Notes under the pieces: generated by a model
What the model saw: only the letters and a program-made list of their open reading frames with translations
Told to the model about the DNA's origin: nothing
Database searches by the model: none
Part shown: positions 1 through 64,000 of the stretch, in pieces
How the letters are laid out: each line of letters begins with the position of its first letter
Position numbering within the stretch: the first letter of the stretch is position 1
Assembly (NCBI GenBank): GCA_017468365.1
Contig: JAFUIS010000017.1
Location: 28,436 to 92,435, forward strand
Length of the DNA: 64,000 bases
Source of the DNA: Oscillospiraceae bacterium
GTDB taxonomy: Bacteria; Bacillota; Clostridia; Oscillospirales; Ruminococcaceae
Direction of reading: 5' to 3'
Translations under genes and position numbers: made by a program

Positions 1-299
1 AAGTCGTTAGTATCGATGTTGAGAGAAAGACGAATTTCTTTAACTTCGATAACTTTCTGGTTTTTCTTTGCCTCTTTTTCGCGTTTCATCTGTTCGAATT
101 TATATTTGCCGTAATCCATGATGCGGCAAACATGGGGATTCGCGGTGGGCGCGATTTCAACAAGGTCAAGGTTTTTTTCTGCGGCGATAGCAAGTGCATC
201 TTTAAGAGAAATGATACCGAGCTGTGCGCCGTCGGAATCGATCACGCGGACTTCTTTTTCGCGGATCTCATCGTTGATGAGCAGTTCCTGCTTAGCTAT
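1..299 (-). CDS. infC: Translation initiation factor IF-3 (5' part, runs off the window)
   Basis: IF-3 binds the 30S subunit, keeps subunits apart and checks initiator tRNA pairing. About 99 N-terminal residues are visible. The translation reads IAKQELLINDEIREKEVRVI at the start and later contains DLVEIAPTANPHVCRIMDYG, which are IF-3 N-domain hallmarks. No ATG, GTG or TTG sits at the right place. The best start is ATA at 299-297, nine bases after a GGAGG at 313-309. A rare AUA/AUU-type start is a known IF-3 autoregulation device, so this is probably genuine. The C-terminal domain, and probably rpmI-rplT, lie to the left of the window. Confidence 0.93.
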   Translation of the reverse strand, partial: MAKQELLINDEIREKEVRVIDSDGAQLGIISLKDALAIAAEKNLDLVEIAPTANPHVCRIMDYGKYKFEQMKREKEAKKNQKVIEVKEIRLSLNIDTND

Positions 300-308
300 T
301 GTCAAACA

Positions 309-313
309 CCTCC
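309..313 (-). promoter_or_regulatory. Ribosome binding site deciding the ATA start of infC
   Basis: GGAGG on the minus strand, nine bases from the ATA codon. An in-frame TTG two codons upstream would be only three bases from it, so ATA is favoured. Confidence 0.6.
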
Positions 314-350
314 AAAATAATAAAAAAAGTGCGGTTTTCAAAAGAAGCAC
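314..350 (-). terminator. Leader terminator (attenuator) of the infC operon
   Basis: On the minus strand a GTGCGGT / ACCGCAC stem is followed by seven T residues, immediately upstream of the infC ribosome site and downstream of the operon promoter. An intrinsic terminator here implies attenuation. In Bacillus the infC-rpmI-rplT leader is controlled by ribosomal protein L20. That control is inferred here from family knowledge, since no L20-binding structure was resolved by eye. Confidence 0.7.
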
Positions 351-473
351 CGCACACGAACAAAAGAAAACCCAAGGGCGCAATTTACCCATCGGTTTTT
401 CTGAAAGTTTTTGCCGTGCCTGATTCTTTGATCGGACGGCGAGAACGGTTCGTTCTGCTTCTTTGTCCTAAAT

Positions 474-502
474 ATTATAACGGCTTTAAAAGCCTTTGTC
501 AA
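474..502 (-). promoter_or_regulatory. Sigma-A promoter of the infC operon
   Basis: Consensus TTGACA (502-497), 17-base spacer, consensus TATAAT (479-474). The spacer contains a near-palindrome, GGCTTTTAAAGCC. The transcript leader before infC is about 165 bases. Confidence 0.8.
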
Positions 503-534
503 TACCAAAATTCAAAAATTTTTGATATTTATGC

Positions 535-566
535 GAAAAAACGGGCGCGTCTTTTGGATGCGCCCG
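535..566 (-). terminator. Terminator after addA
   Basis: GGGCGC / GCGCCC stem (543-548 with 560-565) followed on the minus strand by GTTTTTTCG, just after the addA stop at 577-575. Confidence 0.7.
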
Positions 567-574
567 CAGGTTTT

Positions 575-3500
575 TTATACCGAAAGTTCCTTTCCGAACC
601 TGAAGGACCAGATGACGGTTTCAGAAACCGGTTTTCCCAGAGAAGCGGAAAGAAGTTCTTTATACATATGAAGCTGTGCGGAATAGCGGTTTCGAAGCTC
701 CTCCATATCCTCCACAAAGTCGGTTTTATAGTCGACGATGACGAGTTTTCCGTTTTCTTCAAAAACGCAGTCCGCAACACCCTGAACGGTTATTCTGTCG
801 TCTTCCGAAGCGCCTTCATAACCGAGCTTTGCGGCGGAAATTCCACGCAGGAACCGAAGTTCCCGCCAAACCTTATCCGCTTTTTCGATCCGGCGGTAAA
901 GTTCGCTTTCAAAAAAAGCCGCAACCTTTTTGGGGTCGATGACCTCCGCCTGTTTTTCGGTGATAAAGCGCTTTTGGGTAAGGCGTTTTATCTCGGCGGC
1001 GGGGTCGGATTTTGCCGCGGAAAAATCGCAGAACTGCATGAAGGTATGAAGGGCGGTGCCTCTTTCGGCGCCGGAAAGTTTTCCAAAGCCGGGCTTTGCC
1101 GCAAAAAGAAGCTTTTGGTGCATTTCGCCGTGGGTGAGGGAAGAAACGCCGGCTTTTACCGGAATCTTTTCGGAAGAAGCAAAGGGATAGACCCATTTTC
1201 CGCGTTCTTCAAGAATTTCAAGGGTCTTTTCGTCCAAAGGCGCCTTTTCGGTCTCTTCTTCGGTTTTTGCAGTTTCCGCCGTTTCAAAAGCGGACGAAAT
1301 CTCAAATTTCCATTTTGTTTCGTCCCAGATGACGCAGCTTTCGTCAAGACCCGCCGCAAGGCGAAGATCCTTTGCGTCAGGGTGACGGAGAAGGGAAGTG
1401 AAAATCCAGTCCGCTTCACAAATGGCTTTTGAAACCGCAAAGGGGTCGAGTTTTCTTCCGTATCGCGCGTCGGAAGCAAGGGAGCTCAGATATTTCGCCG
1501 GGTCCTTTTTGCAGCAGGTTATAACAAGGTTTTCTTTTGCCCTTGTGAGCGCGACGTAAAGTATCCTCATCTCTTCCGCAAGGGAAAGACGGCGAATCTC
1601 AAGTTTGAGCGCCTGTTGGGGAACGGTTGCAAAGCGAACACCGGTTTTGGGGTCGCGCCTTGCGCAGGCAAAACCGAGAGAAGGATGCAAAAGCGGAAGA
1701 TCGGTGCGGGTATCGACTTTGAATTTTTTGCCGGTGCCGCAAAGGAAAACCACCGGAAATTCAAGGCCTTTTGAACCGTGGACGGACATTATCCTTACGG
1801 AATCGCCGCCGTTTCCGACTGTTCCGGCAGGCGAAAGGTCGTCGTCCCTTTCCTCAAGCCTTGTTATAAAGCGAAGGAAGGCGGAAAGTCCGTGGGAACC
1901 GGCGTCTTCACGGTCCGCGGCGTATTTGAGAAGAAGGCGAAGGTTCGAAAGTCTGAGCTCGCCGTCATCAAGGCTGCGCATTATCTGGGGGAAAGCAGTA
2001 GCGTCATAAAGCCGCTCTATGACCTCGTCGCTTCGTTCATAAGCCGCCGCACTTCTGAGGGAATCGAGAGTGCGGATAAAATCCGCGGCTTTTTCGTTTC
2101 CGTTTTCGGCGGCGGTCTTAACGGAAGTATAAAGCGGGCATTTTTTATTTTCGCTGCGCATCACCGCAAGGTCGTCCGGGGTGAAAAGGAACATTTCCGA
2201 AAGCATTGCGCCCGCAAGAGGAATATCCAGAAGGGGGTTATCCACCGCTTTAAGAACGTCGGTCACCGCCCGTATCTCCGGACGGGTAAGAAAGCCTTTT
2301 CCTTTTTCACTGCGGCAGTTTATGCCCAGCTTTCGAAGAGCATCGATATAAACGTCGCCCTGTCCTTTCATGGAGCGAAGCAGGATACAGATGTCGGAAT
2401 AGCGCATTGGGCGCACCGAATCCTTGTCCGAAACCGGGGTTCCCCTTAATACCATATTATATATACGCTGTGCCACAAAAGCGGCTTCGGTTTTAACGGC
2501 ATCTTCGTCCGCGGGAATGATTACAGCTTCGTTGCGGCAAAGTCCGTCTTCGGGGAACGAAGCTTCGGGAATAAGCATTTCTTCCTCGCCGTAATCCATT
2601 TCGGCGGCTTCGGTGCTCATTATCTGTTCAAAGATATAGTTGACCGCGCCGGCAATGCTTTTTCTGCTGCGGTAGTTGCGGCCGAGAATTATTGTGGCAG
2701 GGAAATTTTCGCCGTCAAAAAGGGGCCAGAGGCGGCGTTTTTCAAGAAAAAGCTCGGGCATCGCCTGACGGAAGCGGTAGATGCTCTGCTTTACGTCGCC
2801 GACAAAAAACTGGTTGCCGGCTTTGCCGACCATATCGAAAATGGTGCTCTGTACCTTGTTGATATCCTGACATTCGTCCACCAGAAGATAGTCGAAACGG
2901 TCCGAAACGGCCCTTGCCACTTCGGAGGGGACTATCTTTCCGTTTTCATCTTTTTCGGTGAGCACCGAAACGGTCATCTGTTCAAGGTCGGGAAAATCCA
3001 AAAGCCTTTTTTCGCGCTTCATCGAAGAAAAAAGGCGGTCGTAGTCCAAAGTAAGCTCAAAAAGGCATTTTATCTTTGGATAAAGGTCGGCAATATCTTC
3101 ACAAAATTCCTCTTCGGTGGCGGAAAATTCATCTTTCAGCTTGGTGACGGTCTTTTTATATTCCTCGCGGCAGGCCTTGACTCTGTCTTTGAGCACGCCG
3201 CCCATGCCTTTTTTCGAAGGCATGGTCATGAACTTTGCAAGAGAAAGTTCTTTTACAAAATCGTTCCAGCTTCCGCTTTCACAGCGGCCCAGAAGCTTCT
3301 CAAAAAGGAAGATATCGTCCGCAAACATTGGGATGTAGATGTCGAAAGGCTCTTCGCCGCATTCCTCGCTCATATATTTCGCCATGGCGATGTTGCGTTT
3401 GAGCACCGATGCCGCATGGGAAAGAAGAATCTTTCCCCAGGCGGTGCTTCCGGCAGGCACCGAAGGGTCATACATGGCCGCTTTTTCAGAAAGCCAGTCC

Positions 3501-4078
3501 TCATAATGGGGAAGGGCGCGGACAAATTTATGGAGCGTGAGCACCGCGTTTTCAAGGTTGTCGTCGTTTCGTCCTGCGCCAAGGGTTTCGGCAATTTCCT
3601 CAAAGACCGGGGAATGCATGGAATAGTATTTTTCAATGGTTTCCTCAAGGGCGGCGGACGAAATATCCATAAGTTCGTTGTCGTCCGCAATGCGGGAATC
3701 CGGCGTAAGACCTAAAGCGCTGAAGTTTTCACGCACTATGTCGAAGCAAAAAGAATGGATAGTGCCGATATGAGCACGCTCCATAAGAAGAAGCTGGCGC
3801 GAAAGACGCGCGTCATGGGGGTTTTTTGCCGCAAGTTCAGAAAGTTCGGCGTTTATCCTGGCTTTCATCTCCGCCGCGGCAAGATTTGTAAAGGTCACCA
3901 CCAAAAGACGGTCCGCATCAACCGGGTCATGCTCACGGGTGAGCATGTTGGCAACGCGTTTTACAAGAACGGCGGTTTTTCCGGAACCTGCCGCCGCAGA
4001 AACAAGAAGGTTTCCGCCGAAGGAGTTCATTGCCAAAAGCTGGTCCGGGTTCCAATTACGCTCAGCCAAGTTCCTCAC
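575..4078 (-). CDS. addA: AddA helicase-nuclease subunit
   Basis: Catalytic helicase-nuclease subunit of AddAB, which processes double-strand breaks for RecA loading. At 1167 residues it is close to the usual ~1200. UvrD-type motifs run in order: Walker A GSGKTAVLVKR near residue 31, Walker B VDECQDIN, GDVKQSIYRFRQA, HGSKGLEF and ALTRAKENLVI. A C-terminal RecB-type nuclease motif follows, with DYKTDF. It overlaps the end of addB by 17 bases. The start is either GTG at 4078 or, with better spacing (AGGCGG plus 8 bases), TTG at 4069, giving MAERNWNPDQ. The close overlap implies translational coupling with addB. Confidence 0.95.
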   Translation of the reverse strand: MRNLAERNWNPDQLLAMNSFGGNLLVSAAAGSGKTAVLVKRVANMLTREHDPVDADRLLVVTFTNLAAAEMKARINAELSELAAKNPHDARLSRQLLLMERAHIGTIHSFCFDIVRENFSALGLTPDSRIADDNELMDISSAALEETIEKYYSMHSPVFEEIAETLGAGRNDDNLENAVLTLHKFVRALPHYEDWLSEKAAMYDPSVPAGSTAWGKILLSHAASVLKRNIAMAKYMSEECGEEPFDIYIPMFADDIFLFEKLLGRCESGSWNDFVKELSLAKFMTMPSKKGMGGVLKDRVKACREEYKKTVTKLKDEFSATEEEFCEDIADLYPKIKCLFELTLDYDRLFSSMKREKRLLDFPDLEQMTVSVLTEKDENGKIVPSEVARAVSDRFDYLLVDECQDINKVQSTIFDMVGKAGNQFFVGDVKQSIYRFRQAMPELFLEKRRLWPLFDGENFPATIILGRNYRSRKSIAGAVNYIFEQIMSTEAAEMDYGEEEMLIPEASFPEDGLCRNEAVIIPADEDAVKTEAAFVAQRIYNMVLRGTPVSDKDSVRPMRYSDICILLRSMKGQGDVYIDALRKLGINCRSEKGKGFLTRPEIRAVTDVLKAVDNPLLDIPLAGAMLSEMFLFTPDDLAVMRSENKKCPLYTSVKTAAENGNEKAADFIRTLDSLRSAAAYERSDEVIERLYDATAFPQIMRSLDDGELRLSNLRLLLKYAADREDAGSHGLSAFLRFITRLEERDDDLSPAGTVGNGGDSVRIMSVHGSKGLEFPVVFLCGTGKKFKVDTRTDLPLLHPSLGFACARRDPKTGVRFATVPQQALKLEIRRLSLAEEMRILYVALTRAKENLVITCCKKDPAKYLSSLASDARYGRKLDPFAVSKAICEADWIFTSLLRHPDAKDLRLAAGLDESCVIWDETKWKFEISSAFETAETAKTEEETEKAPLDEKTLEILEERGKWVYPFASSEKIPVKAGVSSLTHGEMHQKLLFAAKPGFGKLSGAERGTALHTFMQFCDFSAAKSDPAAEIKRLTQKRFITEKQAEVIDPKKVAAFFESELYRRIEKADKVWRELRFLRGISAAKLGYEGASEDDRITVQGVADCVFEENGKLVIVDYKTDFVEDMEELRNRYSAQLHMYKELLSASLGKPVSETVIWSFRFGKELSV

Positions 4079-7000
4079 CGCCTTTCACAAGCTTATAAAA
4101 TTCATCGTTGGCAAAGGAAAGATGCTCGTTCATGGGTTCGTTTTCGCTTCGGCGGCAAACCGCTTTATACGAGCACCAGTCGCAGGAGGTTTTGTCCTTT
4201 TTGCGATAGGGCAATGCGGAAATTCTGCCTTCCGAAAGCTCCGTTGCCATTTCGATGAGCAGTGAATCCACATGGGATTTTATCTTTCCCAGTTCCGCAA
4301 TGCTCGCGACGGAACCTTTATAGGTGCCGTTTTTGCCGGAAACGGGGATAAAAATGCCTTTAAGGCCCGGTTCCATTGCGTTGAGCACGTCCGGATCGTC
4401 AAGAAGAAGCCCGTTCATGCGGAACTTCTTCTGAAGTTCCGCCGCGACCTTTTCGGGTTCGGCGTTCCTGCTCATGGTGGAGGGGGAATCCTTTGCCGGC
4501 ATATAAAGAACGCCCGCAGGGGTGGAACCGGAAAGGTTTCCGCTTCCGTTTTCCCAAATGGAAAAGAGGTAAACGAGCATCTGGATGTTTATTCCGTAGA
4601 AAACGTCGCAAAGTTCAAAGGTTTTTGAACCGGATTTGTAGTCAACGACCCTTACGTAACGGCTGCCGTTTTTGTTGAGCACGTCCACGCGGTCGATAAT
4701 GCCCTCAACGGAAATTTCGATTCCGTCCGGTGTAACAAGGCGGTAAAAACCGGCTTCGGAACCGCTTTTTACGGGCATTTCAAAGGCATACGGCTCGAAT
4801 TCCGAAACGGCAAATTCGTTTCCGATGCGGCGGATGAGCCTTGTTAAAAAGCCTGCAATGCGGCGATAAAGACACATGAACCTTGCGGTTTTGTCCTTTT
4901 CGCTGTTCATGAAGTCGTCAAGATAGGCTTTGAGCACGGCGTCTATCTCTGCCCGAAGTTCGGCATCCGAAAGTTTTGAAATTCCGCTTCCGCCGTGGGC
5001 AAAAATTATCTTCTGAAGGGCAAAATGGATAAGCGAACCCGCGGAAAGAGGTGAAAGTTCCGCCTTGCGGCGGTCTTTGAGCATGAGCCCTGCGCCGATG
5101 AAATAGGAGAAGGGGCACTGTTCATAGGTTTCGATCCTTGAGGGCGAAAGACGGAACCTTTCACCGAAGAGTTTTCGCGCATTTTGGGGGTCGGTTATAG
5201 AAAATTCCGAAGGAAGGACCGGTTTCCCAAGCTTTTGAGCACGGTCGTTCCAAAGTTCTTTTTTTGAAAGGTGTTTTCTTATGGCTTCGCCCTCGGGAAG
5301 AGAAGTTTTTCCGAAGGAGGCAAGACGTTCGAAGGCAAAACTTTCGCTGCAAAGCCAAAGTTCTTCGCCGAAGGACGAAACGGTTTTCTCTTCAAGGGGC
5401 AAAACCGCTTCTTTAAGCCGGCGGATGAGCACCGAAGGAGCGGCTTCCGCAGCAGCGATATCATAGCGGTGATAAAGGGCAAAAACCTTTTCCGAAGCGC
5501 TGGTAAAAGCGGTGTAGGCATACATCCTTTCTGAAAGAAGCGCATCGTTTTGTCCGTCGGAAACGTCAAGACCGTTTTCCTGCATCACACGGCGGTCCTC
5601 ATCGGTAAAGAGCGAGCCGTTTGAAGGCGGCGCCGGAAAAATTCCGTCGCAAAGGCCGAGAATGAAAACGATTTTTATATCCGAAGGGCGCATTCTGTCG
5701 GCAGTGCCGGCGGAAACGCAATCGAGAGTTTGGGGAAGAACGCCGATTTTCGATTCGGCGAGAACGAGTTCGAAAAGTTTTCCGAGGGTGCCTTCCTCAA
5801 GGCGTACTCCCTCGAGAGCAAAGGAAAACTTATCCAGCGCCGCCACAACGCAGTTCCAGAAGGAATCGAGTTTTTCCGCTTCGGAAATTTCGCCTTTTTC
5901 CGCAAAACCGTCGTAAAGGCGGCGCAGTCCTTCGGTCACTTCGCATTCGCAAAGATAATCGTAAAGTGCTTCGGAAAATTCCTTTCCGTCAGCGGAATAA
6001 AGACGGGTTTTAAGCTTTTCAAGGGGCATTATGACCTTTTCACGCAGAGAATTTATGCGCAAAAGGGCCTCTTCGTCAATTTCTCCGCGTTCGGTAAAGC
6101 CTTCGGGATTTCCGGTGAAGGGCGAAAGGAAAAGCTTTCCGCGGATATTCCAGATAAAGCAGTAGTTTTCGAATTCGGCGACCTCTTCTTCCGAAGCGGC
6201 AATGATGCCGGTTTTGAGGATGCGCATTATATCCGCAAGGGCAAAATTTCCGCGCACCGCAGAAAGCGAAGCGGAAATGAACGCGGAAAGGGGATGTGCC
6301 GAAAGGTCGGAAGTTCTGTCGAGATAAAGGGGCACTCCGGCTTTTTCAAAAGCACCCGGAAGGGCGTGTTCATAGGGCGAAAGGCTGCGCGCTATGACCG
6401 CCATATCCCGCCAGCGATAGCCCTCTTCCGCAAGCTGTCTTGCTTTTGCGGCAACAAAGTTTGCCTCCTCATAGGGGTCCGAGGCGCTTATGAGCACCAC
6501 TTCGCCCTTGTTTTCGCCTTTGGGCGAAGAACTGCGAAGAAAATTTTCTTCAAGGTCGATTATTCCTGCGGGGCGACGGTCGTTTTCCGTTTCGGCAAAA
6601 ACCGGAGTTTCCACCGAAACGCCGTTTTCCTTCGCAATGCGCTCAAGCCTTGAAGCGGTGCGCTGGGTCTTTGAAAAAAGACCGGTGCCGCCGGTTCTGT
6701 CATAGACGGAATCGCAGCAAAGGCTGATTTCCACCGTCGGGGACTGACGGATGACAGCGGTGAGAAGTTTGAATTCGCTTCCGGTAAAACCGGTGAAGTT
6801 ATCGATAAAAACGGCTTTTTTGCCAAAGAAATCATGTTCAAAAAGAATTTCGCAGGCGCGTTTTATATCCGAAAGGGGGTCGAGCCAGCTTTTTTCAAGC
6901 ATGGAATCATAAAGCTCGAAAACTGCGGAAAGGTCGGCGGCTTTTTCGCCAAGGGTGCCGCCTTTTTCAGAAAGGCGAAGAAGATCGGAAGAAGAAACTC

Positions 7001-7376
7001 CCGCGTTTTTGAGTTCGGAATCCGTTTCAACAAGCTTTTTGATAAAAGGCGCGCCGTGGATGTTCTTTTTATAATAAGAAAGATTGTCGCGGCATGCGGA
7101 AAGAGCCGCGCCCATTATCAAAAGCTTTGCGGTTTCGTCGGTATATTCGCCGGCAATTCCGCCAAAGGTGCGGAAAATGCTGTTGCAAAGGCGCGAAAAA
7201 CCAAGCACCTCAACGTTCTGTGCCTTTGCAGGGCCGAGACGTTCCGAAAGAAGCTTTTCACTTTCAAAAGAGAACTGTTCGGGAACGATGAGATATGCGG
7301 AATTTTCCTCGGCAATATGCTGATAAAGAAGGCTTCGCCTTGCTTCTTCGTTGGTTCCGATTATGAACCGCAGCAT
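4062..7376 (-). CDS. addB: AddB nuclease subunit
   Basis: Second subunit of AddAB, carrying the other nuclease and an iron-sulfur cluster. About 1104 residues. The C-terminal nuclease reads GIIDRVDVLN and VVDYKSGSKTF. Four cluster cysteines are visible: YEQCPFSYF, then CDWCSYKAVC near the end. The N-terminus reads MLRFIIGTNEEARRSLLY with no GxxGxGKT P-loop, although Bacillus AddB has one there. The ATG at 7376 is eight bases after AGGCGG; a GTG at 7385 is too close to that site. First gene of the addB-addA pair. Confidence 0.93.
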   Translation of the reverse strand: MLRFIIGTNEEARRSLLYQHIAEENSAYLIVPEQFSFESEKLLSERLGPAKAQNVEVLGFSRLCNSIFRTFGGIAGEYTDETAKLLIMGAALSACRDNLSYYKKNIHGAPFIKKLVETDSELKNAGVSSSDLLRLSEKGGTLGEKAADLSAVFELYDSMLEKSWLDPLSDIKRACEILFEHDFFGKKAVFIDNFTGFTGSEFKLLTAVIRQSPTVEISLCCDSVYDRTGGTGLFSKTQRTASRLERIAKENGVSVETPVFAETENDRRPAGIIDLEENFLRSSSPKGENKGEVVLISASDPYEEANFVAAKARQLAEEGYRWRDMAVIARSLSPYEHALPGAFEKAGVPLYLDRTSDLSAHPLSAFISASLSAVRGNFALADIMRILKTGIIAASEEEVAEFENYCFIWNIRGKLFLSPFTGNPEGFTERGEIDEEALLRINSLREKVIMPLEKLKTRLYSADGKEFSEALYDYLCECEVTEGLRRLYDGFAEKGEISEAEKLDSFWNCVVAALDKFSFALEGVRLEEGTLGKLFELVLAESKIGVLPQTLDCVSAGTADRMRPSDIKIVFILGLCDGIFPAPPSNGSLFTDEDRRVMQENGLDVSDGQNDALLSERMYAYTAFTSASEKVFALYHRYDIAAAEAAPSVLIRRLKEAVLPLEEKTVSSFGEELWLCSESFAFERLASFGKTSLPEGEAIRKHLSKKELWNDRAQKLGKPVLPSEFSITDPQNARKLFGERFRLSPSRIETYEQCPFSYFIGAGLMLKDRRKAELSPLSAGSLIHFALQKIIFAHGGSGISKLSDAELRAEIDAVLKAYLDDFMNSEKDKTARFMCLYRRIAGFLTRLIRRIGNEFAVSEFEPYAFEMPVKSGSEAGFYRLVTPDGIEISVEGIIDRVDVLNKNGSRYVRVVDYKSGSKTFELCDVFYGINIQMLVYLFSIWENGSGNLSGSTPAGVLYMPAKDSPSTMSRNAEPEKVAAELQKKFRMNGLLLDDPDVLNAMEPGLKGIFIPVSGKNGTYKGSVASIAELGKIKSHVDSLLIEMATELSEGRISALPYRKKDKTSCDWCSYKAVCRRSENEPMNEHLSFANDEFYKLVKGGEELG

Positions 7377-7467
7377 TTTTTTCACCGCCTTTCAGCAAAA
7401 ACTTATACATATTAATAATAGCACAAAGGCGCAAAAAAAGGTAGAGAAAAACCTTTTTGAAGTGCGA

Positions 7468-7496
7468 TTTACAGCTCCTTTCTTTTATGGTAAGAT
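7468..7496 (+). promoter_or_regulatory. Promoter of the nitroreductase gene
   Basis: TTTACA (7468-7473), 17-base spacer, TAAGAT (7491-7496), with AAAGGAGG 15 bases further on. Confidence 0.7.
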
Positions 7497-7528
7497 AGGG
7501 TCAAAGAAAAAAAGGAGGCTTTTTGGCG

Positions 7529-8374
7529 ATGCTTGACGAAAAAACCAAAAAAGAACTTATACAAAAAGGCCGCACCTTTATGAAAGGTTACCGGGACGAG
7601 GATATTACCGCCGACGATGATTATAACCCTTCGGATCAACAGTTAAGACTGCCACAGCCGCCGCTTTGCAAAGCGCCCATGGCCTGTGAAGAAGAAAGAA
7701 CGGCGCTTTCTCTTGATTTTTCAAATCTTTCCCTTAAAAACGACGTCATGGCTCTTATCCGCGACAGAAGAAGCTCAAGGGTCTATACCGAAGAAAAAAT
7801 GACCCTTGACGAGCTTTCGTTCCTTCTTTGGGCAACCCAGGGAATAAAAAGCATCCGTGGAAAAAGCTACGCCACCATAAGGACCGTTCCCTGCGGCGGC
7901 GCAAGACACGAATTTGAAACCTATCTTATGGTGAGAAAGGTCGAAGGCCTTAAAGAGGGACTTTATCACTATCTTCCCATGGAACACGCGCTCGAATTCC
8001 TCGGCGAAGTTGAAAACATGGATGCCGTCATTTCACAGACCGTTGTGGGACAAAAATGGGCGGCAAAGGCAAACGTTGTTTTCTATTGGACAATGGTCGC
8101 TTACAGAGCCGAATGGCGCTATGGCACCCACGCCCACAGAGTAGCACTCATCGATGCGGGACATCTTGGCCAGAACCTCTATCTCGGAGCCACAGCTCTC
8201 GGTCTTGGTACCTGCGGTATCGGTGCTTTTTCTCACGATATCTGCAACGAGGTTTTCAAAATCGACGGCGATGAAGAATATACGGTCTATATAGCGCCCG
8301 TAGGTACCGTAAGACCCGAGGATAAATCCGCCGAAGCCGCATTTTATAAATTCGTCGAGGACGAAGGACTTTAA
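7529..8374 (+). CDS. SagB/ThcOx-type nitroreductase-family oxidoreductase
   Basis: FMN-dependent oxidoreductase fold, about 281 residues. Family signs are the RDRRSSRVYTEEKM segment that begins the nitroreductase core, TVPCGGARHEFETYL, the helix RVALIDAGHLGQNLYLGAT, then GLGTCGIGAF and a C-terminal VYIAPVGTV. This matches the stand-alone SagB/ThcOx branch, whose members in azoline clusters oxidise thiazolines. No YcaO cyclase or precursor peptide lies nearby, so the substrate is unknown. The start is ATG 7529, ten bases after GGAGG; an in-frame TTG at 7523 is too close. Monocistronic, ending at a bidirectional terminator. Confidence 0.85.
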   Translation: MLDEKTKKELIQKGRTFMKGYRDEDITADDDYNPSDQQLRLPQPPLCKAPMACEEERTALSLDFSNLSLKNDVMALIRDRRSSRVYTEEKMTLDELSFLLWATQGIKSIRGKSYATIRTVPCGGARHEFETYLMVRKVEGLKEGLYHYLPMEHALEFLGEVENMDAVISQTVVGQKWAAKANVVFYWTMVAYRAEWRYGTHAHRVALIDAGHLGQNLYLGATALGLGTCGIGAFSHDICNEVFKIDGDEEYTVYIAPVGTVRPEDKSAEAAFYKFVEDEGL

Positions 8375-8403
8375 AAAAGCTTCCGCTTATGAGGAAGTTT
8401 TTC

Positions 8404-8430
8404 GGAACGGTCAAGACCGTTCCCTACATT
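8404..8430 (+). repeat. Orphan REP-like palindrome
   Basis: Perfect stem GGAACGGTC / GACCGTTCC (8404-8412 with 8415-8423) followed by CTACATT. The 13-mer CGTTCCCTACATT recurs exactly, inverted, inside the RAYT gene at 15420-15432. No T-run follows, so it is not an ordinary terminator. Confidence 0.6.
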
Positions 8431-8451
8431 GAAAACACCGACTTGATAAAA

Positions 8452-8485
8452 ACAAAAAAGCACCGCGTTTGCGGTGCTTTTTTAT
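8452..8485. terminator. Bidirectional terminator between nitroreductase and PBP
   Basis: AGCACCGC / GCGGTGCT stem (8459-8466 with 8471-8478) flanked by A-run and T-run, so it can act on both convergent genes. Confidence 0.85.
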
Positions 8486-8497
8486 TTGGCAGAAAAT

Positions 8498-10699
8498 TTA
8501 TCCGATAACCACTACGCCGGGTTCGTCGCCCTCGTCTTCAAAAATACCGGAAAGGGAACCTCCGCCATAACAGGCTGTGCAGGTTCCGGGCATATTGTCT
8601 TTTTTGTACCAGCCGGTGGCAGTGGTGGTGCAGGCAGCGCCTGCAAGGTCACCGGAAACGGTGCAGTAAGCAGCGGAAACAACGTTGTTGCTTACGGGGA
8701 AAGTAACGTTCGGGTCTTCGCCCACCATTACGTCAGCCATAATCGCTTTCCAGATCTTGGGGGTGGGATAGGTCTGGTAGATGATCTCTTTCATTCCCTC
8801 GGAATAACCGAGCCATACAACGCCGAGATACTGGGGAGTCATTCCCACAAACCAAAGGTCGGTGTTGTCGGAAGCGGAACCGGTTTTTCCCGCAACGGTG
8901 TAACCGGGGATATTGGCGGTGCGTCCGGTGCCTTCGGGACCGTAAACAACGCGCTGGCAAAGCTTGTTGAGAATGGTCGAGGTTTCGGAAGAAAGAACAC
9001 GTTCCGGTGCGGTATCCGCTTTAAGGACCACCGCGCCCTCGCTGTCAAGAACAAGGGTGTAGGAATGGGGCTTGATATACAGTCCGCCGTTGCCTATCAT
9101 CTGATAAGCGCCCGCAAGTTCAATGGGCGAAACGCCGTAGGTGAAAGAGCCGAGAGCCATAGGCGCAACGGCAACGTCGTTGTTGGTGCCGGTGTCGATA
9201 AGGGTCGAAATATGAAGCTTCTGGGTAAGGAAGTCAAATACCGTTCTCGGAGTAAGAAGAGTTACAAGTTTTACCGGAATGGTGTTTATGGACTTCTGTA
9301 CCGCAGTGTCAACGGTTACGTCGCCGAGATAACCTGCGTAATAGTTTACGGGCCAGTCGGTTTTGAATGTGGTGCTGCCTTCCGTCTCGCCGGCTTTATA
9401 AATAGGTTCATCGGTGATGACGGTGGAGAAGGTGATAAGGTCGTTTTCAAGGGCAAGAGCATAGGAAGAAATGGGCTTTATGGTGGAGCCGATATGCCTT
9501 TGTCCGTGGGCGGCGATGTTGAAAAGGCGGGAACCGGTCTTTTCGCCTTTTCCGCCGACTATTGCAACAACTTCGCCGTTGAAGTTAAGGCAGACAAAAG
9601 CGGAATCGGGCTGTTCCTTGTTAAGAACGCGCTCAAAATTGTCAACGTCCTCGTAATATTCTTCCGCGATGTTCTGGATGCGGTTGTCAACGGTGGCATA
9701 AATTCTGTAACCGCCGTTATAAAGGTTATATTCGGCGGTCTTTTTATCCCAGCCGTATTCGTCCATAAGTCCGGCGATAACGTCGTCGATAAGATAATCG
9801 ATGAACCAGGAGGTGTATTTTCCGGATTCTTTTCCGGTTATCTGGCCTTTGGAAGTTACGATATCTTCATTGATAAGGACGTCGTATTCGGCTTTGTCGA
9901 TATAGCCCACTTCAAGCATCTCGCCGTAAATATATTCGCGGCGGGTCTTGTTGTTTTCCGGGTGGCCGAAAGGTTCATAGATACTGGGATTGTTGGTGAT
10001 GGCAACAAGTCCGACGCACTCGTTGAGGGTGAGTTCGGAAACATCTTTGTTGTAATACATATTTGCAGCAGCCTGAACGCCGCAGGTGTTGTAACCAAGA
10101 GCAATGACGTTGAGGTAAGCTTCAAGTATCTGTTCCTTGGAATATTTCTTTTCAAGGGCAAGGGCGTTGAAAATTTCTTTTACCTTACGGTCGATTCTAA
10201 CGTCTTTTTCGCCGGTGACGTTTTTGATAAGCTGCTGGGTAATGGTGGAACCGCCGCCCATATCTCCGCCGGTAAGAAAACCGAGGGTTGCCTGAATGGT
10301 ACGGGCAAAGTCAACGCCCTGGTGCTGCCAAAAGCGCTTGTCCTCTGCGGCAACGGTGGCGTCGATAAGATATTTCGGAAATTCGTCATAATCCGCCCAG
10401 ATAAGCTTTCCGCTTTCGCCGTAAAGCTTGGTATCCTCTTCAAAAACTCCGGTTTCGGAATCCTTGGTATAGATTATGGTGGTATAGCTCAGTTCAAGCT
10501 GGTCAAGGTCAAGTTCGTCGGCATCGTCGACCATTCCGAGAATGACCGTGGCAAGAACGCAGCCGATGATACAGCCGCTTATGATGATTACGGAAAGAAC
10601 GGTCACAAGACCTCTTCCCAAAAAGCGGAAGAACCCTTTAAGTATCCTGAGCCAGGCGGGGGTTTCCTTCGGCTGATCATTTTTGTTTTTTGATTGCAT
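8498..10699 (-). CDS. Class A penicillin-binding protein (glycosyltransferase/transpeptidase)
   Basis: Bifunctional peptidoglycan synthase of the PBP1A kind, 733 residues. A cytoplasmic N-tail and one membrane anchor (about residues 30-55) precede the GT51 domain with AAEDKRFWQHQGVD and GGGSTITQQLIKN. The transpeptidase domain has the active serine in GSTIKPISSYALA, SxN as KSINTIPVKL, and KTG in VAGKTGSASDNTDLWFVG. The tail is short and acidic, ending VVVIG. ATG 10699 follows GGGAGG. A -10 like TATAAT lies at 10776-10771 but no good -35 was found. Monocistronic. Confidence 0.95.
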   Translation of the reverse strand: MQSKNKNDQPKETPAWLRILKGFFRFLGRGLVTVLSVIIISGCIIGCVLATVILGMVDDADELDLDQLELSYTTIIYTKDSETGVFEEDTKLYGESGKLIWADYDEFPKYLIDATVAAEDKRFWQHQGVDFARTIQATLGFLTGGDMGGGSTITQQLIKNVTGEKDVRIDRKVKEIFNALALEKKYSKEQILEAYLNVIALGYNTCGVQAAANMYYNKDVSELTLNECVGLVAITNNPSIYEPFGHPENNKTRREYIYGEMLEVGYIDKAEYDVLINEDIVTSKGQITGKESGKYTSWFIDYLIDDVIAGLMDEYGWDKKTAEYNLYNGGYRIYATVDNRIQNIAEEYYEDVDNFERVLNKEQPDSAFVCLNFNGEVVAIVGGKGEKTGSRLFNIAAHGQRHIGSTIKPISSYALALENDLITFSTVITDEPIYKAGETEGSTTFKTDWPVNYYAGYLGDVTVDTAVQKSINTIPVKLVTLLTPRTVFDFLTQKLHISTLIDTGTNNDVAVAPMALGSFTYGVSPIELAGAYQMIGNGGLYIKPHSYTLVLDSEGAVVLKADTAPERVLSSETSTILNKLCQRVVYGPEGTGRTANIPGYTVAGKTGSASDNTDLWFVGMTPQYLGVVWLGYSEGMKEIIYQTYPTPKIWKAIMADVMVGEDPNVTFPVSNNVVSAAYCTVSGDLAGAACTTTATGWYKKDNMPGTCTACYGGGSLSGIFEDEGDEPGVVVIG

Positions 10700-10810
10700 T
10701 TATCTGTCCTCCCCTGCAAATGGGATAAACCTTTTTTATAAAAAGGAAAAAAATCATCGTCGTTAATATTATTATACCTTGCGGGATGATTATTTGATGA
10801 ACATCCTGTT

Positions 10811-10850
10811 AAAAATAACTTCGGAAAATATTCGAAAAGGGGTTATTTTT
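10811..10850 (+). promoter_or_regulatory. Inverted repeat enclosing the ribosome site of the 10852 gene
   Basis: AAAAATAAC (10811-10819) and GTTATTTTT (10842-10850) are perfect inverted arms with a 22-base loop. An inner CTTCG / CGAAAAG pairing extends the stem. AAGGGG, the only ribosome site, lies at the loop edge just before the right arm. Confidence 0.4.
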
Positions 10851-10851
10851 A

Positions 10852-11181
10852 ATGGAACACACCTTTTTGGCCGCTTTGGCGGCAATTTTTGTAACCGCGG
10901 CGGCGGTGGTTTTTGCGATGTCGCTTTCAAAAGCTCCGGAAAAAACGGAAGAAGCGGTTTTTGAAACCGCCGTTTCAAAAGCGGAAGAACCGCAAAAAAC
11001 GGTGCTGGGCGTTTTTGAAGGAAAACTCGCGGTTTTTGAAGGCGAAAGCGCCTATCCGAACAGGGTGTTCGATTTTATGGTAAGAACTCTTCCGCCAAAG
11101 GACCAGAAGGCTCTTTCCGAAGGGATAACAGTTTTTTCGGAAGAGGAACTTTTGCGCCTTCTGGAAGATTATATGTCCTAG
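10852..11181 (+). CDS. Small membrane-anchored protein of unknown function
   Basis: 109 residues. An N-terminal hydrophobic helix (about residues 5-24) is followed by a Glu/Lys/Ala linker. A compact C-terminal part reads VLGVFEGKLAVFEGES and VFDFMVRTLPPKDQ, ending in an acidic EELLRLLEDYMS. The tail resembles short clostridial proteins with a 'YDGKLAVFE...LP..D...L..GI' pattern, some labelled BofC-C-terminal-like. That resemblance is from memory and no function is assigned. Start ATG after AAGGGG. It is convergent with rpoD, and the two stop codons are directly adjacent at 11181/11182. Confidence 0.75.
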   Translation: MEHTFLAALAAIFVTAAAVVFAMSLSKAPEKTEEAVFETAVSKAEEPQKTVLGVFEGKLAVFEGESAYPNRVFDFMVRTLPPKDQKALSEGITVFSEEELLRLLEDYMS

Positions 11182-12279
11182 TTAGTCAATGAAATCCTTG
11201 AGCTTTTTGCTGCGGCTGGGATGACGGAGTTTGCGAAGGGCTTTTGCTTCGATCTGACGGATACGCTCACGGGTTACGCTGAATTCCTTGCCGACTTCTT
11301 CAAGGGTTCTGGGACGGCCGTCATCAAGACCGAAACGAAGACGAAGAACTTTTTCTTCTCTGGGGGTAAGGGTTTTGAGAACGTCCGCAAGCTGCTCTTT
11401 GAGAAGAGTGTGGGAAGCTGCGTCTGCGGGTGCGGGTGCGTCGTCGTCGGGAATAAAGTCGCCGAGGTGGCTGTCTTCTTCTTCGCCGATAGGAGTTTCG
11501 AGAGAAACGGGTTCCTGAGCGACTCTCATGATCTCGCGGACTTTGTCGGTGGGCATATCAAGCTCTGCGGCGATTTCTTCCGCGGTGGGTTCGTGGCCGT
11601 TCTGGTGAAGAAGCTGGGAGCTTACTTTTTTAACTTTGTTGATGGTTTCGACCATGTGTACCGGGATACGAATGGTTCTTGCCTGGTCTGCAATGGCGCG
11701 GGTGATAGCCTGACGGATCCACCAGGTTGCATAGGTGGAGAATTTGAAGCCTTTGGTGTGGTCAAATTTTTCAACCGCTTTGATAAGACCGAGGTTGCCT
11801 TCCTGGATAAGGTCGAGGAACTGCATTCCGCGTCCTACGTAACGTTTTGCAATGGAAACAACAAGACGAAGGTTTGCTTCGGAAAGGCGTTTTCTTGCTT
11901 TTGCGCTTTTAACTGCGTCGCCGCTTGCCATTTCTTCGGCAAGTCTTACTTCCTCTTCGGGAGTAAGAAGCGGAACGCGGCCGATTTCTTTAAGATAAAC
12001 TTTTACCGGGTCGTCAATGTTGATGCCCTCGATAATGGTGCCGTCCTCGTCAATGTTGTCGTTTTCGATGTCGGAAAGGTCGAAGTCAAGATCCGCAGTG
12101 GCGGAAAAATCTTCGATGATTTCGATGTTGTTGCTTTCAAGAATGTCATAAAGCTTATCGACCTGTTCAACTTCGAAGTCCATTTCTTCGATAAAATCGG
12201 TTATTTCTTTGGTGGTAAGCTTTCCTTTGGATTTTCCGTTTTCAATAAGTTCGGAAAGAGTGGTTTTCTTTTCTGCCAT
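11182..12279 (-). CDS. rpoD: Primary RNA polymerase sigma factor (sigma-A/RpoD)
   Basis: Housekeeping sigma factor, 365 residues. Region 1.2 appears as [16 protein letters not shown]. Region 2 appears as [18 protein letters not shown] and [20 protein letters not shown]. Regions 3-4 include [20 protein letters not shown] and the helix-turn-helix [23 protein letters not shown] 12279 follows AGGGGG; the frame stays open upstream into dnaG but that part looks unlike sigma. It lies 46 bases after dnaG in the classical macromolecular synthesis arrangement. Confidence 0.98.
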
Positions 12280-12325
12280 TTTAAAATTCCCCCTGAAAAA
12301 ATCTATGGTATGTTGTTGGGTTTCG

Positions 12326-14080
12326 TTATTTTTTTGCCCGGCGCATTTTTTCGATATATGCCGCAAGTTCCGCGCCGGAAAGTTCGCCGATTTCCTTATC
12401 GGTTTTCTTTTCTTTAAGGCGGGAAAGAGTTCTTGCCGCTTCGGCGGCATCTTCTGCGGAATACCGGTGCTCACGGGCGATATGTGCAAGGCGCGCGGCA
12501 ATGTTTTGCTGCTCAAGGGTAAAATCTTCACCGAAAAGCGTAAGCGAAACCTCTGCGCCGGTGCTCAAAGTACTCAGAAGCTTTTCATAAAAAAGCCGGT
12601 AAAGTTCACAGACAAGGTCCGAAGGCGAAACCAGCGTGCTCACGGTGCTCAAAGCCTCGGGATTTCTTATCAGCGCTCCGATAAGCCTTTCTTCCGCTGC
12701 GGCGGAAGCAGGATTTTTCAGTTTTTCCGGAACGGCGCCGGCAAAGGTGGTTGCCTGAACGCTTTGGCCGCTTATGGCCTTTGCGCCTTCGGCTCTTGCC
12801 CGGCGTTTGATCTTTGTCTGTACCTGAGCAAGGATTCCTTCCTTTGTGGTGCCGTAATCCCTTGCAAGTTTTGCCGCCCAGACTTCGCGTTCAAGCGGGT
12901 TTTTCATTCCCGCAAGAAGGTTCACCGCCTCTTTAAGGGCCATTATCTTGCCTTCGGGCGTTTCGGTGTCATATTTCGCGCCGATTTTTGAAAGTTCGTA
13001 TTCGGTGGAGCCGGCGCTTTGTTCAATAAGCTTTTTGAACCGCGTTCCGCCGAATTTTTTGATATATTCGTCCGGGTCTTTTGCGTCCGGGATCGAAAGC
13101 ACTTTTGTGCGGATGCCCACCTCGTCAAGAAGGGAAATGGCGCGCTTTGTCGCTTTCTGTCCTGCCTCGTCCGAGTCATAGGCAAGCACCGCTTCTTCAA
13201 CGTAGGAAGAGGCCAGCCTGCACTGGTCAGAGGTGAGCGAAGTTCCGAGAGAGGCCACCGCTTCGGTAAAGCCTGCCTGGTGCATTGCGATAACGTCCAT
13301 ATATCCTTCGCAAAGGATAAGATGATCGAGTTTTTGCTTTTTTGCAAAGTTCAGCGCAAAGAGGTTTTTGGTTTTCTTAAAAACCGGAGTATCCGGCGAG
13401 TTGTAATATTTCGGGCCGTCGCCGCTCATTTTTCTTCCGCCGAATCCGATAACGTTGCCCCTGAGGTCTATTATGGGGAACATGACTCTGTCACGGAAAA
13501 CGTCGTAATAACGGCCGCTTTTATTGCTCTTTCGTGAAAGCTGCGCCGCTTCCATATCCTCATAGCGATAGCCTTTTGAGGCAAGAAGGTCGGTGAGCCT
13601 TGTCCATTCATTTGGCGCATAGCCGAGGCCGAAATGCTTTATGGTCTTGGGCAAAAGTCCGCGCCCCAAAAGGTAATCCAGCGCTGCTTTTCCGCTTGGC
13701 TGCATAAGTTCGGAAAAATAAAACCTTGCAGCTTCCCGGTTCATTTCAAGAATTTTTGTTTTCAAAATCGCGGTCTTGTCTTCCGCCGCATCTTCCGGAA
13801 CGGTCATTCCCGCTCTTTGGGCAAGAAATTTTATTGCCTCGACGTATTCAAGGTTTTCTATCCTTCGGATGAAACCGATAACGTCGCCGCCGGCGCCGCA
13901 GCCGAAACAATAAAACGACTGGCTTTCGGGATAAACGGTGAAAGAACCGGTTTTTTCGGAATGGAACGGGCAAAGCCCGGTGGAGATCCTTCCGCGTTTT
14001 CGAAGCTGGACGTAGCTTGAAACGACGGATTCGATATCGCAGTTCATTTTAAGTTCTTCGATAAAACTTTGCGGAATCAC
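12326..14080 (-). CDS. dnaG: DNA primase
   Basis: Makes RNA primers for lagging-strand synthesis. 584 residues. The N-terminal CHC2 zinc site is CPFH...[11 protein letters not shown]. The TOPRIM catalytic core has [17 protein letters not shown] and [13 protein letters not shown]. The C-terminal third, which should bind DnaB, is less conserved. GTG 14080 has an AGGAGG seven bases upstream. Middle gene of dgt-dnaG-rpoD. Confidence 0.97.
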
Positions 14081-14132
14081 GGCTTTGCCTCCTTTCTGAT
14101 TCGCAGCGTCTCCCTTGCCTCAAGGAAAGGCT

Positions 14133-15131
14133 TTATTCTCTGCTCCAGCCTTTGGGAACGAAGAAATCGTTATAAAGCTTTATGGCGTAACGGTCGCTCA
14201 TGCCGCTGATATAGTCGCAGACGGCGCGGTCAAGTCCGTCGCGCATTGCGATGGACTGATATTCCGCCGGAAGAGCGTTGGGTGTTTCAAGAAAAAAGCC
14301 GTAAAGTTCTTTAACAAGCGCCTCGGCTTTGTGTTCCTGGGATTTGGCAACCGGGTTGGTGTAAACGTTGGCGAACATGAATTCTTCAAGAAGCTTGCTC
14401 GCTTCGGCAACCTCCGGAGCCATTTTTATGTCGTCGTCGGAATTTTCGATGACGGAGGTTATCATTTTGGAAAGGCGGGGAGTCGCTCCCTCGCCGAGGA
14501 TTTCTTTTATCTCGGCGGGAACTGCCGCTTCGGCAAGAACTCCCGCTCTCACCGCGTCTTCAAAGTCGTGGTGAGCATAGGCGAAATGGTCCGCAAGTTT
14601 TACGATGCGGCCTTCGGGAGTATCGGCGGCTTTTCCTTTGGTGTGGCAAACGATTCCGTCGCGCACCTCATAGGTAAGGTCAAGTCCTTCGCCGTCCCTT
14701 TCAAGGATATCGACGACGCGAAGGCTCTGTTCATAGTGGCGGAAGCCGCCGGGAGCCACCTCGTTAAGGGCTCTTTCGCCTGCGTGACCAAAAGGGGTGT
14801 GACCGAGGTCATGGCCGAGAGCGATAGCCTCGGTGAGGTTTTCGTTGAGGCGAAGCGCCACCGCCATGGTCCTTGCAATCTGGGCAACTTCAAGGGTGTG
14901 GGTAAGACGGGTGCGGTAGTGGTCGCCTTCGGGGCTGAGGAAGACCTGGGTCTTATGCATAAGGCGGCGGAAAGCTTTGCAGTGGATTATTCTGTCGCGG
15001 TCGCGCTGAAAATCGGTTCTTATCCCATCGGAGGTGAGAGGACGAAGTCTTCCTTTGCTTTTGCAGGAAAGGGTCGCCATTGGCGAAAGAGTATCGCGTT
15101 CAAGCTGTTCGGTCATTTCACGGACGGTCAA
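14133..15131 (-). CDS. dgt: Deoxyguanosinetriphosphate triphosphohydrolase-like HD protein
   Basis: HD-domain dNTPase that releases tripolyphosphate from dNTPs, 332 residues. Visible motifs are RDRDRIIHCKAFRRLMHKTQ, the metal-binding TRLTHTLEVAQIAR, and GHDLGHTPFGHAGE. The length fits the short Firmicute form. Start TTG 15131 has a GGAGG eight bases away; an internal ATG at 15116 is an alternative. First gene of the operon feeding dnaG and rpoD, so a dNTP-pool enzyme is co-transcribed with primase. Confidence 0.93.
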   Translation of the reverse strand: MTVREMTEQLERDTLSPMATLSCKSKGRLRPLTSDGIRTDFQRDRDRIIHCKAFRRLMHKTQVFLSPEGDHYRTRLTHTLEVAQIARTMAVALRLNENLTEAIALGHDLGHTPFGHAGERALNEVAPGGFRHYEQSLRVVDILERDGEGLDLTYEVRDGIVCHTKGKAADTPEGRIVKLADHFAYAHHDFEDAVRAGVLAEAAVPAEIKEILGEGATPRLSKMITSVIENSDDDIKMAPEVAEASKLLEEFMFANVYTNPVAKSQEHKAEALVKELYGFFLETPNALPAEYQSIAMRDGLDRAVCDYISGMSDRYAIKLYNDFFVPKGWSRE

Positions 15132-15165
15132 ATTTTCCGCCTCCTTTTCGTTAAAATCTGTCTTT

Positions 15166-15193
15166 CATATACTATATACGCCGAAATTTTCAA
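15166..15193 (-). promoter_or_regulatory. Promoter of dgt-dnaG-rpoD
   Basis: TTGAAA (15193-15188), 16-base spacer, TATATG (15171-15166), 35 bases before the TTG start. Confidence 0.5.
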
Positions 15194-15419
15194 AAAACCT
15201 TCTTTTTTATTAATAAAAATAAAATTTATTTGCAAAACAGCTCATCTTCTTCCCACTTCTCGGGATTTTTGAAGATGTATTCCGAAATTTCATCATAAGC
15301 TTTTTTGTTTCTTATGATTTCATCGTAAAAAGATTTTTGCCAAAGTTTGTTACGTTTGTTTTCGGCAACAAATTTATTGTATTCTCTTGTTACCGAGGAT
15401 TTGAAACCGCGAACCAACG

Positions 15420-15448
15420 AATGTAGGGAACGTCGTCCTCGACGTTCC
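15420..15448 (-). repeat. REP-type hairpin 1 inside the RAYT gene
   Basis: AATGTAG leader then GGAACGTCG / CGACGTTCC (15427-15435 with 15440-15448), four-base loop. Encodes ERRGRRSLHS in frame, in the variable stretch after the HIH motif. Confidence 0.75.
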
Positions 15449-15610
15449 GCCTCATCATTTGTCTGCGGTTGGTTTTTTATAATGATTATTCCGTGGATAT
15501 GATTTGGCATCAAGCAAAACCAATCGGTTTCAATATTTTTATCAATTTCAGACATTTTTGCCCACGAACGCAAAACAATTTCACCAATTGCGGTGGGGAT
15601 CATTTTTTGC

Positions 15611-15636
15611 GGAACGCCGGGGACGGCGTTCCCTAC
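15611..15636 (-). repeat. REP-type hairpin 2 inside the RAYT gene
   Basis: GGAACGCCG / CGGCGTTCC (15611-15619 with 15624-15632), four-base loop, tail CTAC. Encodes GNAVPGVPQ in frame, in the variable loop between THERKC and the next helix. Confidence 0.75.
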
Positions 15637-15751
15637 GGTGGCTAACACGCATTTCCTTTCGTGCGTGCATATCGTTACAAAATAATATCCGTTTTTGCTG
15701 TAATCATATCCGTGTAAACGATGCTGTTTTCTTTTCGGAAAATCTTCCATA

Positions 15752-17557
15752 TCAGTCATCGTCAAGTTTGAGCACCGCCATAAAGGCTTCTTTCGGAAGC
15801 TCGACGGAGCCTATGCGGCGCATTTTCTTTTTACCTTCCTTCTGTTTTTCAAGAAGCTTCTTTTTACGGGAAATATCGCCGCCGTAGCATTTTGCAAGAA
15901 CGTCCTTGCGGAGTGCTTTGATGGTTTCGCGGGCGATTATCTTTCCGCCGATGGCTGCCTGGACCGGAACTTCGAAAAGCTGGCGGCTGATGTTATCGCG
16001 AAGACGCTCGACCATTCTTCTTGCTCTGGGATAGGCGTTATCCGCAAAGACCATCATGGAAAGGGCGTCGACCATTTCGCCGTTGAGAAGGACATCAAGT
16101 TTCACAAGCTTGCTGGCTTTGTATCCGCAGGGTTCATAATCGAAGGAAGCGTAACCTCTGGTGCGGCTTTTAAGCGCATCAAAAAAGTCATAGATTATTT
16201 CGCCCAGGGGAAGTTCGTAATGAACTTCGCAGCGGTCGGCTTCAAGATATTTGGTATCCTTATAAATTCCGCGGCGTTCCTGACAAAGCTCCATAATGCT
16301 TCCGATATACTGGGTGGGAGTAAAAATGGAAGCGCGGACATAAGGTTCTTCAGTGGAATCGATTATCGCCGGGTCGGGATAGTTGGTGGGGTTGTCAAGT
16401 TCAAGGGTGCGTCCGTCGTTGAGGTGAAGTTTGTAAACAACGCTGGGCGCGGTGGTGATAAGGTCAAGGTTATATTCGCGTTCAAGCCTCTCAAGGATTA
16501 CTTCCATGTGAAGAAGTCCAAGGAATCCGCAGCGGAAGCCGAAGCCCAGAGCGGCGGAAGTTTCGGGTTCAAAGCTCAGGGAAGCATCGTTAAGGATGAG
16601 TTTTTCAAGCGCGTCGCGAAGGTCGCCGTATTTTGCGCCGTCAAGGGGATAGATACCCGCATAGACCATGGGGTTGACCTTTTTGTAACCGGGAAGAGCC
16701 TCGGCTGCGGGATTTTCCGCAAGGGTAACGGTGTCGCCCACGGCGGTATCCGCAACGGTTTTGATGGAAGCGGTGATGTAACCGACTTCGCCGGCGCGAA
16801 GTTCTTCGCAGGGAACAAGGCGGGTGGCGCCCATATAGCCGATTTCGACGATGTCGAATTCGGCGCCGGTGGCCATCATTTTGATGCGGTCGCCGGAACG
16901 GAGAACGCCGTCAACGATTCGGACGTAAACGATTACGCCGCGGTAGCTGTCGTAAATGGAGTCAAAAATGAGCGCTTTGAGCGGGCCTTCGTCGTTGCCT
17001 TTCGGAGAAGGGATGCCTTCGACGATGGCTTCGAGCACGGAATGGATATTAACGCCGGTCTTTGCGGAGATCTGCGGAGCATCAAGAGCGGGGATTCCGA
17101 TGATGTCCTCGATTTCGTGCGCAACTCTGTCAGGGTCCGCAGCGGGAAGGTCGATTTTGTTGATGACCGGAACGATTTCGAGGTTGTGGTCAACGGCAAG
17201 ATAGGTGTTGGCAAGGGTCTGTGCCTCAACGCCCTGTGAAGCATCAACGATGAGCACCGCGCCTTCGCATGCTGCAAGAGAGCGCGAAACCTCATAGTTG
17301 AAGTCGACGTGTCCGGGAGTATCGATGAGGTTGAAAACATATTTGTTTCCGTCGTCGGCGGTATAGTCAAGACGCACCGCGCGGGATTTTATGGTGATTC
17401 CGCGTTCGCGTTCGATATCCATGTTGTCCAAAAGCTGCTCTTCCATTTCGCGGGGAGTTACTGCCTGGGTGTTTTCAAGGATTCGGTCGGCAAGGGTGGA
17501 TTTGCCGTGGTCGATATGTGCGATTATACAAAAGTTTCTTATGTTTTCGTTGGGCAT
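15752..17557 (-). CDS. lepA: Elongation factor 4 (LepA GTPase)
   Basis: Ribosome-associated GTPase affecting back-translocation or assembly, 601 residues, the usual length. The G1 motif is [16 protein letters not shown]2 lies in [14 protein letters not shown]3 in [17 protein letters not shown]4 is [10 protein letters not shown]. The LepA-specific C-terminus contains [20 protein letters not shown] and [22 protein letters not shown] 17557 follows AGGAGG at a longish 13 bases. No terminator follows; the RAYT gene starts on its stop codon. Confidence 0.98.
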
Positions 17558-17597
17558 TTTTAAAAGCGCACCTCCTGTGCAAATTATACCAGTTTAT

Positions 17598-17626
17598 ATT
17601 TTACCACCCTTTATTATAGATTACAA
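17598..17626 (-). promoter_or_regulatory. Promoter of lepA
   Basis: TTGTAA (17626-17621), 17-base spacer, TAAAAT (17603-17598). A second TATAAT-like box occurs nearer the gene without a good -35. Confidence 0.55.
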
Positions 17627-17671
17627 ATATTTTTTATAATATATAAAGAAAATTTTTGAAAAAAACAGTTC

Positions 17672-17716
17672 CAAAAAGAAACAAACGCACGTCCCGAAAA
17701 GGACGTGCGTTTGTTT
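17672..17716 (-). terminator. Terminator after the zinc-ribbon DUF4870 gene
   Basis: 12-base stem AAACGCACGTCC / GGACGTGCGTTT (17683-17694 with 17701-17712), then GTTTCTTTTTGG on the minus strand. Confidence 0.8.
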
Positions 17717-17731
17717 TTCTTTTGAAAAATA

Positions 17732-18166
17732 TCAGTTGTAATAAACAACGGTGTATTTTCCGATGAGGGGAAGGTCTTTTGCCTGACCTTTATATGCGCG
17801 GACGATGCCCATGATAAGGAAAACAACGGCAGCGATGGAAGCCACGCATCCGACTATCCAGCCGATTACCGGAATTATGGCAACAAGAGCGGCAACGACT
17901 CCGAAGATCTGGAGAACGATGCTCTGGTTGATGTGATAGCGGAGGAATTTGGAATTGGGTTCAAGAAGAAGGGCAACCACCACAAAAAGAAGGGAAAGAT
18001 AGGAAAGAGCGGAAAGAAGTCTGGTTCTTTCGATATCGGAAGCTTCAAACATTGCGGTATGGTCGCTTTCATCGGGAGTTTTTGCGGCGTTTGCAACGGG
18101 TTCGCCGCAGGTGGGGCAATAATGGTCGTTTTCGGGAATCTGAGTTCCGCATTTGGGACAGAACAT
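17732..18166 (-). CDS. Zinc-ribbon membrane protein with DUF4870
   Basis: 144 residues. The N-terminal zinc ribbon is MFCPKCGTQIPENDHYCPTC. After a polar linker come about three to four membrane helices: LSALSYLSLLFVVVALLL, a segment around FLRYHINQSIVLQIFGVVAA, and GWIVGCVASIAAVVFLIMG. The HINQSIVLQ element before the second helix is typical of DUF4870. Function unknown. ATG 18166 has a GGAGG 11 bases upstream. Monocistronic. Confidence 0.85.
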   Translation of the reverse strand: MFCPKCGTQIPENDHYCPTCGEPVANAAKTPDESDHTAMFEASDIERTRLLSALSYLSLLFVVVALLLEPNSKFLRYHINQSIVLQIFGVVAALVAIIPVIGWIVGCVASIAAVVFLIMGIVRAYKGQAKDLPLIGKYTVVYYN

Positions 18167-18194
18167 GATAGAAAAAGCCTCCTTTTTTTCTTTT

Positions 18195-18223
18195 ATCGTA
18201 ACACGGGCGGGAATTTCATTCAA
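18195..18223 (-). promoter_or_regulatory. Promoter of the zinc-ribbon DUF4870 gene
   Basis: TTGAAT (18223-18218), 17-base spacer, TACGAT (18200-18195). Confidence 0.6.
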
Positions 18224-18257
18224 TTGCCCGGGGCGAAAATTAAGAAAAGTTTAAAGA

Positions 18258-19346
18258 TTATTTTCCGATATAGCTTTTTACGATGCCGGCGCAGGCTTTT
18301 TTGATGAACCATGCGGAGATATCGGCAATGGCGTCTTCGGTGGTGCCGCAGGCGGTTACGATTCTGACAGCCCATCTTCCGTCGGAAAGGCGCTCCTGAA
18401 TGAAGCAGCCGTAAGTATCGGAAAGTTCCTGACCGAGTTCTGCGGGAAGAAGAACGAAGATCTGGTTGGTCTGGAATTCGTTGTAAAGTTCGAACCCTGC
18501 CTGTTTGATGGCTTCGACGATTCTTGCGGCGGATTCGTTTTCATATTTTGCGATATCGAAATAAAGACCGGTGGAAAGAGCTTCTTCGAACATTGCGCCC
18601 ACTACGAAACCTTTTGCGATCATGAAACCGCGCTGTTTGATGAGCCAGCGAAGGTGGTCGGCAACTTTTTCGTCAAGAAGAACGAGAGCTTCGCCGAAAA
18701 GAAGACCGTTTTTGGTGCCGCCAAGATAGAAACCGTCAACAAGATTGCCAAGGTCTTTAAGGGTGACGTCGTTGGAAGGAGCCATGAGCGCGCTTCCGAG
18801 TCTTGCGCCGTCAACAAAAAGAGAAAGACCGTTTTTGTGGCAGTATTCGGAAAGTGCGGTGAGTTCCGCTTTGCTGTAAATGGTGCCGAGTTCGGTGGAC
18901 TGAGAAATATAAACGAGCTTCGGAACGACCATGTGCTCGCTTTCAAAAACCTTGAAAACGGGGTCGATGAGTTCGGGGGTGAGTTTTCCGTCAACGCCTA
19001 CGGGAATGGTGATGGCTTTTCTTCCTGCATATTCGATGGAGCCGGTTTCGTGAACGTTGATGTGACCGGTATCTGCGCAGATAACAGCCTCATAACTGTT
19101 GCGAAGGAAGGCGGAAATTGCGAGAACGTTGGTTGCGGTGCCGCCGCCGGTGAATGCAACTTCGGCATCGGGTCTTCCGCAAAGTTCGCGGATGATATTT
19201 GCGGCAGCTTCGGAATGGCGGTCCATTCCGTAAGGGGTGTTGCTTTCATAAGCAAGTTTGAGTACCGCTTCGATTATTTTGGGGTGTGCGCTTTCAGAAT
19301 AATCGTTTCTGAAGCTGTATTTGTCAACATTAGTTCCGCTATACAA
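18258..19346 (-). CDS. PLP-dependent threonine aldolase/beta-eliminating lyase family protein
   Basis: Fold type I PLP enzyme of the low-specificity L-threonine aldolase group, 362 residues. Conserved parts are RNDYSESAHPKIIEA, an early AEVAFTGGGTATNVLA phosphate site, ADTGHINVHETGSIEY, LFVDGARLGSALM with the PLP-binding Asp, and YLGGTKNGLLFGEALV with the Schiff-base lysine. Threonine cleavage is likely but not certain, since the family also holds other beta-eliminating lyases. The start is TTG 19346, eight bases after GGAGG; the longer upstream reading has no ribosome site. Divergent from glgB. Confidence 0.88.
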   Translation of the reverse strand: MYSGTNVDKYSFRNDYSESAHPKIIEAVLKLAYESNTPYGMDRHSEAAANIIRELCGRPDAEVAFTGGGTATNVLAISAFLRNSYEAVICADTGHINVHETGSIEYAGRKAITIPVGVDGKLTPELIDPVFKVFESEHMVVPKLVYISQSTELGTIYSKAELTALSEYCHKNGLSLFVDGARLGSALMAPSNDVTLKDLGNLVDGFYLGGTKNGLLFGEALVLLDEKVADHLRWLIKQRGFMIAKGFVVGAMFEEALSTGLYFDIAKYENESAARIVEAIKQAGFELYNEFQTNQIFVLLPAELGQELSDTYGCFIQERLSDGRWAVRIVTACGTTEDAIADISAWFIKKACAGIVKSYIGK

Positions 19347-19381
19347 GGATTTTACCTCCGTTTTACTTGTAGAATAGATAT

Positions 19382-19410
19382 ATTGTATCACAAGCTGTGC
19401 GCGATTTAAA
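19382..19410 (-). promoter_or_regulatory. Possible promoter of the PLP lyase gene
   Basis: TTTAAA (19410-19405), 17-base spacer, TACAAT (19387-19382). Confidence 0.4.
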
Positions 19411-19440
19411 GACAGTTTTATAAAAAAATATGCCCTTTCG

Positions 19441-19516
19441 TCATTTTAGCATAAAAAGGCGGCGTTATTTCTACGCGTGGATAATTGAAAAGGGGCTTCT
19501 TAAAATGCTAAAATGA
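19441..19516. promoter_or_regulatory. Long inverted repeat in the glgB/lyase divergent region
   Basis: Perfect 12-base arms TCATTTTAGCAT (19441-19452) and ATGCTAAAATGA (19505-19516), 52 bases apart. The right arm contains the glgB -10. Confidence 0.5.
19485..19514 (+). promoter_or_regulatory. Promoter of the glycogen operon
   Basis: TTGAAA (19485-19490), 18-base spacer, TAAAAT (19509-19514) inside the right arm of the inverted repeat. Confidence 0.5.
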
Positions 19517-19584
19517 TATATGTATAAGTACGCGAATTTTATTTGCAAACCAAATCACCAGAAATTTGAAAAAAGGAGAAATCA

Positions 19585-21462
19585 ATGGCAAAGAAACAAA
19601 ATCCCCTTGAACTTCCGGTATATCTTTTCCACCAGGGAACGAACTATCGGGCATACGAGTTTCTCGGCGCACATAAAATCAAAGGCAGCAGAAAAAAAGG
19701 CGTGATGTTCCGCACCTGGGCTCCCAACGCAAAATCGGTTTCCGTCGTGGGCGACTGGAACTATTGGTCAAAGGGCGCGGACCCAATGCATAAAATAAGC
19801 GACGGCGTATGGGAATGCCGCGTTGACGGACTTGACGAATACGTCCGCTATAAATTCGCCATCGAAACCCAGAGCGGCGAAATCGTTGAAAGGTCCGACC
19901 CTTACGCTTTCCATACCGAGACAAGACCCGCCACCGCTTCGGTGCTTTGCGACCCGAAGTATAAATGGCACGACAAAAAATGGCTTGAGCATCGCGCTTC
20001 ATGGGATATGTACCACAGCCCGGTGAACATTTACGAGGTGCATCTCGGCTCCTGGAAAAAATATCAGGACGGAAACTTTTTTGATTACAGAAAGACCGCC
20101 GATGAGCTTGCGGCTTATGCAAAAGAGATGAACTATACCCACGTCGAGCTTCTTCCGGTAACGGAACATCCCTTCGACGGCTCCTGGGGATATCAATGCC
20201 TGGGCTATTTTGCACCCACCAGCCGCTACGGAAAACCCGAGGATTTCATGTATTTTGTCGATACCCTTCACAGAGCGGGCATCGGCGTCATCATGGACTG
20301 GGTGCCGGCGCATTTTCCCAAAGACGAAGGCGGCCTTATGAACTTTGACGGCGCGCCCTGCTATGAATACAAAAATCCCCTTATGGGTGAGCGCGAGGAC
20401 TGGGGCACGAAGGTCTTTGACTTCGGAAGAAACGAAGTGCGCTGTTTCCTTGCCTCCTCCGCAATGTACTGGATAGAAAAATACCATATCGACGGAATCC
20501 GCGTTGATGCCGTTTCCTCAATGCTTTACCGCGACTACGGAAAAAACGGCAACGAATGGGAACGCAACCAGTTTGGCGGAAGAGAAAACATCGAAGCCAT
20601 CGGAATGCTCCGTGATATCAACACCGCCGTCAACGCCGAATATCCCGGCGTAATGATGGTGGCGGAAGAATCCACCTCGTTCCCGATGGTATCCCGTCCT
20701 GCAAAGGACGGCGGACTCGGCTTCAACTTCAAATGGAACATGGGCTGGATGAACGACACCCTTTCCTATATGTCCCTTGACCCCATTTACCGCCAGCATG
20801 AGCACGGAAAGCTCACCTTCGGAATGATGTATGCTTTTTCCGAAAACTTCATCCTTCCGTTCTCTCATGACGAGGTCGTTCACGGAAAATGCTCCCTCAT
20901 CGGAAAAATGCCCGGTGAATATGACCAGAAGTTTGCGGGACTGCGCGCGCTTTTCGCATATATGACCGGTTTCCCGGGCAAAAAACTTCTTTTCATGGGT
21001 CAGGAATTCGGCCACTTCATCGAATGGGACGAAAAGAGAGAACTTGACTGGTTCCTTCTTGAATATGAAAGCCACCGCAAACTTCAGCAGCTTTCCAAAG
21101 CGCTGAACGAGCTTTATAAAACCCACCCCGAATGTTGGGAAAACGACGAAAACTGGGAAGGCTTCCAGTGGGCGAACTGCAACGAAGCCGGAAAGAACGC
21201 CCTTGCCTTCCGCCGTATTGCAAAAGACGGAAGCCAGCTTCTTTTCGCTTTCAACTTCTGCCCCAACGAATATAAAGGCTTCCACGTTGAAGTTCCGGAC
21301 GACAGCAAGTGGGAAGAGATACTTTCCACCGACGAAGAACGTTTCGGCGGAAGCGGCTGGTATAAAAACGGCGTAAGAGAAAGCTGGCACGAAGGTTATT
21401 CTTCCTTCGCCGCCGTCGACCTTGCACCTTTCTCCGCAGCGGTCTTAAAAAAGCTTCCCTGA
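19585..21462 (+). CDS. glgB: 1,4-alpha-glucan branching enzyme
   Basis: Adds alpha-1,6 branches to glycogen, 625 residues. The N-terminal CBM48-like domain has YEFLGAHKI and VSVVGDWNYWSKGADPM. The GH13 barrel has DWVPAHFPKDEGG, GIRVDAVSSMLYRDYG with the nucleophile Asp, VAEEST with the acid Glu, and PFSHDEVVHG. A beta-sandwich tail ends the protein. AAGGAG is six bases before ATG. First gene of glgB-C-D-A, all on the same strand. Confidence 0.97.
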   Translation: MAKKQNPLELPVYLFHQGTNYRAYEFLGAHKIKGSRKKGVMFRTWAPNAKSVSVVGDWNYWSKGADPMHKISDGVWECRVDGLDEYVRYKFAIETQSGEIVERSDPYAFHTETRPATASVLCDPKYKWHDKKWLEHRASWDMYHSPVNIYEVHLGSWKKYQDGNFFDYRKTADELAAYAKEMNYTHVELLPVTEHPFDGSWGYQCLGYFAPTSRYGKPEDFMYFVDTLHRAGIGVIMDWVPAHFPKDEGGLMNFDGAPCYEYKNPLMGEREDWGTKVFDFGRNEVRCFLASSAMYWIEKYHIDGIRVDAVSSMLYRDYGKNGNEWERNQFGGRENIEAIGMLRDINTAVNAEYPGVMMVAEESTSFPMVSRPAKDGGLGFNFKWNMGWMNDTLSYMSLDPIYRQHEHGKLTFGMMYAFSENFILPFSHDEVVHGKCSLIGKMPGEYDQKFAGLRALFAYMTGFPGKKLLFMGQEFGHFIEWDEKRELDWFLLEYESHRKLQQLSKALNELYKTHPECWENDENWEGFQWANCNEAGKNALAFRRIAKDGSQLLFAFNFCPNEYKGFHVEVPDDSKWEEILSTDEERFGGSGWYKNGVRESWHEGYSSFAAVDLAPFSAAVLKKLP

Positions 21463-21536
21463 TGTCAAAAGCTTTCCCCTTTGAGGAAAAAACCGTTTGA
21501 AACCTTTGTTAAATAATCCAAGGAGGTTGATATATC

Positions 21537-22718
21537 TTGCGTAAAAAAATGATTGCGATGCTTCTGGCCGGCGGTCAGGGCAGCAGACTTTATGTCCTCA
21601 CAAAGGACCTTGCAAAACCTGCGGTACCCTTTGGCGGAAAATACAGAATAATCGATTTTCCCCTTTCGAACTGCGTAAACTCCGGAATCGACACCGTCGG
21701 TATCCTTACGCAGTATGAGCCGTTCGAGCTTTCCGAATATATCGGAAACGGACAGCCCTGGGACCTTGACAGAATGGGCGGCGGCGCTTACGTTCTTCCG
21801 CCTTATCAGCGCAACACCGGACGCGATTGGTATAAAGGCACCGCAAACGCCATTTATCAGAACCTCCGTTTCATCGAACGCTATGACCCGGAATATGTGG
21901 TCATTCTTTCCGGCGACCACATTTACAAAATGGACTATGCCGCAATGCTTGAAAAACATATCGAAAAAGGCGCGGCAGTCACCGTTGCGGCTCTTAAAGT
22001 TCCGCTTTCCGAAGCTTCCCGTTTCGGCATAATCATCGCCGACGGCGACGGATACATCACCGAGTTCGAAGAAAAACCCAAGAACCCCAGAAGCGACCTT
22101 GCTTCCATGGGAATCTATATTTTCTCCGCGGACAAACTTAAAAAATATCTTACCGAAGACGAAGCCGACCCCGCTTCCGAAAACGACTTCGGCAAAAACG
22201 TTCTTCCCAATATGCTTGAAGCCAGCGAAAAAATGGCCGTTTACAGCTTTGAAGGTTACTGGAAAGACGTCGGCACCGTCGATTCCCTTTGGGAAGCCCA
22301 TATGGACCTTCTTGACGCCAGCGACCTTGACCTTTACGACAAAAACTGGAAGATCTATTCCAGAAGCCCGGTAATGCCCCCTCATATGGTCGAAGAAGGC
22401 GCCGAAATTTCCGGTTCCATGGTCACCGAAGGCTGCACCGTCGGCGGAAAAGTCGAAAGATCCGTCCTTTTCGCGGGAGTCACCGTTGAAAAAGGTGCGG
22501 AGATAAAAGAAAGCATCATCATGCCCGGCGCAGTAATCAAAGCCGGCGCAAAAATAAGCCGCACCATTGTCGGCGAAAAAGCCGTAATCGGCGAAAACGC
22601 AAAAGTCGGCTGCAGCTGTGCGGATGCAAAAATAACCCTTGTGGGTCCCGAAGCAAAAGTTGAAAACAAAGCTGAAATCGAACCCGGCGCTATCTTTGGA
22701 AAGGAGGCAGTAAAATGA
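21537..22718 (+). CDS. glgC: Glucose-1-phosphate adenylyltransferase, catalytic subunit
   Basis: Makes ADP-glucose from ATP and glucose-1-phosphate, 393 residues. The N-terminal nucleotidyltransferase motif is [20 protein letters not shown], followed by [15 protein letters not shown] and the sugar-site [10 protein letters not shown]. The C-terminal half is a left-handed beta-helix of hexapeptide repeats. TTG 21537 is ten bases after AGGAGG; ATG 21549 is a downstream alternative. Its stop overlaps the glgD start as ATGA, implying translational coupling of the two subunits. Confidence 0.96.
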
Positions 22719-23830
22719 GAGATAAAGATGTTCTCGGAATCATTGTCTGCAACATGCACGATGACCTAATTCCCCAGCTTACCGCCAGCCGTACTCTCGG
22801 TTCCATTCCTTTCGGCGGAAGATACAGAATGATCGACTTTGCCCTTTCCAACATGACCAACTCCGGAATCGAAGACGTGGGCCTTGTTCCAAGCAAGAAC
22901 TACCAGAGCCTTATGAACCACGTCGGTAACGGTCAGGAATGGGATATGTCCAGAAAAAACGGCGGCCTTTCAATTCTTCCGCCCTATGCGGGTGAACGCG
23001 GAGTTTACCGCGGAAGAATGGAAGCCCTTTACGGAATCCGCGAATACATAAAAGCAAGCGACGCCGCAAACGTTGTTCTTTCCGACAGCGACGTTGTTGC
23101 AAACATCGACCTTCGCCCTGTCATCCGCGAACACGAAGAAAGCGGCGCGGATATCACCCTTGTTTATAAATACAGCGAAGTTTTCAAAGAGAAAAAACAG
23201 TGCGCCGCACTCTTCTTTGACGAATGCGGAAAGCTTCTTGACCTTTATCTCAACCCCGAGCTTGACGGAAAACAGAACATCTATCTTGATATCGCAATAA
23301 TCAAGAAACCCGTTCTCGACGAACTTATTGCCGAATGTGCAAGCAAAGATGAGCACAGCTTTGTCCACAGCGTGCTCATGGCAAAAAAAGGCGTGCTCAA
23401 CATCCGCGGCTACCGTTTTGACGGCTGGTGCAACAAGCTCACCGGACTTCGCAACTATCTTGACGCAAACCTTGCCCTTCTTGATGCCGATGTAAGAAAA
23501 TCCCTCTTCCCGGCAGAAAGACCTATCTATACCAGAGTCCGCGACGAAGTTTCCGCAAAATACGGCGAAAACGCAAAAGTTTCCCGCACTCTTGTTACCG
23601 ACGGCTGCCACATTGACGGCGAAGTTGAAAACAGCGTTCTTTTCCGCGGCGCCACTATTGAAAAAGGCGCAAGCGTAAAAGGCTGCGTTCTTATGCACAA
23701 TGCATTCGTAGGCGAAGGTGCGACCCTTGAATGGGTAATCACCGACAAAAACGTTGTTATCCCCGCCGGAACCCACCTTGCCGGTTCCGAAAAATATCCG
23801 CTTTATATCCCGAAGGATACCGTCCTTTGA
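22715..23830 (+). CDS. glgD: Glucose-1-phosphate adenylyltransferase subunit GlgD
   Basis: Non-catalytic partner of GlgC found in Firmicutes, 371 residues. It keeps the nucleotidyltransferase outline ([34 protein letters not shown]) but the GGxGxRL signature is replaced by [16 protein letters not shown], as expected for GlgD. Hexapeptide repeats fill the C-terminus. ATG overlaps the glgC stop by four bases. Confidence 0.95.
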
Positions 23831-23857
23831 TTAAAAAAGCGGAAAAGGAGGAATTTT

Positions 23858-25276
23858 ATGAACGTTCTTTTTGCGGCAAGCGAAGCAAGACCTTTTATCG
23901 CTTCCGGCGGACTTGCAGACGTCATCGGCGCACTGCCGAAGGCTCTTAACGGCGCAGGCTGCGATTGCAGAGTCATTCTTCCGCTTTATTCCGATATTCC
24001 GGATAAGTTCCGCGCAGAGATGAAAAAAGTCTGTGACTTCAAAGTCTGGCTCGGTTGGAGAAACCAGTACTGCGGACTTTTTGAAACAAAGCTTTCGGGA
24101 GTCACTTTCTATTTCATCGACAATGAATATTACTTTGCAAGAAATGGAATTTACGGCCACTATGACGACGGCGAGCGCTTTGCCTATTTTTCCATGGCGG
24201 TGCTTGAAGCGGTAAAACATATGGATTTTGACCCCGAGGTCATCCATTGTCACGATTGGCAGACCGGACTTGTTCCCGTTTTTCTCAATCTTTTCTTTGC
24301 CGATGAGGAAAAACTTGCGAACACCAAAACCGTTTTCACCATCCACAATATCCAGTACCAGGGAAATTACGATATGTATTTTGCCGGCGACGTTCTCGGA
24401 ATTCCCGAAAACAGACGCGGACTTGTGGAATATGACGGCCGCTGCAACTTTATGAAAGCAGGCATCGACCTTTGCGATGCGGTTTCCACCGTAAGCCCCA
24501 CCTATGCGGAAGAAATTCAGGACCCCTGGTTTGCATGGGGACTTGACCGCCTTCTCAGAGAGAAAAAATATAAACTTTCCGGAATCCTCAATGGTATCGA
24601 CGTCGTAAGCTATGACCCCGTTTCCGACAAGGATATTCCCGCCACCTTCTCTAAATATGACCTTTCGGGCAAGGCAAAATGCAAGGAAGAACTCCAGAAA
24701 GAGCTTGGTCTTGCAGTTGATCCCGATTCCATGGTCATTGGGATGGTCGGAAGACTTGTTTCTCACAAAGGCCTTGACCTTGTAAGAGCCGTTTGCGACA
24801 GAATCCTTGAAATGCCGGTACAGATAGCGGTTCTCGGAAGCGGCGAATCCGCTTTCGAAAGCTTCTTCCGTTATATGCAGGAAAAATATCCCGGCAGAGT
24901 CAGCTTTGTCTGCGGATTCATTCCGCCCCTTGCAAGAAGGATCTATGCGGGTTCCGACGTTTTCCTTATGCCCAGCAAGAGCGAACCCTGCGGTCTTGCC
25001 CAGATGATCTCTCTTCGCTACGGAACCGTTCCGATAGTAAGAGAAACCGGCGGACTTAAAGATTCCATCAAGGATATCGGCGGAATCAAAGGCAACGGCT
25101 TCACCTTCCAGACTTATAATGCCGACGATATGCTCGACGCGGTGCGCCGTGCTCAAAACCTTTATTCCAACGGCGAAAGATGGAAAGAAGCGGTGCTCAA
25201 TGCCCTTTCCTGCGATTTCAGCTGGAACCGCAGTGCTCAGACCTATATCGGTCTTTATGAAAGCGTGCTCAAATAA
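23858..25276 (+). CDS. glgA: Glycogen synthase (ADP-glucose dependent)
   Basis: GT5 glucosyltransferase extending alpha-1,4 glucan, 472 residues. Visible features are MNVLFAASEARPFIASGGLA, IHCHDWQTGLVP, TIHNIQYQG, VSTVSPTYAEEIQ and the donor-site SEPCGLAQMISLRYGTVPIV. The N-terminal KxGG motif of classical GlgA reads ASGG here, with Ala where Lys contacts ADP-glucose. GGAGG precedes ATG. Last gene of the operon, ending at a strong terminator. Confidence 0.96.
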   Translation: MNVLFAASEARPFIASGGLADVIGALPKALNGAGCDCRVILPLYSDIPDKFRAEMKKVCDFKVWLGWRNQYCGLFETKLSGVTFYFIDNEYYFARNGIYGHYDDGERFAYFSMAVLEAVKHMDFDPEVIHCHDWQTGLVPVFLNLFFADEEKLANTKTVFTIHNIQYQGNYDMYFAGDVLGIPENRRGLVEYDGRCNFMKAGIDLCDAVSTVSPTYAEEIQDPWFAWGLDRLLREKKYKLSGILNGIDVVSYDPVSDKDIPATFSKYDLSGKAKCKEELQKELGLAVDPDSMVIGMVGRLVSHKGLDLVRAVCDRILEMPVQIAVLGSGESAFESFFRYMQEKYPGRVSFVCGFIPPLARRIYAGSDVFLMPSKSEPCGLAQMISLRYGTVPIVRETGGLKDSIKDIGGIKGNGFTFQTYNADDMLDAVRRAQNLYSNGERWKEAVLNALSCDFSWNRSAQTYIGLYESVLK

Positions 25277-25284
25277 CAAAAAAC

Positions 25285-25320
25285 AAAGAAAAAGCGTGCC
25301 GAAAGGCACGCTTTTTTTAT
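25285..25320. terminator. Bidirectional terminator between glgA and the M23 gene
   Basis: AGCGTGCC / GGCACGCT stem (25293-25300 with 25305-25312) with A-run before and T-run after. Confidence 0.85.
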
Positions 25321-26030
25321 TTTATTTTCGTTTCAGGGTCGATGAATTTTCCGTTTTCCTTCATGGCAAAATGAAGGTGGGAATTTTTGTCTGTTTCCGC
25401 AAGGTTCGTTTCGCCGAGAGTTCCGATAACGCCGCCGCTTTTTACTTCATCGCCGGATTTGACGGGAACTTCTTTGGAAAGTCCGCAGTAAACGGTGACG
25501 ATGCCTTTTTCGTGTTCTATCTCAACGGTGGTGCCCCAAAGGGGGTCGTCGGTGACCGAAAGAACTTTTCCGTCGGCGGCGGCTTTCACTTCGGTTCCGG
25601 TTTCGGCTGCAATGTCGATTCCTTCGTGGGTGCGCCATTCGCCAAGGGATTCATATTTAACAAGTTCGCCTTTGCTGTGCTTTCCGATTATCTCGCCGGA
25701 AAGGGGAAGAACAAAGGAATTTTCCTTTTTAAAAAAATTGAAAGTGCTTTCGTTCTTTTCGGGTTCGGGTTCGCTTTCGATTTTAACGTCTTCTTTGGGA
25801 CTTCCCACGTCCTCGGCGGCAAAAAGCGATTCGCTCGGATCATATTCCTCATCCGAAACGTTTTTGAATTCCGGAACGGGAACGTCGTCTTTATCGTTGA
25901 CGGAACTTATGACTTTGCCGGCACTGACCCAGGCTGCCGCTACCGCACCCAAAAGGCAGACTGCCATTGCGGCATAAAAACCTTTTCCGGAAAGAAAAGC
26001 GGAAAGACCGCCGTTTTTGTTGTTTTTCAT
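25317..26030 (-). CDS. M23-family peptidase, SpoIIQ-like
   Basis: About 237 residues. One N-terminal membrane anchor (GFYAAMAVCLLGAVAAAW), an acidic linker, then a LytM/M23 domain. LPLSGEIIGKHSKGELVKY and WRTHEGIDIAAETGTEV carry the HxxxD zinc motif, and SHLHFAMKENGKFIDP the HxH. Clostridial SpoIIQ has this layout and a WRTHEGID signature, so a role in the forespore-mother cell channel is plausible. No spoIIIA genes are nearby. ATG 26030 is eight bases after AGGTGG; a GTG at 26051 also has a weak site. Confidence 0.8.
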   Translation of the reverse strand: MKNNKNGGLSAFLSGKGFYAAMAVCLLGAVAAAWVSAGKVISSVNDKDDVPVPEFKNVSDEEYDPSESLFAAEDVGSPKEDVKIESEPEPEKNESTFNFFKKENSFVLPLSGEIIGKHSKGELVKYESLGEWRTHEGIDIAAETGTEVKAAADGKVLSVTDDPLWGTTVEIEHEKGIVTVYCGLSKEVPVKSGDEVKSGGVIGTLGETNLAETDKNSHLHFAMKENGKFIDPETKIK

Positions 26031-26124
26031 TTTTATGACCACCTTTTTCACTAAAAAATCCTTTGGTCATATTTTTGCCGAAGAAAAAATTTTTATTCCG
26101 GCGCAAAAATGAAAAATATGGATA

Positions 26125-26160
26125 AAAAAAGCCGCCCGAAAAACCGGACGGCAATTTTTT
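26125..26160 (-). terminator. Terminator after the thioesterase gene
   Basis: GCCGTCCG / CGGGCGGC stem with one G-T pair (26152-26145 with 26138-26131), then seven T on the minus strand. Confidence 0.75.
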
Positions 26161-26902
26161 ATTCTTTAAAAACAAGTTTTGAAACGAAAGCGGGTTTTTG
26201 GTCGGAAGAACGGATTCCCGCGGCAAGAACTTCGTTTTCGTTTTCGCCGATACGGACTTCGACGCTTTCGCCAAGACGAAGTTCGCCGGTAAAGCCCAGT
26301 TCAAAGCGGGAAAGTTTTCCGAGCTTTGCTCTTGCTTCGGCAGAAAGAGCATCGGTGATGATGTCGCCGTAGCGGAAGTTGTTGACGTGGCCCAGTGCGT
26401 CTATCCAGCTGGGCATGACGTTTTGGGTCATCACGGCCGGAAGTTCATCCGGGTTTATGCGGACGCGGTTTTTACATTCGAAAAGTTCTTTTCCTTCGCC
26501 AAGTTCCTCAACAAGTTCAAGTACTTTTTCGTTGGTGCAAAGTTTTCGGTTTTCAATATCGAAAACGGAAGAAAAAGTTGCGGCGACCATTGCAACCGAA
26601 CCGTCCTCGTGACAAATTTCGATGTCGCGGCGGTAATAAAGACCTTTTTTGTTGGTGTGCCAGGTCCTTACAAAAAGAAGTTCGCCCGGAAGAACGGGGC
26701 TTTTTATTTCCGCAAAAAGCGAAAGCAAAATCCACGAAACGCCGAATTCCTTCATAAGAAAAGGCACGTCGAGCCCGATATTTTTAAGATGTTCTTCCGA
26801 AACCGTCACGATAATGCGCTGAAGCGCGGTAAGGGTGAGGGCGTGGTTTTCGTTTTGTGCTCCGGTATCCACCCGGAAATTGTATGTTTTTTCAAGTTCC
26901 AT
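26159..26902 (-). CDS. Acyl-ACP thioesterase
   Basis: Hydrolyses fatty acyl-ACP to release free acids, 247 residues, two tandem hot-dog halves. The first half has SWILLSLFAEIKSPVLPGE and VRTWHTNKKGLYYRRD. The second has SWIDALGHVNNFRYGD, aligning with the HVNNxxY catalytic segment of plant FatA/FatB. No fatty-acid synthesis genes are adjacent. ATG follows GGAGC. A confident promoter was not found. Confidence 0.88.
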   Translation of the reverse strand: MELEKTYNFRVDTGAQNENHALTLTALQRIIVTVSEEHLKNIGLDVPFLMKEFGVSWILLSLFAEIKSPVLPGELLFVRTWHTNKKGLYYRRDIEICHEDGSVAMVAATFSSVFDIENRKLCTNEKVLELVEELGEGKELFECKNRVRINPDELPAVMTQNVMPSWIDALGHVNNFRYGDIITDALSAEARAKLGKLSRFELGFTGELRLGESVEVRIGENENEVLAAGIRSSDQKPAFVSKLVFKE

Positions 26903-26993
26903 TTTTAAAAATGCTCCGTTATGAATATGAGATCATATCCACAAGTTTAACACGGCTTTTTTAAAAAAACGTGTCGCGGCTTTCAACTTTTGT

Positions 26994-28391
26994 TTATGCT
27001 TTTTTCCATTTTACGCCCTGGGGGGTATCTTCGAGAACGATGCCCATGGCTTTAAGCTCGTCGCGGATGCGGTCGGCTTCTGCCCAGTTGCGCTCTTTTC
27101 TTGCGGCCTGTCTTGCGGCGATGAGCTGTTCAACTTCTTCTTCAAGGCTCTCTTTTTTGCGGTTATAAAGGATTCCGAGAACATTGGTAAGGTCGTCGAA
27201 AAGTTTTGCGGCAGTTTCAAGAACCTCTTTTGCGTGAGGAGCGGTGATGAAGGTGTTTATCTCGCGAACAAGGTCAAAGATTACCGCAACGGCGTCTGCG
27301 GTGTTGAGGTCGTCATCCATGGCGGTGATGAAAGCAGCTTTCTTTGCGTCGAGCATTGCGAGGAATTCCTCTTCGCCGCCCTGCATTTCTGCCGGTGCGT
27401 TTTCGATAGCAAAATCAAGGTTGTCGCGGCAGGTATACATTCTTTCAAGAGAAGCCTTTGCGGATTCGATTACGGTAAGGGTGTAGTTGAGGGGCATGCG
27501 GTAATGGGCCTGGATCATCATGTATTTGATGGGCTCATAGCCGTATTTTTCGGCAACGTCGCGGACGGTAAAGAAGTTTCCGAGGGATTTGGACATTTTT
27601 ACGTTATCAACGTTGATATAGCCGTTGTGCATCCAGTAGCGGGCATATTCGTGACCGGTGCAGCATTCGCCCTGGGCAATTTCATTTTCGTGGTGGGGGA
27701 AGATAAGGTCCTGACCGCCGCAGTGGATATCAATGGTTTCGCCAAGGTGATTTTTGATCATTGCGGTGCATTCGATATGCCAGCCGGGTCTTCCGAGACC
27801 CCAGGGGGATTCCCAGCTGGGTTCGCCGGGTTTTGCGGCCTTCCAAAGGCAGAAGTCAAGGGGATCTTCCTTCTGGTCGTCGGCGTCGATTCTTGCGCCG
27901 GATTCAAGATCCTCAACGTCCTGATGAGAAAGTTTTCCGTATTCGGGGAATTTGCGTACGCGGAAATAAACGCTTCCGTCGGAAAGAGGATAGGCGTAGC
28001 CTTTTTCCACAAGGCTTTCGACAATTTCAAGAATCTTATCCATGTTTTCGGTTGCCTTGGGGTGAATGGTGGCTTCTTTTACGCCAAGTCCGGCGGCATC
28101 GGTTTTATATTCCTTGATATAGCGTTCCGCAAGTTCCGGAACGGTGGTTTTTTCCTCAATGGCACGTCTTATGAGTTTGTCGTCGATGTCGGTGAAGTTC
28201 TGGACAAAAGTTACCTTGTTGCCAAGAAATTCGAGATAGCGGCGAAGAACGTCAAAAACGCAGATGGGTCTTGCGTTGCCGATGTGGATATAGTTATAAA
28301 CAGTCGGTCCGCAGGCATAGATCTTGAATTCGCCGGGGGTAAGAGGAACAAGTTCCTCTTTTTGTCTGGTCATGGTGTTGAAAACTTTCAT
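26994..28391 (-). CDS. cysS: Cysteinyl-tRNA synthetase
   Basis: Class I synthetase, 465 residues. The HIGH motif is in YNYIHIGNARPICVFD, the zinc-binding His/Cys in HIECTAMI and GGQDLIFPHHENEIAQ, and KMSKSLGN is intact. The C-terminal anticodon-binding helix bundle ends with RIRDELKAMGIVLEDTPQG. Placed 18 bases after cysE and under the same cysteine T-box. ATG follows GGAGAGG. Confidence 0.97.
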   Translation of the reverse strand: MKVFNTMTRQKEELVPLTPGEFKIYACGPTVYNYIHIGNARPICVFDVLRRYLEFLGNKVTFVQNFTDIDDKLIRRAIEEKTTVPELAERYIKEYKTDAAGLGVKEATIHPKATENMDKILEIVESLVEKGYAYPLSDGSVYFRVRKFPEYGKLSHQDVEDLESGARIDADDQKEDPLDFCLWKAAKPGEPSWESPWGLGRPGWHIECTAMIKNHLGETIDIHCGGQDLIFPHHENEIAQGECCTGHEYARYWMHNGYINVDNVKMSKSLGNFFTVRDVAEKYGYEPIKYMMIQAHYRMPLNYTLTVIESAKASLERMYTCRDNLDFAIENAPAEMQGGEEEFLAMLDAKKAAFITAMDDDLNTADAVAVIFDLVREINTFITAPHAKEVLETAAKLFDDLTNVLGILYNRKKESLEEEVEQLIAARQAARKERNWAEADRIRDELKAMGIVLEDTPQGVKWKKA

Positions 28392-28409
28392 TTTCGCCTC
28401 TCCTTTATA

Positions 28410-29063
28410 TTAATCTTGTGGTTTTTCTTTAAGTTCTTCAATTTCCGCTTTAAGGCGGTCAATTTCCATATAGAGTTTGCAGATTTCCTGGGAAACCGGG
28501 TCGGGGATATGCACCTGGTCAAGTTTTTCCGCCGGAAGAATCTTTTTTCCGTATTGGCGGACCACTCTTGCGGGAACACCCACCGCGGTGGAATATTCCG
28601 GAATGGCATTGAGAACGACGGCGTTTGCGGCAATTTTTGCGCCCTCACCAACGGTGAAAGGTCCAAGAACTTTTGCGCCGGCACCGACGATTACGTTCTT
28701 TTCAAGGGTGGGGTGACGTTTTCCGGTTTCCTTGCCGGTACCGCCAAGGGTAACTCCCTGATAAAGGGTGCAGCCGTCGCCCACTTCGGCAGTTTCGCCG
28801 ATAACCACACCGCTGCCGTGGTCGATAAGGATCCCTCTTCCAAGTTTTGCCGCCGGGTGTATCTCAACGCCGGTGCAGCCGCGGACTATTTGGGAAAGAG
28901 CGCGGGCGGTGAATTTGAAGCCGTGGTTCCAAAGCCAGTATGCCGGACGGTGCCACATTATTGCGTGAAGTCCCGAATATAAAAGAAGCACTTTAAAAGC
29001 CGAAGGCGCTGCGGGGTCGCGTTCTCTTACGGCGTTTATGTCTTTTTTAAGGCCTGAAAACAT
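28410..29063 (-). CDS. cysE: Serine O-acetyltransferase
   Basis: First step of cysteine synthesis from serine and acetyl-CoA. 217 residues, the short Firmicute form. The core has MWHRPAYWLWNHGFKFTAR, VEIHPAAKLGRGILIDHGSG, VVIGETAEVGDGCTLYQGVT and LGGTGKETGKRHPTL, all typical of the left-handed beta-helix. The tail IDRLKAEIEELKEKP is coiled coil. ATG 29063 is nine bases after GGAGG. The further upstream frame runs into the T-box terminator and is not coding. Confidence 0.96.
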   Translation of the reverse strand: MFSGLKKDINAVRERDPAAPSAFKVLLLYSGLHAIMWHRPAYWLWNHGFKFTARALSQIVRGCTGVEIHPAAKLGRGILIDHGSGVVIGETAEVGDGCTLYQGVTLGGTGKETGKRHPTLEKNVIVGAGAKVLGPFTVGEGAKIAANAVVLNAIPEYSTAVGVPARVVRQYGKKILPAEKLDQVHIPDPVSQEICKLYMEIDRLKAEIEELKEKPQD

Positions 29064-29087
29064 ATATTCATACCTCCTGAAAAAGGA

Positions 29088-29372
29088 TAAAAAAAGCCTC
29101 CGCCACAGGTTTTCTGTGACGGAGGCGGTAAAAAACAAAAATTATCGCGGTTCCACTCCGGTTTGTCGCTTTGTCCGAATCGCTTGAATCCGGTGCCCTT
29201 TAACGGTGGCTTTCCGCAAAACGATACTTGCCGTGCTCAAAAAAACGGCTTTCCCGCTTCGTGCTCATCGGGTGCATTTCGCCGTGCTCAAACAAGCGAA
29301 CTTTCAGCTTTGCGTTCGCCTCTCTGGTGAATGGGCGGGTCGGTTACTTCTCCCGGTCATCGCATTTAAAAT
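29088..29372 (-). promoter_or_regulatory. T-box leader specific for cysteine
   Basis: Minus-strand leader between promoter and cysE. It contains the T-box core GGAGTGGAACCGCG (29159-29146), an AGAGAG bulge element, an AGTAA loop-E element, and a specifier loop reading GAAATGCACC with TGC (Cys) in place. It fills the 350-base gap before cysE. Uncharged tRNA-Cys should pair and stop termination, raising cysE-cysS. Three TGAGCAC copies occur in it. Confidence 0.9.
29090..29127 (-). terminator. T-box regulated terminator
   Basis: 13-base stem GCCTCCGTCACAG / CTGTGGCGGAGGC (29126-29114 with 29108-29096) with seven T following, between the T-box core and the cysE ribosome site. Confidence 0.9.
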
Positions 29373-29381
29373 ATTAAATTT

Positions 29382-29410
29382 AATATATCATAATAAAAAA
29401 GATATTGCAA
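29382..29410 (-). promoter_or_regulatory. Promoter of the cysE-cysS leader
   Basis: TTGCAA (29410-29405), 17-base spacer, TATATT (29387-29382). Confidence 0.6.
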
Positions 29411-29417
29411 GAAAAAT

Positions 29418-30737
29418 TTATCGGTCGTGGCCAAGCCTTCTGTAATGGCGATGGCGGCGAAGCTTTTTGTATTTTCTTATATTATATGCCCTGATGATAA
29501 GGACGATAACAACAAAGGCGCCGATCACTCCGAGGGGAATAAGAATGAAAATCCACCAGCGGAAGGTGCTTTTGTCGTTTTTCATTTCGGAATCGGAAGA
29601 GATGACGGAAGATTCCTTTACGATATGATATTCCGGCGAAACGGAAAAGCTTCCGGTGGACATATTTTCGCTTTTCTTTCCGAAAGAAACCTCAAGGGCA
29701 ACGCTGCTCACTTCGGAAAGCTGGCAGTATTCGGGAATGTTGACCTTTACGGAAATGTCGGAAGAAGAAACGTCATCGGTAAGAAGAACGTTTATGGAAG
29801 CCATGGGATAAACGGTCATTTTTCCGAAAAGGTTTTCATCCTCATAAACGTTGAGTTCGGATTTTTTTACGGAAACGGGAATTTCGACGCTTTTGAAATT
29901 GTCAAAGCAGTAATCGAGAAGGGCGATGGAATCTTTATACTTTGCGTTTTTGTGCTTGCTTTTCATAACAACGCAGATAAGTTCCATGTTTCCGTCAGTG
30001 GCGGCGGTCACGGCGGTATGCAGCGCTTCTTCGGTCCAGCCAAGTTTTCCGCCGGTGGCATAATCATAGCCGAAGGTGCCGTTGTTTTCGCTGCCCACTA
30101 TCATGGCGTGGTGGGTTCCAAAGCGGCGCTCGCTGTTCTTGTTGGTTTCGGGAATGGTCCATTCCCATGCGGAAAAATAGGTTTCAAAACCCGGAACGGA
30201 AAGAGCGTATTTTGTGATTATCGCCATATCCCTTGCGGTGGTGTAATGGTTCATTTCGGGCATTCCGGTGACGTTTGAAAAATGGGAACCGGTGCAGCCC
30301 AGCTCCGCAAGTTTTTCGTTCATAAGGCGGACAAAATCAAGCTGGCTTCCTGCGGCGGCATCCGCAAGACCCATGGCGCAGTCGTTGGCGGATTCTACCA
30401 TTGCGCCGTAAAGAAGGTCCTCGACGGTACAGGTTTCGCCTTCAACAAAAGCAAGGTGGGTGCTGGCATAATCATAGGAAGCGGCTTCTTTTGAAAAAGT
30501 ATATTTTGCCGAAGGGTCAAGACGCTCGAGCGCCATGGCGCAGGTGAGTATTTTGGTTATGGAAGCGGGTTCCATTTTTTTGTTTTCATTGCCGCCGATG
30601 ATTATCTGGCCGGTTTTTGCATCGGCAACGCACCACGCTTCCGAAACGATTTCGAAAGAGGGCGCAGCAAGGGAAGTTACTGAAACGGAAAGCGCCGTTG
30701 CGGCGCAAAGAATAAGTGAAACGATTTTTTTAAACAT
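29418..30737 (-). CDS. D-alanyl-D-alanine carboxypeptidase, DacF-like
   Basis: Secreted S11 serine peptidase trimming peptidoglycan stems, 439 residues. Signal peptide MFKKIVSLILCAATALSVSV ends near SLAAPSF. The catalytic serine motif is EPASITKILT, followed by MVESANDCAMGLAD (SxN). The KTG box reads GGKLGWTEEA, with Leu for Thr. A C-terminal membrane helix (WWIFILIPLGVIGAFVVIV) and a basic tail act as anchor. ATG 30737 is eight bases after AAGGA. Monocistronic. Confidence 0.92.
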   Translation of the reverse strand: MFKKIVSLILCAATALSVSVTSLAAPSFEIVSEAWCVADAKTGQIIIGGNENKKMEPASITKILTCAMALERLDPSAKYTFSKEAASYDYASTHLAFVEGETCTVEDLLYGAMVESANDCAMGLADAAAGSQLDFVRLMNEKLAELGCTGSHFSNVTGMPEMNHYTTARDMAIITKYALSVPGFETYFSAWEWTIPETNKNSERRFGTHHAMIVGSENNGTFGYDYATGGKLGWTEEALHTAVTAATDGNMELICVVMKSKHKNAKYKDSIALLDYCFDNFKSVEIPVSVKKSELNVYEDENLFGKMTVYPMASINVLLTDDVSSSDISVKVNIPEYCQLSEVSSVALEVSFGKKSENMSTGSFSVSPEYHIVKESSVISSDSEMKNDKSTFRWWIFILIPLGVIGAFVVIVLIIRAYNIRKYKKLRRHRHYRRLGHDR

Positions 30738-30780
30738 ATTTTTAATCCTTTTGCGGAAAAATTTTTTATTTATAGTTAAC

Positions 30781-30809
30781 ATAATAACATATAAACGCGC
30801 ACTATGCAA
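30781..30809 (-). promoter_or_regulatory. Promoter of the DacF-like gene
   Basis: TTGCAT (30809-30804), 17-base spacer, TATTAT (30786-30781). Confidence 0.65.
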
Positions 30810-30889
30810 AATCCTTTTCGGAATGTTAAAGAATATTTAATACTTTTTCGGCAAAAATAGGATAAAAAACAAAAGGAGATGTTTTAAAA

Positions 30890-31108
30890 ATGAATAATTC
30901 CGTTACGTGGATGGACCGTATCGCCCTTGCGCTTATCGTAATCGGCGGTATCAACTGGGGACTCATCGGCGTTTTTGATTTTGACCTTGTGGCCTGGATT
31001 TTCGGCGGCCCCGAAGAAATCCTCAGCCGCCTTGTCTATGCGCTTGTGGGCGTGGGCGCACTTTGGGGTGCAACCCTTCTTTTCCGCCCTAGGGAAGAAA
31101 GAGCGTAA
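30890..31108 (+). CDS. DUF378 small membrane protein
   Basis: 72 residues, YuzA-like. Two membrane helices: ALALIVIGGINWGLIGVFD and LVYALVGVGALWGATLLF. The IGGINWGLIGVF motif defines DUF378. Function unknown. ATG follows AAGGAG. Monocistronic, ending at a strong terminator. Confidence 0.88.
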   Translation: MNNSVTWMDRIALALIVIGGINWGLIGVFDFDLVAWIFGGPEEILSRLVYALVGVGALWGATLLFRPREERA

Positions 31109-31111
31109 AAA

Positions 31112-31142
31112 AAGAAAAGCTCCCGAAAGGGAGCTTTTTTTA
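31112..31142. terminator. Terminator shared by the DUF378 gene and tgt
   Basis: AAGCTCCC / GGGAGCTT stem (31117-31124 with 31129-31136), A-run before and T-run after, so usable from both sides. Confidence 0.85.
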
Positions 31143-32273
31143 AACCTGTTTATCAAGAATCTCTCTGTATTTCCGATAGAATTCCTCGAAGGTGCCGTTT
31201 TCTATCTCTTCGCGGATTTTCGCCATCATCTCGTTATAAAACCAAAGGTTATGAAGAACGCAAAGGCGCATTCCAAGCCTTTCGTCCGCTTTAAGAAGGT
31301 GGCGGATATAACCTTTGCTGTAACTGCGGCATGCGGGACAGTGACAGTTTTCGTCAATGGGCGAAGGGTCATATTTGAATTTTTCCGCAAGGATGCGGAC
31401 TCTTCCGTTCCAGGTAAAAACGTTGCCGTGCTGGGCGTTTCGAAGGGGAAGAACGCAGTCGAAAAAGTCAACGCCCAGGTGGACTCCTTCAAGGATGTTG
31501 AGGGGAGTTCCCACGCCCATGAGATAGCGGGGTTTTTCCTTCGGCATATAAGGCTCGACGGCGTCGATTATGCGGTACATATCTTCGGCGCTTTCGCCGA
31601 CGGAAAGTCCGCCTATGGCGTAACCGTCAAGGCCTTCGATTTTTGCGATTTCTTTCATATGTTCAATGCGGATGTCGTCATAAGTTCCGCCTTGGTTGAT
31701 CCCGAAAAGAAGCTGGCCCGGGTTGATGTTTTCCGGAAGAAGCGCAAGCCGGCGGTGTTCTTCGATGCAGCGGCGGAGCCAGCGGGTGGTTCTTGCAACG
31801 GATTTTTCAACGTAATCGCGGGGAGCGGGGTTTTCAATGCATTCGTCAAAGGCCATGGCTATGTCGCTTCCGAGTTTCGACTGTATCTGCATGGATTCTT
31901 CCGGGCCCATAAAAATCTTTCTTCCGTCGATGTAGGAGGTGAAATAGGCGCCCTCTTCTTTTATGCGGCGAAGGTTATGGAGTGAAAAAACCTGAAAACC
32001 GCCGGAATCCGTAAGAATGGGTTTGTCCCAGTTCATAAACTTATGAAGTCCGCCAAGGCGCGCAATAAGGTCCTCACCCGGCTGCATATGAAGATGATAG
32101 GTGTTCGAAAGTTCCACAAGGGTGTTTATTTCCCGAAGGTCGTCGGTGGAAGCTCCGCCGCGTATCGCTGCGGCAGTTCCCACGTTCATGAAAACCGGGG
32201 TCTGGATCTTTCCGTGGGGGGTTTCAAGTTCTCCGCGGCGTGCTCTGCCGCAGGTGGTGATGATCTTATACAT
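31140..32273 (-). CDS. tgt: Queuine tRNA-ribosyltransferase
   Basis: Exchanges G34 for preQ1/queuine in GUN tRNAs, 377 residues. Visible are the catalytic ILTDSGGFQVFSLH, the second Asp region GVDFFDCVLPLRNAQHGN, GYAIGGLSVGES, and the zinc site CHCPACRSYSKGYIRHL with a late CVLHNLWFYN. ATG follows GGAGG by five bases. No other queuosine genes are nearby. Confidence 0.96.
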   Translation of the reverse strand: MYKIITTCGRARRGELETPHGKIQTPVFMNVGTAAAIRGGASTDDLREINTLVELSNTYHLHMQPGEDLIARLGGLHKFMNWDKPILTDSGGFQVFSLHNLRRIKEEGAYFTSYIDGRKIFMGPEESMQIQSKLGSDIAMAFDECIENPAPRDYVEKSVARTTRWLRRCIEEHRRLALLPENINPGQLLFGINQGGTYDDIRIEHMKEIAKIEGLDGYAIGGLSVGESAEDMYRIIDAVEPYMPKEKPRYLMGVGTPLNILEGVHLGVDFFDCVLPLRNAQHGNVFTWNGRVRILAEKFKYDPSPIDENCHCPACRSYSKGYIRHLLKADERLGMRLCVLHNLWFYNEMMAKIREEIENGTFEEFYRKYREILDKQV

Positions 32274-32310
32274 TGTTTCCTCCGAAAAAAGGATTTTTAT
32301 GAGGATATAA

Positions 32311-32362
32311 TATCACAAAACGGATAAAATTGCGATATTTACCGAAAGAGATATTTGTGATA
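32311..32362. promoter_or_regulatory. Inverted repeat between tgt and the galactokinase-family gene
   Basis: TATCACAAA (32311-32319) and TTTGTGATA (32354-32362) are perfect 9-base inverted arms. The right arm overlaps the -10 of the promoter at 32338-32366. Confidence 0.35.
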
Positions 32363-32366
32363 AAAT
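32338..32366 (+). promoter_or_regulatory. Promoter of the galactokinase-family gene
   Basis: TTTACC (32338-32343), 17-base spacer, TAAAAT (32361-32366). Confidence 0.6.
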
Positions 32367-32398
32367 AATTTCGTAAAAAAGGGAAAGGAGGAGATTTT

Positions 32399-33484
32399 GT
32401 GTACGAATTTTTTGTTGGCGGAAGAACGGAACTGGGCGGAAACCACACCGATCACCAGGGCGGATGCGTTCTGGGTGCTTCGGTCGAACAGGGGATAAGA
32501 GCTTTTGCAGAGCGTTCAAAAAGCGACCTTATCACCGTTGAATCCGAAGGCTTCGGAAAAATCGAAATGGAAATCGGAGATACCGACCCAAGAGCCGAAG
32601 AAGCCGAAACTCCCGCAGCTCTCGTTCGCGGAATCATGAACTGCTTTATTGAAAGCGGAAACGTCTTTGGCGGATTTGAAGCAAAAATCACCTCCGATAT
32701 CCCGGTGGGAAGCGGAATTTCCTCTTCCGCCGCCTTCGAAGTTCTTATCGGAAAAATCATCAGCGGACTTTATTTTGAAAATTCAGTTCCGGCAATAAGG
32801 CTTGCCCAGTTCGGAAAAATCGCCGAAAACGATTATTTCGGAAAACCCTGCGGACTTATGGACCAGCTTATCTGTGCCGTAGGCGGAACGGTCTTTGCGG
32901 ATTTTTCCGACCCGGAAATGCCCCAATACCGAAAAATCGGTTTTGATTTCGGAAAAAGCGGTTATTCCGTTGCGATAATCGACACAAAAACCAGCCATGC
33001 GGATTTTACCGAAGATTACGCCATGATTGTAAAAGACATGGGACTTGTGGCCTGGAACATGGGTCACACCCTTCTTTCCGAAGGTGACGAGGCGGAATTT
33101 ATCGCCCAGTTCCCGATTTTGCGTCAGCGCTGCGGCGAAAAAGCCGCACTTCGCGCGCTGCATTATTATGAGGAAACCAGAAGAGCAAGCGAAGAAGCCG
33201 AGGCCCTTGAAAGCGGCGACTTTAAAAAGTTCCTTGAAATCTACCGCGAATCCGCAATAAGTTCGGAAGAAAAGCTTAAAAACATCGTTTCAGAAAAAGA
33301 ACCCCAAAAGCTTCTTGAAAAAGCGATTTTTGCCGCAAGGGATTTTCTTGGAAAAGAGGGTGCGGCAAGAGTTCACGGCGGAGGCTTTGCTGGAACGGCT
33401 CAGGCGATAGTTCCTACAGAGCTCGCGCCGGATTTTGCCGATGCCATGGAAAAACAGGGTTTCGGAGTAATGTTCGTTCTTTGA
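32399..33484 (+). CDS. Galactokinase-family GHMP kinase
   Basis: 361 residues. The GHMP N-motif is GGRTELGGNHTDHQGG, the ATP loop DIPVGSGISSSAAFE, the catalytic Asp segment CGLMDQLICAVGG, and the C-motif RVHGGGFAGTAQA. GGNHTDHQ replaces the usual GEHTDYN, as in a Firmicute subgroup. It starts only about 13 residues before this motif, some 20 shorter than E. coli GalK. The GTG 32399 has GGAGG directly upstream, so the short N-terminus looks real. No galT or galE is adjacent, so the sugar is uncertain. Confidence 0.85.
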   Translation: MYEFFVGGRTELGGNHTDHQGGCVLGASVEQGIRAFAERSKSDLITVESEGFGKIEMEIGDTDPRAEEAETPAALVRGIMNCFIESGNVFGGFEAKITSDIPVGSGISSSAAFEVLIGKIISGLYFENSVPAIRLAQFGKIAENDYFGKPCGLMDQLICAVGGTVFADFSDPEMPQYRKIGFDFGKSGYSVAIIDTKTSHADFTEDYAMIVKDMGLVAWNMGHTLLSEGDEAEFIAQFPILRQRCGEKAALRALHYYEETRRASEEAEALESGDFKKFLEIYRESAISSEEKLKNIVSEKEPQKLLEKAIFAARDFLGKEGAARVHGGGFAGTAQAIVPTELAPDFADAMEKQGFGVMFVL

Positions 33485-33513
33485 TTGACCTTCGGCGGCA
33501 ATAATGATAAAAT
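33485..33513 (+). promoter_or_regulatory. Promoter of the DUF1294-rlmA group
   Basis: TTGACC (33485-33490), 17-base spacer, TAAAAT (33508-33513), starting at the end of the preceding gene's stop codon. Confidence 0.6.
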
Positions 33514-33547
33514 AAATCAGACCCTTATGAAAGGCGGTTTTTAAAAA

Positions 33548-33814
33548 GTGGATATGGTAATTCTTTATTACATAGCCGTCAACGTCGTTGCTTTCGCAAT
33601 GTACGGCGCGGATAAATTTTTCGCCAAAAACGATATGTGGCGAATTTCCGAAAAAGCGCTTCTGGGCGTTGCGGCAATAGGCGGCGCTTTCGGTGCTTTT
33701 GCGGGAATGGAAGTTTTTCGCCACAAGACCAAGCACGCAAAATTCACAATAATCGTTCCGGTGCTCATGGCGGCGCATGCGGGATTTCTGGTCTATTATT
33801 TTAAACAGCAATGA
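33548..33814 (+). CDS. DUF1294 membrane protein
   Basis: 88 residues with three short hydrophobic segments. MYGADKFFAKNDMWRISEKA and a FRHKTKHAKF motif are typical of DUF1294. Function unknown. GTG 33548 lies ten bases after AAAGGCGG. Its stop overlaps the next start as ATGA. Confidence 0.85.
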   Translation: MDMVILYYIAVNVVAFAMYGADKFFAKNDMWRISEKALLGVAAIGGAFGAFAGMEVFRHKTKHAKFTIIVPVLMAAHAGFLVYYFKQQ

Positions 33815-34638
33815 GCAGCTTCAGATGTCCGCTTTGTAAAAGCGACCTTTTAAAAACCGACCGTTCTTTAAGATGTGAGCACGGCCACTGCTTCGATATC
33901 TCGGCAGAAGGTTATACCCACCTTCTTCCGGCGAACAAAATGAATTCAAAAGTTCCCGGCGACAGCAAGGAAATGGCGGCTTCCCGTTCAGCTTTTCTTG
34001 ACGGCGGTTATTATGAGCCACTTAAAAAAGCGCTTGAAGAAACGGTGCTCAGCCTTTCGAAAAAAGAAGATACCGCGGTGCTGGATTGCGGCTGCGGCGA
34101 AGGTTATTATACCGCCGGCGTTGCAAAAGAGCTGAAAAACCGCTTTCCAAAGGCAAAAATCGCAGGTTTTGATATAAGCCGCCCTTCGGTGAAACGTGCG
34201 GCAAAACGCACCAAGGAAGCCGAATTTGCCGTGGCTTCGGTTTTCGATATTCCGGCAAAAGATGAAAGCTTCGATATCCTTTTAAACGTTTTCAGCCCGC
34301 TTTGCATCGGCGAATTCAGCCGCGTGCTCAAAAGCAAAGGATATTACGTTTACGTTGTGCCTGCGGCACGCCACCTTTGGCAATTAAAGGCGGCGATTTA
34401 CGATACCCCTTATGAAAACAGGGAAGTGGATATCCCTTACGAAGGCTTTGAGCACGTTGAAACGAAGCGCCTTCGCTATAAGACCCTTATCCGCACGAAA
34501 AACGATATTTTTTCGCTTTTCCAGATGACCCCGTATTACTGGAAAACCTCCGCAAAAGGCGCCGAAAAGCTTTCAAAGCTTGAGACCCTTGAAACGGAAG
34601 TTGCCTTTGATATCCATATTTACAGAAAGAAATCATAA
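33811..34638 (+). CDS. rlmA: 23S rRNA guanine-N1 methyltransferase RlmA-like
   Basis: 275 residues. The N-terminal zinc finger FRCPLCKSDLLK...LRCEHGHCFD (C-x2-C, C-x3-H) and YTHLLPANKMNSKVPGDSKE are RlmA family signs. The SAM domain follows with VLDCGCGEGYYTAG, GFDISRPSVKRAAK and LLNVFSPLCIGEFSRVLK. The family methylates G745 or G748 of 23S rRNA. Translationally coupled to the DUF1294 gene by a four-base overlap. Confidence 0.9.
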   Translation: MSSFRCPLCKSDLLKTDRSLRCEHGHCFDISAEGYTHLLPANKMNSKVPGDSKEMAASRSAFLDGGYYEPLKKALEETVLSLSKKEDTAVLDCGCGEGYYTAGVAKELKNRFPKAKIAGFDISRPSVKRAAKRTKEAEFAVASVFDIPAKDESFDILLNVFSPLCIGEFSRVLKSKGYYVYVVPAARHLWQLKAAIYDTPYENREVDIPYEGFEHVETKRLRYKTLIRTKNDIFSLFQMTPYYWKTSAKGAEKLSKLETLETEVAFDIHIYRKKS

Positions 34639-34651
34639 AGGAGATAACAAA

Positions 34652-34906
34652 ATGCATTACGATTACGCAACCCGCGGAACCTGCTCCAAAAAAATCAGCT
34701 TTGATCTTGAAGCCGACGGCACCGTACATAACATCGTTTTCCTCGGCGGCTGCCCCGGAAACCTTCAGGCAATCCCGAAGATCCTTGAAGGCTGGAAAGC
34801 TGACGATATCATCGACCGCCTTTCCGGAAACGATTGCGCCGGAAGAGGAACTTCCTGCGCTGACCAGCTTGCAAAAGCTCTTGTCTGGGCAAAAGAACAG
34901 GAATGA
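34652..34906 (+). CDS. TSCPD-domain (TIGR03905-type) protein
   Basis: 84 residues. YATRGTCSKKISFDLE, IVFLGGCPGNLQAIP and GRGTSCADQLAKAL define the TSCPD small-protein family, which has several conserved cysteines. Function unknown; related domains sit at the end of vitamin B12-dependent ribonucleotide reductases. The ATG 34652 follows AAAGGAG, 13 bases after rlmA. Confidence 0.88.
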   Translation: MHYDYATRGTCSKKISFDLEADGTVHNIVFLGGCPGNLQAIPKILEGWKADDIIDRLSGNDCAGRGTSCADQLAKALVWAKEQE

Positions 34907-34914
34907 TTTTTTAA

Positions 34915-34950
34915 AAAAGCGAAGAGCCGCCAAAGGGCGGCTCTTTTTTT
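34915..34950 (+). terminator. Terminator of the DUF1294-rlmA-TSCPD operon
   Basis: GAGCCGCC / GGCGGCTC stem (34924-34931 with 34936-34943) followed by TTTTTTT. Confidence 0.85.
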
Positions 34951-34963
34951 CGCGTTTTTTCGG

Positions 34964-34993
34964 TTGACACAATACCCCAGGGGGGTATATAAT
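34964..34993 (+). promoter_or_regulatory. csoR-copA promoter with CsoR-type operator
   Basis: TTGACA (34964-34969), 18-base spacer, TATAAT (34988-34993). The spacer holds the palindrome ATACCCCAGGGGGGTAT (34972-34988), matching the GC-centred operators of CsoR. Repression should be lifted by Cu(I). Confidence 0.85.
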
Positions 34994-35030
34994 CTAAAAC
35001 GGAAAACTTTTAACGAAAAGGGGTGATACC

Positions 35031-35327
35031 GTGGAATGCGAATGCTGTGCAAAAACAAAACACAGAGAGGGCGAAGAACTTAAATCTCTTCTCAACCGCC
35101 TGAGCAGGATAGAAGGTCAGGTAAGGGGTGTTCGCAAAATGGTCGAAGAGGACGCTTACTGCACCGATATCCTTGTTCAGGTGAGCGCGGTGAACGCGGC
35201 GCTCAACGCTTTTAAAAGCGAACTTCTTTCAAACCATATCCGCACCTGCGTAAAGGACGATATCAGAAACGGCGGCGACGAAACCGTCGAGGAACTTGTT
35301 TCGGTCCTTCAGAAGATAATGAAATAA
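35031..35327 (+). CDS. csoR: CsoR-family copper-sensing repressor
   Basis: All-helical DUF156 repressor, 98 residues. The Cu(I) ligand triad is visible as Cys in EDAYCTDIL and His plus Cys in SNHIRTCVKDD. RLSRIEGQVRGVRKMVEED is the DNA-binding signature. An extra N-terminal MECECCAKTKH adds cysteines and a histidine not needed by the fold. GTG 35031 is seven bases after GGGG. Autoregulated through the operator upstream, and followed by copA. Confidence 0.94.
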   Translation: MECECCAKTKHREGEELKSLLNRLSRIEGQVRGVRKMVEEDAYCTDILVQVSAVNAALNAFKSELLSNHIRTCVKDDIRNGGDETVEELVSVLQKIMK

Positions 35328-35362
35328 TATAACATTTTATATATGAAAGAGGAAAAACAAAA

Positions 35363-38008
35363 ATGGAACAGTATAAAGTTACAGGAATGAGCTGTGCCGC
35401 CTGCTCCGCAAGAGTCGAAAAAGCGGTAATGGGCGTCGAAGGGGTAACCTCCTGCGCCGTAAGCCTTCTTACCAATTCCATGGGAGTCGAAGGCAGCGCG
35501 CCTTCCGAAAAAATAATCGCCGCAGTAACAGAAGCGGGCTACGGCGCTTCGCTTAAAACCGCCGAAACAAAAGCCGCGCCAAAGAAAAAAGCCGAAGCCC
35601 TTGAAGATAAGGAAACTCCGGTCCTCAAAAAGCGCCTTATCGCTTCGCTCGGTTTTCTTGCGGTTCTGATGTATCTTTCCATGGGACATTCCATGTGGGG
35701 ATGGCCCGTTCCGGAATTCCTTTCCAAAAACTGCATTGCCCTCGGCATCGCTCAGATGCTTCTGGCGGCTGTCGTAATGGTAATAAACCAGAAGTTCTTT
35801 ATAAGCGGCTTTAAAGGGCTTATCCACCGTTCGCCCAACATGGATACCCTTGTTGCGCTGGGTTCCGGTGCTTCTTTCGTTTACAGCACCTATGTTCTCT
35901 ATCTCATGACCGAAAAAGTCATCGACGGAAACCTTTCCGCGGCCCAGCATTATCTCCATGAATTCTATTTTGAATCCGCCGCGATGATTCTTGCGCTTAT
36001 CACCGTCGGAAAAATGCTTGAAGCAAGAAGCAAGGGCAAAACCACCGACGCCCTTCGTTCCCTTATGGACCTTGCGCCCGAAACCGCCACCGTTGTAAGA
36101 AACGGCGAAGAAATTTCCGTCGGCGTTGAGGAAGTGAGAAAAGGCGATATTTTTGTTGTTCGCCCGGGCGAAAAAATTCCCGTTGACGGAACCGTTCTTG
36201 AAGGTGAGACTGCGGTCAACGAATCCGCACTCACCGGCGAAAGCATTCCCGTTGACAAGACCGTCGGTTCTTTCGTTTCCGCCGCAACCATTAACCAGAG
36301 CGGATTTATAAAATGCGAAGCTACCAGAGTCGGCGAAGATACCGCCCTTTCCGGAATCATAAGAATGGTCGAAAGCGCCGCCGCAACAAAAGCTCCCATT
36401 GCAAAAGCCGCCGACAGAGTTTCGGCAATTTTTGTTCCCTCCGTCATCAGCATCGCGTTCTTTACTGCGGTGCTCTGGCTTGTGCTTGGTGCAGAAACCG
36501 GTTTTGCCGTTGCAAGGGGAATTTCCGTTCTTGTAATCAGCTGTCCCTGTGCTTTGGGACTTGCAACACCCGTTGCGATAATGGTAGGAAGCGGAGTCGG
36601 TGCCAAAAAGGGAATCCTTTTTAAAACCGCAGCCGCACTTGAAGAAACCGGACGCGCGGATATCGTTGTGATGGACAAGACCGGCACCGTAACAAAAGGC
36701 GAGCCTTCCGTTACCGATATCATTCCCGCAAGCGAAGTTTCCGAAACCGCACTTATGAAAATTGCCGCGGCTCTTGAAATAAAAAGCGAGCACCCGCTGG
36801 CAAAAGCCATTGTTAAAAAGAGCGAGGAACTTGAAATAAAAGCCGCGGAAGTTTCGGAATTCTATGCACTTCCCGGAAACGGCGTTACGGGAATCCTCGG
36901 TGGAATTTCCGTTTTCGGCGGAAACCTTGATTTCATCAAAAACACCGCGACCGTTTCCGAAGAAGATATCCTTGAGGCAGAAAGACTTTCGAACGAGGGA
37001 AAAACTCCCCTTTTCTTCAGCGGAAACGGAAGATTCCTCGGAATCATCGCCGTTGCGGATACCGTCAAGGAAGAAAGCCCCGAAGCCGTTGCGCGTCTTA
37101 AAAACATGGGCATCAAAACCGTAATGCTCACCGGCGACAACGAGCGCACCGCAAAAGCCATCGCCGAACAGGTGGGCATCGATGAAGTTATTGCCGGTGT
37201 TCTTCCGGAAGGAAAAGAAGAAGCGGTACGCCGCTTTAAAGAAGAGGGCAAAGTCATCATGGTCGGCGACGGAATCAACGATGCGCCCGCTCTTACCGCG
37301 GCTGATATCGGAATGGCAATAGGCGCCGGCACCGACGTTGCCATCGACTGTGCAAACGTTGTTCTTATGCAAAGCCGGCTTTCCGACGTTCCTGCGGCAA
37401 TAAGCCTTGGAAGAGCCACCCTTCGCAATATCCGCCAGAACCTTTTCTGGGCGTTTATTTATAACAGCATCGGAATTCCCCTTGCGGCAGGCGCATTTGT
37501 TTCCTTCGGTCTTGAAATGAACCCAATGTTCGGCGCCGCGGCAATGAGCCTTTCGAGCTTTTGCGTTGTGACCAACGCCCTTCGCCTTAACCTTATCGAT
37601 ATCTTTGACCCGAAACGCGACAAAAAGAAAAAACATAAAGCCGCACCGGTCGCTTTGGCAACCGAAGAAAAAGAAGAACCGGTTCCCGAAGCTTGCGAAG
37701 AAACCTGCGAAACCGCAAAAGAACAGACCGAAACCGCCGAAGAGGTTCCGGCAGAAGTTGCTAAAGAAGTTTCCGAAGAAATCACCGAAGAAAAAGAGCC
37801 GGAACTTATCGAAAAAACTTTCGGCGTTTCGGGAATGATGTGCGGCCACTGCGAAGCCCACGTAAAAGAAGCCCTTGAAGAGATAGAAGGCGTTTTCGAA
37901 GCTTCGCCTTCGTTCCTTTACGATAAAGTGGTCGTTAAAATGACCGCCGAAGTAAGCGACGAAATGATAAAAGAAGCGGTGGAAAAAGCGGGTTACAGCC
38001 TTAAATAA
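35363..38008 (+). CDS. copA: Cu(+)-exporting P1B-type ATPase
   Basis: 881 residues. The N-terminal HMA domain has GMSCAACS (from residue 8). Eight membrane helices include the CPCALG metal channel, with phosphorylation [16 protein letters not shown] and [10 protein letters not shown]. After the last helix comes a Glu/Lys/Ala-rich linker of roughly 65 residues and a second HMA domain with [11 protein letters not shown], ending AGYSLK. The tail domain looks like a CopZ chaperone fused to the pump. Runs from a ribosome site 35 bases after csoR. Confidence 0.96.
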
Positions 38009-38045
38009 AAAATTTTTTAAAAAATCAAAAAAACATGCAACAAAT

Positions 38046-38074
38046 TTGCTTTTTTTGCGCACTTAATATATACT
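38046..38074 (+). promoter_or_regulatory. Promoter of the lipoprotein gene
   Basis: TTGCTT (38046-38051), 17-base spacer, TATACT (38069-38074). The leader holds a weak TGTGC/GCACA hairpin. Confidence 0.6.
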
Positions 38075-38139
38075 GTGCTTTTGGGCACAATATTTTATAA
38101 AAAAACAAAACTTCTTAATTAAAGAAAGGAATAATAAAA

Positions 38140-38676
38140 ATGAAAAAAATTCTTGCACTTGTTCTTGCTATGGTAATGATGCTTTCCTTCGCAGCATGCG
38201 GCGGCGAAAACACCGAAAACGGCGGCGCAGCAGACGTTGCTCCTGTTGAAGGTACTCCCGAAGAACTTATCGAAAAAATCTATGCCGAACTTGAAACCGT
38301 TCCCGAATTCCCTGTAATGACCATGAACCTTGCCGACATGGATGCAGAAGCATTCCCCATGTACACCGGTCTTGCAGATAACTCCAAAGTTAAAGAAGCT
38401 GCTTTTTCCGAAGCAATGATGGGTTCCCAGGCATATTCCATGGTCATCGTTCGCCTTAACGACGCAGCAGATTCCGAATCCGTTGCAACCGAAATGGTAA
38501 ACGGCATCGACACCAGAAAATGGATCTGCGTTGAAGCAGACGACCTTGTTGTTGCAGCATACGGCGACGTTGTAATGCTTTATATGGTAGACAGCACCTT
38601 TGGTCTTTCTTCCGAAAACGCTGTTGCAGCATTTAACACCGTTTGCGGCGGCGAAGCAACCGTTTATACCCGCTGA
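38140..38676 (+). CDS. Small lipoprotein of unknown function
   Basis: 178 residues. Signal peptide MKKILALVLAMVMMLSFAAC with lipobox FAAC and Gly-Gly after the cysteine. The mature part starts with an acidic linker, then EELIEKIYAELETVPEFPVM, an AYSMVIVRLNDAADS strand region and a C-terminal VCGGEATVYTR. It uses GCA and GTT more than its neighbours, as a highly expressed gene might. The family was not recognised. ATG follows AAAGGA. Confidence 0.8.
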   Translation: MKKILALVLAMVMMLSFAACGGENTENGGAADVAPVEGTPEELIEKIYAELETVPEFPVMTMNLADMDAEAFPMYTGLADNSKVKEAAFSEAMMGSQAYSMVIVRLNDAADSESVATEMVNGIDTRKWICVEADDLVVAAYGDVVMLYMVDSTFGLSSENAVAAFNTVCGGEATVYTR

Positions 38677-38692
38677 TTTTTTTACCGTAAGC

Positions 38693-38728
38693 GAAAAGGG
38701 CGCATCGGAAGATGCGCCCTTATTGATA
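38693..38728 (+). terminator. Terminator of the lipoprotein gene
   Basis: 11-base stem AAGGGCGCATC / GATGCGCCCTT (38696-38706 with 38711-38721), loop GGAA. The T-run is short (TTATTG). Confidence 0.65.
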
Positions 38729-38819
38729 ACCGAAATTTTCGGATATGAAGATGTGTTTTTTTAAATGAAAAAGACAGATTTATGTATCCGAAAGAAATTT
38801 TTTGGAGGTGCAAAAAACC

Positions 38820-40223
38820 TTGCTCTTTTCAAGCATACCTTTTCTTTATTATTTTCTTCCGCTGGTGCTGATTTGCTACTTTGCGGCGCCTAAAAAACTT
38901 AAAAACGCGGTGCTTTTTGTTTTCAGCCTTATTTTCTATGCCTGGGGCGAACCGCTTTACGTTTTTCTTATGGCGGCTTCAATAAGCCTTGCCTGGGGCT
39001 TCGGGCTTCTTATGGAAAGGGCAAAGGCCCAAAAGACGAAAAAAATCTTTATGATAATTTCCGTTGTAATAAGCTTTGCATTCCTTTGCTATTTCAAATA
39101 TGCGGACTTTTTTATTTCGAACTTCAATGCCGCCACCGGACTTTCGATACCGCTTTTAAGAGTTGCGCTTCCGGTGGGCATAAGCTTTTATACCTTCCAG
39201 ATAGCGAGTTATACCATTGACGTTTATCGCGGAACCGCCGCGGCAAAGCGCAATATCATCGACTTCGGAACCTATGTTGTGCTTTTCCCCCAGCTTATTG
39301 CGGGACCCATTGTTCGTTATAAGGATATCGCACAGCAGCTTGAAAGCCGCACCCACAGCCTTGAAAAAACCGCTTACGGAATCCAGAGATTCTGCATCGG
39401 TCTCGGCAAAAAAGTTCTTTTTGCGAACACCCTTGGCGAATTGGGAACGGTTTTCCGCGAAAGCGGTGAACAGACGGTTCTCTTTTACTGGATGTATGCG
39501 GTAAGCTTTGCGCTCCAGATATATTTTGACTTTTCCGGCTATTCCGATATGGCCATAGGTCTCGGAAGGATATTCGGCTTCACCTTCCTCGAAAACTTCG
39601 ATTTTCCGTTCATTTCGAAAAGCGTCACCGAATTCTGGAGAAGGTGGCATATGTCCCTTGGAAGCTGGTTCCGTGATTACGTTTATATTCCCCTTGGCGG
39701 AAACCGCGTTTCAAAACCCCGCTGGTTCCTTAACATTTTCGTTGTATGGTTCCTCACAGGTTTCTGGCACGGTGCCGACTGGCAGTTCATCGTCTGGGGC
39801 GTTTTTTACGGAACGCTTCTTGTAATCGAAAAACTCTGGCTTCTTAAAAAGCTTGAAAAACTTCCTTCGGTCATAGGTCACCTTTATGTCATCTTTGTGA
39901 CCCTTATCGGTTTCACCGTTTTCAACTCGGTGAACATCGGCGGAGCGATTGCCGACCTTAAAGGAATGTTCGGACTTTCGGGACTTCCTTTTGTTAACGA
40001 AGAGACCGTTTATTACCTTAAAAGCTATGCCCTCGTTCTGATTGCGGGTGCGGTGCTTTCCACCCCGGTGATAAAAAACCTTCTTCGCAAAATGAATGAA
40101 ACTCCCCTCGGCGCAAAAATTATTTCTTTTGCAAAACCCGTCGGCTTTGCGGCGGTGCTCATTATTGTTACCGGTTATCTTGTGGACGGTTCCTTTAACC
40201 CGTTCCTTTATTTCAGATTTTAA
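38820..40223 (+). CDS. MBOAT-family O-acyltransferase (AlgI/DltB-like)
   Basis: Polytopic membrane acyltransferase, 467 residues, about ten helices. The start LFSSIPFLYYFLPLVLICYF matches AlgI N-termini. Conserved catalytic parts are FPQLIAGPIVRYKDI, FWRRWHMSLGSWFRDYVYIP and FLTGFWHGADWQFIVWG with the invariant His. The TTG start 38820 lies 11 bases after GGAGG; the frame upstream to 38802 contains the ribosome site itself. Pairs with the next gene for O-acetylating a cell-surface glycan. Confidence 0.93.
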   Translation: MLFSSIPFLYYFLPLVLICYFAAPKKLKNAVLFVFSLIFYAWGEPLYVFLMAASISLAWGFGLLMERAKAQKTKKIFMIISVVISFAFLCYFKYADFFISNFNAATGLSIPLLRVALPVGISFYTFQIASYTIDVYRGTAAAKRNIIDFGTYVVLFPQLIAGPIVRYKDIAQQLESRTHSLEKTAYGIQRFCIGLGKKVLFANTLGELGTVFRESGEQTVLFYWMYAVSFALQIYFDFSGYSDMAIGLGRIFGFTFLENFDFPFISKSVTEFWRRWHMSLGSWFRDYVYIPLGGNRVSKPRWFLNIFVVWFLTGFWHGADWQFIVWGVFYGTLLVIEKLWLLKKLEKLPSVIGHLYVIFVTLIGFTVFNSVNIGGAIADLKGMFGLSGLPFVNEETVYYLKSYALVLIAGAVLSTPVIKNLLRKMNETPLGAKIISFAKPVGFAAVLIIVTGYLVDGSFNPFLYFRF

Positions 40224-40238
40224 AAAGGCGGTGCTGAT

Positions 40239-41342
40239 ATGAAGAAAAAAACAGAATATATCGTGACCGTCGTTTTAATGGCGGTGCTCATTTTCGGGTT
40301 CTTTGCCTTTGCGGTGCTCAAACCCGCGGATGATTTTTCCGAAAGTGAAAGACGTCCCCTTGATAAGTTCCCAAAACTCAGCTTTTCCACTGTTTTAAAA
40401 GGCGATTTTATGGACGGTTTCGAAAGCTATACTCTTGACCAGTTTCCCCTTCGCGATGCTTTTAGAAGCGTAAAAGCAATGGCAAGATATTACCTTTTCG
40501 GCCTTTCGGATAACAACGACCTTTATTTTGCCGACGGCCACGTTGCAAAGCTGGATTTTCCCGTTGACGAAAAATCCCTTGAATATGCCGTACAGCGTTT
40601 TAACGAGCTTTATTCCGCTTATATGGAAGGCAAAGCGAACAAGGTCGTCTTTTCCATGGTGCCGGATAAAGGTTTTTATCTCGGCGAAAAGAACGGCTAT
40701 CCGGTAATGGATTATGAATTCATGGCGAATTATTTTAAAGAAAACCTTTCTTTTGCCGAACACGCGGATATCACCGGTCTTCTTTCTGTCGACGATTATT
40801 ACAAGGCGGATACCCATTGGCAGCAGCAGAATATCACCGAAGTTTCGGAAAAACTTCTTTCCCTTCTGGGAGCAAAAAGCTTTGAGGACCTTGAAGAAGT
40901 TCTTGCCACCGAAAACTTTCACGGAGTTTATTACGGCCAAAGCGCTCTTCCTCTTCCGGCGGAAAAGATACTTTATCTCACTAATGCCAAGCTTGAAGCC
41001 ATGACCGTTTATAACTACGAAACCGGAAAAACCACCGGCATTTATGACTTTGAAAAGCTTGAAAGCAAAGACCCTTATGAATTCTATCTTTCCGGCGCGG
41101 CTTCGCTTCTTGAAGTTATCAACCCCGCCGGCGAAAGCGGAAAACATCTTATCATCTTCCGCGATTCCTTCGGTTCTTCCGTTGCGCCCCTTTTGATGAA
41201 CGATTATGAAAAAATAACCCTCATCGATACCCGCTATATCGCACCGGCGCTTATCGGAGAATACGTTGATTTTGAGGGTGCGGACGTTCTTATGCTTTAC
41301 AGCAGCCTTATTCTTAACGACGCATATATCTTCAAAAAATAA
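40239..41342 (+). CDS. DHHW-family extracytoplasmic acetylation protein
   Basis: 367 residues. N-terminal membrane anchor (YIVTVVLMAVLIFGFFAFAV), then an extracellular SGNH/AlgX-like domain with DYYKADTHWQQQNI (DxHW) and HLIIFRDSFGSSVAPLL, the serine-containing block. Members work with an MBOAT protein to pass acetyl groups to a surface polymer. It starts 15 bases after the MBOAT gene. Confidence 0.88.
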   Translation: MKKKTEYIVTVVLMAVLIFGFFAFAVLKPADDFSESERRPLDKFPKLSFSTVLKGDFMDGFESYTLDQFPLRDAFRSVKAMARYYLFGLSDNNDLYFADGHVAKLDFPVDEKSLEYAVQRFNELYSAYMEGKANKVVFSMVPDKGFYLGEKNGYPVMDYEFMANYFKENLSFAEHADITGLLSVDDYYKADTHWQQQNITEVSEKLLSLLGAKSFEDLEEVLATENFHGVYYGQSALPLPAEKILYLTNAKLEAMTVYNYETGKTTGIYDFEKLESKDPYEFYLSGAASLLEVINPAGESGKHLIIFRDSFGSSVAPLLMNDYEKITLIDTRYIAPALIGEYVDFEGADVLMLYSSLILNDAYIFKK

Positions 41343-41349
41343 AAACACA

Positions 41350-41386
41350 TAAAAAAGGCGCTTCCTTTTGGAAGCGCTTTTTTGTT
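41350..41386. terminator. Bidirectional terminator after the DHHW gene
   Basis: GCGCTTCC / GGAAGCGC stem (41358-41365 with 41370-41377) flanked by A-run and T-run, shared with the convergent symporter gene. Confidence 0.85.
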
Positions 41387-41393
41387 TTGTTTT

Positions 41394-43169
41394 TTATTCA
41401 GCCGAAAGCGGAGAATAAAATTCGTTTTTGTAATTGATATACTGTTCGGTGAAATGTTCGGTATCGCCGCGGTGGATACGGCGGGAAAATTCCTGTTCGG
41501 AAAGGGAATTGTTCTTATACTGAAGCGCAAGGGAAACGCCGATGCTGGAGCAATGTTTTGTGATTTGCTCGACGTCGATAAGGGTTCCCATGAAAAGAGA
41601 GCCTGCTTCATAAGAACATTCGCCGGCTTTAAGTCTTTCCATATGACGGCTGCGAACAAGTTCGGTCATTTCGGTGATAACGAAGCAAAGAGGTTCGGTC
41701 TTTGCGGAAATGCGCTTGTTCTGGTCGGAAGAACCGTTTGCGGCGGTGTTCATAAGGAAGATGACGGCGGAACTGAGAACTTCAAGTTCGCGTTTGCCCG
41801 CAATGGTAAGTCCCTTGCCTTTTGCGGACATATCCTCGGCGGTGTCGCGGATCTTGACGCAGTGTTCGGCGATATGGACGCAGTCATCGGAACGGTTGAG
41901 CATTTCGGAAACTTCTTTTGCCTGTGCGTCGGAAAGATCGCATTCGATAAGTTTAAGAAGATAAACGCGAAGGTTGTCTTCCATTCTGAGGATAGCGGTG
42001 TGCTGTTCGTTGATCCTTTCGCCAAGTTTCGAATCGCCGCCGTTAAGTCTTTCAAAAGCGCATTTTACACAGTCGGCGGTGACGTCCATAAGTTTTTTAA
42101 GAATGATCTCAGACTGTACGATAGCGACGGAAGGGGTTGCAAGAAGCATCGGAGCAAGGGCGGAAGTGTCGGAGTCGATCTCGGTTCCGTCGGAAGGAAT
42201 GGTCTTCATGCAAAGCTTTTCCAAAAGTCCGGTGAAGGGAAGGAAAAGCACCGTCATGGTGACGTTGAAAATGGTGTGGAAGTTTGCGATGCCGCTCTTA
42301 TTGATAGCCGTATCCCAGAAATCGCCGATGCCCATGCTCTGGATAGAGAAAACCGCAACGGTAAAGATAATGGTACCGATAACGTTGAAATAAAGGTGCG
42401 CAAGGGCGGTTCTGCGGGCGTTTTTGGAAGCACCGATTACGGAAAGGATAGCGGTTATGGTGGTACCGATGTTCTGACCGAGAATGATCGGAATAGCCGC
42501 GGACCAGGAAATCGCACCGGTTACGGAAAGCGCCTGAAGAATACCTACGGAAGCGGAAGAACTTTGGAGAACCGCGGTAACGCCCGCACCGACGATGACG
42601 CCGAGAATGGGGTTGCTGCCGAACTTGGTAAAGAGTTCGCCCATAAGAGGAGATTCGCGAAGGGGAGTAAGGCTGGATTCCATGATATCCATACCGATGA
42701 AGAGCATGCCAAAGCCAACAAGGATCTCACCGATGGTGCGGCTTGTGGATTTTTTGCTGAACATTGCAAGGGCGGCGCCGATTATTGCGCAGACCGGAGC
42801 AAAGAAATCCGGCTTGAGAAGGGTCATGATTCCGCCGGTGCCCGAAATTTCGGTAAGGCGAAGAAGGTGGGAAGTCACGGTGGTACCGATGTTGGAACCC
42901 ATGATGATTCCGATCGCCTGGCCGAGTTTAAGGATTCCGGAGTTTACAAGACCTACGGTGATGACGGTGGTGGCGGAAGAACTTTGTACCAGCGCGGTGA
43001 TTCCGGCGCCGAGAGCAACGCTTTTCCAGACGCTTCCGGTAAGCTTTTCAAGAATTTTGGTAAGCTTGCTGCCGGACATTTTTTCAAGGCTTGCGCTGAG
43101 CATATGCATTCCGTAAAGGAAAAGCGCAAGTCCGCCCAGCATTGATACGATGTCTAAAATTGTTATCAA
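41394..43169 (-). CDS. Na/Pi cotransporter-family protein with PhoU-like tail
   Basis: 591 residues. Two inverted repeats each carry a QSSSA motif: TALVQSSSATTVITVGLVNS and TAVLQSSSASVGILQALS. These define the NptA/PF02690 sodium-phosphate symporter fold. The C-terminal ~220 residues are helical and PhoU-like (MLNRSDDCVHIAEHCVKIRD). The TTG start 43169 is eight bases after AGGAGG. The transported ion is inferred. Confidence 0.9.
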   Translation of the reverse strand: MITILDIVSMLGGLALFLYGMHMLSASLEKMSGSKLTKILEKLTGSVWKSVALGAGITALVQSSSATTVITVGLVNSGILKLGQAIGIIMGSNIGTTVTSHLLRLTEISGTGGIMTLLKPDFFAPVCAIIGAALAMFSKKSTSRTIGEILVGFGMLFIGMDIMESSLTPLRESPLMGELFTKFGSNPILGVIVGAGVTAVLQSSSASVGILQALSVTGAISWSAAIPIILGQNIGTTITAILSVIGASKNARRTALAHLYFNVIGTIIFTVAVFSIQSMGIGDFWDTAINKSGIANFHTIFNVTMTVLFLPFTGLLEKLCMKTIPSDGTEIDSDTSALAPMLLATPSVAIVQSEIILKKLMDVTADCVKCAFERLNGGDSKLGERINEQHTAILRMEDNLRVYLLKLIECDLSDAQAKEVSEMLNRSDDCVHIAEHCVKIRDTAEDMSAKGKGLTIAGKRELEVLSSAVIFLMNTAANGSSDQNKRISAKTEPLCFVITEMTELVRSRHMERLKAGECSYEAGSLFMGTLIDVEQITKHCSSIGVSLALQYKNNSLSEQEFSRRIHRGDTEHFTEQYINYKNEFYSPLSAE

Positions 43170-43373
43170 GATAAATTCCTCCTGATTGGGATAAAAATAT
43201 CTATATTTATCGCAGATCGCGTTTTTGTCTTTAAAAATATACGGTTAAAATGATTATAACTGATGAGCCTTAAAAATAAAAGAGAAAAGCATAAATTTTT
43301 TCACGAAAAATGCGGTTAAACCGAAAAATATGTGGTACAATATCTTTATAAAGGATAAAAAGGAGGTACGCCG

Positions 43374-44327
43374 ATGAAAATCATAAAAATAATTTCTTTT
43401 GCGCTTGTTTTTTGCCTTTTGCTTTCTTCCTGCTCTTTTTTTAAAAGGGAAAAAGAAGAAAATATAATCGAAAAAGAAGAGGGCCTTTCGGCAAATATCG
43501 AAATAACCCCCGAAATAAAAGAAGAACCGAAAGAACCGCAGGAGGAAGAACCTCTTCCCGAAGAACCGGAAAAAATTGAAAACGATATTGCCGATATCGA
43601 AGAACTTTCGCCCTATTTTCAGGAATTCGCAAGCCTTGGAAGCGACCAGGTGCCCTGGGGTCCCGGAACGAATTTTAACGAAGAGGGAACGCCCATAGCC
43701 TGCGTAGACCTTCAGAAAACCTATGGAAAATACGACGCGGATTTTTACCGCGACGGGGACGAGCATGACAAAAAGGTTTATCTCACTTTCGATGAGGGTT
43801 ACGAAAACGGCTATACCCCGAAAATACTCGACGTTCTTAAAGAAAAAGGCGTTTCGGCGGTTTTCTTTGTTACCCTTTCCTATGCAAAAAACGAACCCGA
43901 ACTTATTCAGCGAATGATAGACGAAGGCCACGTTGTGGGAAACCACAGCGCACGCCACCCCAATATGACAAAGATAACCATGGAAGAAGCTTACGCGGAA
44001 GTGGCGGATCTTCATAATTACATTTCCGAAAACTTCGGATACGATATGTATCTTTTCCGTCCGCCGGAAGGCGCTTTTTCCGAACGCAGCCTTGCGCTTT
44101 TGCAGAAAATGAATTACCGCACCGTCTGCTGGAGCTTTGCCTATGCGGACTGGGATCCGGAAAACCAGATGGAGCACCAGAAAGCCTTTGAACGCGTTAC
44201 AAGAAGCATCCATGACGGCGAGGTATTCCTTCTTCACGCGGTTTCCGAAACCAACACCGCCATTCTGGGCGACGTTATAGACCACGTAAGAGCCGAAGGC
44301 TTTACCTTTGAAAAATATCTTCCGTAA
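43374..44327 (+). CDS. PdaA-like polysaccharide deacetylase lipoprotein
   Basis: 317 residues. Signal peptide with lipobox LLSSC, a Glu/Pro-rich linker, then a NodB domain. VYLTFDEGYENGYTPKILD is the PdaA-type catalytic block, with GNHSARHPNMTKI for the metal histidines and FRPPEGAFSER. PdaA de-N-acetylates muramic acid in making spore-cortex delta-lactam. Start ATG after AAGGAGG. A TACAAT -10 sits at 43336-43341 with a poor -35. Confidence 0.9.
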   Translation: MKIIKIISFALVFCLLLSSCSFFKREKEENIIEKEEGLSANIEITPEIKEEPKEPQEEEPLPEEPEKIENDIADIEELSPYFQEFASLGSDQVPWGPGTNFNEEGTPIACVDLQKTYGKYDADFYRDGDEHDKKVYLTFDEGYENGYTPKILDVLKEKGVSAVFFVTLSYAKNEPELIQRMIDEGHVVGNHSARHPNMTKITMEEAYAEVADLHNYISENFGYDMYLFRPPEGAFSERSLALLQKMNYRTVCWSFAYADWDPENQMEHQKAFERVTRSIHDGEVFLLHAVSETNTAILGDVIDHVRAEGFTFEKYLP

Positions 44328-44344
44328 GCTTTGAGCACGGATAA

Positions 44345-44378
44345 AAAATGAGCACCGCAAAGCGGTGCTCATTTTATT
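44345..44378. terminator. Terminator built from paired TGAGCAC motifs
   Basis: 11-base stem ATGAGCACCGC / GCGGTGCTCAT (44348-44358 with 44362-44372), A-run before and TTTTATTTT after. Serves the convergent deacetylase and lipoprotein genes. Confidence 0.85.
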
Positions 44379-44388
44379 TTCGGGTTAT

Positions 44389-46176
44389 TTATTTGTTCTT
44401 TTTGGGTTTGGAAAATTCTTCGGTTGCGGGTGTGAATTCAAAGTTTATTCCGTTATCGCCTTTGCTGCCAAGGGTGGTGACGGTATATTTTCCGTCGTTA
44501 TAATAAAGCACCGCTTCCTGAGGCCAGGAATGCATTCCGAGGGCAACGGGGATATCGCTTTTGACAGTTTTCAAAAGGTTGCCTTCGGCATCAAAGAAAG
44601 CGATTTTGTAACAGGGCGGCTCTGCGCCGTTTTCACCGTAGACCTGATCGGAACTTCCTTCCCAATAAAGAATGGTGTAGCTCATGTTTTCCGGGTCGCG
44701 CCTGAAAGCAAGAAGACAGCGGTAATCACCGTTTACGGATTCGACGTTGAAGGGGAATTTTTCTTCAAGAGAGAAGGTGAGTTCTTTTGTGGCGGGATCA
44801 TAGATCCTGAGCGCGGTCTGGGTCTTGTAATAAATTTCGCCGTTTTTAAGGAATCCGCAGTAAGTTCCGATTCCGCCGTCGAACATATAGGAAAGTTCGC
44901 CGGTTTCGGCATTTCTCAAAACGACAGAGAATCCGAATCCGTCGCCGCCGCTGGTATAGGAAGCTTCATGAAGGGAATATATCTTATCTTCGGTGACGTC
45001 AAAGGCTTTTGAAAGATGTTCGTCCTCAAAGGCGTATTTCGCCTCCAGAGTCTTTTTGCGGAAGTCGAGGGTAATTTCACGGTGATAAAATTCCGAGGTC
45101 ACAACGGCCTTCTTTCCGTTGTCAGAAACCGAAAGGGTCGCGGCGACGTTTCCGTTTTCGTCATAGCCCAGGGGATAGAAGTTTTCCAATTCGATATAGT
45201 TCTCGATCTTTCCGTTTTTCTTGAGGATAATGAATTTTGAAGAAGGAGAATCCGGATTTTCCGGGTCATATTTTTTGCCGCTGGCATAGGTCACGGAATA
45301 ATCTTTGTCGTAGATATTTTCGGAATATTCCGAAAGAACGTAGCCTTCCGTTTTTTCAAGGTCATATTCCAGAGCGGAGGAAAGATATTTCCTTCCCTCG
45401 AATTCATAAAAATAGGAATTTTCGGAAAATTTGGGAAGGGCGTTTTCGCCGAAGCTTCCGTAGGGAATGGGGAAGTCGCCGATTTTTGAAACCTGTTCAA
45501 AATTTGAATCATAGGTATAGATAACGCCTTTTCCGGAAGGAGCTTTTCCGTCCTTCGGAATTTGGCAGACGGGAATATAATATCCGTTTTCGTCGGTAAG
45601 GGCAACGCTCATTGGCCAGACGTGGTAATAATCGTTTTCGGGAAGAAGGATCTGGCCGACGAGTTCAAAGTTTTCGTCAACGAAAACAACTTTTCCAAGG
45701 GTCATGAAAAACCTTGTTCCGTTTTCAAGAACACCTTCGCCGCCCCAGGAAGCAAGAACGTGGTCACCCTGTTTTTCCGGACGGAAGTTTTCCATATCCT
45801 TAAAAGAAACGACGCCTTTTGCTGGGAAGGAAAAGATGATGTCGCCGGTTTCGATTATGAAGTTGTAGGAAAAAACGCCGTCTTCAAGAAGATGAACGTT
45901 TCCGGGAGTTGCGGAAAAACCCTCGGACTTCCATTCGTCTTTCTGACCGCCAAGCCACATTCCCCTAACTTCGGCAACGCAGGCTTCTTCCAGCGGATCT
46001 TTTTCGGGTTTTTCGGGAACTTCTTCAATAAGTTTGTCCTCCGAGGAATTGAAATTATCGATCTGTTCCTGAGAAACCGGTTCTTTTTCATCTTCCTTAA
46101 CGGGTTCGGAAGGTTCTTTTTCGCAGGCGCACAAAAGCAAAAGCGAAGCAAGAAGCATTATAAAAAGCTTTTTCAT
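44389..46176 (-). CDS. Large lipoprotein of unknown function
   Basis: 595 residues. Signal peptide MKKLFIMLLASLLLLCAC with the lipid cysteine, then a Glu/Pro/Lys-rich linker to about residue 60. The rest has many short beta-strand-like repeats with Gly-Tyr and aromatic pairs (GVIYTYDSNFEQVSKIGD, YKIAFFDAEGNLLKTV), compatible with a beta-propeller. No family recognised. ATG 46176 follows GGCGG; the upstream frame lacks a ribosome site. Confidence 0.78.
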   Translation of the reverse strand: MKKLFIMLLASLLLLCACEKEPSEPVKEDEKEPVSQEQIDNFNSSEDKLIEEVPEKPEKDPLEEACVAEVRGMWLGGQKDEWKSEGFSATPGNVHLLEDGVFSYNFIIETGDIIFSFPAKGVVSFKDMENFRPEKQGDHVLASWGGEGVLENGTRFFMTLGKVVFVDENFELVGQILLPENDYYHVWPMSVALTDENGYYIPVCQIPKDGKAPSGKGVIYTYDSNFEQVSKIGDFPIPYGSFGENALPKFSENSYFYEFEGRKYLSSALEYDLEKTEGYVLSEYSENIYDKDYSVTYASGKKYDPENPDSPSSKFIILKKNGKIENYIELENFYPLGYDENGNVAATLSVSDNGKKAVVTSEFYHREITLDFRKKTLEAKYAFEDEHLSKAFDVTEDKIYSLHEASYTSGGDGFGFSVVLRNAETGELSYMFDGGIGTYCGFLKNGEIYYKTQTALRIYDPATKELTFSLEEKFPFNVESVNGDYRCLLAFRRDPENMSYTILYWEGSSDQVYGENGAEPPCYKIAFFDAEGNLLKTVKSDIPVALGMHSWPQEAVLYYNDGKYTVTTLGSKGDNGINFEFTPATEEFSKPKKNK

Positions 46177-46260
46177 TTTTTCACCGCCGTTTTTAAAACT
46201 TATTTTTTGCTCTCTGTCTATAAAGTGTATAAACAGGCGGAAAATGTTGCAGATTTTTAA

Positions 46261-46298
46261 AAAAAATTTGAGCACGGGTGCGCCGTGCTCAATATTTT
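46261..46298 (-). terminator. Terminator built from paired TGAGCAC motifs
   Basis: 10-base stem TTGAGCACGG / CCGTGCTCAA (46268-46277 with 46283-46292), followed by seven T on the minus strand, after the Tim44-like gene. Confidence 0.85.
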
Positions 46299-46305
46299 TA
46301 TAATT

Positions 46306-47247
46306 TTATGCGGAAACCTGGCTGATTCCCTTGATGTCGGAAACGACCCAGCCGTATTCACCGCTGGTGACAACGCTTCCGCAGTATTCACAGACGGCGC
46401 TGCGGTTAAGGTCAAGGGGCGCGCCGCAGTTGGGACATTTTTTGTCGTCAACAATTTCGTCCTCTGCGGTAAGTTTCCCGAGGGTGCGGATAAAGGTCCA
46501 GCGATAGGTCATAAAGAGTTCGCGGTTCATATCGCCGCGGATGACGTTTCCGGTGCGGTCGTCGGTGACGTAATCGCAGATCCTCGAAAGAATTTCAACG
46601 GTTACGATATCGTTTTTGCTGTCGCAGGTGCAGCCGACTATGTTTGCGCTGAGAACGGAAACTCTTTCAACGTGGTTGGTCTGTCCGCGCTGGATATATC
46701 CTTTTACCTGACGGTCGGATTTTGCATAAAGCTCTTCGGTAAGGTGGGGACGAACGTCGGTAAGATCCCTTGCGCTCCATGCATCCTGGAAGCGGACGTA
46801 AAGATTCGAAACCTCGCCGAGGAACTTGGATTCGCTGAAAGCAGGGTCGCGGCGTTTAAGACCCGCAACGTCGTTAACAAGGGTTTCGGCTTGCTGGCGG
46901 GGAACGTTTACTCTTCTGTTTACGGAAGATTTTTTGATGTTTCGGCTGCCGGCAATGCTGCCGAGGATAATGGCGATAACTATAACGGTGATTATGATTT
47001 CCATTCCGCCGATATCGCCGTCGGAACTGTAATCGCCGCCGTCATAATAGTAATAGTTGTCGCTGTAGCCCGAATCCCAGCTGTCGTAACCGGAATCCCA
47101 GCTGTCATAACCCGAATCCCAGCCGCCGAAATCCGAACCGCCCCAATCGGAACCGCCGGCAAAATCGCCGAAATCCGCAAAGGCAACGGTGGACATTGAA
47201 AAAGCGAGAACAAGCGCAAGAACAAGGAGAAGTATCTTTTTTTTCAT
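46306..47247 (-). CDS. Exported Tim44-like domain protein with zinc ribbon
   Basis: 313 residues. Signal peptide MKKKILLLVLALVLAFSM, a Gly/Asp/Tyr/Ser-rich stretch with three WDSGYDS-type repeats and a tyrosine run, a membrane helix (IIITVIVIAIILGSIAGS), then a Tim44-like domain (DPAFSESKFLGEVSNLYVRF, ARDLTDVRPHLTEELY), ending in a CPNCGAPLDL...CEYCGSVV zinc ribbon. The Tim44 and zinc parts should be cytoplasmic. ATG 47247 is eight bases after GGAGG. Confidence 0.87.
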   Translation of the reverse strand: MKKKILLLVLALVLAFSMSTVAFADFGDFAGGSDWGGSDFGGWDSGYDSWDSGYDSWDSGYSDNYYYYDGGDYSSDGDIGGMEIIITVIVIAIILGSIAGSRNIKKSSVNRRVNVPRQQAETLVNDVAGLKRRDPAFSESKFLGEVSNLYVRFQDAWSARDLTDVRPHLTEELYAKSDRQVKGYIQRGQTNHVERVSVLSANIVGCTCDSKNDIVTVEILSRICDYVTDDRTGNVIRGDMNRELFMTYRWTFIRTLGKLTAEDEIVDDKKCPNCGAPLDLNRSAVCEYCGSVVTSGEYGWVVSDIKGISQVSA

Positions 47248-47273
47248 AAAGTTCACCTCCGTTTTATAATTCG

Positions 47274-47302
47274 ATTTTATCAAAAAAACGCGGAATGTTC
47301 AA
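47274..47302 (-). promoter_or_regulatory. Promoter of the Tim44-like gene
   Basis: TTGAAC (47302-47297), 17-base spacer, TAAAAT (47279-47274). Confidence 0.6.
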
Positions 47303-47487
47303 TATAAGAGGACAAAATTTAACATTTATAATTTATTTTTAAAATATTCCGAAAAAAACTAAAAATTTTTCCAAAATAACTGTTGCATTTTTCGTTTTTA
47401 TGTTACTTTATTAGTAGGAAGCGAAATTCGCGGAAAAACCGCGTTTTTGAAAAGAAAAGAAAAAAGGGAAAAGGGTGTGATTGTTTC

Positions 47488-48057
47488 GTGATTGTGACCC
47501 TTGCTGCCATGACCGGCGAAATTGAACGCGCCTTTATGACAGATATCTATATAAAATACAGCGATATTATGAAGAAAAAAGCCGAAAAGCTTCTTTCGAG
47601 CGAAACCGAAGCGGAAGAACTTGTTCAGGACGTTTTCATGAAACTTATCGAGCGGGCGGATTTTGTTATGGGAGTTGATGAAAAAAAGCTTCCGGCATAT
47701 CTTATGGCCGCGGTAAGAAATTCGGTGATGAACCATTACCGCCGAAGAAACGTTGAGAAAAAGTATTTTACCGAAGTGGACGAGGAAGAGGCAATTGAAT
47801 GGGTAAAAGATGAGGCGCCTCTTCCGGAAGAAATTTATCTTCAGAAGGAAAAAGCAAGCGAACTTTCGAAAGCGCTTCAAAAACTTCCGGACAGGGACCG
47901 GCTTATTCTTGAAGAAAAATACATTCTTGAAATGAGCGACGCCCAGATATCGAAAGAATTCGGCGTTTCGGAAACAAGCGTAAGATCTTATCTTACAAGG
48001 GCAAGGCGAAAAGCCTATGAAATTTTGTCAAAGGAGGGTGAATATGTCAGAAGATAA
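47488..48057 (+). CDS. ECF-type RNA polymerase sigma factor
   Basis: 189 residues. Region 2 reads AEELVQDVFMKLIERADFV, with LPAYLMAAVRNSVMNHYRRR. Region 4 reads LQKLPDRDRLILEEKYILEM and SKEFGVSETSVRSYLTRARR. The best start is GTG 47488 (MIVTLAAMTGEIERAF), with GGG-rich sequence upstream; an ATG at 47509 is possible. Its end overlaps the next gene by 14 bases, typical of a sigma/anti-sigma pair. Confidence 0.9.
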   Translation: MIVTLAAMTGEIERAFMTDIYIKYSDIMKKKAEKLLSSETEAEELVQDVFMKLIERADFVMGVDEKKLPAYLMAAVRNSVMNHYRRRNVEKKYFTEVDEEEAIEWVKDEAPLPEEIYLQKEKASELSKALQKLPDRDRLILEEKYILEMSDAQISKEFGVSETSVRSYLTRARRKAYEILSKEGEYVRR

Positions 48058-49231
48058 AAAATACTGTCTTTCGGATGAAGACATCGAAAAAGCATATGAA
48101 GATCTCCTTTTCAGAAGGGCAATGGCCCTTACCGCCGAAGAAGAAAGCCTTGAAATAGAGGAAGAGATCCTCGAAATGCCGCCTCTTTCCGAAGAGGACA
48201 TCGAGAGAAAGAAAAAAGAATTCGAAGCACTTCTTCAAAGAACCGTTGAAGCCCCCGAAAAAGAAAAAACCGAAGAACCCAAAAAGAAAAAAGGCATCAC
48301 TCTTGCCTTCGTCCTTAAAAAAGCCATTTCCGCCGCCGCAATGATAACCTTTGTGGCAATAATCTCCCTTTCAACCGTTGTTGTCGCTTCCGCGGACGCA
48401 AGAGAGATCGTAGCGGAATATATCTATTCCTTTGCCTATAACGAAGCGGGTCCCATTACCGAAATAAAACCCGCGGCGGATTCTGAAGACGAAACCGAAC
48501 AGGAAGAGCCCAAAAAAGAAAAAACTCTCGGCGAATGGGTCGCGACCTACGTTCCCGAAGGCTACGTCTTTGAAGGCGTCGAAGAGTTTTCCACCATGAA
48601 GATAACCGAATACAAAAAAGGCGAAGAGGACAGCATTTATCTCAACGAATCCGGACTTACCACCGTTGCCCACGTTGACACCGAAAACGCGGACTACGTC
48701 GAAAGAATCGTAATCGGCGAAAGCGAAGCCCTTCTTGTTGTCAAAAACGGCACCACCAGTATCGACTGGTGCACCGACGACACCTTCCTTTCAGTAATCG
48801 GCGGCGCGGATAAAAATGAAATGATTGCCTTTGCCCGCGGAGTAAAAAGAGCCGACGGAAAACGCAGCACCAAATTCGTCGACCAGGAAATTTATTCCTA
48901 TGACGATTCCTATGCGCCCACCTATATGACCAAAGGCTTCGTTCTCGGCAACATCTATGGCGAAAGCACCGACGATATCACCGTTGAATACAGCAACGGC
49001 GACAAGATGATAGTCATCGACCAGTTTACCGATGGAATCATGAGGATAGACGTTTCCGGCGCGGAAGTTAAAGAAAACGTAACAGTCGGCGAAAACAAAG
49101 CCCTGTTCATTATCAAAGACGGCGTTATTTCCGTAACCTGGGCGATAGAAAACCGCACCATTCACGTCTGGGGCAACGCAGACAGAGAAGAAATCATAAA
49201 AGTTGCCGAAAGCATTAAAAAAGTTGAATGA
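48044..49231 (+). CDS. DUF4367 membrane protein, candidate anti-sigma factor
   Basis: 395 residues. The N-terminal ~85 residues are acidic and helical (LSDEDIEKAYEDLLFRRAMA) and would face the cytoplasm. One membrane helix follows (ISAAAMITFVAIISLSTVVV). The extracytoplasmic part has two DUF4367-like copies, each with a YVERIVIGESEALLVVKNGT-type or VKENVTVGENKALFIIKDGV-type strand and a WxxxxxxxxVxG end. Cotranslated with the sigma gene, which suggests an anti-sigma role. AAAGGAGG precedes ATG. Confidence 0.82.
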   Translation: MSEDKKYCLSDEDIEKAYEDLLFRRAMALTAEEESLEIEEEILEMPPLSEEDIERKKKEFEALLQRTVEAPEKEKTEEPKKKKGITLAFVLKKAISAAAMITFVAIISLSTVVVASADAREIVAEYIYSFAYNEAGPITEIKPAADSEDETEQEEPKKEKTLGEWVATYVPEGYVFEGVEEFSTMKITEYKKGEEDSIYLNESGLTTVAHVDTENADYVERIVIGESEALLVVKNGTTSIDWCTDDTFLSVIGGADKNEMIAFARGVKRADGKRSTKFVDQEIYSYDDSYAPTYMTKGFVLGNIYGESTDDITVEYSNGDKMIVIDQFTDGIMRIDVSGAEVKENVTVGENKALFIIKDGVISVTWAIENRTIHVWGNADREEIIKVAESIKKVE

Positions 49232-49260
49232 GCACCGAAAAGCGGCGCTCACCGGATAAA

Positions 49261-49298
49261 ATCAAAAGCCCGTGCTCATTTGAGCACGGGCTTTTGAT
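49261..49298. terminator. Perfect palindromic terminator built from paired TGAGCAC motifs
   Basis: 18-base perfect arms with a two-base TT centre (49261-49278 with 49281-49298). The core is GCCCGTGCTCA / TGAGCACGGGC with A and T runs at the base. Serves the anti-sigma gene and hydA from both sides. Confidence 0.85.
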
Positions 49299-49323
49299 TT
49301 GTTGAGATTTTCTTGGGGAGAAA

Positions 49324-51093
49324 TCAATCTCTGAAAGGGTCTCTTCCCTTATAGGAAGTATGGAGAAGCTCGTGAGCCTTATGGGAGTTCGGCTCGCCGA
49401 GGAATTCCTCATAAAGTTTCTGGACCTGGGTGTTCTTATGGCTCTGGCGAAGAACGCTTCTCTGGTCCTCGGAATAAAGTGCGGAGGCACGTTTCTGCAT
49501 ATAGGTATCAAGGATATCGTGGTCCTCATTGGGAAGGAATACGGGACGAACATAAGGCTGACCGCCGCCGTTAACACAGCCGCCGGGGCATCCCATGATC
49601 TCGATGAACTGATAGGGGCTTTCGCCTTTACGGATCTGGTCCATAAGAACTTTTGCGTTCTTCATGCCGTGTGCAACTGCAAAACGGAGGATCTGTCCGT
49701 TGATCTCGATCTGGGATTCTTTGATGCCGTCAAATCCGCGGACGGAAGTGAAAGCGATGGCACCGTGTTCTTTTCCGGTAAGTACGTGATAAACGGTACG
49801 AAGAGCAGCTTCCATAACGCCGCCGGTTACGCCGAAGATTACGCCTGCGCCGGAAGCTTCGCCCATGATATCCGCATCGAATTCTTCATCGGGAAGTTTG
49901 GTGAAAACGATACCGCTGCGGCGGATCATTTCGGCAAGTTCGCGGGTGGTGATAACTGCATCAACGTCTTTAAGGCCTTCTTCGTTCACCATTTCGGGAC
50001 GCTCTTTTTCAAATTTCTTTGCGGTGCAGGGCATTACGGAAACAACGAAAATATCTTTGGGGTTAAGTCCGTTTTTCTCTGCGTAATAGCTCTTGATGAT
50101 GGCACCCTGCATCTGATGAGGAGATTTGCAGGAAGAAAGGTGGTCAAGCTGGTCTGCGTAATAGGTTTCGCAATAGTTTACCCAACCGGGAGAGCAGGAG
50201 GTGATCATGGGAAGAACACCGCCGTTTTTCATTCTGTTAAGAAGTTCGGTGCCTTCTTCCATAATGGTAAGGTCTGCGCCGAAGTCGGTGTCATAAACTT
50301 TTTCAAAGCCGAGTCTTCTGAGAGCTGCGACCATTTTTCCGGTTACGGGGGTGCCGATGGGCATTCCGAATTCTTCGCCAAGGGCGGCTCTTACTGCGGG
50401 AGCGGTCTGGACGATGACGTGACGGCCGAGAGCCATTGCTTCGTCGACTTTTTCGATCTCGGATTTGAGCATGAGAGCGCCGGTGGGGCAAACGGAAACG
50501 CACTGTCCGCAAAGGATGCAGGGAGATTTATCGAAAGGTCTGTTTCCGGCAGGACCTACGATTGCGTTGAAGCCGCGGTTTTCATAACCGAGAACGCCGT
50601 TTCCGTGGGCGTTTTTGCATCTTGCAACGCAGCGTCCGCAAAGAATGCATTTGCTGGTGTCGCGGACGATGGAGGGGTTGAGTTCGTCAACGGTGACAGG
50701 GGTCTGGGCGCCTTTGAACATATCGGGTCTTGCGCCGGTAAGTTTTGCAACGTGGAGAAGTTCGCATTTTCCGTTCTTCTCGCACTGCTGGCAGTTTATG
50801 GAATGGTTGGAAAGAAGAAGCTCAACGGAAGTTCTTCTTGCCGCGGTGGCTTTGGGGGAAGAAATGCTGATTTCCATTCCTTCAAAAACCGGGAATACGC
50901 AGGAAGCAACAAGGCTTCTCATGCCTTTTACTTCAACAAGGCAAACGCGGCAGGAACCCTGGTTGCATTCGCCGTGGTTAAAGTCGCAAAGAGAAGGGAT
51001 CTCGTATCCGCAGGCTCTTGCTGCGTCGATTACGGTAAGGCCTTCTTCGACCTGATAAGGCTGGCCTTCGATTTTAATATTGATTTTGCTCAT
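49324..51093 (-). CDS. hydA: [FeFe] hydrogenase catalytic subunit HydA (trimeric type)
   Basis: 589 residues. The N-terminal plant-type [2Fe-2S] site spans SLCDFNHGECNQGSCRVC, then a His/Cys cluster NHSINCQQCEKNGKC and two [4Fe-4S] motifs CILCGRCVARC and CILCGQCVSVC. H-cluster motifs are L1 TSCSPGWVNYCE, L2 MPCTAKKFE and L3 EIMGCPGGCVNGGGQP. With HydB and HydC it forms the NADH-linked, probably electron-bifurcating complex that makes H2. Last gene of hydC-hydB-hydA. Confidence 0.97.
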   Translation of the reverse strand: MSKINIKIEGQPYQVEEGLTVIDAARACGYEIPSLCDFNHGECNQGSCRVCLVEVKGMRSLVASCVFPVFEGMEISISSPKATAARRTSVELLLSNHSINCQQCEKNGKCELLHVAKLTGARPDMFKGAQTPVTVDELNPSIVRDTSKCILCGRCVARCKNAHGNGVLGYENRGFNAIVGPAGNRPFDKSPCILCGQCVSVCPTGALMLKSEIEKVDEAMALGRHVIVQTAPAVRAALGEEFGMPIGTPVTGKMVAALRRLGFEKVYDTDFGADLTIMEEGTELLNRMKNGGVLPMITSCSPGWVNYCETYYADQLDHLSSCKSPHQMQGAIIKSYYAEKNGLNPKDIFVVSVMPCTAKKFEKERPEMVNEEGLKDVDAVITTRELAEMIRRSGIVFTKLPDEEFDADIMGEASGAGVIFGVTGGVMEAALRTVYHVLTGKEHGAIAFTSVRGFDGIKESQIEINGQILRFAVAHGMKNAKVLMDQIRKGESPYQFIEIMGCPGGCVNGGGQPYVRPVFLPNEDHDILDTYMQKRASALYSEDQRSVLRQSHKNTQVQKLYEEFLGEPNSHKAHELLHTSYKGRDPFRD

Positions 51094-51107
51094 TTCTTAT
51101 GCCCTCC

Positions 51108-52976
51108 TTACTGATCTTTGGAAATTGCGCCGAATTTGCAGGAAGAGATGCAAAGTCCGCATCTTACGCAAACCTCGGGGTCGATTACGAAGTTGGTTTT
51201 GCCAACTATGCCGGAAATTGCGCCAACGGGGCATTTCTTTGCGCAAAGGCTGCAGCGTTTGCACTTCTCGGCATCGATGGAATATACGGTAAGGTTTTTG
51301 CAAACATGTGCAGGGCATTTTTTATCCTGGATATGTGCGAGATATTCGTCATAGAAGGAAGCAAGAGTGGAGATAACGGGGTTTGCGGCGCTCTGTCCGA
51401 GAGAGCAAAGAGAGTTGCTCTGGCAGGCGTTGCCGATGGTTTCAAGCTCTTCGAGGTCTTTCATGGTTGCGTCGCCTTCGGTGATCTTGGTAAGGATCTC
51501 GAGCATTCTCTTGGTACCGATTCGGCAGGGAGAGCATTTTCCGCAGGATTCGTCGCAGATGAATTCCATATAGAATTTTGCAACGTCGACCATGCAGTTA
51601 TCTTCGTCCATAACAATTGCGCCGCCGGAACCCATCATGGAACCAAGGGCTACAAGGTTGTCAAAGTCGATGGAAACGTCAAGCTCGTCTTCGGTGATAC
51701 AGCCGCCGGAAGGACCGCCGGTCTGGATTGCTTTGAATTTTTTGCCGCCGGGAATTCCGCCGCCGATGTCATAAACAAGTTCGCGAAGGGTGGTACCCAT
51801 GGGAACTTCAACAAGGCCGACGTTGTTTACTTTGCCGCCAAGGGCAAAAACTTTGGTGCCTTTGGAACCGGTGGTGCCGTATTTGGTGAATTCGGCAACG
51901 CCGTTTCTGAGGATGTAAGGAACGGTTGCGAGAGTTTCAACGTTGTTTACGATAGTGGGTTTGTCCCAAAGACCGCGAACTGCAGGGAACGGAGGACGGG
52001 GTCTGGGCATACCGCGAAGTCCCTGGATGGAATGGAGAAGAGCGGTCTCTTCGCCGCAGACGAATGCGCCTGCACCAAGGCGGATATGTGCGCGGAAGCT
52101 GAATCCGCTGCCGAGGATGTCGTCACCGAGAAGGCCCTGTGCTTCAGCCATTGCAATGGCGTTGCGAAGACGTTTAACAGCGGTGGGATATTCCGCACGG
52201 ACGTAGAAATAACCTTCGGAAGCGCCGATGGCGTAACCTGCAATGGTCATACCTTCGATTACGGAAAGGGGGTTGTCTTCAAGAATGGAACGGTCCATGA
52301 ATGCGCCGGGGTCACCCTCGTCGCCGTTACATACAACGTATTTTTCCTTGCTGTCCTGGTTATAAGCAAACTGCCATTTGCGTCCGGTAAGGAAGCCGCC
52401 GCCGCCTCTTCCGCGAAGTCCGGAATCCAGAACGGTGGTAACAACTTCCTGAGGAGTCATTTTAAGGGCGTTTGCAAGACCCTGGTATGCGCCGCAGCCC
52501 AAAGCTTCGTCAAAGCTTTCGGGGTTGATAATGCCGCAGCCGTGAAGAGCGATTTTCTTCTGTTTTTTATAGAAAGGAATTTCTTCCTGTTTTGCGATTT
52601 TTTCGCCGGTTTTGGGATCGACGTAAAGAAGTCTTTCAACGATCTCGCCGCCGATAATATCTTTTTCAAAGATCTCCTCAATATCTTCCGGTTTTACAAG
52701 ACGATAAAGAACATCTTTGGGATAAACACGGATGAAGGGACCCTGGGAGCAAAGACCGAAGCAGCCGACTTTGCGGACGGCAACTTTATCTGCAAGGCCT
52801 TTTTCGGCGATAAGACGGTTGCACTCTTCTTCAAGTTTAAGTGCGCCGGAAGCAACACAGCCGCCGCCTCCGCAGATCATGAGATAGGTTTTTCCGTCAG
52901 AGCCGTTGAATTTGGAATCAAGGATCTCTTTGCAAACGGCGGCTCTTGCCATAAGTTCGTCATAGGTTCTGATCAT
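51108..52976 (-). CDS. hydB: NADH-binding hydrogenase subunit HydB (NuoF-like)
   Basis: 622 residues. An N-terminal thioredoxin-like [2Fe-2S] domain (CGGGGCVASG, GCFGLCSQGP) precedes the NuoF core: GLRGRGGGGFLTGRKWQ for NADH, VCNGDEGDPGAFMDR for FMN, and the cluster SCGKCSPCRIGTKRML. The end holds two [4Fe-4S] motifs, CKRCSLCAKKCP and CVRCGLCISSC. ATG overlaps the hydC stop by four bases. Confidence 0.97.
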   Translation of the reverse strand: MIRTYDELMARAAVCKEILDSKFNGSDGKTYLMICGGGGCVASGALKLEEECNRLIAEKGLADKVAVRKVGCFGLCSQGPFIRVYPKDVLYRLVKPEDIEEIFEKDIIGGEIVERLLYVDPKTGEKIAKQEEIPFYKKQKKIALHGCGIINPESFDEALGCGAYQGLANALKMTPQEVVTTVLDSGLRGRGGGGFLTGRKWQFAYNQDSKEKYVVCNGDEGDPGAFMDRSILEDNPLSVIEGMTIAGYAIGASEGYFYVRAEYPTAVKRLRNAIAMAEAQGLLGDDILGSGFSFRAHIRLGAGAFVCGEETALLHSIQGLRGMPRPRPPFPAVRGLWDKPTIVNNVETLATVPYILRNGVAEFTKYGTTGSKGTKVFALGGKVNNVGLVEVPMGTTLRELVYDIGGGIPGGKKFKAIQTGGPSGGCITEDELDVSIDFDNLVALGSMMGSGGAIVMDEDNCMVDVAKFYMEFICDESCGKCSPCRIGTKRMLEILTKITEGDATMKDLEELETIGNACQSNSLCSLGQSAANPVISTLASFYDEYLAHIQDKKCPAHVCKNLTVYSIDAEKCKRCSLCAKKCPVGAISGIVGKTNFVIDPEVCVRCGLCISSCKFGAISKDQ

Positions 52977-53464
52977 GCTTCTGCCGCCTCCTTTGCTCTG
53001 TATTCGTCGATGATGCCTGCGACCTGGCTTACTTCAACGTGAGGATAAACTTTTCCGTTGATGGTAACGGCGGGTGCAATTGCGCAAGCGCCGATGCAGC
53101 GAAGTGCATCTATGGTGAAAAGACCGTCATCGGTGGTCTCGCCGGGTTTGATTCCGAGAAGTTCGGAGAATTTGTCAACGATCTGCTGAGCGCCTTTTAC
53201 ATAGCAGGCGGTTCCCAGACAGCAGCCGATGACGTATTTTCCGTTGGGTTTGAGCGAGAAGAAAGAATAAAAAGTTACTACTCCGTAAATTTCGGCAACG
53301 GAAATGCCGGTGCGCTCGGAAACGACCTCCTGAACTTCCAGCGGAATATATCCGTATTCCTTCTGGATGTCGCTGAGGATCATGATGAGCGGAGTTTTTT
53401 CGTTTGCGTATCTGTCACAGATTTCATTGATCTTGACGACCGCGGCTTCGCTGAGATGAGCCAT
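52973..53464 (-). CDS. hydC: Hydrogenase subunit HydC (NuoE-like)
   Basis: 163 residues. Thioredoxin-like [2Fe-2S] protein with IQKEYGYIPLEVQEVVSERT, EIYGVVTFYSFF, and ligands CCLGTACYVKGA plus CIGACAIAPAV. First gene of the hydrogenase operon. ATG 53464 has GGGGG nine bases upstream; the longer frame to 53512 covers the leader and is not favoured. Confidence 0.95.
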   Translation of the reverse strand: MAHLSEAAVVKINEICDRYANEKTPLIMILSDIQKEYGYIPLEVQEVVSERTGISVAEIYGVVTFYSFFSLKPNGKYVIGCCLGTACYVKGAQQIVDKFSELLGIKPGETTDDGLFTIDALRCIGACAIAPAVTINGKVYPHVEVSQVAGIIDEYRAKEAAEA

Positions 53465-53559
53465 TTTTGATTTCCCCCTTGAACTGTTTTTTTGTTTCGT
53501 TTCTAAATCCACAAAATAAGAGAGCCCGCGCCGCTGTCAGCGTAGCTACCTCCCCAATT
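53465..53559 (-). promoter_or_regulatory. Structured leader of the hydrogenase operon
   Basis: About 100 bases of transcript before hydC. It begins AGAATTGGGGAGGTAGCTAC, then a CGCTG/CAGCG hairpin (around 53532-53542) and a G/C-rich block. GGGGAGG has no start codon at the right distance, so it is not an ordinary ribosome site. No known riboswitch was recognised. Confidence 0.35.
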
Positions 53560-53566
53560 CTGTTAA

Positions 53567-53595
53567 ATTATAAACCATATATAAATAAAAAGCAA
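53567..53595 (-). promoter_or_regulatory. Promoter of hydC-hydB-hydA
   Basis: TTGCTT (53595-53590), 17-base spacer, TATAAT (53572-53567). The 145 bases further upstream are AT-rich with a small AAATGCC/GGCATTT hairpin and no gene. Confidence 0.7.
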
Positions 53596-53737
53596 TAGCA
53601 AAACGGAAAAAACGTTAAAAAAATAACTAATTTTACATCAAAAACGTCAAAAAATTTAAATTTATAAGTTAGAAATGCCTAACGGCATTTGTAAAAGTTG
53701 TTAAAAAATGCAGTTAAAGAGTTAACGATTTTTGGAG

Positions 53738-53770
53738 ATAAAAAAACCGCCTCCGAAAAGGGAGGCGGAA
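53738..53770 (-). terminator. Terminator of the surface-protein gene
   Basis: CCGCCTCC / GGAGGCGG stem (53768-53761 with 53754-53747) then seven T on the minus strand. Confidence 0.85.
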
Positions 53771-53789
53771 TCTTTATGCGCTTTAAAAA

Positions 53790-55649
53790 TTATTCTTCGT
53801 CAAAACCGGTGATTCCGGAAGAGGTGCGTGCGCCGCGGCTGCGAACTTCCTGGAAGCGTCTTTCTTCGTTGCGGCGGTTGATGAGATAAAGTGCAACAAG
53901 AACGCCGATAAGAAGAACTACAACGCCGATGATGATCCATACCCAGAAGGGGATTCCTGCGCCGGCGGATTTTCCTTCACCGACTTCGAACTGAACGAGA
54001 AGAACGGGAGAAAGGGAATCAACGTCGATGGAAGCGGTTGCTGCGGAAGCGCTGGGAACAAGGTTTACTTCAACGATAAGGTCGGGAGCAGCCTGATATG
54101 CGAAAGAGGAAAGTCCGGAAACATCGCGGATAACAAGGCGGTAAACTCCGTCCTCTTCAACAAGTGCTACGTTTGCAACGGCGTTTTTAAAATCGGTTTC
54201 GGGGTTATAAAGATATACGTTTTCGCCGTCGGTCATGTAATATTCGCCTTCGTAATCGTTAAGGGAAGTTACGTGAGCCATGCCGAGAACATAGCTTTCA
54301 TATTCGGAAGAAGAGTTTGCCTGAGTTCCGTTGAGGGTGTAGTTTACGGTGCCTTCGGAAGAATCGTGGTATGCAAGACCGTCAACAAGAAGAGAAAGGT
54401 CAAATGCAGCAAGAGCGTCGCCGGAAGCAATGAATTTTGCGGTGGCGTCGTCGGTTGCGCTGTTGCCGTCAAGAGCGGCTACGCGAAGCTGAGGATTTTC
54501 ACCGATGTCTTCTTTAAGAAGGAACTCGATTCCGGTTACGGGAACATCGCCGGAAATGGTGTAAGCAAGGCTGATGGGTTCAAATACTTCCGGTTCTTCA
54601 ATTACGGGTTCGGAAGAAGTTTCGGAAGAGGTGGATTCGGGAACAGACTCGCTGGTGCTCGGTGCGGAAGATGCGGGAGCGGAAGAAGCGGGTTTGCTGG
54701 AAGCCGGCTTGCTGGAAGCGGGTGCGGAAGACACGCTGGGATCGGTGATGGTGATGTTATAGGTTGCGGTCTTGCCTTTATAAGTTACGGTAATGGTCTG
54801 TCTGTCGGCTTTTTCAAATTTGGTTCCGGCAGCGGGAGAAACGGTGAATCCGGAGGAAACGTCCTCGGTTTTTCCGTCGGATTTGGTAACGGTAAGAACA
54901 AGGCCTTCGGTGGTAAGAGTATCGCCGATTTTATAAGAGGTCTTGGGTTTGGTTTTGATTGCGATGGATTTGATGGCGTTGGGGTCGTTTACAGTAACGC
55001 CTTCGGTGCCGGTCTGCTTCCATTCGGCGGTTGCAGTAAAGCTTTCGCCGATTCCGAAGGTGAAGCCGGGCTGATAAAGGCCGTCATAACCTGCAATTTT
55101 CCAGCCCTGGAACTCGTGGTTTTTGTAAGTAAAGGTGTTTCCGGGAAGGGTTACGACATAGGTTTTGTTTTCTGCGGAATATTTGAAGGTAAGACGAACG
55201 TCTCTTCCTTCGCCTTCACCGGCCTTAAAGGTACCGGTAATGGTGTTGGTATCTTTGCCGGATTCGTTGGTATCGCGCCAGATAGCAACGGCGGTTACAA
55301 CGTACTGGCCGACGTCATTTTTTCTTGCATCGGATTCGCTGAAGGTATATTTGGTGTTGGAATCGTAATATCTTCCGGCGATTGCCCAGCAGTCAAACAT
55401 TTTGGTGCCGTGGGTGAATCCGCATTCGGAAGCGGTACGAAGGGTTGCGCCGCTTTCAATGGAATAGGGGCCGTCGGTATATGCGGAACCTACGCCGCCG
55501 TCACCGTTGTCATAAATAATAGAAAACTGGGTGCCGGTGGGAACAAGTCCGCCGAGAGAAGCTTCTGCCTCAACGCCGAAAAGGGGAACAGCGGTGAACG
55601 CAAGAGCAAGTGCCATAAGCACGGAGAAGATGCGTTTGATGTTTTTCAT
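53790..55649 (-). CDS. Large surface protein with repeat and Ig-like domains
   Basis: 619 residues. The signal peptide ends near FGVEAEA. Two Listeria/Bacteroides-type beta repeats follow (FDCWAIAGRYYDSNTKY, FQGWKIAGYDGLYQPGF). A bacterial Ig-like domain (Big_3 type, YKIGDTLTTEGLVLTVTKSD) comes next, then a Ser/Ala/Pro linker of SSAPASSKPASSKPASS kind, an unassigned region, and a C-terminal membrane helix (VWIIIGVVVLLIGVLVALYL) with a charged tail. No LPxTG, so it is membrane-anchored. ATG is ten bases after GGAGG. Adhesion or glycan binding is possible but unproven. Confidence 0.85.
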   Translation of the reverse strand: MKNIKRIFSVLMALALAFTAVPLFGVEAEASLGGLVPTGTQFSIIYDNGDGGVGSAYTDGPYSIESGATLRTASECGFTHGTKMFDCWAIAGRYYDSNTKYTFSESDARKNDVGQYVVTAVAIWRDTNESGKDTNTITGTFKAGEGEGRDVRLTFKYSAENKTYVVTLPGNTFTYKNHEFQGWKIAGYDGLYQPGFTFGIGESFTATAEWKQTGTEGVTVNDPNAIKSIAIKTKPKTSYKIGDTLTTEGLVLTVTKSDGKTEDVSSGFTVSPAAGTKFEKADRQTITVTYKGKTATYNITITDPSVSSAPASSKPASSKPASSAPASSAPSTSESVPESTSSETSSEPVIEEPEVFEPISLAYTISGDVPVTGIEFLLKEDIGENPQLRVAALDGNSATDDATAKFIASGDALAAFDLSLLVDGLAYHDSSEGTVNYTLNGTQANSSSEYESYVLGMAHVTSLNDYEGEYYMTDGENVYLYNPETDFKNAVANVALVEEDGVYRLVIRDVSGLSSFAYQAAPDLIVEVNLVPSASAATASIDVDSLSPVLLVQFEVGEGKSAGAGIPFWVWIIIGVVVLLIGVLVALYLINRRNEERRFQEVRSRGARTSSGITGFDEE

Positions 55650-55699
55650 TAATGAGAAACCTCCTTGAAATTATAAAAAGATAAATTTCTACAATTAGG

Positions 55700-55728
55700 A
55701 GTATAGCACAAGTGTTTTGATTTGTCAC
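55700..55728 (-). promoter_or_regulatory. Promoter of the surface-protein gene
   Basis: GTGACA (55728-55723), 17-base spacer, TATACT (55705-55700). Confidence 0.65.
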
Positions 55729-55776
55729 ACCTTATTTTTATAAAAAGGCGCAATATGGCGAAATGGAATAAAAGAC

Positions 55777-55805
55777 TTGTAAAGGCGGCGGGATTTTGTT
55801 ATAAT
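55777..55805 (+). promoter_or_regulatory. Promoter of tRNA-Leu
   Basis: TTGTAA (55777-55782), 17-base spacer, TATAAT (55800-55805), 25 bases before the tRNA. Confidence 0.75.
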
Positions 55806-55830
55806 TGACTTCATAAAATACATAAAAAAC

Positions 55831-55915
55831 GCCGCTGTGGTGGAATGGCAGACACAAGGGACTTAAAATCCCTCGCCCTTAAAGCGTACGAGTTCGAGTC
55901 TCGTTAGCGGCACCA
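55831..55915 (+). tRNA. tRNA-Leu (anticodon TAA)
   Basis: Class II tRNA, 85 bases with encoded CCA. Acceptor GCCGCTG pairs TAGCGGC. The anticodon arm is AGGGA-CTTAAAA-TCCCT giving TAA, followed by a long variable arm. The T arm ACGAGTTCGAGTCTCGT has the standard TTCGA loop. This codon (TTA) is rarely used in the surrounding genes. Confidence 0.95.
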
Positions 55916-55955
55916 AACGAAGGGGATTCCCAAAGGAGTCCCCTTCGTTTTTTTA
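55916..55955 (+). terminator. Terminator of tRNA-Leu
   Basis: Stem of ACGAAGGGG / CCCCTTCGT with an inner imperfect extension, followed by TTTTTTT. Confidence 0.85.
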
Positions 55956-55999
55956 AAACGAGGCGAGAACGACGTTCGATAAGTGATGACCCGTGAACG

Positions 56000-56026
56000 C
56001 GAGCCGAAGTCTCGTCAGCGGCACCA
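56000..56026 (+). pseudogene. Degenerate copy of the tRNA-Leu 3' end
   Basis: CGAAGTCTCGTCAGCGGCAC plus CA (56005-56026) matches the tRNA's T-arm, acceptor strand and CCA with two changes. The 5' two thirds of a tRNA are missing. A second terminator like the first follows at once, so the duplication covered tRNA end plus terminator. Confidence 0.65.
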
Positions 56027-56064
56027 AACAAAGGGGATCTCTCCGGAGATTCCCTTTGTTTTTG
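56027..56064 (+). terminator. Second, duplicated-type terminator
   Basis: AACAAAGGGGATCTC / GAGATTCCCTTTGTT imperfect stem followed by T-run. It parallels the tRNA-Leu terminator in position and sequence. Confidence 0.75.
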
Positions 56065-56091
56065 AGCACGGGGATTTCTCCCGTGCTCAAA
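56061..56091. repeat. Hairpin of paired TGAGCAC motifs
   Basis: 12-base stem TTTGAGCACGGG / CCCGTGCTCAAA (56061-56072 with 56080-56091). No T-run follows on the plus strand. It lies after two terminators, so it has no gene left to terminate. Confidence 0.7.
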
Positions 56092-56130
56092 GCCTGAAAA
56101 GCCGTGCTCGTTTGTTCGCAAAAGCGACAT

Positions 56131-56159
56131 TTGACTTTGGCAAAAATTGATAATATAAT
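56131..56159 (+). promoter_or_regulatory. Promoter of the MATE exporter gene
   Basis: TTGACT (56131-56136), 17-base spacer, TATAAT (56154-56159). Confidence 0.75.
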
Positions 56160-56197
56160 GTTTAAGGTTTTTGATTTTTTTGAAGGGAGCTGTTTTT

Positions 56198-57559
56198 TTG
56201 GCCGCAGAAAGTTCCGCAAAACGAATAGATATGACCAAAGGTCCTATCTGGAAATGCATGATAAGTTTTGCGATACCGGTTTTTATCGGACATCTTTTTC
56301 AGCAACTTTATAATACTGCCGACAGCATCATCGTCGGTAACTTCGTAGGAAAAGAAGCTCTTGCCGCAGTTGCCAGCAGCGGAAACCTTATCTTTATGAT
56401 GACCGGTTTTTTCATGGGACTTTGCATGGGTGCCGGCGTTATCATAAGCCGCTATCTCGGCGCAAAAGACTATGACAAAATGAGAAGGGCCATCCACACT
56501 GCGGTGGCTTTTGCTCTTTGCTGCGGAATAACCCTTTCGGTGCTCGGTCTTTGGCTTGCACCAAAGCTTCTTATTCTGATGAAAACGCCGGAAAACGTTC
56601 TTCCCCTTTCGACGGCCTATTTCCGGATATATTTCTTCGGAAGCTTTTTCAGCCTTACTTATAATGTCTGCGCCGGTATTTTGCAGGCGGTGGGCGATTC
56701 GAAAAACCCGCTCAAATTCCTTATTCTTTCTTCGGTAACGAACGTCGTTCTCGACCTTCTTTTTGTTGGGGTTTTTGATTTTGGCGTTGCCGGAGCCGCG
56801 GTAGCGACCGTAATAAGCCAGATGCTCAGCGCGTTCCTCGGTTTCAGAAAACTTATCAGAAGCGAGGGCCACTATCAGCTCCATATCAAGGAAATCAGGT
56901 TCGACTTCGAACTTCTTAAAGAGATCCTTCACCAGGGAATCCCCTCGGGAATTCAGAACTCCATTATCTCCATTGCCAACGTTGTCGTTCAGTCCAACAT
57001 CAACGCTTTCGGCGACGACGCAATGGCGGGCTGCGGTTCCTATTCCAAAATCGAAGGATTCATCTTCATTCCGATAATGTCCTTTGCCATGGCGATAACG
57101 ACTTTTATCGGTCAGAACCTCGGTGCCGGTGAACACGAACGCGCGCTCAAAGGTTCCCGCTTCGGAATTCTCGGTTCGATGATTTCGGCGGAAATTCTGG
57201 GCGTTATTCTCTGGTTCATCTGCCCATGGGTAATTCCGCTTTTCAACGATGACCCGGCGGTGGTCGCAATCGGCGTTAACCAGATGAGGACCGAATCCCT
57301 TTTCTTCTTTGCTCTTGCCTTTGCCCATGCGGTTTCCGCGGTAATGCGCGGTTCCGGAAGAGCAAAAATGCCCATGTATACCATGCTTCTTTGCTGGTGC
57401 ATCCTTCGAGTGACCTATATCACCGTTGCGGTGCGTTTCTTCCCGGTAATAAACACCGTTTACTGGGCGTATCCCATAACATGGCTTCTCAGCTGCGTTA
57501 TCTTCCTTGTCTATTACCTCAAAGCGGACTGGATACATACTTTCGATTATCGCGGATAA
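56198..57559 (+). CDS. MATE-family efflux transporter
   Basis: 453 residues, 12 membrane helices in two MatE repeats. The N-terminus reads MTKGPIWKCMISFAIPVFIG and LFQQLYNTADSIIVGNFVG, a standard opening for NorM/DinF-like clostridial pumps. The second repeat has LHQGIPSGIQNSIISIAN and FIGQNLGAGEHERALKG. Likely exports cationic compounds using Na+ or H+. The TTG 56198 is eight bases after GGGAG; ATGs further down would cut helix 1. Confidence 0.93.
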   Translation: MAAESSAKRIDMTKGPIWKCMISFAIPVFIGHLFQQLYNTADSIIVGNFVGKEALAAVASSGNLIFMMTGFFMGLCMGAGVIISRYLGAKDYDKMRRAIHTAVAFALCCGITLSVLGLWLAPKLLILMKTPENVLPLSTAYFRIYFFGSFFSLTYNVCAGILQAVGDSKNPLKFLILSSVTNVVLDLLFVGVFDFGVAGAAVATVISQMLSAFLGFRKLIRSEGHYQLHIKEIRFDFELLKEILHQGIPSGIQNSIISIANVVVQSNINAFGDDAMAGCGSYSKIEGFIFIPIMSFAMAITTFIGQNLGAGEHERALKGSRFGILGSMISAEILGVILWFICPWVIPLFNDDPAVVAIGVNQMRTESLFFFALAFAHAVSAVMRGSGRAKMPMYTMLLCWCILRVTYITVAVRFFPVINTVYWAYPITWLLSCVIFLVYYLKADWIHTFDYRG

Positions 57560-57561
57560 AA

Positions 57562-57594
57562 TAAAAAAGGCGGCTTTAAAGCCGCCTTTTTGTT
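57562..57594 (+). terminator. Terminator of the MATE exporter gene
   Basis: AAGGCGGC / GCCGCCTT stem (57567-57574 with 57581-57588), then TTTG. Confidence 0.8.
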
Positions 57595-57685
57595 ATTCCG
57601 GTGGGGAATCTTTACATTTTATTAACTACTTTGGCACAAAAAAGGTGTAAAATATTCGAAGATGTATTAAAAGGGGGAATCCCGC

Positions 57686-58546
57686 TTGTTCGGATATATA
57701 AAGCCCTACCGCCCGGAACTTAAGATCCGCGAAGCGGAGGAATACCGCGCGGTCTATTGCGGACTTTGCAGGGAACTTGGAAAAAGCTACGGCATTTTTG
57801 CAAGAATGACCCTCAGCTATGACTTTGCGTTCATGGCAATGTTCATGATGTCCGCAAACGGCGAAATCTGTCCCTCCTTTGAAAATTGCCGCTGCATGGC
57901 GCATCCTTTTAAAAAACAGTGCCGATGCCTTGAAAACCGCGCCATAAGCCTTTCGGCAAAGGCCGCGATGATACTGACCTATTACAAGATAAAAGATGAT
58001 ATCAAAGACAAAGGCTTCTTTAAAAAAATCGCCGGAGCTTTGCTTTTGCCTTTTGCTTCTTCCGCAAGAAAAAAAGCGCTTGCCACCGGTGAAGAAGCGC
58101 AGAAAATCGACCTTGCCGCAAAAAAGATGACCGAAGAACAAAGCGCGCTCGAAAGCGAAAAATGTTCCCTTCCGGATAAAGCCGCACAGCCTACCGCAAA
58201 ATTCCTTGAAGAACTTATGGCGCTTTGCGCAAAGGGCGACGAAAGAATTTTCCGCCGCTTCGGCTATCTTCTGGGAAGATACATCTATCTTTGTGATGCC
58301 CTTGACGACCTTGAGGACGACAGAAAAAAGGGAAATTATAACCCTTTCATTTTTGCAAACGAAAACGCAAAGGAAGAAGCAAAAGCCGCCCTTAACCTTA
58401 CAACGGCGGAACTGGGCGACGATATTTCGCTTTTTGAACTTGACAGATACAAAGAAACAGTGGAAAATATAGTCTGTATGGGACTTCGCAGCGAAGTTCG
58501 AAGAATAACCGAAAAAGGGGGAGAAGAAAACGGAAAATCCTTATAA
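57686..58546 (+). CDS. DUF5685 family protein
   Basis: 286 residues. MFGYIKPYRPELKIREAEEY and AVYCGLCRELGKSYG mark DUF5685. It is rich in cysteines (CPSFENCRC, QCRCLEN) that could bind metal, then mostly helical with LGRYIYLCDALDDLEDDRKK, a D-D-x-x-D-D pattern reminiscent of all-helical enzymes. Function unknown. The TTG 57686 is eight bases after GGGGG. The next gene's start lies inside its last codons. Confidence 0.85.
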   Translation: MFGYIKPYRPELKIREAEEYRAVYCGLCRELGKSYGIFARMTLSYDFAFMAMFMMSANGEICPSFENCRCMAHPFKKQCRCLENRAISLSAKAAMILTYYKIKDDIKDKGFFKKIAGALLLPFASSARKKALATGEEAQKIDLAAKKMTEEQSALESEKCSLPDKAAQPTAKFLEELMALCAKGDERIFRRFGYLLGRYIYLCDALDDLEDDRKKGNYNPFIFANENAKEEAKAALNLTTAELGDDISLFELDRYKETVENIVCMGLRSEVRRITEKGGEENGKSL

Positions 58547-59189
58547 AGTCCTTGGCGTTTCCGAAAGTGCCACCGATGAAGAAGTAAAAAAAGCTTACCG
58601 CGACCTTGTAAGAAAATATCACCCGGATAAGTACGTGGACAACCCTCTTGCGGATATCGCTGCGGAAAAAATGAAAGAGATAAACGCCGCCTATGAACAG
58701 ATACAAAAAGACCGCAAGGCGGGAAAGACCTCTTACGGAAACACGGGTTACGGCGGAGCCTACGCAGGTTATAATAGTTACGGCGGAAACGGTTACGGCG
58801 GAAACTATTCCGGAAACAGCCAGTTTGCGGATATCCGCAGACTTATCCAGCAAAACCGCATTGCGGAAGCAGAAGAGCTTCTTGACGGAGTTCCGGAATA
58901 TAGCCGCAACGCCGAGTGGTACTTCCTTAAAGGAAGCATCTATTACAGACGCGGTTGGCTCAGCGAAGCTTCAAGATGCTTCCAGCGGGCTTATCAGATG
59001 GAACCGGGAAACCAGGAATATGCTGCCGCTTATCAGCGAATGGCTTACCAGCAGCAATACGGTTCTTCCCCGGGAAGAACAAGCGGAACGCAGATCTACG
59101 GCTGTCCCTGCGATTGCTGCGATTGCTGCACAACGCTTATGTGTATGGACTGCATCGGCGATTGTCTTTGCGGAAACGGCTGCTGCTGA
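58530..59189 (+). CDS. J-domain protein with Cys-rich tail, non-canonical start
   Basis: About 219 residues. The J domain reads ENPYKVLGVSESATDEEVKK and RKYHPDKY (HPD intact), then a Gly/Tyr/Asn-rich repeat region (NGYGGNYSGN), a TPR-like segment (AEWYFLKGSIYYRRGWLSEA) and a Cys-rich end (CPCDCCDCC, CIGDCLCGNGCC). The frame is open only from a stop at 58506-58508, and no ATG, GTG or TTG occurs before the J domain. GGAG at 58520-58523 is six bases from ACG 58530, the best start. A GTG at 58635 would delete the J domain. Overlaps DUF5685 by 17 bases. Confidence 0.8.
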   Translation, partial: TENPYKVLGVSESATDEEVKKAYRDLVRKYHPDKYVDNPLADIAAEKMKEINAAYEQIQKDRKAGKTSYGNTGYGGAYAGYNSYGGNGYGGNYSGNSQFADIRRLIQQNRIAEAEELLDGVPEYSRNAEWYFLKGSIYYRRGWLSEASRCFQRAYQMEPGNQEYAAAYQRMAYQQQYGSSPGRTSGTQIYGCPCDCCDCCTTLMCMDCIGDCLCGNGCC

Positions 59190-59227
59190 TTTTTTGGCAA
59201 AAAAATTAAAGGAAAGGAGAAACGCAT

Positions 59228-59773
59228 ATGACCAAAAAAAGCCAGAAAGTGGCGCTTTGCGGAATGATAGCCGCGCTTTGCACCCTTTTGATGTTCATGA
59301 CCGGCGTTTTTCCTTTTGCAACCTATGCGATGCCCTGTCTTGCGGGACTTTTGATGGTCACCGTTGCGGTGGAAACCGGCGCAAGCTGGGGATTCACCCT
59401 CTATGCGGCGGTTTCCATCCTTTCGATGATTCTCACCCCGGATAAAGAAGCAATGCTCATGTTCGTAATGTTCTTCGGGCATTACCCCATAACGAAATTC
59501 TGGCTTGAAAAAATAAAATTCAAACCTCTTTCGATGCTTTTAAAAGTCATCGTTTTCAATGCCTGTATCGTTGCGGCATACGTCATAATCATCTTCGTTT
59601 TCCAGATGCCCGATATCCTTACGGAATTCGGCGATTTCGGAAAATATTCGGTGGTGATACTTCTCGCTTTGGGCAACGCGCTTTTCTTCGTTTTCGATTT
59701 TGCCCTTACCCAGATAATGAACGTTTACGTTTATGTTTTCCGCCCGAAGTTTTTAAGACGAAGCGCAAAATAA
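59228..59773 (+). CDS. Multispanning membrane protein, possible ECF transporter S component
   Basis: 181 residues, about five to six helices. ALCGMIAALCTLLMFMTGVF and PFATYAMPCLAGLLMVTVAV resemble S-component (substrate-binding) proteins of ECF vitamin transporters, but no substrate motif was recognised. ATG follows GAAAGGAG, 38 bases after the J-domain gene. Ends at a strong terminator. Confidence 0.75.
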   Translation: MTKKSQKVALCGMIAALCTLLMFMTGVFPFATYAMPCLAGLLMVTVAVETGASWGFTLYAAVSILSMILTPDKEAMLMFVMFFGHYPITKFWLEKIKFKPLSMLLKVIVFNACIVAAYVIIIFVFQMPDILTEFGDFGKYSVVILLALGNALFFVFDFALTQIMNVYVYVFRPKFLRRSAK

Positions 59774-59775
59774 AA

Positions 59776-59812
59776 ACAAAAAAAGCACCGCATCTGCGGT
59801 GCTTTTATTTTT
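59776..59812. terminator. Bidirectional terminator after the membrane-protein gene
   Basis: AAGCACCGCA / TGCGGTGCTT stem (59783-59792 with 59795-59804) with A and T runs on both sides. Confidence 0.85.
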
Positions 59813-59818
59813 TTGATA

Positions 59819-60052
59819 TCAAAGAAGGCTGTCTCTTCTGCAGGGAGAAGTTACCTTCGGCTTTTCCTCAACTTTTGCGGAGCTCTGGAGTTCCTCGAGC
59901 ATTTTTTCGGAAAGCGGGATAGCCTTGTGGCATCTGGGGCAAAGATAGGTAGAGCGGTTATATCCGGCGGGAATGATCACGGGTTTTCCGCAATAGGGGC
60001 AAAAAACTTCAAGACCCTCGTTTTCATCATCGTCCTGGAGGTAGATAGACAT
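59819..60052 (-). CDS. Small zinc-ribbon protein
   Basis: 77 residues. One zinc ribbon, FCPYCGKPVIIPAGYNRSTY followed by LCPRCHKAIPL (C-x2-C twice), then a helical and basic tail. Family not identified. ATG is seven bases after AGGTGG. Confidence 0.75.
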   Translation of the reverse strand: MSIYLQDDDENEGLEVFCPYCGKPVIIPAGYNRSTYLCPRCHKAIPLSEKMLEELQSSAKVEEKPKVTSPCRRDSLL

Positions 60053-60088
60053 ATTTTAACCACCTTTCATAATTTACATTACATGGTC

Positions 60089-60117
60089 AGTATATCATAA
60101 GGAGCGGCGGTATGCAA
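60089..60117 (-). promoter_or_regulatory. Promoter of the small zinc-ribbon gene
   Basis: TTGCAT (60117-60112), 17-base spacer, TATACT (60094-60089), overlapping the 3' end of the DUF3810 gene. Confidence 0.6.
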
Positions 60118-61207
60118 GAAGCAAATCAACCATTTTTCCGTAGCTTCTCACTCCGTCTTTCTGGTCGTTGAGTTTAAGATAGGTGTCGTTGACCGCGTTT
60201 GAAACCTCGGCAACTTTCGTATCGTGGGCGTCGATATAGGCGTTTTGCGCCCTCATATCCGCGTCGAGATAGGGGGGATATTTTATCCGCAGTTCGTACC
60301 AGAGTTCATAATCCGCGGAATAAAGCGCGTTCATGGAGTGAAGAAGCGCAAAAGCCGTTCCGCTGTAACGGAAATAATCGTCGTCGCTTCTTATGCAGGC
60401 GAGATAGGCGATAAAATTCGCTTCCGACTCGTTCATGAATCCCCGAAGGTGGCTTTGTTCGTGCATCATGGTGGCGCCTTTAAGAAAATCGGGACCCGCG
60501 GTGTTTACGTTTGCTTCAAAAGTATAGGGCGAATAGACCCCGGAAATTTTAAGGTAAGCCATGGCTTCAGAAAAGAACACCGGTTTCGGCGTGCCGAATT
60601 TTCCGAATCCCATTTCCATAAAATCATAGCCGGCGGCAAAGTTTTCAAAATTTTCCTTTGCGCGCCGCGCCATATTAAAATCGGTCGGAGCAAAAACCGT
60701 TTCGCCGCTTTCTTTGTGGAGAAGGTTTTCGCCGTAAACGGCAGCTTCATCAAGAAGAAAAGCGCAAAGGTCATAAAGTTCCTCCGCGGAAGAATCCCTT
60801 GTTTCAAGACCGGTTTTTTCGGAAAAGCCTTCGCGGTAATAGTTCGTTCCGCTGAAAACCGCAAAAAGAAAAAATATCACGCAGGCTATGGAAACAATGT
60901 TTTTGAGCACGGAACAAAAATATTTGAGCACGGCAGATTTGCCTTCTTTTGCTTTGAGCACCAACCGGATCACCCATTCGGCAAGAAGCAAAACCGCCGA
61001 AAGTATTCCGGCTTCCATAAGCGAAAAAGGAAGGATTCCGGTGACGCTTCCGAAAATTCCGCCGAGGTTCTTATAGATTGCTTCGTAATACCAATCCGCA
61101 AAGCCGGAAACAAACCTTGCCGATGCCAAAAGGGCAAAGCCAAAGGGCAAAAGCAGCAGAAAATAAAAAAACGGCGTTTTTAAAAAATCTTTGATTTTTG
61201 TTTTCAT
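60095..61207 (-). CDS. DUF3810 membrane metallopeptidase-like protein
   Basis: 370 residues. Three N-terminal membrane helices (FFYFLLLLPFGFALLASAR, the LMEAGILSAVLLLAEWVI region, IVSIACVIFFLFAVF). The extracytoplasmic domain holds an HExxH site, KGATMMHEQSHLRGFMNE, followed by NESEANFIAYLAC with a likely third ligand Glu, so zinc protease activity is plausible. Three TGAGCAC copies fall between 60904 and 60962, in the third-helix region. Probably cotranscribed with the dipeptidase upstream. Confidence 0.85.
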   Translation of the reverse strand: MKTKIKDFLKTPFFYFLLLLPFGFALLASARFVSGFADWYYEAIYKNLGGIFGSVTGILPFSLMEAGILSAVLLLAEWVIRLVLKAKEGKSAVLKYFCSVLKNIVSIACVIFFLFAVFSGTNYYREGFSEKTGLETRDSSAEELYDLCAFLLDEAAVYGENLLHKESGETVFAPTDFNMARRAKENFENFAAGYDFMEMGFGKFGTPKPVFFSEAMAYLKISGVYSPYTFEANVNTAGPDFLKGATMMHEQSHLRGFMNESEANFIAYLACIRSDDDYFRYSGTAFALLHSMNALYSADYELWYELRIKYPPYLDADMRAQNAYIDAHDTKVAEVSNAVNDTYLKLNDQKDGVRSYGKMVDLLLAYRRSL

Positions 61208-61215
61208 ATCATAAA

Positions 61216-61248
61216 ATTCAGGGCGGAAAAAATTCCGCCCGCTTTTTT
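61216..61248. terminator. Hairpin between the dipeptidase and DUF3810 genes
   Basis: GGGCGGAA / TTCCGCCC stem (61221-61228 with 61233-61240). A good T-run lies only on the plus side, where no gene ends. On the minus strand the stem is followed by TGAATTTTA, so termination there may be partial. Confidence 0.45.
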
Positions 61249-62674
61249 ATTTTGTTACGTCGATATCGTCAAGCTCCACAAGAAGCTTTGCATAAACGAG
61301 CATGGTATCGAAAAGAAGCTTTGCCGGGGTGGATTCGTCCGCCTGGTGAATGCTTCCGCGGAAAAGTCCAAAGGGGCTTTCGTAATCCGGGTCTTCCGGA
61401 CCAAGGGCGCAGGCGTTGGGAAGATGCTTTGCATAGGTGCCGCCGCCCATGGTATAAGGTTTCCAGTGGTCTTTGTGGAAAACGCTGTTGATGACTCTCA
61501 TGCAGGTACGTACCTTGTCGGAATCCGCAGGGGAATAGGCGGGTTTGGTATCGGCAACATCAAAAACGGTGACGTTATAAGGTTCAACGGTTCTGATGAT
61601 TTTTTCAAGAAGTTCTTCGCCGTTTGCGGTAACGGGATAGCGGATATCGATGGAAAGATTGAGGATTCCTCTGTCAATGGAGATAACTCCGCCCACGTGG
61701 GTAAGCTTTCCGCTGGGTTCGTCTTCGGCAGGGACGCCGAGAGCCGCGCCGTTGTAATCGGAGTTTACGAGTTTAAGGAATTCCATGGCGGATTTTGCTT
61801 CGCCCTCAAAAACTTCGGCATCAAGAAGCGCGTTGGCAAGAACGCCGATGGCGTTGATTCCGTTTTCGGGAATGGAAGCATGAACGGAAGCGCCGTTTGC
61901 AGTGATTTTTACAAGGTCGCCCTCTTCGCAAATTTCAATGCGTTTGTTTCCCGCAAGTTTTTCGGCAAGGCATTTTGCGCAGACGCCTTTAAGGGTTGCG
62001 GTGCATTTGTCTGCAACAACGTTGCGAACGGTGCCGCCCTCAAAACCGACGATTTTTTCGTCATTGCAGGGAATTGCAAGACAGAGGCGAAGCCCGCCTT
62101 TTTCGCCGTGGCAGATGGGATAGTTTCCGTCGGGAGTGAAGGAAACGTCCGGAAGATTTTCGGTTACTTCGACATAATGAAGAAGGTCGTTCATTCCGCA
62201 TTCTTCCTGGCCGCCAAGGAAAAATTCAATTTCGCGCTTAGGCATAAGTCCAAGGTCTTTAAGGCAGCGGACAGCAAAGATAGAAGCCCAGAGAGGACCT
62301 TTGTCGTCAAGAACGCCGCGTCCGATCAAAAGGTCGCCGTCAACGGTGAGCTGATAGGGAGGATAGTTCCAGTCGTTTCCGCAGGGGACAACATCGAGGT
62401 GACCGAAAATGCCGATTTTTTCTTCGCCTTCGCCAACGTTTGCAACAAGGCAGAAGTTATCAAGATTCTTTACCGGGAATCCGTAGCTTTCAACAAGTTC
62501 CTTTGCGGCGGCAAGAACGTTTGCGCTTTCAACGCCGAAAGGATATTCCCCTTCTGAAACGCCGAAGGTGGCAACGGAGGGAACGGCGATTATTTTAGAA
62601 AGGTCGGCAATAAATTCGTCCTTGTGTTCCTCTATCCAGTTAATTATGCGTTTTTCGTTTTCTGCGCTGAGCAT
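61247..62674 (-). CDS. pepV: M20-family dipeptidase, PepV-like
   Basis: 475 residues. Metal and catalytic motifs appear in order: IGIFGHLDVVPCGNDW, IGRGVLDDKGPLWAS, FFLGGQEECGMNDLLHY, FTPDGNYPICHGEKGG and the late GGGTYAKHLPNACALGPED. The length and GGTYAKxLPN tail fit PepV/Sapep dipeptidases. Cytoplasmic. ATG follows GGAG. Own promoter upstream. Confidence 0.93.
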   Translation of the reverse strand: MLSAENEKRIINWIEEHKDEFIADLSKIIAVPSVATFGVSEGEYPFGVESANVLAAAKELVESYGFPVKNLDNFCLVANVGEGEEKIGIFGHLDVVPCGNDWNYPPYQLTVDGDLLIGRGVLDDKGPLWASIFAVRCLKDLGLMPKREIEFFLGGQEECGMNDLLHYVEVTENLPDVSFTPDGNYPICHGEKGGLRLCLAIPCNDEKIVGFEGGTVRNVVADKCTATLKGVCAKCLAEKLAGNKRIEICEEGDLVKITANGASVHASIPENGINAIGVLANALLDAEVFEGEAKSAMEFLKLVNSDYNGAALGVPAEDEPSGKLTHVGGVISIDRGILNLSIDIRYPVTANGEELLEKIIRTVEPYNVTVFDVADTKPAYSPADSDKVRTCMRVINSVFHKDHWKPYTMGGGTYAKHLPNACALGPEDPDYESPFGLFRGSIHQADESTPAKLLFDTMLVYAKLLVELDDIDVTK

Positions 62675-62713
62675 TTATCAAGACTCCTTTCGGGAATGGA
62701 TTTTTACGGTTTT

Positions 62714-62742
62714 ATTCTATCACATTAAAGCACAAAAGTGAA
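62714..62742 (-). promoter_or_regulatory. Promoter of the dipeptidase gene
   Basis: TTCACT (62742-62737), 17-base spacer, TAGAAT (62719-62714). Confidence 0.5.
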
Positions 62743-62766
62743 TAACGGAAAGTGAATATTTTGTAA

Positions 62767-62800
62767 AATAAAAAAAGACACCGCTCTGCGGTGCCTTTTT
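62767..62800 (-). terminator. Terminator of the first NPNTG protein gene
   Basis: GGCACCGC / GCGGTGTC stem (62795-62788 with 62784-62777) then T-run on the minus strand. Near-copy of the terminator at 63568-63602. Confidence 0.8.
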
Positions 62801-62814
62801 AAATCGTTCAAAAA

Positions 62815-63477
62815 TTATTTTTTCTTCGAAACCATAATGCCGGTCACTGCTGCAAGAGTAACAACTGCGGGAACAAGAACGAGAGCACCGGTGTTGGGGT
62901 TTGCTTCTTCGGCTGCGGCTTCGGCTTCACCGCGAAGGTCGATTATTACCGGGTCTTCAGCAGGAGCCGGATTAACGGTGGATTCGGGAGCGGGCTCAGC
63001 GGTTTTTTCGGTAACGGTGAAATCGGAAACTCCTCTGATGAAAACTTCGGATCCGGCAGATACAGTAAGGGGGGTGCGGATTAAAACAGTGATCATGTAA
63101 TTGCCGGGGGTTTTGAAAGTAACGCGGAATTTTATGTCTTCGTCTTTAAAAGGAAAGCCTTCGAAGGGACCGAAAGTTTCCTTGTCGGTGATGTCATACC
63201 AGTCGCCGTTTCCGGTTTTGTCATATTCAAGTTTTTCGACAGCGGAAGGGTCGCTGAAAGAGAGCGAACCGCAAACCATTTTGTTCTCCATTTTGGAGTC
63301 GCCGTTTACGCGGGTCGTGACAGTGAACTCATAAGGAACTCCCGCGGGGAATTCTTCACTGTAAAGAGAGGTGAAAACTCTTGCCACGGAAGGGGTACTC
63401 TGGGTATCGGCAAAAGCAACAACGCTCATGGAAAGCACCATAATAAACGCAATGACCATGCAAAGGATTTTTTTCAT
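62815..63477 (-). CDS. Exported protein with NPNTG tail (paralog 1)
   Basis: 220 residues. Signal peptide MKKILCMVIAFIMVLSMSVV ending near AFADTQS. A beta-rich body (VFTSLYSEEFPAGVPYEFTV, FRVTFKTPGNYMITVLI) is followed by a Pro/Glu linker NPAPAEDPVIIDL. The end has NPNTGALVLVPAVVTLAAVT and a KKK tail, a sorting-signal-like layout. Function unknown. The 3' end is almost identical to the next gene's. ATG follows GGAGA. Confidence 0.85.
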   Translation of the reverse strand: MKKILCMVIAFIMVLSMSVVAFADTQSTPSVARVFTSLYSEEFPAGVPYEFTVTTRVNGDSKMENKMVCGSLSFSDPSAVEKLEYDKTGNGDWYDITDKETFGPFEGFPFKDEDIKFRVTFKTPGNYMITVLIRTPLTVSAGSEVFIRGVSDFTVTEKTAEPAPESTVNPAPAEDPVIIDLRGEAEAAAEEANPNTGALVLVPAVVTLAAVTGIMVSKKK

Positions 63478-63523
63478 TTTTCATATCTCCTTTCCGAACA
63501 GAAAAATCTGTATCCATATTTTC

Positions 63524-63551
63524 ATTATAACTGACAGAAGTTTCAAGTCAA
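63524..63551 (-). promoter_or_regulatory. Promoter of NPNTG protein 1
   Basis: TTGACT (63551-63546), 16-base spacer, TATAAT (63529-63524). Confidence 0.7.
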
Positions 63552-63567
63552 CAAAAATTTTTGCCGA

Positions 63568-63602
63568 AACAAAAAAAGACACCGCGGTGCGGTGCCTTTT
63601 TT
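63568..63602 (-). terminator. Terminator of NPNTG protein 2
   Basis: GGCACCGC / GCGGTGTC stem (63596-63589 with 63585-63578) then T-run on the minus strand. Confidence 0.8.
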
Positions 63603-63616
63603 TAATCAGTTACAGA

Positions 63617-64000
63617 TTATTTTCTTTTGGAAACTATGATGCCGGTTACTGCTGCAAGAGCAACAACTGCGGGAACAAGAACGAGAGCACCGGTGTTGGG
63701 GTTTGCTTCTTCTTCAGCTTCGTCTGCGCCGTCAAGATCGATGATGACCGGATCTTCAGCAGGAGCGGGGTTGAAGGTGGGGTTGATGGAATCAATTACA
63801 CGGTAACTGCCGTAGATGTCGCTGTTTTCGACCTTGCTATAGTAGCTAGCTTCGATGGTTTCAAGCCATGCCCATAAAGAGGCTTCGCCGGTTTTGTCAA
63901 AAGTTGCGCGGAAACGAAGGGTGCATTCGACTTCGTCGGAGTTTGCGAAACTTATGCCTCTACCGCTAAGAGCATTACCCAACAGTTCTGCTTTTATGTT
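63617..64000 (-). CDS. Exported protein with NPNTG tail (paralog 2, 5' part outside the window)
   Basis: At least 128 residues, open through the right edge of the window, so the signal peptide is not seen. The body has CTLRFRATFDKTGEASLWAW and VIDSINPTFNPAPAEDP. The tail NPNTGALVLVPAVVALAAVT ends SKRK. The last ~40 residues nearly match paralog 1. A TTG at 63982 is an internal codon, not the start. Confidence 0.8.
   Translation of the reverse strand, partial: NIKAELLGNALSGRGISFANSDEVECTLRFRATFDKTGEASLWAWLETIEASYYSKVENSDIYGSYRVIDSINPTFNPAPAEDPVIIDLDGADEAEEEANPNTGALVLVPAVVALAAVTGIIVSKRK

Follow-up and report, generated by a model that had tools for sequence, protein, structure and literature searches.

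Helically phased arrays of the word TGAGCAC in an Oscillospiraceae genus and their possible role as docking sites of a chromosome-organizing protein

Repeated DNA words in bacterial chromosomes

Many bacterial nucleoid proteins are thought to read the shape or AT content of DNA, with weak sequence demands. A described system with a short word is that of EspR, a nucleoid-associated protein of Mycobacterium tuberculosis, whose asymmetric 7-bp word TTTGC[TC][GA] has 199 intergenic and 827 intragenic matches in the genome, and for which multi-site cooperative binding, bridging, looping, and an inverted pair of sites, CAGCAAA<16>TTTGCTC, are described (excerpts of PMC3315491). At proV, two high-affinity H-NS sites lying about 10 helical turns apart are termed "helically phased" and favor duplex bridging (excerpts of PMC5418058). 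Uptake signals (USS and DUS) occur genome-wide, on both strands, and in coding and non-coding DNA (excerpts of PMC1939737 and PMC3630211), with no orientation bias and about 10% in inverted repeats (PMC1939737), while HIP1 of cyanobacteria is highly over-represented and its function is debated (excerpts of PMC4390886).

The word considered here, TGAGCAC, was examined in a stretch of 64,000 nucleotides (the window) from an uncultured gut bacterium and in related genomes. By analogy, it resembles the EspR word in being a short, asymmetric 7-bp word with sites in and between genes, but the sequence of the word and the phylum are different; EspR, moreover, controls particular genes from upstream sites, and the term "helical" is absent from the text available for PMC3315491. 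Helical phasing is shared with H-NS at proV, which represents one regulated operon and an AT-rich motif, whereas TGAGCAC is a genome-wide conserved word inside core genes. USS and DUS belong to transformable bacteria; here, T2SSF is unmatched in 12 of 15 genus genomes, and the available portions of PMC1939737 and PMC3630211 mention dyad-symmetric DUS pairs and not helix-phased arrays. HIP1 is palindromic and methyltransferase-linked (PMC4390886), whereas TGAGCAC is asymmetric and phased.

A genus-restricted word under selection

The window contains 50 exact copies of TGAGCAC on both strands (about 48 in the initial annotation), of which 35 extend to TGAGCAC[C/G]G, as had been held for most of them. 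By chance, a mean of 3.67 and a maximum of 10 copies arise in 100 dinucleotide shuffles and 3.4 are given by a first-order Markov model; the earlier expectation of about 8 was therefore too high, and generous to chance. Over-representation also withstands the proposed check against Markov counts in a larger sample, where TGAGCAC is the top 7-mer (244 copies vs 27.8 by a third-order model). The 1.86-Mb genome contains the extended form TGAGCACSG 538 times (forward, 265; reverse, 273) and the mirror control twice; like USS and DUS, TGAGCACSG is a short non-palindromic word strongly over-represented genome-wide on both strands. Comparison with relatives, likewise suggested at the outset, places its density at no less than 167 per Mb in all 15 genus genomes and at no more than 86 per Mb in 105 others of the order. 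Next to exact sites, the variants CGAGCAC and TGAGCAT are over-represented and in phase. The consensus is approximately TTTGAGCA[C/T][C/G]G with YGAGCAY as its core; the site form is also written TGAGCACCG. No paper on TGAGCAC as a genome motif was found among open-licence PubMed Central papers, a subset of a possibly wider print record.

The DNA word as such is under selection, in every permitted frame as well as outside coding sequence, a proposal of the initial annotation that is strongly supported by shuffling and position conservation. In 409 called genes there are 201 coding copies, compared with a mean of 29.1 and a maximum of 38 in 60 synonymous shuffles, and the excess is raised in all five possible frames. 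The GTG-CTC-A reading accounts for 110 of the 201 (452-kb sample) in a genome whose Leu codons are 71% CTT and 20% CTC, consistent with the earlier description of copies usually read as GTG CTC where Leu is mostly CTT. Val-Leu codon-pair use, the refutation then envisaged, does not explain the excess: the codon pair is kept at 95 of 110 word sites vs 106 of 224 other Val-Leu pairs, and single-codon controls are kept at 87/375 (GTG alone) and 317/847 (CTC alone). Where the protein is identical, the word is identical in 124 of 143 comparisons, against a baseline of 33-47%.

Arrays and their helical phasing

In the 843 kb examined, 390 of 457 exact copies fall in 170 arrays of two or more sites in either orientation (median 3 sites; median span 132 bp), while 67 have no YGAGCAY partner within 200 bp. 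Multiple short sites thus lie in and between genes, as for EspR-like architectural sites, with 116 arrays inside one gene and 26 intergenic; several intergenic inverted pairs fit a 3′-end terminator hairpin, but 116 of the 170 arrays sit within a single gene. The mean distance from one array to the next is 5-6 kb. Most arrays are found in gene bodies and in hairpins 3′ of genes, and few at 5′ gene ends, which are crossed by 3 of 170 vs 9.2 expected; of 23 intergenic arrays, 2 are flanked by divergent genes. An array at C1 25578, also intergenic, is 13 bases upstream of a called gene, and 5′ regions are therefore not wholly array-free. When arrays within 1 kb are merged, the coefficient of variation of their spacing is 0.62 vs 0.78 ± 0.07 for random placement, with 0.003 of 1000 simulations as even; with merging within 300 bp, evenness is not significant (0.112 of simulations as even). 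The window contains the following sites (unstranded, no single strand assigned):

2613 (- strand), 2959 and 3190: single copies by the addA array
3400..3544, + strand: array of 2 exact TGAGCAC inside addA (575-4030, - strand)
3771..4682, unstranded: array of 9 YGAGCAY (exact at 3771, 4382 and 4676) spanning the addA/addB junction
4931..5432, + strand: array of 4 sites (exact at 4931, 5236 and 5426) inside addB (4062-7376, - strand)
6491: single copy near the addB array
12467..12651, - strand: array of 4 exact sites in the 3′ part of dnaG (12326-14080, - strand)
15769..17257, + strand: single copies at 15769 and 17251 in lepA (15752-17557, - strand)
20799: single copy
23350..23399, unstranded: array of 3 exact sites (+, -, -; spacings 22 and 21) in an NTP-transferase/hexapeptide gene (22715-23830)
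25130..25271, - strand: array of 5 sites (4 exact) at the 3′ end of a starch/glycogen-synthase-type gene (23858-25276)
29233..29290, - strand: intergenic array of 3 exact sites
33761..34051, unstranded: array of 3 exact sites in and beside a methyltransferase gene (33940-34638)
34324..34455, unstranded: array of 2 exact sites in the same methyltransferase gene (33940-34638)
40155..40320, - strand: array of 3 exact sites at the end of an MBOAT gene (38865-40223) and the start of a DHHW gene (40239-41342)
44332..44371, unstranded: array of 3 exact sites between convergent genes, its inverted pair forming a terminator-like hairpin
46269..46291, unstranded: inverted pair in an intergenic hairpin with AT-rich flanks
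49229..49287, unstranded: array of 3 exact sites beginning at the 3′ edge of a called gene
56063..56110, unstranded: array (2 exact, 1 variant; inverted pair) downstream of tRNA-Leu (55831-55915)
60904..60961, + strand: array of 3 exact sites (spacings 21 and 30) in a DUF3810 gene (60095-61150)

Together, addA and addB carry 12 copies, and the word in addB is kept at 4931 in 12/13, at 5236 in 12/13, and at 5426 in 8/13 aligned genus genomes; in the 23350..23399 array it is kept at all three places in 5/5. The copy-free stretches and intergenic hairpin copies reported initially are both present (no copy lies between 49,287 and 56,063, for example, and inverted pairs form hairpins between genes). 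The T-box leader said to contain copies was not recovered, as Rfam gives no T-box in the window at the gathering threshold, and over 55,700-56,400 at E <= 0.1 it gives only the tRNA (matched at 55,831-55,912) adjoining the 56,063-56,110 array.

A newly observed feature is that, within the short arrays, copies are separated by whole numbers of helical turns (10.5 bp each). Phasing at 10.5 bp gave R 0.465 (n=58) in one half of the sampled sequence (set A) and was replicated, with the period fixed, in the other (set B; CDS neighbor pairs, R 0.66, n=54), whereas the Val-Leu control gave R 0.123 (n=363). Over all pairs 8-220 bp apart, R was 0.52 on the same strand (n=491), 0.55 for +- pairs (n=173), and 0.50 for -+ pairs (n=155), the inverted classes being offset in opposite senses (+0.16 turn for +- and -0.08 turn for -+), as a site centered about 0.6 bp off the middle base would give. 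Under frame-preserving jitter, the observed R of 0.527 (235 neighbor pairs) was reached by none of 20,000 nulls, the largest being 0.200; with one pair per kb cluster, R was 0.515 (n=116), again with 0 of 20,000. The phase is held to about 300 bp. The geometry of the sites fits cooperative or bridging binding on one face, as for architectural sites, judging by YGAGCAY pairs in three orientation classes, the distance decay, and the jitter null. In an unbiased scan of 929 6-mers, TGAGCA reached a -ln p of 101 and GAGCAC 93, vs 8 or less for unrelated words, and nine control words were unphased on the same strand. Pairs including a site absent in genome G000 but present in a relative are phased as well (62 distinct pairs, R 0.53).

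In set A, exact CDS pairs on opposite strands showed no phasing (R 0.16, n=22), whereas those of set B did (R 0.70, n=22). Same-strand pairs that differ in frame are scarce (13 in set A, with R 0.49 and p 0.04; 6 in set B, with a non-significant R of 0.40), and phasing is not significant for intergenic same-strand neighbors alone (n=9, R 0.29; n=8, R 0.31). In G011, a distant GC-rich member of the genus, the word is still enriched (132 vs 45.8) and phasing is weak with different offsets (same strand, R 0.22, n=168; +-, 0.43, n=58; -+, 0.27, n=62). A/T content around sites carries no strong 10.5-bp signal. Separately, GCATCGG/CCGATGC emerged as a second phased word in G000 (-ln p 17); it was rejected as a second phased system and assigned to a local repeat because 36 of its 44 pairs come from two places.

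Samples from other genera (G072, 90.6 kb; G067, 84.3 kb; G020, 85.0 kb; G034, 26.0 kb) contain some coding words 3-7-fold over synonymous shuffle, like many codon-context words, for example GCAGCGCA in G067 (25 vs 3.7, none between genes). No word in these four samples is prominent both in and between genes, and no phased word exceeds a -ln p of 8 in G072, G067, and G020. Of ten 80-kb samples of G000, 7 had the word at the top of the phasing test, 2 had it in second place, and 1 had it in 36th; a similar system elsewhere would therefore probably, not surely, have been detected.

Possible functions of the arrays

The arrays probably serve as docking platforms for a cooperatively binding, DNA-bridging putative nucleoid protein of the EspR kind. 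We infer a protein that reads the word, cooperative binding, and a structural role: the word would be the site of a putative sequence-specific DNA-binding protein docking on one face of the helix, which, being multivalent, would bind several in-phase sites cooperatively and would bridge, loop, or stiffen DNA at the arrays, thereby organizing the chromosome. Among the three functions offered by the initial annotation, the chromosome-organizing one fits best because of the helical phasing, while the Chi-like and uptake-like ones lose ground on the evidence given below. When 45 listed small basic proteins from the sample were ordered by codon bias and inspected by eye for a possible reader, the top ranks were mostly ribosomal-type proteins and no candidate emerged; ParB_N matches occur order-wide without singling out the genus. 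In viral contigs, 8 stretches (phage or bacterial DNA) match one phased-pair pattern, with 2-6 copies each and 0.14-0.63 per kb including the matched pair, four being near the G000 mean of 0.54 per kb; they neither help nor hurt the architectural reading.

It is unlikely that the word is a self-recognition tag like the USS/DUS of Pasteurellaceae and Neisseriaceae, accumulating because word-bearing DNA is preferentially taken up or recombined and then maintained by exchange. Its density (538 TGAGCACSG in 1.86 Mb), presence on both strands and in all permitted frames, inverted pairs in 3′ hairpins, fairly even array spacing, and genus specificity are compatible with such a tag, as are copies in DNA-metabolism genes (addAB, dnaG, recG, dnaB, comEC, and those for a RarA/MgsA-like ATPase, a DNA-repair radical SAM protein, and a T2SSF protein). 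PMC3630211, in the part available, also reports overlapping dyad-symmetric DUS pairs in some Neisseriaceae and suggests dimer-based recognition. The competence genes point both ways: ComEC is found in 15/15 genus genomes and short ComEA-like HHH_3 matches in 12/15, but in these drafts, 73-98% complete, pilus machinery is matched by T2SSF in only 3/15; T2SSE reaches at least 80 bits in these 3 alone, and the remaining 12 show only short, partial T2SSE matches, of which 6 barely exceed the cut-off. The reading is disfavored because those 12 genomes still conserve the word (944/1067 identical, each pair counted both ways); moreover, G011, in which pilus genes are clearest, is the genus member where the word is least dense, and fragment uptake does not predict helical phasing.

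Conserved, phased, multi-site arrays are typical of cooperative regulators, and the word could be the operator through which a global transcription factor serves as a roadblock or silencer for many genes; we regard this as rather improbable. The array 13 bases upstream of a called gene would suit an operator, and genes with two or more copies look less codon-biased (TTC 0.39 vs 0.51 of Phe codons, a difference given without a significance test), so expression may matter. Nevertheless, arrays are few at 5′ ends and between divergent genes, annotated array genes have no evident common pathway, and about 170 arrays in 843 kb is far above the usual regulon.

A Chi-like recombination hotspot read by AddAB is very doubtful. 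Like Chi of AddAB/RecBCD, the word is short, asymmetric, over-represented, and mostly in genes, and AddAB is present (addA and addB in the window; ADDB_N over the cut-off in 14/15 genus genomes); however, ADDB_N is also over the cut-off in 7/8 searched genomes of other families, which lack the word density. Chi is polar and is not known to be arranged in conserved helix-phased arrays; neither phased conserved clusters nor inverted pairs would be expected of it. The reading is lowered because such clusters are conserved here and long-range strand coherence is lacking, with a shared strand for 43 of 73 neighbor pairs separated by more than 1.5 kb. In the sampled contigs, GC skew seemed to go with gene strand and was therefore not used as a replication marker.

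Finally, an origin of the word as a side effect of codon use, of terminator stems, or of periodicity in proteins (an amphipathic helix has 3.6 residues per turn, about 10.8 nt) can be considered refuted, despite the share of GTG-CTC-A among coding copies, the common related terminator stem AAAAAGCACCGC (23 vs 1.1), the weak Val-Leu periodicity, and other coding words about 3-fold over synonymous shuffle (GGCGGAA, 289 vs 89), by the excess in all five frames after synonymous shuffling, the Val-Leu phasing control, the exceptional position conservation of the word and its codon pair, the loss of phasing under frame-preserving jitter, and the phased opposite-strand pairs with opposed offsets.

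Returning to the architectural reading, we tentatively suggest that the genus may write a chromatin-like positional code, in which hundreds of phased arrays of one word, selected against codon preference and conserved between species, would position a dedicated putative DNA-organizing protein every 5-6 kb or so. Were the word an uptake or exchange mark instead, it would be one kept where T2SSF was not found and, to our knowledge, the first in Clostridia. Here, one exact word is present throughout a genus, lies in core genes in helical register, and is selected so strongly that codon choice is overridden. Should a structural protein recognize this word, its sites would be predictable from sequence alone in most members of the genus, and the question of how sequence determines bacterial chromosome architecture would therefore become directly testable.

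Abundance and placement of the word

In the window, TGAGCAC occurs 50 times against a mean of 3.67 in dinucleotide shuffles (largest value 10 in 100 shuffles), in keeping with the over-representation and the roughly 48 copies reported by the initial annotation, and 35 of the 50 copies extend to TGAGCAC[C/G]G, the form it had described as prevailing. The claim also holds beyond the window: across 452,435 bases sampled from the source genome (G000), no 7-mer is more over-represented than TGAGCAC (244 copies versus 27.8 under a third-order Markov model), and its preferred extended form is TTTGAGCAC[C/G]G. The whole genome (1,863,548 bases in 33 contigs of arbitrary orientation) contains TGAGCACSG 265 times forward and 273 times in reverse; the pattern read backward, used as a control, occurs twice.

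With genes taken from our own gene caller, without curated annotation, 201 copies in this sample are coding and 43 are intergenic or at a gene edge (0.51 per kb within genes, 0.72 per kb in intergenic DNA). Coding copies occupy every frame permitted by the TGA stop, consistent with the earlier statement that the word is used in genes and non-coding DNA and in all frames. Synonymous-codon shuffling within genes yields a mean of 29.1 copies (largest 38 in 60 shuffles) against the 201 observed, with an excess of about 3- to 10-fold in each permitted frame, and other common coding words also exceed this shuffle, about 3-fold (e.g., GGCGGAA, 289 versus 89). Given these values, codon or codon-pair use, including the Val-Leu pairing named as a possible full explanation, is not the cause of the excess.

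Other repeats were observed in the same DNA. A second terminator-like hairpin family, with the stem AAAAGCACCGC...GCGGTGCTTTT (or GACACCGC...), overlaps the 3′ half of the word and is found at these window positions:
8448-8487, second-family hairpin
59773-59812, second-family hairpin
62765-62804, related hairpin
63567-63606, related hairpin
AAAAAGCACCGC ranks high among 12-mers in the genome sample (23 versus 1.1). Two stretches within 62796-63727 match at 85% over 130 bp and are spaced by 802 bp, each with its own hairpin; they are probably tandem paralogous small genes. An intergenic inverted repeat at 17669-17726 has 26-base arms, 88% complementary, around a 6-base loop; its matches to sRNA families are weak, all under gathering scores.

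Genus restriction and conserved positions

TGAGCACSG is present in all 15 genomes of the genus (179 to 658 copies each) and reaches at most 180 copies in each of 105 other genomes of the order, the compared genomes being drafts, probably metagenome assemblies. The raw ranges touch because one genus member, G010, is a 1.0-Mb draft that is 73% complete; by density, the lowest member is G011 (distant and GC-rich) at about 167 per Mb, and the highest outsider is G072 (from another genus) at about 86 per Mb. In five stretches of G072 (L107-L111), CTATGTGG is over-represented (18 versus 1.2 expected) and absent from the top coding words.

Among 26 window genes tried, 20 gave usable orthologues. When G000 and other genus members agree in the overlapping amino acids, the word is identical in 124 of 143 comparisons, against a baseline of 33-47% for any 7-base stretch, depending on codon phase. 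In 19 more comparisons the word is retained despite a changed overlapping amino acid, and in 73 both changed. Conserved Val-Leu pairs retain their codon pair at 95 of 110 word sites versus 106 of 224 others; outside the word, GTG is retained in 87 of 375 cases and CTC in 317 of 847. The addAB genes of G011, whose AddAB is about 45% identical, keep 1 of 12 sites, one of the 12 being unaligned.

Helical phasing and arrays

Distances between coding neighbours in the first sample (set A) cluster near 11, 21, 30, 42, 63, and 84 bp, with a vector length (R) at 10.5 bp of 0.465 (n = 58, chance about 0.116), and in 390,626 fresh bases (set B), with the period fixed beforehand, R is 0.66 (n = 54). Because amphipathic protein helices could mimic this period, Val-Leu pairs not spelled GTGCTC served as a control (R 0.123, n = 363). 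Phasing is clearest in same-frame pairs (0.75, n = 23 in set A; 0.70, n = 26 in set B). In the same two sets, same-strand pairs in different frames give 0.49 (n = 13) and 0.40 (n = 6), coding pairs on opposite strands 0.16 (n = 22) and 0.70 (n = 22), and same-strand pairs in intergenic DNA 0.29 (n = 9) and 0.31 (n = 8). The window by itself gives 0.54 (70 pairs at distances up to 300 bp).

For the relaxed core YGAGCAY (995 sites in 843,061 bases), phasing is seen in each of the three orientation classes (R 0.52 on the same strand, 0.55 for +-, and 0.50 for -+). The phases of the inverted classes are displaced to opposite sides (0.16 and 0.92 turn), which a site centre about 0.6 bp off the middle base would produce, although the two displacements differ in size. 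The offset combining the orientations was estimated from the same data, and the same-strand result is independent of it. Phase persists to about 300 bp (0.51, 0.59, 0.50, and 0.42 over successive bins), falling to 0.23 at 300-400 bp and 0.13 at 400-500 bp, with a weak, phase-shifted 0.14-0.15 to 1 kb. Rayleigh probabilities, which take pairs as independent, are too small; the test to trust is a frame-preserving jitter by random multiples of three bases, run on all 235 neighbour pairs and on one pair per cluster (n = 116), in which the observed R was never reached in 20,000 trials.

In an unbiased scan of 929 6-mers, TGAGCA (-ln p 101) and GAGCAC (93) lead, followed by overlapping parts of TGAGCAC, with unrelated words at 8 or below; same-strand phasing is absent in nine other frequent words tested. 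The unrelated 7-mer GCATCGG (-ln p 17) was rejected as due to local repeats with 10.5-bp-like spacing:
L140, local GCATCGG repeats
beginning of the G000 C7:88001-108000 stretch, local GCATCGG repeats
Beside exact sites, enrichment and phasing extend to the variants CGAGCAC and TGAGCAT. Pairs including a site missing at that place in G000 are also phased (62 distinct pairs, R 0.53), and therefore new sites appear in register. G011 shows weak phasing (R 0.22 on the same strand, n = 168), and the word is still enriched there (132 versus 45.8). Four of eight viral-collection stretches matching a phased pair (L164, L165, L166, and L171) have TGAGCAC densities of 0.42-0.63 per kb, close to the G000 mean.

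Grouping YGAGCAY sites at most 200 bp apart, with at least one exact copy, yields 170 arrays, with medians of 3 sites and a 132-bp span, containing 390 of 457 exact copies. At random, 118 would fall within one gene, 15 in intergenic DNA, and 9 across a 5′ gene end; the observed numbers are 116, 26, and 3. Both neighbouring genes are called for 23 intergenic arrays, of which 9 are convergent, 12 tandem, and 2 divergent cases; one tandem case has a called gene 13 bases downstream. Arrays merged within 1 kb lie on average 5.6 kb apart and are more even than random (CV 0.62 versus 0.78 ± 0.07; 0.003 of simulations), whereas merging within 300 bp gives no significant evenness (0.112). Genes with at least two copies appear less codon-biased. 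Of 45 listed small basic proteins, the 23 with the strongest codon bias hold zero copies against about 5 expected for these small genes from mean density. Annotated array genes, picked for high counts and so carrying no enrichment claim, include addA, addB, dnaG, dnaB, recG, a RarA/MgsA-like ATPase, and a DNA-repair radical SAM protein in DNA metabolism, together with comEC, a T2SSF gene, tRNA maturation, cation ATPases, and biosynthesis.

Maintaining forces and the architectural reading

Maintenance of the word by DNA uptake, one option of the initial annotation, is possible by a non-pilus route and unlikely by a pilus-dependent one. ComEC is present in 15 of 15 genus genomes and short, ComEA-like HHH_3 matches in 12 of 15, and G000 has a small operon that is possibly a minimal comG-type pilus, its T2SSF gene bearing a dense array (6 sites within 220 bp):
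L062:4741-8495 (G000 C23), T2SSF / DUF4860 / T2SSE operon
However, T2SSF is matched in 3 of 15 genomes, with no match in 12, and T2SSE reaches at least 80 bits in those 3 alone; in the other 12, T2SSE matches are short and partial (6 just above the cut-off), and we take them to be other ATPases. Since the word is conserved among these 12 (944 identities in 1067 comparisons, with every pair entering in both directions), pilus-dependent uptake is unlikely to be the maintaining force. GTGCTC without the following A is kept in 171 of 218 cases among the other 12 genomes (0 of 5 against G000), and conservation therefore reaches the core GAGCAC. The Chi-like option, or a KOPS-like one, finds no visible polarity at the scale above 1.5 kb, as distant neighbours share a strand in 43 of 73 cases.

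The chromosome-organising option fits better with whole-turn spacing, conserved places, and few arrays at 5′ ends, the last of which argues for architecture over regulation. A protein touching one DNA face at several points would need such features, namely an exact word whose places are conserved, spacing in whole turns, and coherence along about 100 nm of DNA, and a putative reader protein may thus contact a single face at multiple word sites. At proV, bridging by H-NS is reported to be favoured when its sites are in helical phase, at a separation of about ten turns (PMC5418058). The closest working analogue of the word arrays is EspR, described as a nucleoid protein with an asymmetric 7-bp word, hundreds of sites about equally intragenic and intergenic, and loop bridging (PMC3315491); the arrays would accordingly be docking platforms for a putative EspR-like nucleoid protein.
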